NCBI GenBank assembly: GCA_947561715.1
Contig: OX387203.1
Location: 16,368,001-16,432,000 of the forward strand
Length of the DNA: 64,000 nt
Direction: 5' to 3'
DNA from: Ascidia mentula
Taxonomy: Eukaryota > Chordata > Ascidiacea > Phlebobranchia > Ascidiidae
The first letter of the stretch is position 1. Every line of letters starts with the position of its first letter. Below are positions 1 to 64,000 of the stretch, piece by piece. The translations under genes and the position numbers were made by a program. A model generated the notes under the pieces. It saw only the letters and a list, made by a program, of their open reading frames with translations. It did no database searches and was not told the origin of the DNA.

Positions 1-2948
1 ATGACCAGAATATTTAATGCTTCAAACTTTTTATGATATGAGCAGACATTGCAGCAGTGGTGATGCGTAAAGATTTTACTTGCGAGAGTAATTTTACTCC
101 AAATAGTCGCGCAACATGATAATGTTTTACAGAAAATGTCGAAAAGCCAAACCGCTTAGGCAAAAACGATTCTCTGGCTATTTAAGAACAGCATAAATGT
201 TTCGCATTGGAAATTATGTGTGAAAGTTGCCCGAATGCAGCAAGACCGAATTTGCCCGCGCGTGTCAGACAATATGACGTAAGGATCTGCATTGAAGCCT
301 GGGGGCAAATGTTGAACTTTTCGGTTGTGATTAAAATATGATTTTAATATTTCGCTCTGATCGAGGTTTTTAGGCAACTGATTGACAAAGTTTTTTAACC
401 ACTTCCACACTTAACTCAATGTTACTTAATTCAATGGTGCGGCCACGTTCCGATCTGCTAAACATTTATTACTTAACTGTTCGATCTCCCGTTGAAAAAA
501 CAACAAATATACACGTTTTTTAAGAAAGAATGTATTTTTTCTTGCGGTTTGCTTTTTTTCAGTATAAATGTACAGTTATTAGAAAAATAAAATTCAAAAC
601 GGTCTTTGCTTGAGGTCATAATCGTTGCAACACATTTTGTCCACATGCGCGTTGTTGTTCTCACTTGTAATGCATGGAATTATCCGACCTATTCGGAATA
701 TCAAACTCACTCAACTATTATTGCTCAGGTTTATAACTTTCCAACTTTTGTGATTAGGAGTTTCCAAATGTAGTCCCAAAATTTATTCGCCTTTAAATAA
801 ATATTGCTTGCGTTCAATCTTCTCAAAATACGATCCACGAGCGTTTGTTAAAGACGCGTTTGTAATTTTCAAATGCAGGTTTTTGCGGCAGAAGATAATT
901 TTAGTAATCGCGACACGCACCGCCAAGCACCTACTTCAGATTCTAATTTCGTCCCAGACCAAACAACTTGACATTAATCATGTACCAGGCACTGCATGAC
1001 TTCATCATAACACCGCAATCACAAGTATGCAGTAAACACGGTAAGGAGACATGAACATGCGTGCAAGGCCCAGTAATGTTTAATACCAAGACATTCAGGT
1101 GGTTATATATAGACAATTACAAAGCAGATCACTAAAAATGGAGTGTTTGTTCATCGTATGCATGTACTTACTTTTATTACGGGACCAAACATCACAGAGT
1201 AACTCATGTTTATAGATTGTCTATGAATGTGCATTCACCGCAGCGGAGGGGATGACGCGCAACGTTTCGCTTGCGGCTTACGTATATATTTACTACACTT
1301 TCATCGATTGCACCACAAATAACATAAACAGCCAGAAATGAAATAAAAAAATATTATATTTTTGCGTAGAAAAATATTCCAGCGGAAGCGTAAATTGTGA
1401 CTGAACAACAAAACATGTTTTATGACAACTTTACGTATGATATTGTTTCGCAGAATTTGTCTAAAGAACAAACCGTTTAAGTGTAAAAGATTGCATGGCT
1501 ATAGTTTCAACCAAAAACAAAAAGCATGATAACTGGAACGTCACAAACGATTCGCGTTGGAGTTTACGTTTCAAAGTTGCTTGAATGCAACAAACATGTT
1601 TGCAGGCGCGAGTCAGACAAAATGACGTAAGAATCTTCATTGAAGCCTGGGGCAGAATGTTGTTCGTTACTGATCTTGAAAAAAGTTTCAACAAAACCTT
1701 CGTGACGTCACACACTTCACTTGGTGGTCCCTGACCCCACGTTTCTGTAGTGTCGTCATCATATTTGCAATTATTATGTTTAAATTTCAGGCTTCAACCG
1801 TTTTTTTGTTAACGTCGGATGAAAACACGCTACAAACTCACATTAACTAATTTTCGGCGAACGTGCTATTCGTTCGTATGCACGGAAGATAATTATATAT
1901 TCGGTCGATCTATTTGATGACACAGCTGCTTTTTCAAATGAGACACGGGATAATCCAAGCTCAAATAACTCTGTATGCGCGTTTTGTATAAGCCATATAT
2001 CTTTTGCGTAATGACACACAGAAAAACGAACGGACGAACGAACAAAGGACATATAGAACAGATACTTTTATACGCGTGGTTTGTAACGTTTTATAAATAA
2101 AAACTCGTGGGTTTGTGTGTTATGTATTAAACTGATCGATTGACCTTGGGTTTGATAGCAACTTCTTTATCAGGGAGTCAGATATACGGCGGTGTTATTA
2201 TTTGTGTAGAAACATATAGAAATTTTAAGTAACGCCCCACAGTGACCCCGGTTCCGATCAGTTAAGCATTTGTTACTGAGGGAAATATTAAACATGGCTT
2301 TTTATTAGATTGATATTTGTTTTACAATTGACGAATTTTAAACTAACCTGCTGCCAAACGACGTTTCCCACCATAGCGATATCTCATGTTAAATGTGATT
2401 CTTGATACCTCTTGGTGCAATGAAGGGAAATTACCTTGTGTATGTAAAAGCAATAGAGCCAATAATGTTTTTTTGTGTGCTGCAGTCAGGTATGTCAGCT
2501 CGTGCCCAAAATCTTGAGGTTTCATATCTCGCTACATTAACCCGACAGAATAATTTAGGCAAGGTCGCCAAATTGGACGATCATGCTGGGTTACGCATGG
2601 CTTTTCGTTAATCTTAGTATTTCTCAGCTTGGTGTATTACGGACTTGCCTTAAACTGTGGATCTTTGGCCGGCGATCGATTCGTCAACAATGCGCTCGGT
2701 GGCGCGATGGAGGCAGTGGCTTGTATGACAGGGATCTACGTCATCAGAAAGTTTGGTTCAGTGAAAGTTAGTGTTTACACTTAGTATGGCTTGTCTGGCA
2801 TCCACCTTGGTCGTCCAACTTGCCAACGATAATTATTGTAAGTACGATGATGGAACAATTTGGTTGTCTTAAGTACGCGAATTCGATCGCAGCATATGTT
2901 TATGCTTGCCCTGTGACAATTCATTTCCGTACGATTTTAACGCGCCTC
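1..2948. repeat. Segmental duplication unit A (about 2.9 kb)
   Basis: The sequence from base 1 reappears almost unchanged from about 2950, including the opening ATGACCAGAATATTTAATG. The offset is 2949 at the left edge and 2832 at the right edge. The difference comes mainly from an extra segment in the second copy (about 3440-3750) and a segment found only in this copy (about 775-1120). The unit may continue left of the window. Apart from the transporter-like exon at its right end I see no coding content, and its short ORFs are not preserved as genes. Pieces of the same unit recur further right, so it behaves like a dispersed repeat as well as a tandem duplication. Confidence 0.85.
2628..2837 (+). 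pseudogene. SLC22-like transporter exon, copy 1 (frameshifted)
   Basis: This is an exon-like segment with a good acceptor (tatttctcag) just before it and a good donor (gtaagt) just after it. It starts LVYYGLALNCGSLAGD, which matches the transmembrane-7 region of the SLC22 organic ion transporter family (typical LVYYGLSLNxGxLGGD). Next comes a segment matching the following helix and the loop with an IRKFG element. Compared with copy 2 it lacks 2 nt in the run GTGAAAGTTA, which shifts the frame and brings a stop soon after. I found no other SLC22 exon within the unit, so this is an orphan exon or pseudogene fragment. Family assignment is from recognised motifs. Whether it belongs to a gene starting left of the window is unknown. 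Confidence 0.55.
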
Positions 2949-2949
2949 T

Positions 2950-5769
2950 ATGACCAGAATATTTAATGTTTCAAACTTTTTATGATATGAGAAGACATTG
3001 CAGCGGTGGTGATGCGTAAAGATTTTACTTGCGAGAGTAATTTTACACCAAATAATCGCGCAACATGATTATGTTTCCCGGAAAATGTCGAAAAGCCAAA
3101 CCGCTTAGGCAAAAACGATTCTCTGTCTATTTAAGAACGGCACAAATGTTTCGCAATGGAATTTATGTGTGAAAGTTGCCCGAATGCTGTAATGCCGAAT
3201 TTGCCGCGCGTGTCAGACAAAATGACGTAAGGATCTGCATTGAAGCCTGGGGCAAAATGTTGAACTTTTCGATTCTGATCGTTTTATTATTTCGCTCAGA
3301 TTGAATTTTTAGGCAAGTTATTGACAAAAATTTCTTCACTTCTCCCATAATTAACTCAACGTTACTTAATTTAATAGTGCGGCCACGTTCCGATCTGCTA
3401 AACATTTATTACTTAACTGTTCGATCTCCCGTTGAAAAACAACAAATATTCCCATTTTTTTTAAAAAAGACGATAGACTGAAAGATTAAATATGGATTTT
3501 GTTGTCAGAGTGTTTTTTGCGATGAGCTTGTTATCATTGAAGTTACTCAATATTTATTGTATCGTTGTGAAGTGTGGTTTTATTTGCACTCATCAATCGC
3601 TACTTTATTTTGTATTATTTGTTTTCCACTTCTTGCGTTAGATGAAATGCCAATTTCCCTTTTAAATGTAATATCACATCAGATGTAGAAATATAAGATT
3701 CGGTGACATCTTATGCCTTCCTAATAAAACAAGCGAATTGTGATTTAACTCATTATAAATGTACAGTTATTAGAAAAAAATGAATCAAAACGGTTCTTAT
3801 GACGTCACAAACGTTACAACACATTTCTTCCACAGGCGCGTTGTTGTTCTCACTTGTAACACATGGAATTATCCGACCCATTCGAAATATCAAACCTATT
3901 CAACTATTATTGTTCAGGGTTGAACCTTTACTGCTTTTATAAATAGGAGTTTCAGATCACTAACAATGGAGAGTTTGTTTATCGTATGCATGTACTTACT
4001 TTTATTACGGGACCAAACATCACAGAGTAACTCATGTTTATAGATTGTCTATGAATGTGCATTCACCGCAGCGGAGGAGATGACGCGCCACGTTTCGCTG
4101 GTGGCTTACGTATATATTTACTACACTTTGATCGATTGCACCACAAATAACATAAACAGCTAGAAATGAAATAAAAAAATATTATATTTTATCGTAGAAA
4201 AATATTCCAGCGGAAGCGTAAATTGTGACTGAACAACAAAACATGTTTTATGACAACTTTACGTATGACATTGTTTCGTAGAATTTGTCTAAAGAACAAA
4301 CCGTTTAAGTGTAAAAGATTGCATGGCTATAGTTTCAACCTAAAACAAAAAGCATGATAACTGGAACGTCACAAACGATTCGCGTTGGAGTTTACGTTTC
4401 AAAGTTGCTTGAATGCAACAAACATGTTTGCAGGCGCGAGTCAGACAAAATGACGTAAGAATCTTCATTGAAGCCTGGGGCAGAATGTTGTTCGTTACTG
4501 ATCTTGAAAAAAGTTTTAACAAAACCTTCGTGACGTCACACACTTCACTTGGTGGTCCCTGACCCCACGTTTCTGTAGTGTCGTCATCATAGTTGCAATT
4601 ATTATGTTTAAATTTCAGGCTTCAACCGTTTTTTTGTTAACGTCGGATGAAAACACGCTACAAACTCACATTAACTAATTTACGGCGAACGTGCTATTCG
4701 TTCGTATGCACGGAAGATAATGATATATTCGGTCGACCTATTTGATGACACAGCTGCTTTTTCAAATGAGACACGGGATAATCCAAGCTCAAATAACACT
4801 GTATGCGCGTTTTGTATAAGCCATATATCTTTTGCGTAATGACACACAGAAAAACGAACGGACGAACGAACAAACAAAGGACATATAGAACAGATACTTT
4901 TATACGCGTGGTTTGTAACGTTTTATAAATAAAAACTCGTGGGTTTGTGTGTTATGTATTAAACTGATCGATTGACCTTGGGTTTGATAGCAACTTCTCT
5001 ATCAGGGAGTCAGATATACGGCAGTGTTATTATTTGTGTAGACACATATAAAAATTTTAAGTAACGCCCCACAGTGACCCCGGTTCCGATCAGTTAAGCA
5101 TTTGTTACTGAGGGAAATATTAAACGTGGCTTTTTATTCGATTGATATTTGTTTTACAATTGACGAATTTTAAACTAACCTGCTGCCAAACGACGTTTCC
5201 CACCATAGCGATATCTCATGTTAAATGTGATTCTTGATACCTCTTGGTGCAATGAAGGGAAATTACCTTGTGTATGTAAAAGCAATAGAGCCAATAATGT
5301 TTTTTTGTGTGCTGCAGTCAGGTATGTCAGCTCGTGCCCAAAATCTTGAGGTTTCATATCTCGCTACATTAACCCGACAGAATAATTTAGGCAAGGTCGC
5401 CAAATTGGACGATCATGCCGGGTTACGCATGGCTTTTCGTTAATCTTAGTATTTCTCAGCTTGGTGTATTACGGACTTGCCTTAAACTGTGGATCTTTGG
5501 CCGGCGATCGATTCGTCAACAATGCGCTAGGTGGCGCGATGGAGGCAGTGGCTTGTATGACAGGGATCTACGTCATCAGAAAGTTTGGTTCAGTGAAAGT
5601 TAAAGTGTTTACACTTAGTATGGCTTGTCTGGCATCCACCTTGGTCGTCCAACTTGCCAACGATAATTATTGTAAGTACGATGATGGAACATTTTGGTTG
5701 TCTTAAGTATGCGAATTCGATCGCAGCATATGTTTATGCTTGCCCTGTGACAATTCATTTCCGTACGAT
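2950..5769. repeat. Segmental duplication unit B (about 2.8 kb)
   Basis: Second tandem copy of unit A. Long stretches, for example 3950-5765 against 1120-2935, differ only by scattered substitutions and small indels. Unit B carries about 290 bp absent from A (about 3440-3750) and lacks about 350 bp of A. The junction between copies is at about 2949 (gcgcctctATGACCAG). The right end is at about 5769, where homology stops abruptly at the sequence that holds a transposon-type ORF. Confidence 0.85.
5460..5671 (+). CDS. SLC22-like transporter exon, copy 2 (frame open)
   Basis: This is the counterpart of the exon at 2628, with acceptor tatttctcag and donor gtaagtacg. Here the frame is open over 70 codons (5461-5670). 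It reads LVYYGLALNCGSLAGDRFVN, then a Gly/Ala-rich helix (LGGAMEAVACMTGIYVI), then RKFG, then another hydrophobic helix ending near LVVQLANDNY. This fits transmembrane helices 7-8 of the SLC22 major facilitator family, which moves organic cations, anions or carnitine across the plasma membrane. Upstream codons in the same frame (FSLILVFLS) could extend the helix if the acceptor is not used. No partner exon was found before the transposon-like sequence begins about 100 bp downstream. It is best read as a partial or orphan exon created by segmental duplication. Confidence 0.5.
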
Positions 5770-5795
5770 ATTTTTAAACTAATTTGGTGTTTTTA

Positions 5796-6344
5796 TCACA
5801 TAATCGGTGATTGTTTGTGACAATTTTTGGGTTGATTTTGCAGACAATTTTTTGAAATTTTTTGTCTATATGTAAGGTTGGGATTGGGTATGAGAGTTTT
5901 GTATGATCGAGGTAGTTCTTTGTGAAAATGGTGCAAAGCTTGCAAGAGTCTTGAAATTGAATCTTTAGGGACATTTGTTTCAGAAAGAGCCCATGTGGTC
6001 AATGCACTAACAACATCATAATTTTCTGTACAATCAACGGAATTATCTAACATAGCAGGGATGCCGGTGTCACATTCATCATCACTAAAATGATTTTCCA
6101 AAAATTCCAACTGTGATTGGTCATAAAGTGCAGAAGTACTAGTAGGCGAAGTATCACAAACAGATTTATTGTCATTACTATCTAAGGAAATATCATCAAC
6201 TTCTTCATTTGAACGGACAGAAGTCATCGATGTCTCACATACATTGTGTGCCACATCGGCAATTTTGCGACGTTTCCATTGCTGTGTTCTTGCAAGTTTA
6301 TGGTAAGGTTTGTAAAACGAACGTTTCGTTTTGGTGCGTCCCAT
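5796..6344 (-). CDS. Transposon-associated ORF (N-terminal type), 182 codons
   Basis: An open frame starts MGRTKTKRSFYKPYHKLART, with a very basic N-terminus. A Ser/Asp/Glu-rich low-complexity middle follows (about residues 30-110), then a short conserved block around residues 115-150 (ALTTWALSETNVPKDSISRL and LPRSYKTLIP). That pattern, a tryptophan helix, a LL-x-x-L helix and then LPKxxxTLL, is one I associate with ORFs of repetitive, transposon-encoded proteins common in cnidarians, insects and tunicates. Their enzymatic partner is usually a separate exon or ORF. I cannot name the superfamily. The last 30 residues look like intron read-through. The left edge sits at the breakpoint of duplication unit B, consistent with an insertion there. 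It contains no catalytic motif. Confidence 0.5.
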   Translation of the reverse strand: MGRTKTKRSFYKPYHKLARTQQWKRRKIADVAHNVCETSMTSVRSNEEVDDISLDSNDNKSVCDTSPTSTSALYDQSQLEFLENHFSDDECDTGIPAMLDNSVDCTENYDVVSALTTWALSETNVPKDSISRLLQALHHFHKELPRSYKTLIPNPNLTYRQKISKNCLQNQPKNCHKQSPIM

Positions 6345-7090
6345 AACGACCTCCTAATTAATAAATATACATTGATACACACATTTATATCACTTACTGT
6401 TATTGATTAATGCTTGTCACCTAATACTAGTTGGGTTGCCTTAGATATAAGTCGCCTACAGTCTTCTGCAGGCCACGCATTCGAAAAAGACCGATTTTAC
6501 GCATGAATGATCTCCTTGTCGTTTTGGCCGTCGTTCTAATAATCCGTACCTACATGGTGTCCTCCAACATCATTATTATTCTTTCATTATTTCGTAAACG
6601 TTGTTTTACAAATTGCATGTGTTTTTTTAGATAAAAAAATATGTGAAATGTATACTTCTTCGGACGTAAAAAGTTTCTTTGCGGCAAAGCAAAAGCAGTT
6701 TTGCTAACGTAATTACCTTGAAATTGCAAATACAGTGTAATAAAAGCCATTCTCAGTTATTTTTCTGGTTATAGTTTTGCTATGACCAAATTGCATCCCT
6801 AGGACGGTATAAATCCACTTACCCGCATTATATTGGGGGTTCCAATCTACCATACATCATCGATTTATGAAGATACGGCCATTTCTATCATACGCCTCTA
6901 GTAACTCAACTGTAATTGACACGAATTTCAGCGGTGTTTTTGATACACCACAAGCGAATTTTGTTTATCACGCAAGTTTCTGTGCTAATTTTGACAAATA
7001 TCTCTGTGTTACGGTTGTCAAGGAAAGCCCGGGTATTTGTCGAACAATTCTGGCAAGGCCCGGTGATACGACAGCTATAATTTCTGACTG
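6345..7090. other. No recognisable gene
   Basis: AT-rich sequence with only short, biased ORFs. It may hold the rest of the transposon whose ORF ends at 6344, but I found no TIR or target-site duplication. Confidence 0.5.
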
Positions 7091-7410
7091 GGTCATCGTA
7101 TGCATGTAATCACATTTATTTCGGGACCAAACTTCACAGATTAACTCATGTTTAAAGATTGTCCATAAATGTTCATTCACCGCAGCTGATGAGACAAGGA
7201 GCAACGCTTCGCTTGTGGCTTACAACTACATTTACTCGACTTTGATAGATTGCACCACAAATAATATAAAAAGCTAGGAAAAAAATAAAAAAATTATTAT
7301 CAAAGATACAATTCCGATGGAAGCGCAGATTGCCACATGACATTGTTTCGAGTTTACGTTTCAAAGTTGCCCTTTTGCAAATTGGTCGATGTAAAACAAA
7401 GCACAACACT
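7091..7410. repeat. Fragment of the unit A/B repeat family
   Basis: The stretch starting catcgtatgcatgtaatcac and continuing through the ctcatgtttaaagattgtcc block matches unit A from about 1152 to 1300. Past that it resembles A again up to the cgagtttacgtttcaaagttgc block (A about 1556-1575). Divergence and deletions are much greater than between A and B, so this is an older copy. From 7411 to 7860 I see nothing recognisable. Confidence 0.65.
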
Positions 7411-7859
7411 CACGTGGTGCCAAAGTATCGTGTAAAGTAAACCAAGTTGAAATTTTAAATACAAATATGTAACATGTTATTTATAGTAATGGTCTATTTA
7501 TAATTGTGTATAAAAACACAATTTAAATAAATATACAACCAAGAAATAACAAACGCCTCATGCTAAAATAAAACATACACTACATGATTTTCTCTAAACA
7601 TATTGATAGCATTGATCGAAAATGTTGCGGATTATATTGGAATTTTTCCGCTTTAAAAATTACCATGATATCGACAGTGATAAACAGCATCAAAATTCGG
7701 GACACACAAAAGTGCAAAAAGGCGTGTGGTCGTCTTATCCGAACTAACAACTCCCAAAGGAGCGGCGTCATCAGAGAACTTCAAAAAGCGAAGAGAGAAA
7801 AGTCCGTATCTCAATTCCCTAGATAGGCGCCTCCCACAACGAAATTTTACTGCTCACAC

Positions 7860-9170
7860 ACAAATCTGATGTCTTAAGATCGTTTAATTATTGCTCCCGA
7901 ATTTTATTAGGAACATAGAAAAACTGCTCATACGGCAAGCATCAAACATAGCAATTAACAAGTGAAAACATGTTTAAAACGCGTCATTCGCCAAAACAGT
8001 TTAAAAGAACGCCTTTAAATATATCAAAAAAACGGATAGTCGAATACAGTTCAATGGGACCGTCTACAACATACCTAGAGCATTTAAAAGCTATATTTAT
8101 TTCGTTTGGCCATATTATTTCAAAACGAAGACAAGTAAATACCTGTCAAAGACAAGCTTAAACCGCGCCGTCGGTTCGCCAAAACAGTTTAAAAACGCCT
8201 TTCCGTTTTGAACAATTTTAAATCAAGCGACTTGAAATTTTGCACACAAATATTAGATCTCAGTACAAAACGAGAAATAAAAACTAATTGGCGTCTGTCC
8301 TTTAGAATTTTATTGTTTGCCGAAAACGCATGTTTGAAAGTATAGTGGCCAAGATTCGGCGGTTTTAACTAAATTTGACAGTTGTCCGCCTGTGATTTCA
8401 ACATTTTTATATCAAGCGACTTGAAATTTTGCACACAAATATTAGAAGCCACTACACAACGAGCAATGAAAACCAAATTGCGCAATGTCCTTTAGTTTCT
8501 TATTGCTGCGCGAAAACGCATGTTACAAACAATGGTCGAGCGGAATTAACTAAATTTGAGAATTCCCGCCGGCAATATACACAATTTTAAATCAAGAGAC
8601 CTGAAATTTTGCACACAAATACTAGGTGCCTCTACAAAACGAGAAATGAAAACTAAATTGGCGTCTGTCCTTTAGAATTTTATTGCTTGCCGAAAACGCA
8701 TGTTTCAAACTATGGTGGCTAAGGTTCGGCGGTTTTAACTAAATTTGACAGTTGTCCGCCTGTGATTTCAACATTTTTATATCAAGCGACTTGAAATTTT
8801 GCACACAAATATTAGATGCCAGTACAAAACGAACAATGAAAACTAAATTGGCGTATGTCCTTTAGTTTCTTATTGCTGCGCGAAAACGCATGTTTGAAAC
8901 TATGGTGGCTAAGGTTCGGCGGTTTTGACTAAATTTGACAGTTGTCCGCCTGTGATTTCAACATTTTTATATCAAGCGACTTGAAATTTTGCACACAAAT
9001 ATTAGATGCCACTACAAAACGAGCAATGAAAACCAAATTGTCGTATGTCCTTTAGTTTCTTATTGCTGCGCGAAAACGCATGTTACAAACAATGGTCGCT
9101 AAGGTCGTGCGGAATTAACTAATTTTGAGAATTCCCGTCGGCATTATACACAATTTTAAATCAAGTAATT
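7860..9170. repeat. Tandem repeat of about 180-191 bp
   Basis: The anchor ATCAAGCGACTTGAAATTTT recurs at about 8222, 8411, 8591 (as ATCAAGAGACCTG), 8781 and 8971, with a broken copy at about 9162. This gives periods of 189, 180, 190, 190 and 191 bp. Each unit also carries a CCTTTAGwwTyTTATTG block, then CGAAAACGCATGTT, then a TTGACAGTTGTCCGCC or GAGAATTCCCG block. Two monomer types alternate roughly. Degenerate monomers precede the array: CGCCAAAACAGTTTAAAA occurs at about 7989 and 8178. It is a non-coding satellite-type repeat. Confidence 0.85.
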
Positions 9171-9717
9171 TCTTCCAATTAAGAAATTTGTAGACAAATT
9201 TTGGTGCACCTAACACTTTTGGTAACGAGATCCAATTGATATACTTTACACCATGTATGTTAAAATCGTCATCTAATGCACAAAAAAATATCGTAACAAA
9301 TTTTTTGTTACAGCCAATTTAACGATATATTTCACAAACAATTTTGTTACGACATACCAGAAATTGAAAAAAATTTTCCGAAACGAAATTGTTCAATTTT
9401 GAACGAAATTTTTTTACTCAGAACAGTTTTGTTAACGGTATTTCAGAGTAAATGGAAAATTGCATTATGCCCCATTACCGTCTGAAAAGTCTATCCGAGG
9501 AACGAAAATATGTTCCAACATCAAAAATTATGTTCTCCGAAACGAAAATTAAGTTCGGGCAAAAAAAATTCAGTTCCTGAAACGGTATTTCCGTTCCAGC
9601 AACGAAAATTCTGTTCAAGCAAAAAAAATTCCTTCCTGTATCGAAACTTATGTTCCAGTACCGAAATTTCTGTTCCAGTAACAAAAGTTCTGTTCCTGTA
9701 ACGAAAATTCTGTTCCA

Positions 9718-9868
9718 GGATCAAAAAGTCACTTTTTTGAACGACATTTAGGTCGCGTATCAACAATTTTCTTGAAAGAACGACAATTGTGTCCATGGAT
9801 CGAAAAAGTACCTTCGACGGAAAGGTAATTAATACCTCATAGTACGATAATTATGTTCCAAAAACGAA
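9718..9868. repeat. Non-minisatellite spacer block, copy 1
   Basis: A block of about 150 bp beginning TCAAAAAGTCACTTTTTTGA interrupts the 20-bp array and recurs 437 bp downstream nearly unchanged. It marks a higher-order period in the array. Confidence 0.8.
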
Positions 9869-10154
9869 ATTTCCCGTAACTAAAATTCTGTTCCAGTAAC
9901 GAAAATTTGGTTCCCGTAACGAAAATTCCGTTTCCGTAACGAAAATTCCGTTCCAGTAACGAAAATTCCGTTCCCGTAACTAAAATTCTGTTCCAGTAAC
10001 GAAAATTCTCTTCCAGTAACGAAAATTCCGTTCCAGTAAGTAAAATTCTGTTCCAGTAACGAAAATTCTGTTCCAGTAACGAAAATTCCGTTCCCGTAAC
10101 GAAAATTCCGTTGCCGTAACGAAATTCCGTTCCTGTAACGAAAATTCTGTTCCA

Positions 10155-10305
10155 AGATCAAAAAGTCACTTTTTTGAACGACATTTAGGTCGCGTATCAA
10201 CAATTTTCTTGAAAGAACGACAATTGTGTCCATGGATCGAAAAAGTACCTTCGACGGAAATGTAATTAATACCTCATAGTACGATAATTATGTTCCAAAA
10301 ACGAA
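10155..10305. repeat. Non-minisatellite spacer block, copy 2
   Basis: Near-identical to the block at 9718, including the ATTTAGGTCGCGTATCAAC and CCATGGATCG segments. Confidence 0.8.
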
Positions 10306-12349
10306 ATTTCTGTTCCAGTAACAAAAATTCTGTTCCAGTAACGAAAATTCTGTTCCAGTAACGAAAATTCTGTTCCAGTAACCAAAATTCTGTCCCAGTA
10401 ACGAAAATTCCGTTCCCGTAACGAAAATTCTGTTCCAATAACGAAAATTCCGTTCTCGTAACTAAAATTCTGTTCCAGTAACAAAAATTCTGTTCCAGTA
10501 ACAAAAATTCTGTTCCAGTAACAAAAATTCTGTTCCAGTAACGAACATTCCGTTCCCGTAACGAAATTCCGAAATTTCTGTTTCAGTATCAAAAATTCTG
10601 TTCCAGTAACAAAAATTCTGTTCCATTAACGAAAATTCTGTTCCAGTAACGAAAATTCTGTTCCCGTAACTGAAATTCTGTTCCACTAACAAAAATTCTG
10701 TTCCAGTAACGAAAATTCCGTTCACGCAAAGAAAATTCCGTTCACGTAACAAAAATTCCGTTCCCGTAACTAAAATTCTGTTCCAGTAACAAAAATTCTG
10801 TTCCAGTAACGAAAATTCTGTTCCAGTAACGAAAATTCTGTTCCCGTAACGAAAATTCTGTTCCCTTAACGAAAATTCCGTTCCAGTAACGAAAATTCCG
10901 TTACCGTAACCAAAATTCTGTTCCCGTAACGAAAATTCCGTTCCCGTAACTAAAATTCTGTTCCAGTAACAAAAATTCTGTTCCAGTAACGAAAATTCTG
11001 TTCCAGTAACGAACATTCCGTTCTCGTAACGAAATTCCGAAAGTTCTGTTCCAGTATCAAAAATTCTGTTCCATTAACAAAAATTCTGTTCCATTAACGA
11101 AAATTCTGTTCCAGTAACGAAAATTCTGTTCCCGTAACTGAAATTCTGTTCCACTAACAAAAATTCTGTTCCAGTAACGAAAATTCCGTTCACGTAAAGA
11201 AAATTCCGTTCACGTAACGAAAATTCCGTTCCCGTAACAAAAATTCTGTTCCCGTAACAAAAATTCTGTTCCAGTAACGAAAATTCTGTTCCAGTAACGA
11301 AAATTCTGTTCCCGTAACGAAAATTCTGTTCCCGTAACGAAAATTCCGTTCCCGTAACCAAAATTCTGTTCCCGTAACGAAAATTCCGTTCCCGTAACGA
11401 AAATTCCGTTCCCGTAACTAAAATCTGTTCCAGTAACGAAAATTCTGTTCCAGTAACGAAATTTCTGTTCAAGTCACGAAAATTCCGTTGCCGTAAGGAA
11501 AATTCTGTTCCAGTAACGAAAATTCCGTTCCCGTAAGGAAAACTCCGTTCCCGTAACGAAAATTCCGTTCCCGTAACGAAATTCCGTTCCCGTGACGAAA
11601 ATTCTGTTCCAGTAACGAAAATACCGTTCCCGTAACGAAAATTCCGTTCCCGTAACGAAATTCCGTTCCCGTAACGAAAATTCTGTTCCAGTAACGAAAA
11701 TTCCGTTCCCGTAACGAACATTCCGTTCCGGTAACGAAATTCCGTTCCCGTAACGAAAATTCTGTTCCAGTAACAAAAATTCCGTTCCAGTAACTAAAAT
11801 TCTGTTCCAGTAACTAAAATTCTGTTCCAGTAACGAAATTTCTGTTCCAGTAACGAAAATTCCGTTCCCGTAACGAAAATTCCATTCCTGTAACGAAATT
11901 CCGTTCCCGTAACGAAAATTCTGTTCCAGTAACGAAAATTCCGTTCCAGTAACGAAAATTCTGTTCCAGTAACGAAAATTCTGTTCCAGTAACGAAAATT
12001 CTGTTCCAGTAACGAAAATTCCATTCCCGAAAGGAAAATTCTGTTCCAGTAACGAAAATTCCGTTCCCGTAAGGAAAACTCCGTTCCCGTAACGAAAATT
12101 CCGTTCCCGTAACGAAAATTCTATTCCAGTAACGAAAATTCCGTTCCCGTAACGAAAATTCTATTCCAGTAACGAAATTTCTGTTCCAGTAACAAAAATT
12201 CCGTTCCCGTAACGAGAATTCTGTTCCATAAACGAAAATTACGTTCCAGTAACGAAAATTACGTTCCCATAACCAAAATTCTGTTCCAGGCGCGAAAAAT
12301 CTGATCCAGAGACAATAATTCCGTTCCCGTAACGAAAATACTGTTGCAA

Positions 12350-12484
12350 GATTGAAAACTCAGTTTTTTGAACAAAATTTAGATCGCTCAACATTAATTT
12401 TCTTGAAGAACGACAATTGTGTTCCTCGATCGAAAAGTAACTTCAATGAAAATGTAATTATTCTTCTGATACGATAATTTTGTT
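12350..12484. repeat. Non-minisatellite spacer block, diverged copy 3
   Basis: Recognisable from CAGTTTTTTGAACAAAATTTAG, CTTGAAGAACGACAATTGTG and CGATAATTTTGTTCC, but with more substitutions than copies 1 and 2. Confidence 0.7.
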
Positions 12485-12965
12485 CCAGTAACGAAAATTC
12501 TGTTCTCGTAACGAAAATTCCGTTCCAGTAACGAAAATTCTGTTCCAGTAACAAAAATTCCGTTCCCAGAATAAAAATTCGGTTCCAGGAACGCAAATTC
12601 TGTTCCGGGAACGAAAATTATGTTCCATGCATATTTTCATCTTCCCGTAAGTGTCTACGTTTGAAAACATATATTCGTATTAAAATCAACCTGATGCTCG
12701 TGAGCAAAACCACGTTTTCTTCGTCTCTTTGTCGACATGTAGTGGTGATTTTTGGCTTGGTCGATTTTCGGAACACAATTTTTTGTGCGATATTACCCAA
12801 ATTGTGATTTTGGAAACACAATTCAAAAACCAAAATATGTTCCTGTAACGAAATTTTGCGTAAAAATAATGTTCCCGAAACGGTTTTTCTCATTTGGGAA
12901 CGAAATTCCGTTTCTCGGAACGGTTTTGTAACGAAATTTCGGAACAAAGGCAAAATATGTATTAT

Positions 12966-14215
12966 GACTTTACCCGCGCGTGTCAGACAATATGACGTAA
13001 CGATCTGCATTGAAGCCTGGGGGCAAAATGTTGAACTTTTCGGTTCTGATCGTTTTAATATTTCGCTCTGATCGAAGTTTTTAGGCAACTGATTGACAAA
13101 TTTTTTTAACTACGTCCACACTTTACTCAATGTTGCTTAATTCAATGGTGCGGCCACGTTCCGATCTGTTAAACATTTATTTCTTAACTGTTCGATCTCC
13201 CGTTGAAAAACAACAAATATACACGTTTTGTAAAAAAGAATGTATTTTTTCTTGCTGATTGTGTGGTTGTTCAGTATAAATGTACAGTTATTAGAAAAAA
13301 TAACTCAAAACGGATTTTGCTTGTGAGGTCACAAACGTTGTAACACTTTTCTTCCACAGGCGCGTTGTTGTTCTCACTTGAAATGCATGGAATTATCCGA
13401 CCCATTCGGAATATCAAACCCATTCAACTATTATTGTTCTGGGTTCAACCTTTACGACTTTTATGAATTGGGGTTTTAAATGTAATTCCAAATTTCTTCG
13501 CTTGATTTGCGTTCAATCTTTGCAAAATACGACGCCGAGCGTTTTTTAAGGACGCGTTTATAATTGTCAAGTGCAGGTTTTTGCGGCAACAGATACTTTT
13601 AGTAATCGCGACACGCACCGCCAAGCACCTACTTCAGCTTCTAATTTTGTCCCACACCAAACAACTAGAGATTTATCAAGTACCAGGCACTACACGACTT
13701 CATCATAACACTGCAATCACAAGTATGCAGTAAACACGGTAAGGAGACTTGAACACACAAACATAGGAGAGTTTGTTCATCGTAAGCATGTAATCACATT
13801 TATTTCGGGACCAAACTTCAGATTAACTCATGTTTGAAGATTGTCCATAAATGTGCATTCACCGCAGATGATGGAACAAGGCGCAACGCTTCGCTTGTGG
13901 CTTACAACTACATTTACTCGACTTTGATAGATTGCACCACAAAAAATATAAAAAGCTAGGTAAAAAATAAAAAAAATTATCATTAAAGAATAACTTCCGA
14001 TGGAAGCGCAGATTGCCACATGACATTGTTTCGAGTTTGCGTTTCTAAGTTGCCCGAATGCAGCACACATGTTTGCAGGGGCGAGTCAGACTAAATGACG
14101 TAATAATCTTCACTGAAGCTAGGGGCAGAATGTTGTTCGTTACTGATATTGAAGTTTTGACAAAACTTTCGTGACGTCACACACTTCACTTAGTTGTCCC
14201 TGACCCCAGGTTTGC
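12966..14215. repeat. Diverged copy of the unit A/B repeat
   Basis: Starts abruptly after the minisatellite with CGCGCGTGTCAGACAATATG, matching unit A from about 256. It tracks A through the toxin-free, non-coding blocks around 430-660 and 830-1050, and again the blocks at about 1150-1300 and 1590-1740, with internal deletions. It ends near the GTGACGTCACACACTTCACT block. It keeps segments (matching A 820-1040) that unit B has lost, so A and this copy share the ancestral form. Confidence 0.8.
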
Positions 14216-17200
14216 TTGAATTTATTCAATATTTGTTTTGAATACGTTTGACTAATTTGAATTTGCCCATTTTTTATTGCATTGTAAAGATTTTGCTTGC
14301 GAGTGTATGTGCACTGTCTTTAACTACTAAATGAATAAATGCTCTATTATTTAGTGTATATTTCTCACAGACAACCAGGCGAATTTTGCAAATATTGCAT
14401 GATTGTTTTTGTTTTGCTTTTCTCTGCGTAAACTTATAATGTGTGAAATATACACTAAAAATAATATTCTACGTGAGACAAAATTTAGTTTTTGAAACAG
14501 ATTGAATTTTGTTTCTTAAACAGAATTTTCAAGAACACTATAATCTTGTCGAAGAACACTATAATCATGGCGCGGTTTTAGCTTGTCTTTGTCAATTAAT
14601 TGGGGAACAGACTATACTTTTTACTGCCACCACCTGATCATCTTAGCGCCTTTTAGCGGTTACCGATATTGTTATCTACAGCTCTTCGGGCCAAAAATTA
14701 TCAAATCGACGTTTCGGTTGCTATGATATGCAGTTGCTATGTATTATTCACATTTATCAACATTCTGTATAAGTACGTTTGCAAAACAATGAATTTTACA
14801 CAATGTAGAAAATTTTCCAAAAATTATTATCTACTTTGTCAAAGTCTAATGTTATACCGCGAAAAATATACAAGAAGCGATTTAAACGCGCTGGTCAATT
14901 TAAACGTTCGCGTAACTGCGCAACGACCTCATCGAAAAGTCCCACATTGTAGTAAGTTACGGAGTTGTGCCTTCTACCACATTCTGTTTTAAAAAAACAT
15001 TCTGTATAGACCACCGCCAGCTCGCAAGCCCTGTCCATCAGTGCGGCGAATCGTTTTATGTGGCATTTCCCCGTCAACAATAAGTTGGACGTTAATTGTT
15101 CGGAATGTATCAGTTAATAAACAAAAAGTTTAACTTCGAGAATACGCGGTTAAATTGTGCTGTGTTTGGTAGGAAATTGCCTGTGATTTGTTTGTTTTAC
15201 ATTCAAGCGTATTTAAATTTGGCTGAAAAATGTTATTCTTACCAGCAAGACATTACCTGAAAAACTGTGCTTTTGGGTTTTTTTGTGACCAGACAAAAAG
15301 ACATTTTAAAAACCAAAATATGACCATTTCGAATAGTGGTTGTTGCAGAATGTTATTTCTTATTTAGGCTATACATTCAAGCAATGTATACAAATCTTTA
15401 TTACACCCATGCATAAAATGCAACCGTCTCATTGTTGTAGCGCATTACCGCACATTCTAGTACTGTAGTTTGGTCCGGTTTAGTCGTGGTTACTTTTTTG
15501 AATTCATCCTTTTTAATATTTTGCATAGTAATCTAAGATTTATGTAGATAAGGATCGCCTTGTGCACTATTATTGTGTTCTCTGTCTGTTCCGCGTATAC
15601 CGTTAATGGTATAGAATGTCGTTTGTTTCGTATCGCTTGTACAGGATCCTATAGATAGCGACAGTTCGCTTAATTGCCGGCTTGTTTAAACTTAAAGACC
15701 CAATGCAGCGTTTCGAATTGCTTACTTTCAAGCAATCATTTATTTTCGCTGTGTTTTATGAAATATGTCTTGACCGGCTGCTGTGCTGTACTTTTTGCTG
15801 CCCCAAATCCCCGTTTTGGTATTTTTGGAAGTCACGTACGTGTCAGTGACACAGGTGTTACGAATACAACACCGTCATTACACTGATTCTAAACCGGACA
15901 CTGACAATTTGGGGTGCTCGACCTTACGTGGCGCAATGGCGGCCCTAAATAATAACATTCTTACGGTATATGTGAAATACGACATGGTTGTTTGAAGGAA
16001 AAACATGGCTTCCATAGCCCTCAGTATAGAGAATTTATATATGTTTGGTGAATAAGATATGGCGACGCCCATTGTACTTGCGAGTATCAACCCAAACCGA
16101 ATTGAAAACAATCTGGCCACAACACACAGGCCATTGTTGCATGGTTGCAGTTCTATATTTATTTTCGGGCACAAGAAATACAATCTCCCGTAAAATATGT
16201 ACAACACCACGACCCTTGAGAGAAATATTTCAAAGAAACCCGTGACGTCAGCATGGTTATATTCTTGGATGATCATAGTCCGAAAATAAATTGATCAGAA
16301 TGGTGATTGGCAGTGATCGAAAAGATGAATAAAATTGTATACTTCCGTAACAATAGTGTCATCGTAGTGACTGCTGTCGTAAATATAACCATCCCGAAAA
16401 GCGGTTTTGCCGATAACTTCGGATGAGTTCAAGCAAGTAAGTACGGATATATTGGATAAGCACCAACTGTCGTTGATCAAGTTTCGATGGCATCTGTCCG
16501 GTTCCTAGTTTTGTTAAAATATAATAAGTATCAGAAGTCAATACTTTCTCCGTTATCGACCGAGAAAGTTGTTTATTCGTAGGTTGTGACAAAAGTTAAC
16601 GACACTTTAATAAGCAAAAGTTTAAGAAAAATATAACAATGTTGTTTACACCAGTGACGTCATTCCAAGGCACAAACGTAAGGGCGACGACATCATCAGT
16701 CAGTTGAGAATATTGTGTTGCGTTTAGTAATAAAAATATTTTATTTGACGTTTAAAATTGAAGACCAACGAATACTTAAATTTGAACTTCAACACACTCA
16801 ATTTGAAGAACCTCAATTTGTTAAAAATGCATTAGAAATATTGCTTGGAGCGTGAAACTGTTAAATCGCTTTGCGATAATAAACGTGAGATAGGAAACTT
16901 ATAATAAGACATAAAATATGCTGAAAAATCGATTTTAAAACAAAAAAGCACAGTTGGACTTGTGCAGACACGGAGCGTACTTTGGCACGTCTAAAGTAGA
17001 TTGCGGCACCGAGAAGTTCGACAGCTTGATTGAAGCTTTGATTGCGACGTCATCAAAATTTAAATTGAAAGAGGGGACCGTACAAACAGGCGTCAATTGC
17101 ATTAAAAGAAAACGTTTGCTCGATTTTATGTTCTATATTAAAAGGTTTCTCAAAAATTCATAGAGGTCAATACTTTAAAGCCTTTTCACTGACAAATAAC

Positions 17201-17229
17201 AACGACAACAACAACAATACAAAATAAAA
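14216..17229. other. Intergenic, no recognisable gene
   Basis: AT-rich, with scattered ORFs up to 132 codons on both strands that overlap each other and show no domain signal. The part at about 14900-15110 (CCTTCTACCACATTCTG through GGCATTTCCCCGTCAAC) has the look of an interspersed repeat, but I see no second copy here. Two TGACGTCA palindromes lie at 16243 and 16654. At 16954-17160 there is a plus-strand open frame of about 69 codons without recognisable features. Confidence 0.5.
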
Positions 17230-18454
17230 TCAGTTTTGCTTGCCGTGATTTTGAAGCATTTGCACCAAATCCTTGTAGTAAGGATCTTTCTTGCCATGAG
17301 CTGACTTTGCGATTTCTATGGCGTTTTCAAGATATCTTCGACAACCTTATGATCAAAATATTAGAGCAGTGATCGCCAAATATAAAGGGCCTGTGCAGTG
17401 GGGCGATCCCGCCTTGCTATGCGTAAGCATGGCATTACTTCTGCGTTGTCTGATTACGGTGGTGGAGATCCTCTACGCATGTGAAGGTCGCCTGACAAGT
17501 TGTGCGCTTGCGCACCAATGTACCTTGGCCACAATATACCCCGTGAAACCACCGAGCTCCTGTAGCTAAGTTGGTAGAGCGTTGGACCTGGTTAGCCCAG
17601 GGTCGTGAGTTCAAACCTCACCGGGAGCTTGATTTTCAGATCTCGCTCCGACTTGTCGGGAAAAGTGGCTGATCCAGCTTGGCTGCGATGCCTGTGAACC
17701 TTATCTTCCACTTGTTTCGGTTTTTCCAACCAGCTGTTCAGCTTGAGATATCCACGCCCACCACTGGGCTTTGTCGTCTTTTTGTAAGGCTGGTAACTTT
17801 TCTCTTTCTTGGACAAGTTCGACCATACGTGGAATGACGTAATCAGTAGATATCTCGCTGGACAAAAAACAGGCAGTCGTAAATGAAAGGATTTGCAAAA
17901 AAATCCATGCAACAAAACTGCATCAAAATCAAGTTTTCCTGGCGACCCCAACTTGCAATAGTACGTGAAATATGTACATGATTAAGGCACTTCAATTTAA
18001 ACCTTTAATTGCTTATACAGCTAAAGTATTAGGAAAAAAGGGACAACACGACACCAAGTCCATAAATTTTCGATTCGTTGGGAAGTTTACACGACAACAG
18101 GGATTACCACAAAACTCACCGAAGGGGGGATTTCAGGAAATCGCCTGAATTTTCCTGGCACATTTTGCTCATCTCCTTCACGTATATTTCCATCCCCATG
18201 ACCGTGTTCTGGTGATTGTTCGGATGAACATAGGCCAGTTGGGCGACCTCGAAGAACAGAATTGCTTCCAAAAACTTTTTCTCGTTCCTTCGTCGATTCG
18301 CGGCGCCCTTTAACAAGGGAGCTTTCGTATTCGAGTTGGAGTTGATGAATTCTAACACTTTTCCAGCTGTTTCTTTAGCTAGATTGTACTGATGCGCCTC
18401 CAGCATTTGTTTGTAGGTTTGTATTAACTCCCGACCTTGAAAACATGTTCTTTG
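17230..18454 (-). CDS. Alpha-helical (TPR-like) protein, 3' exons
   Basis: Three exons read right to left. Exon 18120-18454 has acceptor ttcccctcag and donor gtgagt. It encodes a helix-rich stretch including YKQMLEAHQYNLAKE and FLEAILFFEVAQLAYVHP, which has the spacing of a tetratricopeptide-like helix pair. Exon 17712-17857 (acceptor tttgtccag) joins in frame across L-R-E-I-S and contains YVIPRMVELVQ and WWAWISQAEQLVGK. The terminal exon 17230-17349 reads CRRYLENAIEIAKSAHGKKD and then YYKDLVQMLQNHGKQN before the stop. The donor at 17711 is a weak GTGGA, so that junction is uncertain. I do not recognise the protein. Helical repeats of this kind usually mediate protein binding. It may be the C-terminal part of the same transcript as the exons at 19294-19598, and possibly of the kinase at 22001-23044, all on this strand. 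Confidence 0.6.
17556..17704 (+). mobile_element. tRNA-derived SINE
   Basis: The first 73 nt (17556-17628) fold like a tRNA. The acceptor stem GCTCCTG pairs with CGGGAGC (one G-U). The D arm is TAGCTAAGTTGGTAGAGC (A box) and the T arm GTGAGTTCAAACCTCAC is perfect (B box). The anticodon stem has an A-C mismatch and the loop is CTGGTTA with T at position 37, so a working tRNA is unlikely. The downstream tail (ATCTCGCTCCGACTTGTCGG to TGCGATGCCTGTGAACC) is shared with a diverged copy at about 20086-20226, which identifies a SINE. It lies in the intron of the minus-strand gene, in opposite orientation. Confidence 0.75.
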
Positions 18455-18897
18455 CTGAGGGGAAACGTTAAGATTTCTGATTCACAAAATCATAAAAATC
18501 AACTTGAAATTCACTAAATATTTGAGAAACGAAGTTTCAATTATTTCCAAAATCTGTAAATCTGTTTGGTGTAAAGCCAAGTTTTTGTAGTTAGTCCTGA
18601 CAAATACGCGAATCAACATAAAATCGTACCTTTTCCTTGTTCGAACATCTGATCGAAATTAAGAATGTTGGGTTTTGAAGTCGACAAGTTGGACGAGGCT
18701 GAGGATTAACACAGAATAAATATTTTGTGCGTGAAAGTTGTTGGTTTTTGTGTTCGTGACTGTTTTAGGGAAAGAAATAAACGTAATATACTGCATGTAA
18801 CTTGTGTTTACACCAGCACCGTTGTTCTGTATATTACAATTCAATGTTGTTATTTCACTCCCTTGTTAGGGTTCGGGTCAGTTTCATAAACTTGGGC
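18455..18897. other. Intron or intergenic, nothing certain
   Basis: A possible micro-exon ends at a gtacga donor near 18632 on the minus strand (ATGTTCGAACAAGGAAAAG), but its phase does not fit the next exon cleanly. Nothing else is recognised. Confidence 0.35.
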
Positions 18898-19090
18898 CAG
18901 TGATTCCCAACCTTTTTGTGGTTGCGTACCACTTGGAGGTAAAACGACGCGTACCACTTAGTTGTGTGTTACAAAGTAATCTGGGGAATGAAGTAACAAA
19001 CATTTTGAAATCACATTCGAACTGATCCGCACCATCTGGAATAAGGTCGCGTACCACTAGTGGTAGCGTACCACCGGTTGGAAAACACTG
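18898..19090. mobile_element. hAT-like MITE, 193 bp
   Basis: The left end is CAGTGATTCCCAACC. The right end, reversed, is CAGTGTTTTCCAACC, giving terminal inverted repeats of the CAGTGxTTCCCAACC type usual for hAT elements. Flanking 8-mers ACTTGGGC (18890-18897) and ACTTAGTC (19091-19098) match at 6 of 8 positions, consistent with an aged 8-bp hAT target-site duplication. The interior has repeated GCGTACCACT motifs and no ORF, so it is non-autonomous. Confidence 0.8.
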
Positions 19091-19293
19091 ACTTAGTCAG
19101 TGGTATTGCTTACACGAGACCAAGTAACTGCGGTTATTATCGCGCAAAAATTACGTCAGGATAAGAGCTCAATTTTGGAGCAAGTTATATCCGCCGTTTA
19201 AAGTTTATGCCGGGCCGCTGTAGTCAAGGAAAGCCCGACAGGCCGATATTTCAAACATTGTTTAAATTTCATGCATTGCCTTGATATTCTTAC

Positions 19294-19598
19294 TTTGGGC
19301 AGAAGGCGGAGAAGTTGGAAATGTGGATTTCTGTTGAGTTGAAGGCTCTGAAAGCAACAACGACATGCAAAATTACGACGCATTTTCGCAGTAAGCAAGA
19401 GCTATGGTTTGCAGAATTGTCAAACACTTGTGTACCTGAAAAGCACAAGTCTCCGTTTCCATAATTAGATGGAGGTCGGTCAACATCATGTTGTACAGGA
19501 ACTAAAACACAGTAAAAATTGTGTGTCGGTTGATCATCTAACGAGCAAACCTTTCTGCGTTCGAGTAATTTAATGAAGTGCCCAAATAGATTCGTCAT
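19294..19598 (-). CDS. Two coding exons of an unrecognised protein
   Basis: Exon 19436-19598 begins at or before ATG (MTNLFGHFIKLLERRKVC). It runs through FYCVLVPVQHDVDRPPSNYG to the donor CTTTTCAG|gtacac. Exon 19294-19347 (acceptor gctttcag, donor gtaaga) continues in phase as a Ser/Thr/Pro/Gln-rich linker (EPSTQQKSTFPTSPPSAQ). Clean splice sites and a consistent phase are the evidence for coding. I do not recognise the domain. The order on the minus strand makes these exons likely 5' neighbours of the helical exons at 17230-18454, with the P/S/T/Q-rich linker between a folded N-terminal part and the helical part. The ATG may be the true start or an internal Met after the cag acceptor. Confidence 0.5.
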
Positions 19599-19884
19599 CT
19601 GGCAACAAAACACTGCATTCCTAATGACTTACGCTTTTATATTGAAATAAGCGACAAGGCTGAACTTAAAAAACAGGTAATTGTGACAATACAAGTGTGA
19701 TATTTCTACAACAAAAGAAGTTCTTTAAAATGTGCAATCATAGCAGTAACACGGTCGTGTTATGGAGGGTTTTCAATGCACTAACCACTGAAATATTCTG
19801 TGGGAAACGAGTAAGAAGCTTCTTGCATCCGAATCAGCTCATTTTCTTTCAACGGTTCAGCACTTTCTGAAAAAGTTGGTCTGG

Positions 19885-19930
19885 AAGTCGGTGGGTTCAG
19901 GGTTCGAGTCCCGCGTGGTGCAGGTCTTCT
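19885..19930 (+). other. Isolated Pol III B-box-like sequence
   Basis: GGGTTCGAGTCCCGC resembles a tRNA T-arm (B box) and sits near AGTCGGTGG, but no acceptor stem or D arm could be matched around it. It is probably the remnant of another tRNA-derived repeat. Confidence 0.3.
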
Positions 19931-20085
19931 GGAGTTGCCTGTTTGGTATGACTTTGTTACAAATTACCGCGTATAAGAGGTTATCAAAATAACATAGGAA
20001 ACGATAGTTGAGAACAGTTCATTCACGAAAACCTATATTCATAAAATTTTACATCACAACTTATGCTTAACGCTCTAACGACTGA

Positions 20086-20226
20086 AGAACGGGGGTGTAT
20101 TTTGGTCAAGGTAAGCCCAGGGATGAGAGTTCAAAGCTTATCAGGTGCTTTAATTTTTCAAATCTCGCTCCGATTTATCGGTCAAAATGGCTGTTTTAGC
20201 TTGACTGCGATGCCAGTGAACCTAAT
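20086..20226 (+). mobile_element. Diverged copy of the tRNA-derived SINE
   Basis: Matches the SINE at 17556 from the AAGCCCAGGGATGAGAGTTC part of the tRNA-like head, through ATCTCGCTCCGATTTATCGG, to TGCGATGCCAGTGAACC. There are many substitutions, and the 5' end of the head is unrecognisable. Confidence 0.65.
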
Positions 20227-20939
20227 GCACGATATACGACTGCTAAGATCGTCAAGTAAGGGCATGCGATCCTGCCTTGTCATGTTATATCCTGAAACAT
20301 ATCTGTGTTGACGAATCAAACAATTACGTACTTTTTGTTATAATGTCATGTCGTAGATTGAAAAGAGGTGGCGAGGTGGTATAGACCGGTAGTGTTAAGA
20401 GTGCAATGCCCCCAGTTAAATCAATAACGGTTCATTGACTTTGTCCGCTTGCAAATGTGTTGTCCTTCACGCGTCCGCGTGCCAACAAGCTGTCCTTAAG
20501 TTAGAATAAAGAAGCCCACGTACGAATTATTTAGGAATCCCATCTATATAACTGTATAACAATATTTTTCAAAGCCTAATGTGTTATTTTCAGTCTCATT
20601 TTGTCAGAAATTTAATGCGAAAAAGTGTCAAGGATTTGGGTCTGTGCGCCCGTTTTAATAAACCGATATCTGTAATTAAAATGAGTGACATATGTCAGTT
20701 AAAGAGTTGTAACTTTTGTGGACAAACAACTTACTTGTTGTTGGAGAGGCAATGTTTAAAGATTGAATTGAAATTGGTGTTTTAGGGTTGGTCTCGTCTG
20801 GAAACAATAAAATATACAATAAATTACTCCTGCATTGTTCGGTAATCAATTGAAATTTGTTTCAAATGAAAAACGTTCGTAGACATCTTAATTGTGTTAC
20901 CGCTACCATACGGCTGTGGCATGCGCAATGAATAGCACG

Positions 20940-21115
20940 AAAAAGGAATAGCAGTTCCTATAAAAACACCGCCAGACAGCGCAAAGTACCTGACGCGTCT
21001 CCGCCATCAGCGACGATCTCTCTGTCAGCCGTCGGTCGCGATGATGTCATCACGCCAGATTGAGCCATTGAAAACCCGGCGCCAGTCAACGGGGCTTTCC
21101 CGCCAGCGAAAAGTA
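20940..21115. promoter_or_regulatory. GC-rich block with TATA-like element
   Basis: A local CpG-bearing, GC-rich island in an AT-rich region. It includes TATAAAAA at 20959-20966, a TGATGTCATCA-type half-palindrome near 21045, and repeated CCGCCAG motifs. It could be the promoter of the minus-strand exons to its left, or a non-coding repeat. The sequence alone does not decide. Confidence 0.25.
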
Positions 21116-22000
21116 AAGTCTTACTGTGAAAGAGGAAACAGAACCACCCTGTTAAGTCAAGCGTGAAATATATGCGGATAAATCAATATTTGCCAACAAT
21201 TTCGACACAGGACAAACATATGCATTATATGTTTCAAAGTTGAAAAAATTATGCAGTATCTTGAACCTGGTCCTTGAACATTTTGAGTTTGAAATTATTT
21301 TCATGCACCTTGGCACCAAATGTACATCTACCAAAATGTCAACTAAAACTGTGGTTGCAACTCTAACCAATACAAATTGCTCTAGGATCTTTTTTTTGAA
21401 TTTGAAGTAAGATTGTGTCAACAAACTTCGTTGTAAATAGGAACAAACAGTTGTGTTCTTTGATATAAAATGTTACACAATTAATAACTTACCCAAGTCA
21501 GTAAAACATTTCCTTACAGGGTCAAACTCGTATAGAGGAAGTGTTGTGTTTTGTAAATGTTGGTGTGGAAAATTGCATTTTCTTCTGAATTTGAGATACT
21601 TGCAATGTGATCGCAGAAATATCTTGCAACATGAAAAGTTCCCCAAGCTTTTTACTAAAAAAATATTTGTATGTATACGTCAGTAATAATTTTGGGCAAG
21701 AAAAGTTAATCAAACTTTTTTCTAGAAACATATTTTACACTGTTAAAAAATCATTTTCTTAAAAGTTAATTGGTAAAAGCATACTTCGAATCCAAAAAAG
21801 GAAACCAAAGCTAAAATGCTGTTGATCATATTAAGTAGATACTTCGAACATATACATATTAAATAGAAAACAAATACAAAACACTTCTTTTCAAAATATT
21901 CCACAAACAGTTGTTAATTTGACGGAAAATGGCAAAATGGTTTTATCTAAAATGAATTTGACTTTTACAAATAAAGTTCAACAAAAAAGTATATTTGTAC

Positions 22001-23044
22001 CTGACAAAGGACATATTGGCCCGTGTTGCTGGATTGTGTTGCCAACATTCCTGTATTACGGCTAATATTAGATCAACAATTTCATTTTCCTCAGGTGTTG
22101 TATCTTCTTCTGTCTCAGAAACACTTATTGAAGGGCGTTGGCCACCCACGATTGCATCAATGTAAACATTAAGTGGTGTGGAACCCATCGGAACAGTATA
22201 AAATACACAACCATGGCAAAACTGAAGACATCATCTTCTTTAGTGATGGTTGCCAATGGGTTGGAAAGTAATTTTGGAGATGCAAAGGCTTTTGTATACT
22301 CCCTATGCTTCCTGCTGGAACTCATTGGTGTTGTTGTACTGACACCGGTGATTGTTGACAACTTGGCACTTCCAAAATCACCAACTTTGCAGATTAAGTT
22401 TGCGTTGATAAAGACATTTTCTGGCTTAATATCACCATGAGTCATCCTTTTTTTCCCTGGGATATTGTGGATGAAAGCCAGAGCTTTGGAAATATCAAAA
22501 CTCATTCTAAGTTGCAACCCTGGTCTGAGCTTAACATGAGAATTCTGAAGCAGGGTACCAAGGTTACCACCTGCCATGTATTCCATTACAAGGGCCATGG
22601 CATTTAGCCATTCTGTCCATCCATACAAACGGACAATGTTGTCATGGTTGGCATTTTCAAGCATTTTAATTTCATCAGAAATTCTGCAAAAATTATTTTA
22701 AACATCAACTTTTTTGTCAAAGCACATAAAATCACAGTTAAAACCAATTTATAAAATAAATAAGCCAAGTTTCTTTCAAAAGTTGCCTGAATAAATGCTG
22801 CAGCAAATAAATTTTAGTTTTTCTTTGGCTCTGTCACTTTATATCACCACAAGCATTACAAACCTGTTTTTAATGTTTATCTTGTCTTTTTTCCCACCTT
22901 GAACCCCAAAGCATTTAAGTGCAACTTTTCCAAAATTTTGAATGTCACCTAGCAACACAGTGCCAACCAAACCTGAACCAAGTTCTCCATCATCTGTGTT
23001 AAGACAGCGGATTTCTGTCACATCATATCCCGTCATTTTGAAAA
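22001..23044 (-). CDS. TKL/RIPK-like protein kinase, two exons, one frameshift
   Basis: Exon 22864-23044 has acceptor tttttgcag, start ATG at 23036 (MTGYDVTEIRCLN) and a donor after AAAAACAG. It carries the glycine loop GSGLVGTVLLG and the VALKCF lysine. Exon 22001-22683 continues in phase (RISDEIKMLENANHDNIVRL). It includes hinge LVMEYMAGGNLGTLL, catalytic HGDIKPENVFI (Asp kept, HRD to HGD), DFGSAKL, a degenerate APE (ASPKLL), DDVFSFAMVVYFILF and GGQRPSI...CWQHNPATRANMSF. The pattern is that of tyrosine-kinase-like and RIP-type Ser/Thr kinases, which act in the cytosol in signalling. Between ILF and GSTPLNVYID (near 22188-22195) one nucleotide appears to be missing, so the frame breaks inside the C-lobe. 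A 5' UTR exon and the last kinase exon were not found. The 9-bp target site of the giant transposon is about 440 bp upstream. Confidence 0.75.
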
Positions 23045-23481
23045 CTGCAAAAAAGAAATGTAATCACAAACTCAACAAACATTATAGGCAAAGAAAACTC
23101 CAAGCAATAGGACATCAATAAATAGAAAATATAATGTTACCTTGATCTAGTCTAGTGTACAATCATAAATACTATTATAACCTCAAATAAACCTTTTCAG
23201 CTTAATCGGTTTTCCATGAAGAAAGGTTACAATTCATTAATAAAAACCAACATGAATATATAACAAAAAATACTTGAAAGTAAAGCAGATAATGTTTCAG
23301 AAATGTTAACCACAAAAACAAACCTTCTGAAAGGCAGAAGCAGAATCAATAGTTCAGAAACCAAATCATTGTTGCACCAGGGGCAAAAACAACGGCTTTA
23401 ACAAGGCATTACATATACTTGATTTTTTGTTACTTTATTACACTTTAACAAACCTCAAACAAGTTCCTCTCCCAACATTTG

Positions 23482-23490
23482 CAAAACATG
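23482..23490. repeat. Left target-site duplication CAAAACATG
   Basis: Identical to the 9 bases directly after the right TIR (58519-58527). Flanking bases beyond the 9-mer differ (g/t). Nine bp is the usual target duplication of Mutator-like elements. Confidence 0.9.
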
Positions 23491-23649
23491 GGTAGATACA
23501 TTGACCACATAACGGGGGCATCAACGCAAACCAGATTATGACGTCACAATCGCTTTTAACAATGGACAAGGTTGGGCGTGCTTCAAATGTGCGTGAAGTG
23601 CGCTGTAGTCTGAAACGCGTCAACTGAACCGTGAATGTTTTGAAGAATA
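23491..23649 (+). repeat. Left terminal inverted repeat, 159 bp
   Basis: Matches the reverse complement of 58360-58518 except at four positions (for example CCACATAAC against CCAAATAAC, and CATCAACG against CATCGACG). It contains the palindrome TGACGTCA at 23539. Its inner end includes ATGTTTTGAAGAATA, directly followed by the first 57-bp unit. The frame starting ATG at 23631 (MNVLKNI) enters the array. Confidence 0.95.
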
Positions 23650-26600
23650 TAATGTGGGTTGGGCCTAGATTTCAGTTATGGTGTAGCGTGGAAGCATTAA
23701 ATACTCTAATGTGGGTTGGGCCTAGATTTCAGTTATGGTGTAGCCTGGAAGCAATAAATACTCTAATGTGGGTTGGCCTAGATTTCAGTTATGATGTAGC
23801 GTGGAAGCATTAAATACTGTAATGTGGGTTGGGCCCAGATTTCAGTTATGGTGTAGCCTGGAAGCATTAAATACTGTAATGTGGGTTGGGCCTAGATTTC
23901 AGTTATGGTGTAGCCTGGAAGCATTAAATACTGTAATGTGGGTTGGGCCTAGATTTCAGTTATGGTGTAGCGTGGAAGCATTAAATACTCTAATGTGGGT
24001 TGGGCCTAGATTTCAGTTATGGTGTAGCCTGGAAGCATTAAATACTCTAATGTGGGTTGGCCTAGATTTCAGTTATGATGTAGCCTGGAAGCATTAAATA
24101 CTGTAATGTGGGTTGGGCCCAGATTTCAGTTATGGTGTAGCCTGGAAGCATTAAATACTGTAATGTGGGTTGGGCCTAGATTTCAGTTATGGTGTAGCCT
24201 GGAAGCATTAAATACTGTAATGTGGGTTGGGCCTAGATTTCAGTTATGGTGTAGCCTGGAAGCATTAAACACTCTAATGTGGGTTGGCCTAGATTTCAGT
24301 TATGATGTAGCCTGGAAGCATTAAATACTGTAATGTGGGTTGGGCCCAGATTTCAGTTATGGTGTAGCCTGGAAGCAATAAATACTGTAATGTGGGTTGG
24401 GCCTAGATTTCAGTTATGGTGTAGCCTGGAAGCATTAAATACTCTAATGTGGGTTGGCCTAGATTTCAGTCATGGTGTAGCGTGGAAGCATTAAATACTC
24501 TAATGTGGTTTGGGCGTAGATTTCAGTTATGGTGTAGCCTGGAAGCATTAAATACTCTAATGTGGGTTGGCCTAGATTTCAGTTATGGTGTAGCCTGGAA
24601 GCATTAAATACTCTAATGTGGGTTGGCCTAGATTTCAGTTATGGTGTAGCCTGGAAGCATTAAATACTCTAATGTGGGTTGGCCTAGATTTCAGTTATGG
24701 TGTAGCCTGGAAGCATTAAATACTCTAATGTGGGTTGGCCTAGATTTCAGTTATGGTGTAGCCTGGAAGCATTAAATACTCTAATGTGGGTTGGCCTAGA
24801 TTTCAGTTATGGTGTAGCCTGGAAGCATTAAATACTCTGATGTGGGTTGGGCCTAGATTTCAGTTATGGTGTAGCGTGGAAGCATTAAATACTCTAATGT
24901 GGTTTGGGCGTAGATTTCAGTTATGGTGTAGCCTGGAAGCATTAAATACTCTAATGTGGGTTGGGCCTAGATTTAAGTTATGGTGTAGCGTGGAAGCATT
25001 AAATACTGTAATGTGGGTTGGGCCCAGATTTCAGTTATGGTGTAGCGTGGAAGCATTAAATACTCTAATGTGGGTTGGGCCTAGATTTCAGTTATGATGT
25101 AGCCTGGAAGCATTAAATACTGTAATGTGGGTTGGGCCTAGATTTCAGTTATGGTGTAGCCTGGAAGCATTAAATACTGTAATGTGGGTTGGCCCAGATT
25201 TCAGTTATGGTGTAGCCTGGAAGCATTAAATACTCTAATGTGGGTTGGCCTAGATTTCAGTTATGGTGTAGCCTGGAAGCATTAAATACTGTAATGTGGG
25301 TTGGGCCTAGATTTAAGTTATGGTGTAGCGTGGAAGCATTAAATACTCTAATGTGGGTTGGCCCAGATTTCAGTTATGGTGTAGCCTGGAAGCATTAAAT
25401 ACTCTAATGTGGGTTGGCCCAGATTTCAGTTATGGTGTAGCCTGGAAGCATTAAATACTCTAATGTGGGTTGGCCCAGATTTCAGTTATGGTGTAGCCTG
25501 GAAGCATTAAATACTCTAATGTGGGTTGGCCCAGATTTCAGTTATGGTGTAGCCTGGAAGCATTAAATACTCTGATGTGGGTTGGGCCTAGATTTCAGTT
25601 ATGGTGTAGCCTGGAAGCATTAAATACTCTAATGTGGTTTGGGCGTAGATTTTAGTTATGGTGTAGCCTGGAAGCATTAAATACTCTAATGTGGGTTGGC
25701 CCAGATTTCAGTTATGGTGTAGCCTGGAAGCATTAAATACTCTAATGTGGGTTGGCCCAGATTTCAGTTATGGTGTAGCCTGGAAGCATTAAATACTCTG
25801 ATGTGGGTTGGGCCTAGATTTAAGTTATGGTGTAGCCTGGAAGCATTAAATACTCTAATGTGGGTTGGCCCAGATTTCAGTTATGGTGTAGCCTGGAAGC
25901 ATTAAATACTCTAATGTGGGTTGGCCCAGATTTCAGTTATGGTGTAGCCTGGAAGCATTAAATACTCTGATGTGGGTTGGGCCTAGATTTCAGTTATGGT
26001 GTAGCCTGGAAGCATTAAATACTCTAATGTGGTTTGGGCGTAGATTTTAGTTATGGTGTAGCCTGGAAGCATTAAATACTCTAATGTGGGTTGGCCCAGA
26101 TTTCAGTTATGGTGTAGCCTGGAAGCATTAAATACTCTAATGTGGGTTGGCCCAGATTTCAGTTATGGTGTAGCCTGGAAGCATTAAATACTCTAATGTG
26201 GGTTGGCCCAGATTTCAGTTATGGTGTAGCCTGGAAGCATTAAATACTCTAATGTGGGTTGGCCTAGATTTAAGTTATGGTGTAGCCTGGAAGCATTAAA
26301 TACTCTAATGTGGGTTGGCCCAGATTTCAGTTATGGTGTAGCCTGGAAGCATTAAATACTCTAATGTGGGTTGGCCCAGATTTCAGTTATGGTGTAGCCT
26401 GGAAGCATTAAATACTCTGATGTGGGTTGGGCCTAGATTTCAGTTATGGTGTAGCCTGGAAGCATTAAATACTCTAATGTGGGTTGGCCTAGATTTCAGT
26501 TATGGTGTAGCCTGGAAGCATTAAATACTCTAATGTGGGTTGGCCTAGATTTAAGTTATGGTGTAGCCTGGAAGCATTAAATACTCTGATGTGGGTTGGG

Positions 26601-29600
26601 CCTAGATTTCAGTTATGGTGTAGCGTGGAAGCATTAAATACTCTAATGTGGTTTGGGCGTAGATTTCAGTTATGGTGTAGCCTGGAAGCATTAAATACTC
26701 TAATGTGGGTTGGGCCTAGATTTAAGTTATGGTGTAGCGTGGAAGCATTAAATACTGTAATGTGGGTTGGGCCCAGATTTCAGTTATGGTGTAGCGTGGA
26801 AGCATTAAATACTCTAATGTGGGTTGGGCCTAGATTTCAGTTATGATGTAGCCTGGAAGCATTAAATACTGTAATGTGGGTTGGGCCTAGATTTCAGTTA
26901 TGGTGTAGCCTGGAAGCATTAAATACTGTAATGTGGGTTGGGCCTAGATTTCAGTTATGGTGTAGCCTGGAAGCATTAAATACTGTAATGTGGGTTGGCC
27001 CAGATTTCAGTTATGGTGTAGCCTGGAAGCATTAAATACTCTAATGTGGGTTGGCCTAGATTTCAGTTATGGTGTAGCCTGGAAGCATTAAATACTGTAA
27101 TGTGGGTTGGGCCTAGATTTAAGTTATGGTGTAGCGTGGAAGCATTAAATACTCTAATGTGGGTTGGCCCAGATTTCAGTTATGGTGTAGCCTGGAAGCA
27201 TTAAATACTCTAATGTGGGTTGGCCCAGATTTCAGTTATGGTGTAGCCTGGAAGCATTAAATACTCTAATGTGGGTTGGCCCAGATTTCAGTTATGGTGT
27301 AGCCTGGAAGCATTAAATACTCTAATGTGGGTTGGCCCAGATTTCAGTTATGGTGTAGCCTGGAAGCATTAAATACTCTGATGTGGGTTGGGCCTAGATT
27401 TCAGTTATGGTGTAGCCTGGAAGCATTAAATACTCTAATGTGGTTTGGGCGTAGATTTTAGTTATGGTGTAGCCTGGAAGCATTAAATACTCTAATGTGG
27501 GTTGGCCCAGATTTCAGTTATGGTGTAGCCTGGAAGCATTAAATACTCTAATGTGGGTTGGCCCAGATTTCAGTTATGGTGTAGCCTGGAAGCATTAAAT
27601 ACTCTGATGTGGGTTGGGCCTAGATTTAAGTTATGGTGTAGCCTGGAAGCATTAAATACTCTAATGTGGGTTGGCCCAGATTTCAGTTATGGTGTAGCCT
27701 GGAAGCATTAAATACTCTAATGTGGGTTGGCCCAGATTTCAGTTATGGTGTAGCCTGGAAGCATTAAATACTCTGATGTGGGTTGGGCCTAGATTTCAGT
27801 TATGGTGTAGCCTGGAAGCATTAAATACTCTAATGTGGTTTGGGCGTAGATTTTAGTTATGGTGTAGCCTGGAAGCATTAAATACTCTAATGTGGGTTGG
27901 CCCAGATTTCAGTTATGGTGTAGCCTGGAAGCATTAAATACTCTAATGTGGGTTGGCCCAGATTTCAGTTATGGTGTAGCCTGGAAGCATTAAATACTCT
28001 AATGTGGGTTGGCCCAGATTTCAGTTATGGTGTAGCCTGGAAGCATTAAATACTCTAATGTGGGTTGGCCTAGATTTAAGTTATGGTGTAGCCTGGAAGC
28101 ATTAAATACTCTAATGTGGGTTGGCCCAGATTTCAGTTATGGTGTAGCCTGGAAGCATTAAATACTCTAATGTGGGTTGGCCCAGATTTCAGTTATGGTG
28201 TAGCCTGGAAGCATTAAATACTCTGATGTGGGTTGGGCCTAGATTTCAGTTATGGTGTAGCCTGGAAGCATTAAATACTCTAATGTGGGTTGGCCTAGAT
28301 TTCAGTTATGGTGTAGCCTGGAAGCATTAAATACTCTAATGTGGGTTGGCCTAGATTTAAGTTATGGTGTAGCCTGGAAGCATTAAATACTCTAATGTGG
28401 GTTGGCCCAGATTTCAGTTATGGTGTAGCCTGGAAGCATTAAATACTCTGATGTGGGTTGGGCCTAGATTTCAGTTATGGTGTAGCCTGGAAGCATTAAA
28501 TACTCTGATGTGGGTTGGGCCTAGATTTCAGTTATGGTGTAGCCTGGAAGCATTAAATACTCTAATGTGGTTTGGGCGTAGATTTTAGTTATGGTGTAGC
28601 CTGGAAGCATTAAATACTCTAATGTGGGTTGGCCCAGATTTCAGTTATGGTGTAGCCTGGAAGCATTAAATACTCTAATGTGGGTTGGCCCAGATTTCAG
28701 TTATGGTGTAGCCTGGAAGCATTAAATACTCTAATGTGGGTTGGCCCAGATTTCAGTTATGGTGTAGCCTGGAAGCATTAAATACTCTAATGTGGGTTGG
28801 CCTAGATTTAAGTTATGGTGTAGCCTGGAAGCATTAAATACTCTAATGTGGGTTGGCCCAGATTTCAGTTATGGTGTAGCCTGGAAGCATTAAATACTCT
28901 AATGTGGGTTGGCCCAGATTTCAGTTATGGTGTAGCCTGGAAGCATTAAATACTCTGATGTGGGTTGGGCCTAGATTTCAGTTATGGTGTAGCCTGGAAG
29001 CATTAAATACTCTAATGTGGGTTGGCCTAGATTTCAGTTATGGTGTAGCCTGGAAGCATTAAATACTCTAATGTGGGTTGGCCTAGATTTAAGTTATGGT
29101 GTAGCCTGGAAGCATTAAATACTCTAATGTGGGTTGGCCCAGATTTCAGTTATGGTGTAGCCTGGAAGCATTAAATACTCTGATGTGGGTTGGGCCTAGA
29201 TTTCAGTTATGGTGTAGCCTGGAAGCATTAAATACTCTAATGTGGTTTGGGCGTAGATTTTAGTTATGGTGTAGCCTGGAAGCATTAAATACTCTAATGT
29301 GGTTTGGGCGTAGATTTTAGTTATGGTGTAGCCTGGAAGCATTAAATACTCTAATGTGGTTTGGGCGTAGATTTTAGTTATGGTGTAGCCTGGAAGCATT
29401 AAATACTCTAATGTGGTTTGGGCGTAGATTTTAGTTATGGTGTAGCCTGGAAGCATTAAATACTCTAATGTGGGTTGGGCCTAGATTTAAGTTATGGTGT
29501 AGCGTGGAAGCATTAAATACTGTAATGTGGGTTGGGCCCAGATTTCAGTTATGGTGTAGCGTGGAAGCATTAAATACTCTAATGTGGGTTGGGCCTAGAT

Positions 29601-32600
29601 TTCAGTTATGGTGTAGCGTGGAAGCATTAAATACTCTGATGTGGGTTGGCCCTTGATTTCAGTTATGATGTAGCCTGGAAGCATTAAATACTGTAATGTG
29701 GGTTGGGCCTAGATTTCAGTTATGGTGTAGCCTGGAAGCATTAAATACTGTAATGTGGGTTGGGCCTAGATTTCAGTTATGGTGTAGCCTGGAAGCATTA
29801 AATACTGTAATGTGGGTTGGGCCCAGATTTCAGTTAGGGTGTAGCGTGGAAGCATTAAATACTGTAATGTGGGTTGGGCCTAGATTTCAGTTATGGTGTA
29901 GCCTGGAAGCATTAAATACTCTAATGTGGGTTGGCCTAGATTTCAGTTATGGTGTAGCCTGGAAGCATTAAATACTCTGATGTGGGTTGGGCCTAGATTT
30001 CAGTTATGGTGTAGCGTGGAAGCATTAAATACTCTAATGTGGTTTGGGCATAGATTTCAGTTATGGTGTAGCCTGGAAGCATTAAATACTCTAATGTGGG
30101 TTGGGCCTAGATTTCAGTTATGGTGTAGCGTGGAAGCATTAAATACTCTGATGTGGGTTGGGCCTAGATTTCAGTTATGGTGTAGCGTGGAAGCATTAAA
30201 TACTCCAATGTGGGTTGGGCCTAGATTTCAGTTATGGTGTAGCCTGGAAGCATTAAATACTCTGATGTGGGTTGGGCCTAGATTTCAGTTATGGTGTAGC
30301 CTGGAAGCATTAAATACTGCAATGTGGGCTGGGCCTAGATTTCAGTTATGGTGTATCATGGAAGCATTAAATACTCTAATGTGGTTTGGGCCTAGATTTC
30401 AGTTATGGTGTAGCCTGGAAGCATTAAATACTCTGATGTGGGTTGGGCGTAGATTTCGGTTATGGTGTAGCGTGGAAGCATTAAATACTCTAATGTGGGT
30501 TTGGCTTAGATTTCAGTTATGGTGTAGCCTGGAAGCATTAAATACTCTGATGTGGGTTGGGCCTAGATTTCAGTTATGGTGTAGCCTGGAAGCATTAAAT
30601 ACTCTAATGTGGGTTGGGCCTAGATTTCAGTTATGGTGTAGCCTGGAAGCATTAAATACTGTAATGTGGGTTGGGCCTAGATTTCAGTTATGGTGTAGCC
30701 TGGAAGCATTAAATACTCTAATGTGGGTTGGGCCTAGATTTCAGTTATGGTGTAGCCTGGAAGCAATAAATACTCTGATGTTGGTTGGGCCTAGATTTCA
30801 GTTATGGTGTAGCCTGGAAGCATTAAATACTCTGATGTGGGTTGGGCCTAGATTTCAGTTATGGTGTAGCCTGGAAGCATTAAATACTGTAATGTGGGTT
30901 GGGCCTAGATTTCAGTTATGGTGTAGCCTGGAAGCATTAAATACTCTAATGTGGGTTGGGCCTAGATTTCAGTTATGGTGTAGCCTGGAAGCATTAAATA
31001 CTCTGATGTGGGTTGGGCCTAGATTTCAGTTATGGTGTAGCCTGGAAGCATTAAATACTGTAATGTGGGCTGGGCCTAGATTTCAGTTATGGTGTATCAT
31101 GGAAGCATTAAATACTCTAATGTGGTTTGGGCCTAGATTTCAGTTATGGTGTAGCCTGGAAGCATTAAATACTCTGATGTGGGTTGGGCGTAGATTTCGG
31201 TTATGGTGTAGCGTGGAAGCATTAAATACTCTAATGTGGGTTTGGCTTAGATTTCAGTTATGGTGTAGCCTGGAAGCATTAAATACTCTGATGTGGGTTG
31301 GGCCTAGATTTCAGTTATGGTGTAGCCTGGAAGCATTAAATACTGTAATGTGGGTTGGGCCTAGATTTCAGTTATGATGTATCATGGAAGCATTAAATAC
31401 TCTAATGTGGTTTGGGCCTAGATTTCAGTTATGGTGTAGCCTGGAAGCATTAAATACTCTGATGTGGGTTGGGCCTAGATTTCGGTTATGGTGTAGCGTG
31501 GAAGCATTAAATACTCTAATGTGGGTTTGGCTTAGATTTCAGTTATGGTGTAGCCTGGAAGCATTAAATACTCTGATGTGGGTTGGGCTTAGATTTCGGT
31601 TATGGTGTAGCGTGGAAGCATTAAATACTCTAATGTGGTTTGGGCCTAGATTTCGGTTATGGTGTAGCGTGGAAGCATTAAATACTGTAATGTGGTTTGG
31701 GCGTAGATTTCAGTTATGGTGTAGCCTGGAAGCATTAAATACTGTAATGTGGGTTGGGCCTAGATTTCGGTTATGGTGTAGCGTGGAAGCATTAAATACT
31801 GTAATGTGGTTTGGGCCTAGATTTCAGTTATGGTGTAGCCTGGAAGCATTAAATACTGTAATGTGGGTTGGGCCTAGATTTCAGTTATGGTGTAGCGTGG
31901 AAGCATTAAATACTGTAATGTGGGTTGGGCCTAGATTTCGGTTATGGTGTAGCGTGGAAGCATTAAATACTGTAATGTGGTTTGGGCGTAGATTTCAGTT
32001 ATGGTGTAGCCTGGAAGCATTAAATACTGTAATGTGGGTTGGGCCTAGATTTCAGTTATGGTGTATCGTGGAAGCATTAAATACTCTAATGTGGTTTGGG
32101 CCTAGATTTTGGTTATGGTGTAGCCTGGAAGCATTAAATACTCTGATGTGGGTTGGGCCTAGATTTCGGTTATGGTGTAGCGCGGAGGCATTAAATACTC
32201 TAATGTGGGTTGGGCCTAGATTTCGGTTATGGTGTAGCGTGGAAGCATTAAATACTCTAATGTGGGTTGGGCTTCGATTTCAGTTATGGTGTAGCCTGGA
32301 AGCATTAAATACTCTAATGTGGGTTGGGCTTAGATTTCAGTTATGGTGTAGCCTGGAAGAATTAAATACTGTAATGTGGTTTGGGCCTAGATTTCGGTTA
32401 TGGTGTAGCGTGGAAGCATTAAATACTCTAATGTGGGTTGGGCTTAGATTTCAGTTATGGTGTAGCGTGGAAGCATTAAATACTCTAATGTGGTTTGGGC
32501 CTAGATTTCGGTTATGGTGTAGCGTGGAAGCATTAAATACTCTAATGTGGGTTGGGCTTAGATTTCAGTTATGGTGTAGCCTGGAAGCATTAAATACTGT

Positions 32601-33821
32601 AATGTGGGTTGGGCTTAGATTTCAGTTATGGTGTAGCGTGGAAGCATTAAATACTCTAATGTGGGTTGGGCTTAGATTTCAGTTATGGTGTAGCGTGGAA
32701 GCATTAAATACTCTAATGTGGGTTGGGCTTAGATTTCAGTTATGGTGTAGCCTGGAAGCATTAAATACTGTAATGTGGTTTGGGCCTAGATTTCGGTTAT
32801 GGTGTAGCGTGGAAGCATTAAATACTCTAATGTGGGTTGGGCTTAGATTTCAGTTATGGTGTAGCGTGGAAGCATTAAATACTCTAATGTGGGTTGGGCT
32901 TAGATTTCAGTTATGGTGTAGCGTGGAAGCATTAAATACTCTAATGTGGGTTGGGCTTAGATTTCAGTTATGGTGTAGCCTGGAAGCATTAAATACTGTA
33001 ATGTGGTTTGGGCCTAGATTTCGGTTATGGTGTAGCTTGGAAGCATTAAATACTCTAATGTGGGTTGGGCTTAGATTTCAGTTATGGTGTAGCGTGGAAG
33101 CATTAAATACTCTAATGTGGGTTGGGCTTAGATTTCAGTTATGGTGTAGCGTGGAAGCATTAAATACTCTAATGTGGGTTGGGCTTAGATTTCAGTTATG
33201 GTGTAGCGTGGAAGCATTAAATACTCTAATGTGGGTTGGGCTTAGATTTCAGTTATGGTGTAGCGTGGAAGCATTAAATACTCTAATGTGGTTTGGGCCT
33301 AGATTTCGGTTATGGTGTAGCTTGGAAGCATTAAATACTCTAATGTGGGTTGGGCTTAGATTTCAGTTATGGTGTAGCGTGGAAGCATTAAATACTCTAA
33401 TGTGGGTTGGGCTTAGATTTCAGTTATGGTGTAGCGTGGAAGCATTAAATACTCTAATGTGGGTTGGGCTTAGATTTCAGTTATGGTGTAGCGTGGAAGC
33501 ATTAAATACTCTAATGTGGGTTGGGCTTAGATTTCAGTTATGGTGTAGCCTGGAAGCATTAAATACTGTAATGTGGTTTGGGCCTAGATTTCGGTTATGG
33601 TGTAGCTTGGAAGCATTAAATACTCTAATGTGGGTTGGGCTTAGATTTCAGTTATGGTGTAGCGTGGAAGCATTAAATACTCTAATGTGGGTTGGGCTTA
33701 GATTTCAGTTATGGTGTAGCGTGGAAGCATTAAATACTCTAATGTGGGTTGGGCTTAGATTTCAGTTATGGTGTAGCCTGGAAGCATTAAATACTCTAAT
33801 GTGGGTTGGACCTAGATTTCA
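23650..33821 (+). repeat. Left arm: 57-bp satellite, about 180 units
   Basis: Each unit reads TAATGTGGGTTGGGCCTAG, then ATTTCAGTTATGGTGTAGC, then CTGGAAGCATTAAATACTC, with few variable sites. In the outer two thirds many units lack one G in GGTTGGGCC and are 56 bp, which breaks the 19-codon frame repeatedly. From about 29926 to 33821 almost all units are 57 bp. The block 24786-25097 recurs at 26535-26846, 1749 bp away (31 units, 18 of them 56 bp). The inner end is GATTTCAG followed by AAGCTTGATGGTGTAAAATAG. Confidence 0.97.
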
Positions 33822-33843
33822 GAAGCTTGATGGTGTAAAATAG
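29926..33843 (+). other. Long open frames in the left arm (483 and 819 codons)
   Basis: Two frames, 29926-31377 and 31384-33843, are separated by one stop (TATGATGTATC in place of TATGGTGTAGC). They repeat the 19-residue unit MWVGPRFQLWCSLEALNTL with variants at V/F, P/L/R, Q/R and L/V. Most substitutions between units are non-synonymous, with only a few silent ones (CTA/CTG, CCT/CCC). That does not suggest purifying selection. The frame follows from unit length 57 = 3 x 19 with a stop-free consensus. Translation is unproven and I regard it as unlikely. Confidence 0.3.
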
Positions 33844-33972
33844 AAATTACTTTAATTAGGTTCTGTTCTACTACAAAACTCATAGATTTTGTGCGAAAAG
33901 ATGTTTTTTTGTCAAAGAAGTTTCAGTCTTTTGAAAGATGTTGTTGACTCTCATGAGTCTCGGCAATTTAGA

Positions 33973-35234
33973 AATTGTGTGCCAATGCCCAAAAAATGCT
34001 CTCCCATTGTTTTTTCTCTGTGTGAAGACAAATGTTGGTTATCAAGTTGTTGCCAGCTTCATTACACAGAATGAAAGAGAAAATTTGGACATTGAAGAGG
34101 CACTGAAAATATTGAAAGAATGGACTCCTGCATGGCAACCATCATTTTTTATGGTAGACAAATGTGATGCTGAGATCCATGCCATTGAAAGCATTTTTAC
34201 AGGTTAAAGTTCTACATCAAATGTACATGTAAAAATAACTATTTTATAGATGTCCGTGTCCTCATTTGCGATTTTCATCGTTAACAGGCATGGGAAAGAT
34301 GGGTTAAAAAATCTGAAAACCAAGTAGGTCCAGACAAGGACAAAGTTTTGACATTTATGAGAGGAATTGCTAACGCTGAATGTGAAAAAAGCTGCAACAA
34401 AGCACTGCAGATATTTCAGTCAAGTTCAGTTTTGGAAAACAAGCCAAAACTACAAAAATACTTCACAAATATTTGGCTTAAAGATAAAGAGGTTTGAGTA
34501 TTTACAAAACATATATGTCAAATGTAACTTCTGTTCATGCATGTTTTCTAGCGTTGGATGTGGCTCTATCGAGCAGACCAGTTAAAGGTTTTGATCCGCA
34601 CCAACAATGGTGTTGAGAGACAAAACCGAGTTTTAAAAGAATGCCATGTGCGATTTAGGACTGATAAGTCGCTTTCTGGCTTAATTACAATTTTGCACCA
34701 TGAATTTTTGCCAAATGCATATGAGAAGTGAGTGTACCTCCACTAAAACATTTATGGTTATATGCAAGAACATGCAATCAAAATGAATCAATAAATTTTA
34801 TTTTGAGCAGATACAAACAACAAAACATGAGATCTTCTGGAAATTACAGAAGTTACAATGCTGAGGTTCCCAGCTTTCTTCGAAACCGACCAAGAAAATT
34901 GGTAAAACATTGTATAAAACGTATCGGAGAAACTACAAACATTCAGGCAAGTTCTATATGTAGAAAAGGGGACTTGTTCACTGTGGTAAGCAGTTCCTCT
35001 TCTGAAATATACACCATTAAATTTGGCACCGAAAGAGATTTTCCAAAGTGTACATGTCATGATTTTTTACACAATTTTTTACCATGCAAACACATGTTTG
35101 CAATTTTTAACAAGTATGCAGATGTTGGATGGCATAGTCTGCCAGATTGGTACTCCAATTCTGTTTATATGGTTTTGGATCCGGTTGTTGTGAACAAATT
35201 GTCAGCTGAAACTGTTTGTGATACTGTGGTCTAA
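33973..35234 (+). pseudogene. MULE transposase, C-terminal half plus SWIM zinc finger
   Basis: Four exons can be joined. To 34202: ALPLFFLCVKTNVGYQVVAS and FFMVDKCDAEIHAI. 34250-34491: VRVLICDFHR, stop, QAWERWVKKSENQVGPDKDK. 34552-34727: RWMWLYRADQ and TNNGVERQNRVLKE, holding the acidic residue of the DDE triad. From 34811: a SWIM zinc finger, CTCHDFLHNFLPCKHMFAIF (CxC...CxH). Introns are 47, 60 and 83 bp with GT-AG ends. Family features are those of animal MULE transposases, nuclear DNA-cutting enzymes that bind TIRs. Lesions: TAA at 34282-34284 inside CDFHRxQAW, and TAA at 35232-35234. The region upstream of ALPLFF, which should hold the DATYKT-type first catalytic Asp, is replaced by unrelated sequence and then the 57-bp array. 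The protein is therefore not functional as it stands. Confidence 0.85.
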
Positions 35235-36122
35235 ACACAAGACATCAAGATTTCATCCACAAACCAATCAATTGCTCAACCTGAAAACATTGTAACTGAC
35301 GACAAAACCTGCGGTATTGACAACAAAACCTCAGATTGCAAACAAAGCCATCAAAAGTTTATTGAATTAATGAAGCATTTGATAGACTCATTGCCACCAG
35401 CTGAAGTTTGCGAGCTTAAAAAGCATGACAGCAGATTTAATGTTGGTTGGCTTTATGATGAAGTCATTAACAGCTACTTATGGCGATTAACTGGTGTGCA
35501 CCAACACACACTTTATGTTTGTTCGACAGTGGCTCAAATATTACAAAGAAAAGCTTTCATTAAAAAAGTTTGGGAAGGGATGAATTTGCAAGGGAAACAA
35601 ACACTGTTTATACCTTGGAACTCTTCAGGCTTTCACTGGGTTTTGCTTGTAGTTGACATCCCTGGTCGAAAAATGCTGTACATAGACCCAGTAGCAATGC
35701 CTTGTGTAAAAACAAACAGCAATGTTCAAACTGCAAAAGCTATGGTGAATTGTCTAATGGTAACAAAGTTTGGTTGGAAAATTAATACTGTGGAAATACC
35801 ACACAGAACAAAACAGCCAGATGGATCAAGTTGTGGAGTGATGATATGTATGTATGCGAAATGGCTAGCAACTGGAGAAAAACATGTGCAAAATGTTTGT
35901 ACCTACAGCTATAGACTTGAAATGTTTGGGGAAATTGCTGGCAAATGTCTTCAAGGCACAAATGAAATAGAGACATGTAAAGTATGTGGAGATGAAGGCG
36001 CCAATCCCCTGAAAAAAGTTTGGATTGAGTGCACTCGATGTGGACAGTGGTTTCACATCACGTGTGTTGGTTTTTCAGAGAAGCAAGCAAAAAAAGATAA
36101 ATATTTTGTGTGCACATTGTAA
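35235..36122 (+). pseudogene. Ulp1-like cysteine protease and PHD finger, same frame as transposase
   Basis: The frame continues after the TAA at 35232 without a shift. It begins with about 45 residues of polar linker, then WLYDEVINSYLWRL, the typical start of a Ulp1/C48 peptidase domain. The catalytic elements are visible: HWVLLVVD (His), YIDP (Asp), and KQPDGSSCGVMIC (Gln and Cys). Ulp1-type enzymes cleave SUMO or related modifiers. Their fusion to MULE transposases is known from plant Kaonashi-type elements. A PHD zinc finger follows (CKVCGDEG, then WIECTRCGQWFHITCVG, ending YFVCTL). The last cysteine of the final CxxC pair is missing because a TAA comes directly after CTL. Apart from the upstream stop and this end, the domain is intact, so a separate product from a downstream start (for example the Met at 35370) is conceivable. 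Confidence 0.8.
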
Positions 36123-36225
36123 ATCAAACAGCATTACAATCTGTTAAACAAAAAAGAACACCAGCCAAATGAAATTTATTCACTATACCATAACAACCAC
36201 AATGTCCCAATTTTTTTAGTTTTAT

Positions 36226-36475
36226 CACTTCTGCAAAGTGACTGTAATACCGTACCTTTTTGGTTTTGGCCTGAAGGGTGTAACACTCTTGGAGTGACGG
36301 TAAACCTGACCAATCGGGACTCTACCTGAGAGGTGTAACACTCCTGCAAAGTGAATTTCCTACCATACCTATGGATTTTGACCCAAATGGTGTAACACTC
36401 GTAGAGTGATGGTAAACCTGACCAATCGGGACTCTACCTGAGAGGTGTAACACTTCTGCAGAGTGATTTTAAGAC
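36226..36475. repeat. 112-bp internal tandem repeat with hairpin motifs
   Basis: The segment GTGTAACACTCTTGGAGTG followed by ACGGTAAACCTGACCAATCG occurs at 36278 and again at 36390 (period 112 bp). CACTTCTGCAAAGTG-type short hairpins occur at 36226, about 36338 and 36450. It lies directly downstream of the PHD finger inside the transposon. Confidence 0.8.
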
Positions 36476-37398
36476 CATACTATTTAAGTATTGTGTTTTC
36501 TTCAACATGTATTATGTTGTTCAACCCAGTTTCATTTGGCTACTGGCGAGGCGTCTGGGTTATCAAAAATGCCAACGACCACATGGAAAAGCCTCCTGGG
36601 CGTGGTAGGAATTTTTCAAACACAACATAAAAATGCAGTCCATCAACATATAAGCAAACATTATTTATTGGGAAAGCCTGAAATGCACTTAGTTCGCCAT
36701 AAAAAAGAGAAATCGATTACAACACAAATAGCACTGTTTTTGTAGCGACATGTGACAAGGAGTGCAATGTTTGTGCCCAAAGGAAGTTCATCACAATTAG
36801 CATACACAAAACAATATATATAACACAAATGCTGTCTAACATGAGATTAATGTGTTTTATAAAGATTTCAACTTTGCAAAAAATATGTTTGGAAATTTGT
36901 ATCTGGTTTCTTGCAGCTTATTTAGGGTGGCTTCAATCCTTGCAGAATCTGCAGTGTTAAAGCTTTGTAACAATTTTGTTTTATCAATCAAGAATCATAC
37001 ATGATTATCCATTTTTCTTAAATCCAATGTAAACAATATACGAAGTGAAAATATTTTGTAATATGACGACAGACACTACCATATCCATAGTATGATATAA
37101 AATAATTTCATTTATGGGCAGGAGTAAAAACGACCACACAAAATGAACTTTAAAGACTTAACAGTAATTCTTACCTTATTCAAATTATACTTTATTTCCA
37201 CAGATGCAATATTCCAACACAAGCATTGCAGATGTTCAGCTGAAATTCAAGTATATAGCATTTAAAATTGTTTTTTTTTAGATAAAATCATAATAAACCT
37301 TTTCATTTGTGTCTTCTGTTTGACTTGTCGCTCCAAATGTCATTTGTCTTTTATTGAAACCAACATAGTCAAAACAGAACGACCTAAATTATGTTAAT
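36476..37398. other. Non-coding part of the transposon core
   Basis: AT-rich with no recognised gene. An 84-codon frame at 36491-36745 shows no domain. It probably includes the 3' untranslated region of the transposase transcript, for example near AATAAACC at about 37291. Confidence 0.5.
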
Positions 37399-37637
37399 GG
37401 ATCTAAACACCATAACTGAAATCTAAGCCCAACCCACATTAGAGTATTTAATGCTTCCACGCTACACCATAACTGAAATCTAGGCCCAAACCACATTAGA
37501 GTATTTAATGCTTCCACGCTACACCATAACTGAAATCCAGGCCAAACCCACATTAGAGTATTTAATGCTTCCACGCTACACCATAACTGAAATCTAGGCC
37601 AAACCCACATTAGAGTATTTAATGCTTCCAGACTACA

Positions 37638-40600
37638 TCATAACTGAAATCTAGGCCCAACCCACATTAGAGTATTTAATGCTTCCAGGCTACACCATAA
37701 CTGAAATCTAGGGCCAACCCACATCAGAGTATTTAATGCTTCCAGGCTACACCATAACTGAAATCTACGCCCAAACCACATTAGAGTATTTAATGCTTCC
37801 ACGCTACACCATAACTGAAATCTAGGCCCAAACCACATTAGAGTATTTAATGCTTCCACGCTACACCCTAACTGAAATCTGGGCCCAACCCACATTACAG
37901 TATTTAATGCTTCCAGGCTACACAATAACTGAAATCCAGGCCCAACCCACATTAGAGTATTTAATGCTTCCAGGCTACACCATTACTGAAATCCAGGCCA
38001 AACCCACATTAGAGTATTTAATGCTTCCAGGCTACACCATAACTGAAATCTAGGCCAAACCCACATTAGAGTATTTAATGCTTCCAGGCTACACCATAAC
38101 TGAAATCCAGGCCCAACCCACATTAGAGTATTTAATGCTTCCAGACTACATCATAACTGAAATCTAGGCCCAACCCACATTAGAGTATTTAATGCTTCCA
38201 GGCTACACCATAACTGAAATCCAGGCCCAACCCACATTAGAGTATTTAATGCTTCCAGACTACATCATAACTGAAATCTAGGCCCAACCCACATTAGAGT
38301 ATTTAATGCTTCCAGGCTACACCATAACTGAAATATAGGGCCAACCCACATCAGAGTATTTAATGCTTCCAGGCTACACCATAACTGAAATCTACGCCCA
38401 AACCACATTAGAGTATTTAATGCTTCCACGCTACACCATAACTGAAATCTAGGCCCAAACCACATTAGAGTATTTAATGCTTCCACGCTACACCCTAACT
38501 GAAATCTGGGCCCAACCCACATTACAGTATTTAATGCTTCCAGGCTACACCATAACTGAAATCTACGCCCAAACCACATTAGAGTATTTAATGCTTCCAC
38601 GCTACACCATGACTGAAATCTAGGCCCAAACCACATTAGAGTATTTAATGCTTCCACGCTACACCCTAACTGAAATCTGGGCCCAACCCACATTACAGTA
38701 TTTAATGCTTCCAGGCTACACCATAACTGAAATCTAGGCCCAACCCACATTACAGTATTTAATGCTTCCAGGCTACACCATAACTGAAATCTAGGCCAAA
38801 CCCACATTAGAGTATTTAATGCTTCCACGCTACACCATAACTGAAATCTAGGCCCAACCCACATTAGAGTATTTAATGCTTCCACGCTACACCCTAACTG
38901 AAATCTGGGCCCAACCCACATTACAGTATTTAATGCTTCCAGGCTACACCATAACTGAAATCTAGGCCCAACCCACATTACAGTATTTAATGCTTCCAGG
39001 CTACACCATAACTGAAATCTAGGCCAAACCCACATTAGAGTATTTAATGCTTCCACGCTACACCATAACTGAAATCTAGGCCCAACCCACATCAGAGTAT
39101 TTAATGCTTCCACGCTACACCCTAACTGAAATCTGGGCCCAACCCACATTACAGTATTTAATGCTTCCACGCTACACCATAACTGAAATCCAGGCCAAAC
39201 CCACATTAGAGTATTTAATGCTTCCAGACTACATCATAACTGAAATCTAGGCCCAACCCACATTAGAGTATTTAATGCTTCCAGGCTACATCATAACTGA
39301 AATCTAGGCCCAACCCACATTAGAGTATTTAATGCTTCCAGACTACATCATAACTGAAATCTAGGCCAAACCCACATTAGAGTATTTAATGCTTCCAGAC
39401 TACATCATAACTGAAATCTAGGCCCAACCCACATTAGAGTATTTAATGCTTCCAGGCTACACCATAACTGAAATCTAGGGCCAACCCACATCAGAGTATT
39501 TAATGCTTCCAGGCTACACCATAACTGAAATCTACGCCCAAACCACATTAGAGTATTTAATGCTTCCACGCTACACCATAACTGAAATCTAGGCCCAAAC
39601 CACATTAGAGTATTTAATGCTTCCACGCTACACCCTAACTGAAATCTGGGCCCAACCCACATTACAGTATTTAATGCTTCCAGGCTACACAATAACTGAA
39701 ATCCAGGCCCAACCCACATTAGAGTATTTAATGCTTCCAGGCTACACCATTACTGAAATCCAGGCCAAACCCACATTAGAGTATTTAATGCTTCCAGGCT
39801 ACACCATAACTGAAATCTAGGCCAAACCCACATTAGAGTATTTAATGCTTCCAGGCTACACCATAACTGAAATCCAGGCCCAACCCACATTAGAGTATTT
39901 AATGCTTCCAGACTACATCATAACTGAAATCTAGGCCCAACCCACATTAGAGTATTTAATGCTTCCAGGCTACACCATAACTGAAATCCAGGCCCAACCC
40001 ACATTAGAGTATTTAATGCTTCCAGACTACATCATAACTGAAATCTAGGCCCAACCCACATTAGAGTATTTAATGCTTCCAGGCTACACCATAACTGAAA
40101 TATAGGGCCAACCCACATCAGAGTATTTAATGCTTCCAGGCTACACCATAACTGAAATCTACGCCCAAACCACATTAGAGTATTTAATGCTTCCACGCTA
40201 CACCATAACTGAAATCTAGGCCCAAACCACATTAGAGTATTTAATGCTTCCACGCTACACCCTAACTGAAATCTGGGCCCAACCCACATTACAGTATTTA
40301 ATGCTTCCAGGCTACACCATAACTGAAATCTACGCCCAAACCACATTAGAGTATTTAATGCTTCCACGCTACACCATGACTGAAATCTAGGCCCAAACCA
40401 CATTAGAGTATTTAATGCTTCCACGCTACACCCTAACTGAAATCTGGGCCCAACCCACATTACAGTATTTAATGCTTCCAGGCTACACCATAACTGAAAT
40501 CTAGGCCCAACCCACATTACAGTATTTAATGCTTCCAGGCTACACCATAACTGAAATCTAGGCCAAACCCACATTAGAGTATTTAATGCTTCCACGCTAC

Positions 40601-43600
40601 ACCATAACTGAAATCTAGGCCCAACCCACATTAGAGTATTTAATGCTTCCACGCTACACCCTAACTGAAATCTGGGCCCAACCCACATTACAGTATTTAA
40701 TGCTTCCAGGCTACACCATAACTGAAATCTAGGCCCAACCCACATTACAGTATTTAATGCTTCCAGGCTACACCATAACTGAAATCTAGGCCAAACCCAC
40801 ATTAGAGTATTTAATGCTTCCACGCTACACCATAACTGAAATCTAGGCCCAACCCACATCAGAGTATTTAATGCTTCCACGCTACACCCTAACTGAAATC
40901 TGGGCCCAACCCACATTACAGTATTTAATGCTTCCACGCTACACCATAACTGAAATCCAGGCCAAACCCACATTAGAGTATTTAATGCTTCCAGACTACA
41001 TCATAACTGAAATCTAGGCCCAACCCACATTAGAGTATTTAATGCTTCCAGGCTACATCATAACTGAAATCTAGGCCCAACCCACATTAGAGTATTTAAT
41101 GCTTCCAGACTACATCATAACTGAAATCTAGGCCAAACCCACATTAGAGTATTTAATGCTTCCAGACTACATCATAACTGAAATCTAGGCCCAACCCACA
41201 TTAGAGTATTTAATGCTTCCAGGCTACACCATAACTGAAATCTAGGGCCAACCCACATCAGAGTATTTAATGCTTCCAGGCTACACCATAACTGAAATCT
41301 ACGCCCAAACCACATTAGAGTATTTAATGCTTCCACGCTACACCATAACTGAAATCTAGGCCCAAACCACATTAGAGTATTTAATGCTTCCACGCTACAC
41401 CCTAACTGAAATCTGGGCCCAACCCACATTACAGTATTTAATGCTTCCAGGCTACACAATAACTGAAATCCAGGCCCAACCCACATTAGAGTATTTAATG
41501 CTTCCAGGCTACACCATTACTGAAATCCAGGCCAAACCCACATTAGAGTATTTAATGCTTCCAGGCTACACCATAACTGAAATCTAGGCCAAACCCACAT
41601 TAGAGTATTTAATGCTTCCAGGCTACACCATAACTGAAATCCAGGCCCAACCCACATTAGAGTATTTAATGCTTCCAGACTACATCATAACTGAAATCTA
41701 GGCCAAACCCACATTAGAGTATTTAATGCTTCCAGGCTACACCATTACTGAAATCCAGGCCAAACCCACATTAGAGTATTTAATGCTTCCAGGCTACACC
41801 ATAACTGAAATCTAGGCCAAACCCACATTAGAGTATTTAATGCTTCCAGGCTACACCATAACTGAAATCCAGGCCCAACCCACATTAGAGTATTTAATGC
41901 TTCCAGACTACATCATAACTGAAATCTAGGCCCAACCCACATTAGAGTATTTAATGCTTCCAGGCTACACCATAACTGAAATCCAGGCCCAACCCACATT
42001 AGAGTATTTAATGCTTCCAGACTACATCATAACTGAAATCTAGGCCCAACCCACATTAGAGTATTTAATGCTTCCAGGCTACACCATAACTGAAATATAG
42101 GGCCAACCCACATCAGAGTATTTAATGCTTCCAGGCTACACCATAACTGAAATCTACGCCCAAACCACATTAGAGTATTTAATGCTTCCACGCTACACCA
42201 TAACTGAAATCTAGGCCCAAACCACATTAGAGTATTTAATGCTTCCACGCTACACCCTAACTGAAATCTGGGCCCAACCCACATTACAGTATTTAATGCT
42301 TCCAGGCTACACCATAACTGAAATCTACGCCCAAACCACATTAGAGTATTTAATGCTTCCACGCTACACCATGACTGAAATCTAGGCCCAAACCACATTA
42401 GAGTATTTAATGCTTCCACGCTACACCCTAACTGAAATCTGGGCCCAACCCACATTACAGTATTTAATGCTTCCAGGCTACACCATAACTGAAATCTAGG
42501 CCCAACCCACATTACAGTATTTAATGCTTCCAGGCTACACCATAACTGAAATCTAGGCCAAACCCACATTAGAGTATTTAATGCTTCCACGCTACACCAT
42601 AACTGAAATCTAGGCCCAACCCACATTAGAGTATTTAATGCTTCCACGCTACACCCTAACTGAAATCTGGGCCCAACCCACATTACAGTATTTAATGCTT
42701 CCAGGCTACACCATAACTGAAATCTAGGCCCAACCCACATTACAGTATTTAATGCTTCCAGGCTACACCATAACTGAAATCTAGGCCAAACCCACATTAG
42801 AGTATTTAATGCTTCCACGCTACACCATAACTGAAATCTAGGCCCAACCCACATTAGAGTATTTAATGCTTCCACGCTACACCCTAACTGAAATCTGGGC
42901 CCAACCCACATTACAGTATTTAATGCTTCCACGCTACACCATAACTGAAATCCAGGCCAAACCCACATTAGAGTATTTAATGCTTCCAGACTACATCATA
43001 ACTGAAATCTAGGCCCAACCCACATTAGAGTATTTAATGCTTCCAGGCTACATCATAACTGAAATCTAGGCCCAACCCACATTAGAGTATTTAATGCTTC
43101 CAGACTACATCATAACTGAAATCTAGGCCAAACCCACATTAGAGTATTTAATGCTTCCAGACTACATCATAACTGAAATCTAGGCCCAACCCACATTAGA
43201 GTATTTAATGCTTCCAGGCTACACCATAACTGAAATCTAGGGCCAACCCACATCAGAGTATTTAATGCTTCCAGGCTACACCATAACTGAAATCTACGCC
43301 CAAACCACATTAGAGTATTTAATGCTTCCACGCTACACCATAACTGAAATCTAGGCCCAAACCACATTAGAGTATTTAATGCTTCCACGCTACACCCTAA
43401 CTGAAATCTGGGCCCAACCCACATTACAGTATTTAATGCTTCCAGGCTACACAATAACTGAAATCCAGGCCCAACCCACATTAGAGTATTTAATGCTTCC
43501 AGGCTACACCATTACTGAAATCCAGGCCAAACCCACATTAGAGTATTTAATGCTTCCAGGCTACACCATAACTGAAATCTAGGCCAAACCCACATTAGAG

Positions 43601-44700
43601 TATTTAATGCTTCCAGGCTACACCATAACTGAAATCCAGGCCCAACCCACATTAGAGTATTTAATGCTTCCAGACTACATCATAACTGAAATCTAGGCCC
43701 AACCCACATTAGAGTATTTAATGCTTCCAGGCTACACCATAACTGAAATCCAGGCCCAACCCACATTAGAGTATTTAATGCTTCCAGACTACATCATAAC
43801 TGAAATCTAGGCCCAACCCACATTAGAGTATTTAATGCTTCCAGGCTACACCATAACTGAAATATAGGGCCAACCCACATCAGAGTATTTAATGCTTCCA
43901 GGCTACACCATAACTGAAATCTACGCCCAAACCACATTAGAGTATTTAATGCTTCCACGCTACACCATAACTGAAATCTAGGCCCAAACCACATTAGAGT
44001 ATTTAATGCTTCCACGCTACACCCTAACTGAAATCTGGGCCCAACCCACATTACAGTATTTAATGCTTCCAGGCTACACCATAACTGAAATCTACGCCCA
44101 AACCACATTAGAGTATTTAATGCTTCCACGCTACACCATGACTGAAATCTAGGCCCAAACCACATTAGAGTATTTAATGCTTCCACGCTACACCCTAACT
44201 GAAATCTGGGCCCAACCCACATTACAGTATTTAATGCTTCCAGGCTACACCATAACTGAAATCTAGGCCCAACCCACATTACAGTATTTAATGCTTCCAG
44301 GCTACACCATAACTGAAATCTAGGCCAAACCCACATTAGAGTATTTAATGCTTCCACGCTACACCATAACTGAAATCTAGGCCCAACCCACATTAGAGTA
44401 TTTAATGCTTCCACGCTACACCCTAACTGAAATCTGGGCCCAACCCACATTACAGTATTTAATGCTTCCAGGCTACACCATAACTGAAATCTAGGCCCAA
44501 CCCACATTACAGTATTTAATGCTTCCAGGCTACACCATAACTGAAATCTAGGCCAAACCCACATTAGAGTATTTAATGCTTCCACGCTACACCATAACTG
44601 AAATCTAGGCCCAACCCACATTAGAGTATTTAATGCTTCCACGCTACACCCTAACTGAAATCTGGGCCCAACCCACATTACAGTATTTAATGCTTCCAGG
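37638..44700 (-). repeat. Higher-order repeats, period 1767 bp (31 units)
   Basis: Blocks at 37638, 39405 and 41172 are spaced 1767 bp apart (31 x 57). The next comes 1995 bp later at 43167 (35 x 57, with four extra units around 41700-41930). Blocks at 38265, 40032, 42027 and 43794 show the same spacing. Their unit order and variants are nearly identical, so the amplification is recent. Confidence 0.9.
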
Positions 44701-44717
44701 CTACACCATAACTGAAA

Positions 44718-47700
44718 TCAAGGCCCAACCCACATTACAGTATTTAATGCTTCCACGCTACACCATAACTGAAATCTAGGCCCAACCCACATTAGAGTAT
44801 TTAATGCTTCCACGCTACACCCTAACTGAAATCTGGGCCCAACCCACATTAGAGTATTTAATGCTTCCACGCTACACCATAACTGAAATCTAGGCCCAAC
44901 CCACATTACAGTATTTAATGCTTCCAGGCTACACCATAACTGAAATCTAGGCCCAACCCACATTAGAGTATTTAATGCTTCCACGCTACACCCTAACTGA
45001 AATCTAGGCCCAACCCACATTACAGTATTTAATGCTTCCACGCTACACCATAACTGAAATCTAGGCCCAACCCACATTAGAGTATTTAATGCTTCCACGC
45101 TACACCCTAACTGAAATCTGGGCCCAACCCACATTAGAGTATTTAATGCTTCCACGCTACACCCTAACTGAAATCTGGGCCCAACCCACATTAGAGTATT
45201 TAATGCTTCCACGCTACACCATAACTGAAATCTAGGCCCAACCCACATTACAGTATTTAATGCTTCCACGCTACACCATAACTGAAATCTAGGCCCAACC
45301 CACATTAGAGTATTTAATGCTTCCACGCTACACCCTAACTGAAATCTGGGCCCAACCCACATTAGAGTATTTAATGCTTCCACGCTACACCATAACTGAA
45401 ATCTAGGCCCAACCCACATTACAGTATTTAATGCTTCCACGCTACACCATAACTGAAATCTAGGCCCAAACCACATTACAGTATTTAATGCTTTCACGCT
45501 ACACCATAACTGAAATCTAGGCCCAACCCACATTACAGTATTTAATGCTTCCACGCTACACCCTAACTGAAATCTGGGCCCAACCCACATTAGAGTATTT
45601 AATGCTTCCACGCTACACCATAACTGAAATCTAGGCCCAAACCACATTACAGTATTTAATGCTTCCATCCTACACCATAAATGAAATCTAGGCCCAACCC
45701 ACATTACAGTATTTAATGCTTCCACGCTACACCATAACTGAAATCTAGGCCCAACCCACATTAGAGTATTTAATGCTTCCACGCTACACCATAACTGAAA
45801 TCTAGGCCCAACCCACATTAGAGTATTTAATGCTTCCACGCTACACCATAACTGAAATCTAGGCCCAACCCACATTAGAGTATTTAATGCTTCCACGCTA
45901 CACCATAACTGAAATCTAGGCCCAACCCACATTACAGTATTTAATGCTTCCACGCTACACCATAACTGAAATCTAGGCCCAAACCACATTACAGTATTTA
46001 ATGCTTCCACGCTACACCATAACTGAAATCTAGGCCCAACCCACATTAGAGTATTTAATGCTTCCACGCTACACCATAACTGAAATCTAGGCCCAACCCA
46101 CATTACAGTATTTAATGCTTCCACGCTACACCATAACTGAAATCTAGGCCCAACCCACATTACAGTATTTAATGCTTCCAGGCTACACCATAACTGAAAT
46201 CTAGGCCCAAACCACATTACAGTATTTAATGCTTCCACGCTACACCATAACTGAAATCTAGGCCCAACCCACATTACAGTATTTAATGCTTCCACGCTAC
46301 ACCCTAACTGAAATCTGGGCCCAACCCACATTAGAGTATTTAATGCTTCCACGCTACACCATAACTGAAATCTAGGCCCAAACCACATTACAGTATTTAA
46401 TGCTTCCATCCTACACCATAACTGAAATCTAGGCCCAACCCACATTAGAGTATTTAATGCTTCCACGCTACACCATAACTGAAATCTAGGCCCAACCCAC
46501 ATTACAGTATTTAATGCTTCCACGCTACACCATAACTGAAATCTAGGCCCAAACCACATTACAGTATTTAATGCTTCCACGCTACACCATAACTGAAATC
46601 TAGGCCCAACCCACATTACAGTATTTAATGCTTCCACGCTACACCCTAACTGAAATCTGGGCCCAACCCACATTAGAGTATTTAATGCTTCCACGCTACA
46701 CCATAACTGAAATCTAGGCCCAAACCACATTACAGTATTTAATGCTTCCACGCTACACCATAACTGAAATCTAGGCCCAACCCACATTACAGTATTTAAT
46801 GCTTCCAGGCTACACCATAACTGAAATCTAGGCCCAACCCACATTAGAGTATTTAATGCTTCCAGACTACATCATAACTGAAATCTAGGCCCAACCCACA
46901 TTAGAGTATTTAATGCTTCCACGCTACACCATAACTGAAATCTAGGCCCAACCCACATTACAGTATTTAATGCTTCCACGCTACACCATAACTGAAATCT
47001 AGGCCCAACCCACATTACAGTATTTAATGCTTCCACGCTACACCATAACTGAAATCTACGCCCAAACCACATTAGAGTATTTAATGCTTCCACGCTACAC
47101 CATAATTGAAATCTAGGCCCAAACCACATTAGAGTATTTAATGCTTCCACGCTACACCCTAACTGAAATCTGGGCCCAACCCACATTACAGTATTTAATG
47201 CTTCCAGGCTACACCATAACTGAAATCAAGGCCCAACCCACATTAGAGTATTTAATGCTTCCACGCTACACCATAACTGAAATCTAGGCCCAACCCACAT
47301 TAGAGTATTTAATGCTTCCACGCTACACCATAATTGAAATCTAGGCCCAAACCACATTAGAGTATTTAATGCTTCCACGCTACACCATAACTGAAATCTA
47401 GGCCCAACCCACATTAGAGTATTTAATGCTTCCACGCTACACCATAATTGAAATCAAGGCCCAACCCACATTAGAGTATTTAATGCTTCCACGCTACACC
47501 ATAATTGAAATCAAGGCCCAACCCACATTAGAGTATTTAATGCTTCCACGCTACACCATAATTGAAATCTAGGCCCAAACCACATTAGAGTATTTAATGC
47601 TTCCACGCTACACCATAATTGAAATCAAGGCCCAACCCACATTAGAGTATTTAATGCTTCCACGCTACACCATAACTGAAATCTAGGCCCAACCCACATT

Positions 47701-50700
47701 AGAGTATTTAATGCTTCCACGCTACACCATAATTGAAATCTAGGCCCAACCCACATTAGAGTATTTAATGCTTCCACGCTACACCATAACTGAAATCTAG
47801 GCCCAACCCACATTAGAGTATTTAATGCTTCCACGCTACACCATAATTGAAATCTAGGCCCAAACCACATTAGAGTATTTAATGCTTCCACGCTACACCC
47901 TAACTGAAATCTGGGCCCAACCCACATTACAGTATTTAATGCTTCCAGGCTACACCATAACTGAAATCAAGGCCCAACCCACATTAGAGTATTTAATGCT
48001 TCCACGCTACACCATAACTGAAATCTAGGCCAACCCACATTACAGTATTTAATGCTTCCACGCTACACCATAACTGAAATCTAGGCCCAACCCACATTAG
48101 AGTATTTAATGCTTCCACGCTACACCCTAACTGAAATCTGGGCCCAACCCACATTAGAGTATTTAATGCTTCCACGCTACACCATAACTGAAATCTAGGC
48201 CCAACCCACATTACAGTATTTAATGCTTCCAGGCTACACCATAACTGAAATCTAGGCCCAACCCACATTAGAGTATTTAATGCTTCCACGCTACACCCTA
48301 ACTGAAATCTAGGCCCAACCCACATTACAGTATTTAATGCTTCCACGCTACACCATAACTGAAATCTAGGCCCAACCCACATTAGAGTATTTAATGCTTC
48401 CACGCTACACCCTAACTGAAATCTGGGCCCAACCCACATTAGAGTATTTAATGCTTCCACGCTACACCCTAACTGAAATCTGGGCCCAACCCACATTAGA
48501 GTATTTAATGCTTCCACGCTACACCATAACTGAAATCTAGGCCCAACCCACATTACAGTATTTAATGCTTCCACGCTACACCATAACTGAAATCTAGGCC
48601 CAAACCACATTACAGTATTTAATGCTTCCACGCTACACCATAACTGAAATCTAGGCCCAACCCACATTACAGTATTTAATGCTTCCACGCTACACCCTAA
48701 CTGAAATCTGGGCCCAACCCACATTAGAGTATTTAATGCTTCCACGCTACACCATAACTGAAATCTAGGCCCAAACCACATTACAGTATTTAATGCTTCC
48801 ATCCTACACCATAAATGAAATCTAGGCCCAACCCACATTACAGTATTTAATGCTTCCACGCTACACCATAACTGAAATCTAGGCCCAACCCACATTAGAG
48901 TATTTAATGCTTCCACGCTACACCATAACTGAAATCTAGGCCCAACCCACATTAGAGTATTTAATGCTTCCACGCTACACCATAACTGAAATCTAGGCCC
49001 AACCCACATTAGAGTATTTAATGCTTCCACGCTACACCATAACTGAAATCTAGGCCCAAACCACATTACAGTATTTAATGCTTCCATCCTACACCATAAC
49101 TGAAATCTAGGCCCAACCCACATTAGAGTATTTAATGCTTCCACGCTACACCATAACTGAAATCTAGGCCCAACCCACATTACAGTATTTAATGCTTCCA
49201 CGCTACACCATAACTGAAATCTAGGCCCAAACCAAATTACAGTATTTAATGCTTCCACGCTACACCATAACTGAAATCTAGGCCCAACCCACATTACAGT
49301 ATTTAATGCTTCCACGCTACACCCTAACTGAAATCTGGGCCCAACCCACATTAGAGTATTTAATGCTTCCACGCTACACCATAACTGAAATCTAGGCCCA
49401 AACCACATTACAGTATTTAATGCTTCCACGCTACACCATAACTGAAATCTAGGCCCAACCCACATTACAGTATTTAATGCTTCCAGGCTACACCATAACT
49501 GAAATCTAGGCCCAACCCACATTAGAGTATTTAATGCTTCCAGACTACATCATAACTGAAATCTAGGCCCAACCCACATTAGAGTATTTAATGCTTCCAC
49601 GCTACACCATAACTGAAATCTAGGCCCAACCCACATTACAGTATTTAATGCTTCCACGCTACACCATAACTGAAATCTAGGCCCAACCCACATTACAGTA
49701 TTTAATGCTTCCACGCTACACCATAACTGAAATCTACGCCCAAACCACATTAGAGTATTTAATGCTTCCACGCTACACCATAATTGAAATCTAGGCCCAA
49801 ACCACATTAGAGTATTTAATGCTTCCACGCTACACCCTAACTGAAATCTGGGCCCAACCCACATTACAGTATTTAATGCTTCCAGGCTACACCATAACTG
49901 AAATCAAGGCCCAACCCACATTACAGTATTTAATGCTTCCACGCTACACCATAACTGAAATCTAGGCCCAACCCACATTAGAGTATTTAATGCTTCCACG
50001 CTACACCCTAACTGAAATCTGGGCCCAACCCACATTAGAGTATTTAATGCTTCCACGCTACACCATAACTGAAATCTAGGCCCAACCCACATTACAGTAT
50101 TTAATGCTTCCAGGCTACACCATAACTGAAATCTAGGCCCAACCCACATTAGAGTATTTAATGCTTCCACGCTACACCCTAACTGAAATCTAGGCCCAAC
50201 CCACATTACAGTATTTAATGCTTCCACGCTACACCATAACTGAAATCTAGGCCCAACCCACATTAGAGTATTTAATGCTTCCACGCTACACCCTAACTGA
50301 AATCTGGGCCCAACCCACATTAGAGTATTTAATGCTTCCACGCTACACCCTAACTGAAATCTGGGCCCAACCCACATTAGAGTATTTAATGCTTCCACGC
50401 TACACCATAACTGAAATCTAGGCCCAACCCACATTACAGTATTTAATGCTTCCACGCTACACCATAACTGAAATCTAGGCCCAAACCACATTACAGTATT
50501 TAATGCTTCCACGCTACACCATAACTGAAATCTAGGCCCAACCCACATTACAGTATTTAATGCTTCCACGCTACACCCTAACTGAAATCTGGGCCCAACC
50601 CACATTAGAGTATTTAATGCTTCCACGCTACACCATAACTGAAATCTAGGCCCAAACCACATTACAGTATTTAATGCTTCCATCCTACACCATAAATGAA

Positions 50701-53700
50701 ATCTAGGCCCAACCCACATTAGAGTATTTAATGCTTCCACGCTACACCATAACTGAAATCTAGGCCCAACCCACATTAGAGTATTTAATGCTTCCACGCT
50801 ACACCATAACTGAAATCTAGGCCCAACCCACATTAGAGTATTTAATGCTTCCACGCTACACCATAACTGAAATCTAGGCCCAACCCACATTAGAGTATTT
50901 AATGCTTCCACGCTACACCATAACTGAAATCTAGGCCCAACCCACATTAGAGTATTTAATGCTTCCACGCTACACCATAACTGAAATCTAGGCCCAAACC
51001 ACATTACAGTATTTAATGCTTCCACGCTACACCATAACTGAAATCTAGGCCCAACCCACATTACAGTATTTAATGCTTCCATCCTACACCATAACTGAAA
51101 TCTAGGCCCAACCCACATTAGAGTATTTAATGCTTCCACGCTACACCATAACTGAAATCTAGGCCCAACCCACATTACAGTATTTAATGCTTCCACGCTA
51201 CACCATAACTGAAATCTAGGCCCAACCCACATTACAGTATTTAATGCTTCCAGGCTACACCATAACTGAAATCTAGGCCCAAACCACATTACAGTATTTA
51301 ATGCTTCCACGCTACACCATAACTGAAATCTAGGCCCAACCCACATTACAGTATTTAATGCTTCCACGCTACACCCTAACTGAAATCTGGGCCCAACCCA
51401 CATTAGAGTATTTAATGCTTCCACGCTACACCATAACTGAAATCTAGGCCCAAACCACATTACAGTATTTAATGCTTCCATCCTACACCATAACTGAAAT
51501 CTAGGCCCAACCCACATTAGAGTATTTAATGCTTCCACGCTACACCATAACTGAAATCTAGGCCCAACCCACATTACAGTATTTAATGCTTCCACGCTAC
51601 ACCATAACTGAAATCTAGGCCCAAACCACATTACAGTATTTAATGCTTCCACGCTACACCATAACTGAAATCTAGGCCCAACCCACATTACAGTATTTAA
51701 TGCTTCCACGCTACACCCTAACTGAAATCTGGGCCCAACCCACATTAGAGTATTTAATGCTTCCACGCTACACCATAACTGAAATCTAGGCCCAAACCAC
51801 ATTACAGTATTTAATGCTTCCACGCTACACCATAACTGAAATCTAGGCCCAACCCACATTACAGTATTTAATGCTTCCACGCTACACCATAACTGAAATC
51901 TAGGCCCAACCCACATTACAGTATTTAATGCTTCCACGCTACACCATAACTGAAATCTAGGCCCAACCCACATTACAGTATTTAATGCTTCCACGCTACA
52001 CCATAACTGAAATCTAGGCCCAACCCACATTACAGTATTTAATGCTTCCACGCTACACCATAACTGAAATCTAGGCCCAACCCACATTACAGTATTTAAT
52101 GCTTCCACGCTACACCATAACTGAAATCTAGGCCCAACCCACATTACAGTATTTAATGCTTCCACGCTACACCATAACTGAAATCTAGGCCCAACCCACA
52201 TTAGAGTATTTAATGCTTCCACGCTACACCATAACTGAAATCTGGGCCCAACCCACATTAGAGTATTTAATGCTTCCACGCTACACCATAACTGAAATCT
52301 AGGCCCAACCCACATTACAGTATTTAATGCTTCCAGGCTACACCATAACTGAAATCTAGGCCCAACCCACATTAGAGTATTTAATGCTTCCACGCTACAC
52401 CCTAACTGAAATCTAGGCCCAACCCACATTACAGTATTTAATGCTTCCACGCTACACCATAACTGAAATCTAGGCCCAACCCACATTAGAGTATTTAATG
52501 CTTCCACGCTACACCATAACTGAAATCTAGGCCCAACCCACATTACAGTATTTAATGCTTCCACGCTACACCATAACTGAAATCTAGGCCCAAACCACAT
52601 TACAGTATTTAATGCTTCCACGCTACACCATAACTGAAATCTAGGCCCAACCCACATTACAGTATTTAATGCTTCCACGCTACACCCTAACTGAAATCTG
52701 GGCCCAACCCACATTAGAGTATTTAATGCTTCCATGCTACACCATAACTGAAATCTAGGCCCAAACCACATTACAGTATTTAATGCTTCCACGCTACACC
52801 ATAACTGAAATCTAGGCCCAACCCACATTACAGTATTTAATGCTTCCAGGCTACACCATAACTGAAATCTAGGCCCAACCCACATTAGAGTATTTAATGC
52901 TTCCAGACTACATCATAACTGAAATCTAGGCCCAACCCACATTAGAGTATTTAATGCTTCCACGCTACACCATAACTGAAATCTAGGCCCAACCCACATT
53001 ACAGTATTTAATGCTTCCACGCTACACCATAACTGAAATCTAGGCCCAACCCACATTACAGTATTTAATGCTTCCACGCTACACCATAACTGAAATCTAC
53101 GCCCAAACCACATTAGAGTATTTAATGCTTCCACGCTACACCATAACTGAAATCTAGGCCCAAACCACATTAGAGTATTTAATGCTTCCACGCTACACCC
53201 TAACTGAAATCTGGGCCCAACCCACATTACAGTATTTAATGCTTCCAGGCTACACCATAACTGAAATCAAGGCCCAACCCACATTACAGTATTTAATGCT
53301 TCCACGCTACACCATAACTGAAATCTAGGCCCAACCCACATTAGAGTATTTAATGCTTCCACGCTACACCCTAACTGAAATCTGGGCCCAACCCACATTA
53401 GAGTATTTAATGCTTCCACGCTACACCATAACTGAAATCTAGGCCCAACCCACATTACAGTATTTAATGCTTCCAGGCTACACCATAACTGAAATCTAGG
53501 CCCAACCCACATTAGAGTATTTAATGCTTCCACGCTACACCCTAACTGAAATCTAGGCCCAACCCACATTACAGTATTTAATGCTTCCACGCTACACCAT
53601 AACTGAAATCTAGGCCCAACCCACATTAGAGTATTTAATGCTTCCACGCTACACCCTAACTGAAATCTGGGCCCAACCCACATTAGAGTATTTAATGCTT

Positions 53701-56700
53701 CCACGCTACACCCTAACTGAAATCTGGGCCCAACCCACATTAGAGTATTTAATGCTTCCACGCTACACCATAACTGAAATCTAGGCCCAACCCACATTAC
53801 AGTATTTAATGCTTCCACGCTACACCATAACTGAAATCTAGGCCCAAACCACATTACAGTATTTAATGCTTCCACGCTACACCATAACTGAAATCTAGGC
53901 CCAACCCACATTACAGTATTTAATGCTTCCACGCTACACCCTAACTGAAATCTGGGCCCAACCCACATTAGAGTATTTAATGCTTCCACGCTACACCATA
54001 ACTGAAATCTAGGCCCAAACCACATTACAGTATTTAATGCTTCCATCCTACACCATAAATGAAATCTAGGCCCAACCCACATTACAGTATTTAATGCTTC
54101 CACGCTACACCATAACTGAAATCTAGGCCCAACCCACATTAGAGTATTTAATGCTTCCACGCTACACCATAACTGAAATCTAGGCCCAACCCACATTAGA
54201 GTATTTAATGCTTCCACGCTACACCATAACTGAAATCTAGGCCCAACCCACATTAGAGTATTTAATGCTTCCACGCTACACCATAACTGAAATCTAGGCC
54301 CAACCCACATTACAGTATTTAATGCTTCCACGCTACACCATAACTGAAATCTAGGCCCAACCCACATTACAGTATTTAATGCTTCCAGGCTACACCATAA
54401 CTGAAATCTAGGCCCAAACCACATTACAGTATTTAATGCTTCCACGCTACACCATAACTGAAATCTAGGCCCAACCCACATTACAGTATTTAATGCTTCC
54501 ACGCTACACCCTAACTGAAATCTGGGCCCAACCCACATTAGAGTATTTAATGCTTCCACGCTACACCATAACTGAAATCTAGGCCCAAACCACATTACAG
54601 TATTTAATGCTTCCATCCTACACCATAACTGAAATCTAGGCCCAACCCACATTAGAGTATTTAATGCTTCCACGCTACACCATAACTGAAATCTAGGCCC
54701 AACCCACATTACAGTATTTAATGCTTCCACGCTACACCATAACTGAAATCTAGGCCCAAACCACATTACAGTATTTAATGCTTCCACGCTACACCATAAC
54801 TGAAATCTAGGCCCAACCCACATTACAGTATTTAATGCTTCCACGCTACACCCTAACTGAAATCTGGGCCCAACCCACATTAGAGTATTTAATGCTTCCA
54901 CGCTACACCATAACTGAAATCTAGGCCCAAACCACATTACAGTATTTAATGCTTCCACGCTACACCATAACTGAAATCTAGGCCCAACCCACATTACAGT
55001 ATTTAATGCTTCCACGCTACACCATAACTGAAATCTAGGCCCAACCCACATTACAGTATTTAATGCTTCCACGCTACACCATAACTGAAATCTAGGCCCA
55101 ACCCACATTACAGTATTTAATGCTTCCACGCTACACCATAACTGAAATCTAGGCCCAACCCACATTACAGTATTTAATGCTTCCACGCTACACCATAACT
55201 GAAATCTAGGCCCAACCCACATTACAGTATTTAATGCTTCCACGCTACACCATAACTGAAATCTAGGCCCAACCCACATTAGAGTATTTAATGCTTCCAC
55301 GCTACACCATAACTGAAATCTGGGCCCAACCCACATTAGAGTATTTAATGCTTCCACGCTACACCATAACTGAAATCTAGGCCCAACCCACATTACAGTA
55401 TTTAATGCTTCCAGGCTACACCATAACTGAAATCTAGGCCCAACCCACATTAGAGTATTTAATGCTTCCACGCTACACCCTAACTGAAATCTAGGCCCAA
55501 CCCACATTACAGTATTTAATGCTTCCACGCTACACCATAACTGAAATCTAGGCCCAACCCACATTAGAGTATTTAATGCTTCCACGCTACACCCTAACTG
55601 AAATCTGGGCCCAACCCACATTAGAGTATTTAAAGCTTCCACGCTACACCCTAACTGAAATCTGGGCCCAACCCACATTAGAGTATTTAATGCTTCCACG
55701 CTACACCATAACTGAAATCTAGGCCCAACCCACATTACAGTATTTAATGCTTCCACGCTACACCATAACTGAAATCTAGGCCCAAACCACATTACAGTAT
55801 TTAATGCTTCCACGCTACACCATAACTGAAATCTAGGCCCAACCCACATTACAGTATTTAATGCTTCCACGCTACACCCTAACTGAAATCTGGGCCCAAC
55901 CCACATTAGAGTATTTAATGCTTCCACGCTACACCATAACTGAAATCTAGGCCCAAACCACATTACAGTATTTAATGCTTCCATCCTACACCATAAATGA
56001 AATCTAGGCCCAACCCACATTACAGTATTTAATGCTTCCACGCTACACCATAACTGAAATCTAGGCCCAACCCACATTAGAGTATTTAATGCTTCCACGC
56101 TACACCATAACTGAAATCTAGGCCCAACCCACATTAGAGTATTTAATGCTTCCACGCTACACCATAACTGAAATCTAGGCCCAACCCACATTAGAGTATT
56201 TAATGCTTCCACGCTACACCATAACTGAAATCTAGGCCCAACCCACATTACAGTATTTAATGCTTCCACGCTACACCATAACTGAAATCTAGGCCCAAAC
56301 CACATTACAGTATTTAATGCTTCCACGCTACACCATAACTGAAATCTAGGCCCAACCCACATTACAGTATTTAATGCTTCCATCCTACACCATAACTGAA
56401 ATCTAGGCCCAACCCACATTAGAGTATTTAATGCTTCCACGCTACACCATAACTGAAATCTAGGCCCAACCCACATTACAGTATTTAATGCTTCCACGCT
56501 ACACCATAACTGAAATCTAGGCCCAACCCACATTACAGTATTTAATGCTTCCAGGCTACACCATAACTGAAATCTAGGCCCAAACCACATTACAGTATTT
56601 AATGCTTCCACGCTACACCATAACTGAAATCTAGGCCCAACCCACATTACAGTATTTAATGCTTCCACGCTACACCCTAACTGAAATCTGGGCCCAACCC

Positions 56701-58359
56701 ACATTAGAGTATTTAATGCTTCCACGCTACACCATAACTGAAATCTAGGCCCAAACCACATTACAGTATTTAATGCTTCCATCCTACACCATAACTGAAA
56801 TCTAGGCCCAACCCACATTAGAGTATTTAATGCTTCCACGCTACACCATAACTGAAATCTAGGCCCAACCCACATTACAGTATTTAATGCTTCCACGCTA
56901 CACCATAACAGAAATCTAGGCCCAAACCACATTACAGTATTTAATGCTTCCACGCTACACCATAACTGAAATCTAGGCCCAACCCACATTACAGTATTTA
57001 ATGCTTCCACGCTACACCCTAACTGAAATCTGGGCCCAACCCACATTAGAGTATTTAATGCTTCCACGCTACACCCTAACTGAAATCTGGGCCCAACCCA
57101 CATTAGAGTATTTAATGCTTCCACGCTACACCATAACTGAAATCTAGGCCCAAACCACATTACAGTATTTAATGCTTCCACGCTACACCATAACTGAAAT
57201 CTAGGCCCAACCCACATTACAGTATTTAATGCTTCCACGCTACACCATAACTGAAATCTAGGCCCAACCCACATTACAGTATTTAATGCTTCCACGCTAC
57301 ACCATAACTGAAATCTAGGCCCAACCCACATTACAGTATTTAATGCTTCCACGCTACACCATAACTGAAATCTAGGCCCAACCCACATTAGAGTATTTAA
57401 TGCTTCCACGCTACACCATAACTGAAATCTAGGCCCAACCCACATTACAGTATTTAATGCTTCCACGCTACACCATAACTGAAATCTAGGCCCAAACCAC
57501 ATTACAGTATTTAATGCTTCCACGCTACACCATAACTGAAATCTAGGCCCAACCCACATTACAGTATTTAATGCTTCCACGCTACACCATAACTGAAATC
57601 TAGGCCCAACCCACATTACAGTATTTAATGCTTCCACGCTACACCATAACTGAAATCTAGGCCCAACCCACATTAGAGTATTTAATGCTTCCACGCTACA
57701 CCATAACTGAAATCTAGGCCCAACCCACATTACAGTATTTAATGCTTCCACGCTACACCATAACTGAAATCTAGGCCCAAACCACATTACAGTATTTAAT
57801 GCTTCCACGCTACACCATAACTGAAATCTAGGCCCAACCCACATTACAGTATTTAATGCTTCCACGCTACACCATAACTGAAATCTAGGCCCAACCCACA
57901 TTACAGTATTTAATGCTTCCACGCTACACCATAACTGAAATCTAGGCCCAACCCACATTACAGTATTTAATGCTTCCACGCTACACCATAACTGAAATCT
58001 AGGCCCAACCCACATTACAGTATTTAATGCTTCCACGCTACACCATAACTGAAATCTAGGCCCAACCCACATTACAGTATTTAATGCTTCCACGCTACAC
58101 CATAACTGAAATCTAGGCCCAACCCACATTAGAGTATTTAATGCTTCCACGCTACACCATAACTGAAATCTAGGCCCAACCCACATTAGAGTATTTAATG
58201 CTTCCACGCTACACCATAACTGAAATCTAGGCCCAACCCACATTAGAGTATTTAATGCTTCCACGCTACACCATAACTGAAATCTAGGCCCAACCCACAT
58301 TAGAGTATTTAATGCTTCCACGCTACACCATAACTGAAATCTAGGCCCAACCCACATTA
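44718..58359 (-). repeat. Outer right-arm higher-order repeats (47- and 59-unit spacing)
   Basis: A marker block carrying the 56-bp-type junction CTTCCAGACTACATCATAACTG occurs at 46872, 49550 and 52913. The spacings are 2678 bp (47 units less one base) and 3363 bp (59 x 57). The 3363-bp spacing also relates 49904 to 53267. This indicates successive unequal exchanges of different lengths. Confidence 0.8.
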
Positions 58360-58378
58360 TATTCTTCAAAACATTCAC
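53267..58378 (-). other. 1703-codon open frame starting in the right TIR
   Basis: It begins MNVLKNIMWVGPRFQLWC within the TIR and runs inward through about 90 units without a stop. It ends where a unit with ATCAAGG in place of ATCTAGG changes the minus-strand frame (CCTTGAT). The left TIR has the same start (MNVLKN at 23631), but that frame breaks after about 60 codons at a 56-bp unit. Further frames of 993 (49904-52885), 708 (44718-46844) and 509 codons lie inward. No signal peptide or known domain is visible. The repeat is rich in Trp, Leu and Cys, which is unusual for a real structural repeat. Probably not a gene. Confidence 0.3.
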
Positions 58379-58518
58379 GGTTCAGTTGACGCGTTTCAGA
58401 CTACAGCGCACTTCACGCACATTTGACGCACGCACAACCTTGTCCATTGTTAAAAGCGATTGTGACGTCATAATCTGGTTTGCGTCGATGCCCCCGTTAT
58501 TTGGTCAATGTATCTACC
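58360..58518 (-). repeat. Right terminal inverted repeat, 159 bp
   Basis: Reverse complement of 23491-23649 with four mismatches. It ends TCAATGTATCTACC and includes TGACGTCA at 58463. Confidence 0.95.
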
Positions 58519-58527
58519 CAAAACATG
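58519..58527. repeat. Right target-site duplication CAAAACATG
   Basis: Same 9 bases as 23482-23490. Confidence 0.9.
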
Positions 58528-59820
58528 TGGGCTTAAGACAGACCTGTAACGCCGTTTTCTACAGTATATGGCGCTATTTTACTCCAGTAAATACGTTACC
58601 GGTCTGCTGTTAGCCGAAAGAAAAAGCAATCAGTTTGTTTAGTTGCGTTACGCATGATCAACCACAATTCTTTTCTCAACTCGTGCCGTATTTTCAGCAT
58701 GCCTTTTTCATCACACACACACCCAGCTATACATTGTGGTGTTAAACTTCAGTGTTGATTTTAATCACAAACAGCAGTTCAATCAAAAAGTTGCTTTTTC
58801 AGCGTTTCGTTTACTAAATGTTTTATTGGTTCTGGTCAAGAGGTGACTGGAAATATTGTCAAAAAGTTGTTGGCAAAAACGCCAACATGTTGCAACAGTG
58901 CCAGCGGTGGGATTATTTTTTTTTAACATCCGCAAGGACCCTGGACCGATACATCAGGATTCATTATATACGTGGTTATTTGGGAGTTCTACTGAAAGAA
59001 GTGATACACAGCCCTATACATACGCTTGCTAACAACCGGTTCGCGGAGGTCATTAAAACCACTACTGAACAGCCAGCGCCCAGAACATAAGCGTGTTGCC
59101 AGGTGCTGCAAACATTATCAAAATTCACGCTCGACTAAAACGTAAAAACTGCCTCAGTAGGCGTGCTTATGACGAAGTTCCTTTGACCGCTTTGTTAACC
59201 AATCTACCAAGAACCTGTAGAAAAAAACAGCTTTATAACCGGAGATGAAAAGATTTGTGGATATAGCCAATATTTATTGTGTGGATTTGTCAGGCCCCAC
59301 GAAAGAAAGTGTGTAATAATTGCGGTGAGCCAGGGGCCATTACCACTCTAGAAGACCCATGATAAAAATATGTGGGAATGAACTCCATTGTTTCCCTTCA
59401 AACTCAAGAATTGCGACCTGTAATTTCATGTCATCTCCAAAAAAAGGTTCTCGCCACGACATTAGGACCCGGGAATCAAAAAATGTCAGCGAGGAATATT
59501 TTTAACGGCCTTAGAAGCCTTTTCACATTTGAGGATTATGAATATTCTTGAACGTAGTTGCGCATACTTGCCTACGGTTAGGTGTGTTTGGTTCAATATA
59601 TTTATTGTTGGTTAAGACTCAGAGGTAAATTACGATATTGTCGAAAAGTTCATTGGTTTGAACACCGACCTTTTACAATAGCCGTTACCCTCATTTGAAC
59701 ATGAACTAAAAGAATCAAACCTTACCTTGTAGCAAGACAACATTTGGTAATGTTGTTTTATTCTTCGTATATCTGCATAAATATTACTTGCTTTTGAAGG
59801 TGTTTTGCTTAATTCATACA
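58528..59820. other. Intergenic, no recognisable gene
   Basis: Short ORFs only (a 90-codon plus frame at 58818 without domain signal). It presumably contains the promoter or 5' exons of the gene that follows, which I cannot delimit. Confidence 0.5.
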
Positions 59821-62800
59821 ATGGGACAAACCAACGAAAGTTGCAGCATGTCGAAGTATAGTTTTGACAAAGGTGGTGTAATAGCCGAAAACGATGGCGT
59901 ACAAGTCCGCATGTAAGTTGCAAATGTTGCTTAAAAAATTGTCGGATATATTTATCATCAGTATTTAATACTACACGGAAAAATAGAGTAATATGATGCA
60001 AAATTTAAATGTATCGCTTATATTTACAGGATAGATTTTCGTAAAATTTTTGATTGTTTCAGATGTCGGAGAAAAGAAGATAATCACATTTTTGCTGCAA
60101 AATTTGTCGGCCCGGGATATTACGGAGAGTGGGAAAATGAAAGGGAGATTCTTGACAAAATCGACTGCGAAAATGTGACCAGATTTTTACGATTACTTTC
60201 AGGTGCATTTAGAAACTTATTTTTACTGAGAAAAAATCAGTGAATGTCAGTGTATTTTTGTTGTTAGGGAAATGAATACAATTACTCCTTTCTGGATCTC
60301 TGCAGCGGATATGCTTCTGAAGTACTTTTGTATACCGTTAATTTGTGTATTGTATATTAAGCATCACTTTAACAGCTTTACCTTATATTGTTTATCCTTG
60401 TGCAACTTTGATGATCCAAAATAACATAAACATGTTACAATACGTCATTAACAACGTTTAATTTGGCCACCGCAGTGGTGAAGGAAATACCAATATAAAA
60501 AAATAAACAAAAATTCTAAAATCAGTTAATAGAAAGTAGCATACGAGCGTTCGTTTGTGGTAACTATATTAAAATTGTCGACTTAAAGTGACTTTTACTT
60601 GTAGTGTTTTTCCAATACAGTGGGGTTGGACACTAAAATTTGCCACGAACAAATACAGTGGATCCTCTAAATTGAAAAATATTAGTGCTTGTGTCTTTTT
60701 GTTGGTAGGAAAAACAATTCAGCTGCTTTATTATGGAACTCTGCAGCGGAGATGTTTCTCAAGTATTTCTACATATCGTTAATTACTGTATTGCATATTA
60801 AGCTGTAGTCGTTTTTATTTTTTCATGAAAACTTTGACAGAAATTATAATTTTGCTGCTGTTTTCATGGTTTTTATGTCTTTTCAGTGGGTTGCCAACAT
60901 GAAGGGTGATTCTAGTGATCCAATTGATCCCGAAACGGGAATGAATTTAAAGATAAGTTTCTTGGAATATTTTGATATTGGACCACTCGATGTATTGCGT
61001 CAGTCCATTACTGGTTTAAAGTATTTACATGAAACTGGCATAGGTTTGTACACAGTCGGCCACGCAGACGATTTCTCAGCTCATTTGCTTGTTTTATGTT
61101 CAGTTCACGGCGAAATTAAACCTGAAAATTTTCTTATCAAGAAAAAAAACGATGGAAAAGTTGTCGTAAAAGTAACTGACTTTGGTTTCAGTAGACGGGA
61201 TTCCAGATTGATGGTAAGTAGAACATATTTTGCATGAACACGTAAGCAGGATCACGTTGTTTTTCAGATAAGGAGCCACGATATATTTTCTCTCGGTGAA
61301 TACATTTACTACGTTCTTACTATTGGAGGATCCATGTTTCAAAGGGAAACAAAACAACTAATCAATTTTCAAAGCAGAAAAGCGCCAGAATTCCATGGTT
61401 TGGAACACTCTGCATTGCTGACAATGGAACAAAAAGTAACTACCCGTGACCTGCTGAAAAGAATGGTTGCCGATGAACCTACATGTCGACCAAACATTCA
61501 TACAGTGGAATTTCATCCAACATTTTGGGAAGACAAACGAAAAGTTGAATTTTTTGAGGTCAGTTCTGTCTTTGTATGAATTCGTTTAAAAAATTTGATT
61601 TTAAATATGCATTGGAAAATACATTGGGCGACTGTAGTTACATATAGTAGAAAGTTTAGACGGCTACATATAACATGATACAAAAAAGCGCACATTACAA
61701 TTTGGATAAAAACAAGTTATTTTATCATGATAATGATCACAAATCATCATAAATTTCAAGACAAATTAACAAGTGAAAAGGAAACCGGAAAAACCGGACA
61801 GGTTACCGCTGATGTAAAGCTAATTTTCTTGAGGAAAATCACGCCTTGTCGTGAAAGGTGGTGGCGAAAGGTGATGCGCTACATCGCACGTGGCCACTCG
61901 GTTGTTCAATGTGTGTTGCGAAAGGGAGCGTTTAGTTTAGGCATAGAGTTCCTTGGTGAACTTCAATCCTTTTCACATAAGTAGTTTACGTGGCAACCGA
62001 TAGAGTATAGAATTCTTTTGGTTTAAGGCGGTTGCAACGTACCACTAAACAAGTCATACTCTTTTCATTAATTATGCCCGGTCCTGGAACGAGGCAGGGA
62101 ACGTTAACTTCTGAATTCCTTTCCACATGAGCAGTTTACGTGGCAACCGATAGAGTATAGAATAGAATGTCCCACCCTGGTCTTTACGGTGGACCGAGAC
62201 AGGCAAATCGTGCACTTGTCAAGCGACATAGCAGTAGACTAGAGTGACCGACTGCAACGCAGGCAGTAAAGAGAAGAGGAAACAATTTACGCTGTCACAT
62301 GAACTAGCATTTAACCGTTCATATGGGAAATAGGATTTACTTTATAATTTAGCTTGGTAATTATAAGATGGTTGCAGTTGCTTAACCCAATGGTTTTTAA
62401 CAGAGGATTTGTGTAGTGTTGTCAAAAGGTCCGCAACAACCTCTAAATACTTACGCCATATGGTTGATAAACCCATATTTTGGAAATGATTGCTCATTTC
62501 ATAATATGCCCGAAAACATGCAAAGTTACAGAAGCAAGTTGCAGCCTTGATTTATCGCAAACAAAAGCGCATCGTGACGTAAAAATTATACTTAAATTTC
62601 AGCACGAGCAAAATAAAAAAAAAACGCATAGGGTTCGCGACCACTCTGACGTCATCAAAAGGGGATCTGAAGAATGAGAACTACTGGCTAAACCCATGTG
62701 TTTTTGTTTCTGGCAGGACATAATACGTGTTTTGGAAATTGACGACTACATTGACAGAGAAAAGTTCAACATGTTCAATGAAGCTTATTTGTCTGATTCA

Positions 62801-63352
62801 CAATATAGTGCCAAAAAAGAGTACAAAAAGTTTAACTTAACTGGCGCCACCCCAAGGTTTAATCGTCACGATTGCAATGGAATTCAACACATTATTCGCG
62901 AGATGAGAAACAAGGTAATTTGTTTTTATCAACATAAAATCCATTTAACAGAGAGCAAATCAAATGAAATGCAATTGTGTTTGCACAAAAAATAACAACG
63001 CCGATGAACAATTACAAAAAATAAGTTTCCCCTTGTCCATTACACACTACAACGTACCTGACGACGTGTTACGTAGTAAATATTTTGGACAATACCAACA
63101 CATAATGATTGAAGCTTAATGTTTTTATGTGAATTGTCACATGTCCTAATGTTAATTTACAATGTCAGGCGACCCATGCCGCTGGGCTGCCAAAAAGAGG
63201 AAATGACTTACTTCGGTTTAACACCAGGACGAGAAAACTGGAACAAGTTTTTGGGGCGATTTCTGGCCAACTTTCCGCACTTGCTCATTCACTGCTACGA
63301 GTTCTTCCGTGAAGACAGTAAACTGCCTAACAGAAAAAAATATTACGCATAG
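59821..63352 (+). CDS. IRE1/RNase L-like pseudokinase-KEN endoribonuclease
   Basis: Exons: 59821-59912, 60063-60202, 60709-60762 (or 60268-60321), 60887-61043, 61104-61213, 61268-61558, 62717-62914, 63169-63352. All have GT-AG ends; the product is about 407 residues. The N-lobe has a poor glycine loop (GVIAENDGVQVRI) and AAKF lysine. The C-lobe has LKYLHETGI, HGEIKPENFLI (HRD Asp replaced by Glu) and TDFGFSRR. It then passes directly to HDIFSLGEYIYYVL, so the activation segment and APE are absent, as in RNase L. After HPTFWEDKRKVEFFE comes the KEN RNase domain (IDREKFNMFNEAYL, IIREMRNKATH, FPHLLIHCYEFF, stop). RNKxxH, the RNase active-site motif, is kept across the last intron. Known relatives cleave RNA after ligand-driven dimerisation. 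No ankyrin repeats or transmembrane part was found; the start is uncertain. Extra bases at about 60183-60187 (T5) and 63197-63201 (A5) break the frame. Confidence 0.75.
60268..60321 (+). other. Alternative hinge exon a of the KEN gene
   Basis: 54 nt between gttgttag and gtactt, phase 0 at both ends, encoding GNEYNYSFLDLCSGYASE. It is similar in sequence, length and phase to the exon at 60709. It has no stop, and the hinge motif FLDLC fits kinase subdomain V. Confidence 0.65.
60709..60762 (+). other. Alternative hinge exon b of the KEN gene
   Basis: 54 nt between ttggtag and gtattt, phase 0 at both ends, encoding EKQFSCFIMELCSGDVSQ and joining in frame to WVANMKGDSS at 60887. The duplication with exon a extends into the downstream intron (CTGCAGCGGA, then TATACCGTTAATTTGTGTAT against CATATCGTTAATTACTGTAT). 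Confidence 0.65.
61983..62163. repeat. Direct repeat of a 31-bp motif, 150 bp apart
   Basis: AGTTTACGTGGCAACCGATA followed by GAGTATAGAAT occurs at 61983 and at 62133 within the intron of the KEN gene. Each is preceded by CCTTTyCACAT. Function unknown. Confidence 0.8.
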
Positions 63353-64000
63353 TTATTTAACATTTGGAAATTGTTGCACAAAGGTAGACTTATACCTATT
63401 GACTTGTACTTGTTTCCGGTTGACTTGTGTAGAAGTTGTATTTTAAGCATTTTAATAGGATGTAGTATTTCATATACGCGAGCTTTGAGAATTGTCAAAC
63501 TGTTGCCTGTACATATGTGTGTTTATTGTACATTTAGTTGCAGTCGTTTGTAAGATTCAAGTTTCTAATGTACTTTTATCAAAACTTTGATGATCCTACG
63601 TGATGGCCACGTTAAAATACGTCACGGAATCGGTTAAAAGGAAGTTAAAATTAGTGCAAAAAGGTCAAATTGCCACATCACCAATACAAAGAAAATCCCG
63701 GAGTTGTTCAATATGCACGTGTGTGTTAAGCAAATCCCTTTTTCCCGTGTGGACTGTTAATAAAGTGCTAGTCTCGTGTTATAGCGTAAATTGTTTCCTC
63801 TTGCCTGGGCTGCCTGTGATTGCAGTCTGGTGCTTGGTTATTCGATTATGTTTCTATCGGTTGCCACGTAAACTGCTTGTGTGAAAAGGATTAAAGTTAA
63901 CCTTGACTGCCCTGGTCCTGCAATTAGCACTTAGCAAGAATAAAATTGTAGATATTATTTGGAAATATGTTCAAGCGGATGTGAATAAAACACACATTCC
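63353..64000. other. 3' flank of the KEN gene, no further gene recognised
   Basis: Contains a sequence related to the gene's duplicated intron (AAAACTTTGATGATCC at about 63583, compared with about 60405) and AATAAA-type signals near 63940 and 63985. A 94-codon frame at 63600 has no domain. Confidence 0.4.

Follow-up and report, generated by a model that had tools for sequence, protein, structure and literature searches.

The window, the 64,000-nucleotide stretch of DNA analysed here (C71:16368001-16432000), contains an element of 35,028 bp at window positions 23491-58518, which we call E1. Its features are collected in Table 1, and the 195.8-Mb, 79-contig assembly was searched for related sequences. 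The mitochondrial COX1 of this assembly, translated with the ascidian code, shares 90% identity with a Phallusia entry, against 76-81% for the other tunicates among the 120 matches listed, and we take the host to be an ascidian close to Phallusia. The initial annotation had described the 35,028 bp as one inserted unit, bracketed by 159-bp terminal inverted repeats (TIRs) with 4 mismatches and by a perfect 9-bp target site duplication (TSD). Each of these statements held: the TIRs align without gaps, CAAAACATG flanks the element on both sides, and the TIRs, the TSD and a set of paralogous empty sites together support one inserted unit. Members of the Mutator (MULE) superfamily are marked by a MULE-type DDE transposase, TIRs and a TSD of about 8-11 bp, mostly 9; the TIRs of E1, 159 bp long with 4 mismatches, agree with this description.

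Table 1. Features of E1 and its flanks, in window coordinates.
Feature	Position	Strand	Basis or remark
Left TSD CAAAACATG	23482..23490	.	identical to right copy; single at 7 paralogous empty sites by coordinates
Left TIR, 159 bp, begins GGTAGATACATTGACC	23491..23649	+	ungapped alignment, 4 mismatches to right TIR
Left arm, 57-bp tandem array, ~178 units	23650..33822	+	Tandem Repeats Finder and unit split
Core, internally deleted relative to E4-type copies	33823..37406	+	comparison with E4
MULE / ZSWIM1-3 RNaseH-like transposase fragment	33935..34207	+	both below Pfam cut-off; without MDATYKT
SWIM zinc finger stretch of transposase	34725..35234	+	PF04434 4.6e-5
Ulp1/C48 peptidase and PHD finger	35235..36122	+	PF02902 1.1e-10, PF00628 5.3e-8
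Right arm, 57-bp tandem array, ~366 units	37407..58359	-	Tandem Repeats Finder and unit split
Right TIR, 159 bp	58360..58518	-	4 mismatches to left TIR
Right TSD CAAAACATG	58519..58527	.	perfect 9-bp copy of left TSD

A genome-wide TIR search, in which 40 of 46 candidates were scored and all counts are lower bounds, yielded at least 40 TIR matches, which form 15 pairs and 10 single ends by position. Eleven pairs were fetched whole, namely E1 (from the window) and E2 to E11, and four further pairs, E12 to E15, in part or whole. The lengths of E1 to E6 are 35.0, 10.5, 11.9, 10.5, 9.6 and 10.5 kb, and those of E7 to E11 are 14.5, 11.3, 11.5, 26.5 and 2.6 kb; the figure for E10 includes a 14.3-kb nested insert, and that for E8 an insert of about 3.7 kb. 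No element as long as E1 was found at two places, E1 being the longest copy sampled. Such a list of copies with lengths and TSDs had been proposed as a check of the insertion, and it came out in favour: all eleven whole elements (2.6-35.0 kb) have a perfect TSD, 9 bp long in ten and 10 bp in one (E3). Among the four further pairs, whose TIRs are diverged, the TSD of E12 agrees at 8 of 9 bases, E14 has a 9-bp match with a one-base offset, and no TSD was found for E15; these three of the four gave a clear outcome.

When the sequences beside E1 were used as queries against the genome, the 501-bp left flank matched in 9 additional rows and the right flank in 11, every one of them on C71 between 16.16 and 16.60 Mb, that is, within a local segmental duplication. 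At seven places the left and right flank paralogs adjoin with an overlap of exactly 9 bp, the signature of an empty site. The initial annotation had suggested looking for one in other individuals or related species; these seven lie in the same genome, and the four that were read as sequence (the E8-linked site and three more) each hold one CAAAACATG. In one paralog another member of the family, E8, lies about 190 bp from the E1-type site; there the joined flanks of E1 match at 96% identity over 602 bp. The empty site of E8 is in turn visible in the window. A further paralog at 16.349 Mb gave only a partial match, in which the insertion site is not covered. E1 thus entered one of the copies of a segment that is duplicated locally, and it duplicated 9 bp of its target. 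Chance is excluded as the source of these boundaries, since all eleven whole elements carry a perfect TSD and the flanks overlap by 9 bp at seven places.

Most of E1 is repeat. Tandem Repeats Finder reported 57-bp arrays of 179.5 copies on the left and 367.6 copies on the right, in opposite orientation, and splitting them into units gave 178 and 366. As assembled, the arms measure 10.2 and 21.0 kb and so make up 89% of the element (31.1 kb), in agreement with the earlier description of about 31 kb of one 57-bp repeat in two inverted arms. The mean identity of a unit to the consensus is 96.4% on the left and 96.9% on the right, figures computed from the units that measure exactly 57 bp (122 of the 178 on the left, 365 of the 366 on the right). 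The right arm has higher-order block duplications with a period of 1,767 bp, or 31 units, and block repeats of 31, 35 and 66 units. E1 also contains 246 exact inverted matches of at least 100 bases, the longest of 170 bp. Elements of the foldback structural class have long inverted tandem-repeat arms of variable number, and their single strands snap back on renaturation; alongside the 178 and 366 units of E1, the other ten whole copies have 0-130 units per arm. In E1 the arms form the inner portion of long TIRs, with the 57-bp unit in inverted orientation. Open reading frames encoding a 19-aa repeat run along the arms (up to 1,704 aa) and were not taken for genes: 57 is 3 x 19, and a frame that has no stop in the unit therefore continues along the whole array.

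The arm length rests on the assembly, and a 21-kb array is hard to assemble, which could favour an assembly artefact or a rearrangement that joined unrelated TIR ends. We regard this as highly improbable, given the perfect TSD and the seven empty sites. Moreover, the longest exact direct repeat within E1 is 2,356 bp (at about 37582 and 39349), well within long-read range, so that long reads could resolve the array.

Between the arms lies the core, in which SWIM, C48/Ulp1 and PHD score above the Pfam cut-offs and MULE and ZSWIM1-3 below them, the MULE part being a 90-aa frame. Of the MULE/SWIM/Ulp1/PHD core claimed at the outset, the last three components therefore stand, but the core is internally deleted and its MULE component is only a fragment below the cut-off. 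Two stretches of E4 are missing from E1, one of about 2.2 kb near 33992-33995 and one of 505 bp near 35387. The motif MDATYKT of the MULE transposase, which we take to hold the first catalytic Asp, occurs in seven of the eleven whole elements and in none of the core-strand frames of E1, E2, E8 and E11. An autonomous MULE encodes a complete transposase with its catalytic triad; E1 does not qualify, as MDATYKT is absent from its three core-strand frames and its core carries two deletions relative to E4. The MULE-type DDE transposase of the family is represented by E4, E1 itself retaining the sub-cut-off fragment only. One E4 frame matches ALS2CR8 with ZSWIM1/3 RNaseH-like/MULE (PF10551 1.8e-8, PF21056 2.3e-12), and of the two RNaseH-like/MULE models ZSWIM1/3 scores higher. 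Another frame matches SWIM with C48/Ulp1 and PHD, and a third had no match in the domain search. Judged from the sequence, these separate open frames are presumably exons.

The deletions of E1 recur in its closest relatives. The E2 core matches that of E1 over 2,190 bp at 99.6%, across both deletion junctions, and the E8 core over 2,845 bp at 99.3%, across the second junction only. Because both deletions are common to E2 and one to E8, at such identity, E1 probably belongs to a non-autonomous line that is moved in trans. In the simplest reading, we infer that E1, E2 and E8 form such a line, now at three sites, with the transposase made elsewhere. Fuller-core relatives such as E4 and E6 would supply the enzyme that moves E1 in trans, a proposal that draws on the MULE stretch of E1, which lacks MDATYKT, and on the same deletions in E2 (both) and E8 (the second). 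E1, E2 and E8 might instead have moved with a fuller core and lost parts of it afterwards, although both deletion junctions are common to E1 and E2.

Arm length varies far more than the core in this line. E2 has 130 units on the left and 7 on the right, and E8 has 32 and 41, so that the right arms of E1, E2 and E8 differ up to 50-fold in length. Unit types are common mostly by side (0.91 of those in the left arm of E8, E8L, occur in that of E1, E1L; 0.81 of those in E2L occur in E1L; and 0.76 of those in E8R occur in E1R), but also across sides (E2L in E1R 0.56, E8L in E1R 0.53), and the arms are thus not strictly separate. The longest identical run of units within the line is 8. We compared unit order by alignment score against the maximum of 30 order-shuffles. 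E1R and E8R align over 19 units, 14 of them exact (score 24, shuffle maximum 9), E1L and E8L over 11 (15 against 8), and E1L and E2L over 10 units close to the inner ends of the two arms (17 against 10). With the same 30 shuffles, unit order did not exceed the shuffled maximum for E2L and E8L (14 against 14) or for the unrelated pair E1R and E4R (4 against 5). Furthermore, 19 unit types are common to E1L and E2L and absent from the eight elements outside the line, so that a left arm of many units was probably in place in their ancestor when it moved. Overall, the arms seem to evolve through the duplication and loss of blocks, at a pace that is high relative to core divergence and with the two sides largely independent of each other. 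E4 and E6, on the other hand, are identical over 10,521 bp, including arms of 34 and 25 units (59 in total), and have different TSDs. Identity at different sites means that the arms were copied with the element, and the E family has probably been active recently.

We conclude that E1 is, very probably, a non-autonomous foldback Mutator (MULE) element, a TIR-bounded insertion moved in trans, whose arms change by duplication and loss of blocks. Each arm would lengthen and shorten on its own through such events inside the array, for which out-of-register exchange, replication slippage and gap repair after excision are candidate routes, and changes in arm length may be largely neutral to mobility while the terminal TIRs stay intact. 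How much of the array travelled with E1 is a separate matter. We give even chances to the view that E1 inserted as an ordinary element of 5-15 kb and that most of the 31-kb arm grew in place later. Among the relatives whose cores are 99.3-99.6% identical, arm size ranges from 7 to 130 units; exact block duplications of up to 2,356 bp abound in E1R, and no other fetched copy has arms as long. Conversely, the 19 unit types specific to E1L and E2L point to an ancestor whose multi-unit left arm probably already moved, and the 130-unit arm of E2 lies within its own TSD.

The homogeneity and higher-order structure of the arms are as in satellite DNA, and the arms might stem from an independent genomic satellite that a MULE captured or landed in. 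We consider this very unlikely. A 27-bp unit probe had 1810 matches genome-wide, of which 1345 fall in E1 to E11 (546 of these in E1) and 465 outside them. Three loci on C2, near 12.1-12.2 Mb, are TIR-less in the 1.3 kb read and were considered as a free satellite from which the arms could derive. They hold 3-7 strong unit matches each, beside the 3' part of the element, and represent a locally duplicated 3' part; all three (3/3) thus carry element sequence, and these loci were rejected as a free source. The inverted arrangement of the arms, inside the TSD, also argues against capture.

Other MULEs of this genome bear on where the arms came from. L044 (C69) is a sister MULE of 7.2 kb, 78% identical to E4 in the core, with TIRs of about 290 bp and a TSD of 9 ± 1 bp; no tandem array was found between its ends. 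Another sister, F45 (C70), carries TIRs of 120 bp and, on one side only, an array of a 97-bp unit that numbers 18.5 units, against 21.5 units in a 98%-identical copy on C59. The arms of the E clade were plausibly derived from plain TIRs, although arms may instead have been lost in L044. The left arm of E10 hosts a further, unrelated foldback element of 14,292 bp, with 42-bp arms of 149 and 47 units. It is flanked by an 8-bp TSD, and its frames show MULE and C48 matches as well as a PHD match that is below the cut-off. It showed no significant similarity to the MULE stretch of E4 (E 0.07), and against P0001 only a short PHD match (5e-4). Two smaller copies of this element are almost all arm and have 8-9-bp TSDs. 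Given that the 57-bp and 42-bp lineages are distant, the MULEs of this genome seem to have acquired satellite arms on at least two occasions. Tentatively, and with less than even confidence, we suggest that satellite-built inverted arms are a recurrent, mobile trait of ascidian MULEs bearing Ulp1 and PHD, built independently by two lineages and copied even at tens of kilobases, and that their carriers seed, move and enlarge satellite DNA.

That two distant MULE lineages here share one architecture with unrelated units could also reflect selection, which would keep the arms long if the unit were a putative extra transposase-binding site, by analogy with a proposal made for Galileo. A stretch of the 57-bp unit does resemble the outer end of the L044 TIR: for one unit variant, 4/1000 dinucleotide shuffles scored as well over the whole TIR and 1/1000 over its outer 60 bases. 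Still, this likeness is post hoc and runs in opposite orientation, and the other variant gave 64/1000 over the whole TIR (3/1000 over the outer 60 bases). Neither the TIR of E1 itself (346 and 477 of 1000 shuffles) nor the ends of F45 (171 to 836 of 1000) showed a likeness to the unit above shuffles. In addition, the TSD of E11 is intact although one of its arms holds 3 units and the other has none. We therefore treat the resemblance to the outer L044 TIR as a weak lead only, and selection for arm length as doubtful.

Foldback arms around a MULE transposase are reportedly present in FARE, a plant family of foldback MULEs from Arabidopsis. The initial annotation knew of no described MULE with arms of the size and homogeneity of those in E1. 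Its point about size stands, but the architecture is known, from FARE as well as from Tm1 and Tetris. Since Mutator/foldback elements with tandem-repeat TIRs have already been described, the size of E1 rather than its architecture is unusual: its arms are about 6 and 12 times the longest sequenced TIR of the compared foldback elements (1,735 bp in Tetris). Foldback Mutator elements are a small known class, of which E1 is an extreme case. In titles and abstract openings of the open-licence literature, we found no Mutator element with arms near the size of those in E1, no ascidian element like it, and no match to its scale in sequence, its type of transposase or the graded series of its relatives.

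Tm1, a Mutator/Foldback family of root-knot nematodes, resembles the E family in its composite TIRs, in which the outer domain is short and the tandem repeats vary in number between ends and copies, in its 9-bp TSD and in the presence of a MULE transposase in some copies; the MITE-like majority has no transposase (30 of 39 in M. incognita) (PMC3169594). In contrast to the 57-bp unit of the E family, present in up to 366 copies, its unit is about 14 bp long and occurs 1-9 times per TIR. The Tm1 transposase is Phantom-like with a FLYWCH domain, whereas the E family has SWIM, Ulp1 and PHD, and Tm1 is reported to be decaying, whereas the E family has two identical copies (PMC3169594).

Tetris, a foldback element of Drosophila virilis, is closer in layout. 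It has an outer unique TIR domain followed by internal tandem repeats, as in E1, and 8-10-bp TSDs, and its repeats, as in the E family, expand into satellite-like arrays (PMC4079207). Its fibre-FISH revealed long repeat arrays between two outer TIR domains, and long arrays within an element therefore have precedent (PMC4079207). Structurally complete sequenced copies have TIRs of up to 1,735 bp, sequenced arrays reach 66 copies of 220 bp, and no transposase copy is known (PMC4079207). Unlike these arrays, the 366 units of E1 are present in the assembled sequence, enclosed by intact TIRs and a perfect TSD. In one subfamily of Galileo, a foldback-like element, the TIRs are likewise long and contain internal tandem repeats, and the two ends change length independently; Galileo differs in its P-superfamily transposase, its 7-bp TSD and a longest TIR of about 1.26 kb, and its TIRs are longest in copies without transposase (PMC3573991). 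Plant MULEs with tandem TIRs are similar to the E family in having extra tandem copies while still being mobile, but what they are reported to repeat is extra copies of the TIR, whereas E1 repeats a 57-bp unit hundreds of times (PMC3310237).

The authors of the Tetris study raised the idea that larger arrays may have disrupted transposition, that is, that there is a limit to arm length (PMC4079207). The genome examined here offers a graded series of MULEs, with a plain TIR, a one-sided array, two-sided arrays and giant arrays, together with a distant second case, so that both the origin of satellites in transposons and an arm-length limit on transposition become directly testable, and the relatives of E1 show how such arms come and go. 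Beyond this genome, a protein search with the 611-aa frame of E4 returned 11 proteins, the best of them 98% identical at 59% coverage, on a 2-kb contig. The only named ones were two from Ciona intestinalis (37% and 36%); judged on the protein alone, LOC144746767 (P0005), 37% identical to the 611-aa frame, resembles E4 in carrying ALS2CR8, MULE, SWIM, C48 and PHD in the same order.

We found that E10, a further whole copy of the family of E1 (the 35,028-bp foldback MULE), carries a nested element that is itself a second satellite-armed MULE, distant from the E1 family. Its arms are built of a 42-bp unit (149 + 47 copies), its frames match MULE and C48 with a weak PHD match, and its TSD is the 8-bp CATTTATG. 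Smaller copies at L054 and L055 consist almost wholly of arms, with TSDs of 8-9 bp.

In F45, a sister MULE with a tandem array on one side only, the array counts 18.5 units in the C70 copy versus 21.5 in the copy on the small contig C59 (L047). The copies are 98% identical, and C59 may be the other haplotype. Regarding the source of E1's 57-bp arm unit, the outer TIR end (69-128) of L044, a sister MULE with plain TIRs, resembles the unit in 25 of 33 aligned columns; against dinucleotide-shuffled sequences the counts were 1-4 in 1000 with one variant of the unit and 3-64 in 1000 with the other. This likeness, not seen at the F45 ends, is a weak hint of where the unit may have come from.

E1 and its close relative E8 were inserted in different paralogs of a duplicated segment on C71, at points ~190 bp apart. 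Around the E1 insertion, such segments form a local family (C71:16.16-16.60 Mb). Within one arm, E8 carries a nested insert (element bases about 497-4220) whose end is a tail of TGATT-like repeats.

Long open frames, the largest of 1,704 aa, run through the E1 arms and encode a repeat of 19 aa. They stay open because the unit measures 57 bases, and in our judgement they are not genes.

Coordinates of features in the window and in related elements
Feature	Position	Strand	Details
190-bp array	window 8207-9128		4.9 copies; outside E1
20-bp array	window 9501-12627		about 156 diverged copies (78% matches); outside E1
Protein kinase domain frame	window 22125-22697	(-)	PF00069 1.8e-26; near left end of E1
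E1 flanks	window 22990-23490 and 58519-59019		members of the C71 duplicated-segment family
19-aa-repeat open frame	window 53267-58381	(-)	long; one of several array frames
Satellite-armed MULE in E10	L033:1090 to L034:5381; C52 about 490,228-504,519		14,292 bp
F45	L045/L046 = C70:3126500-3139500		97-bp array
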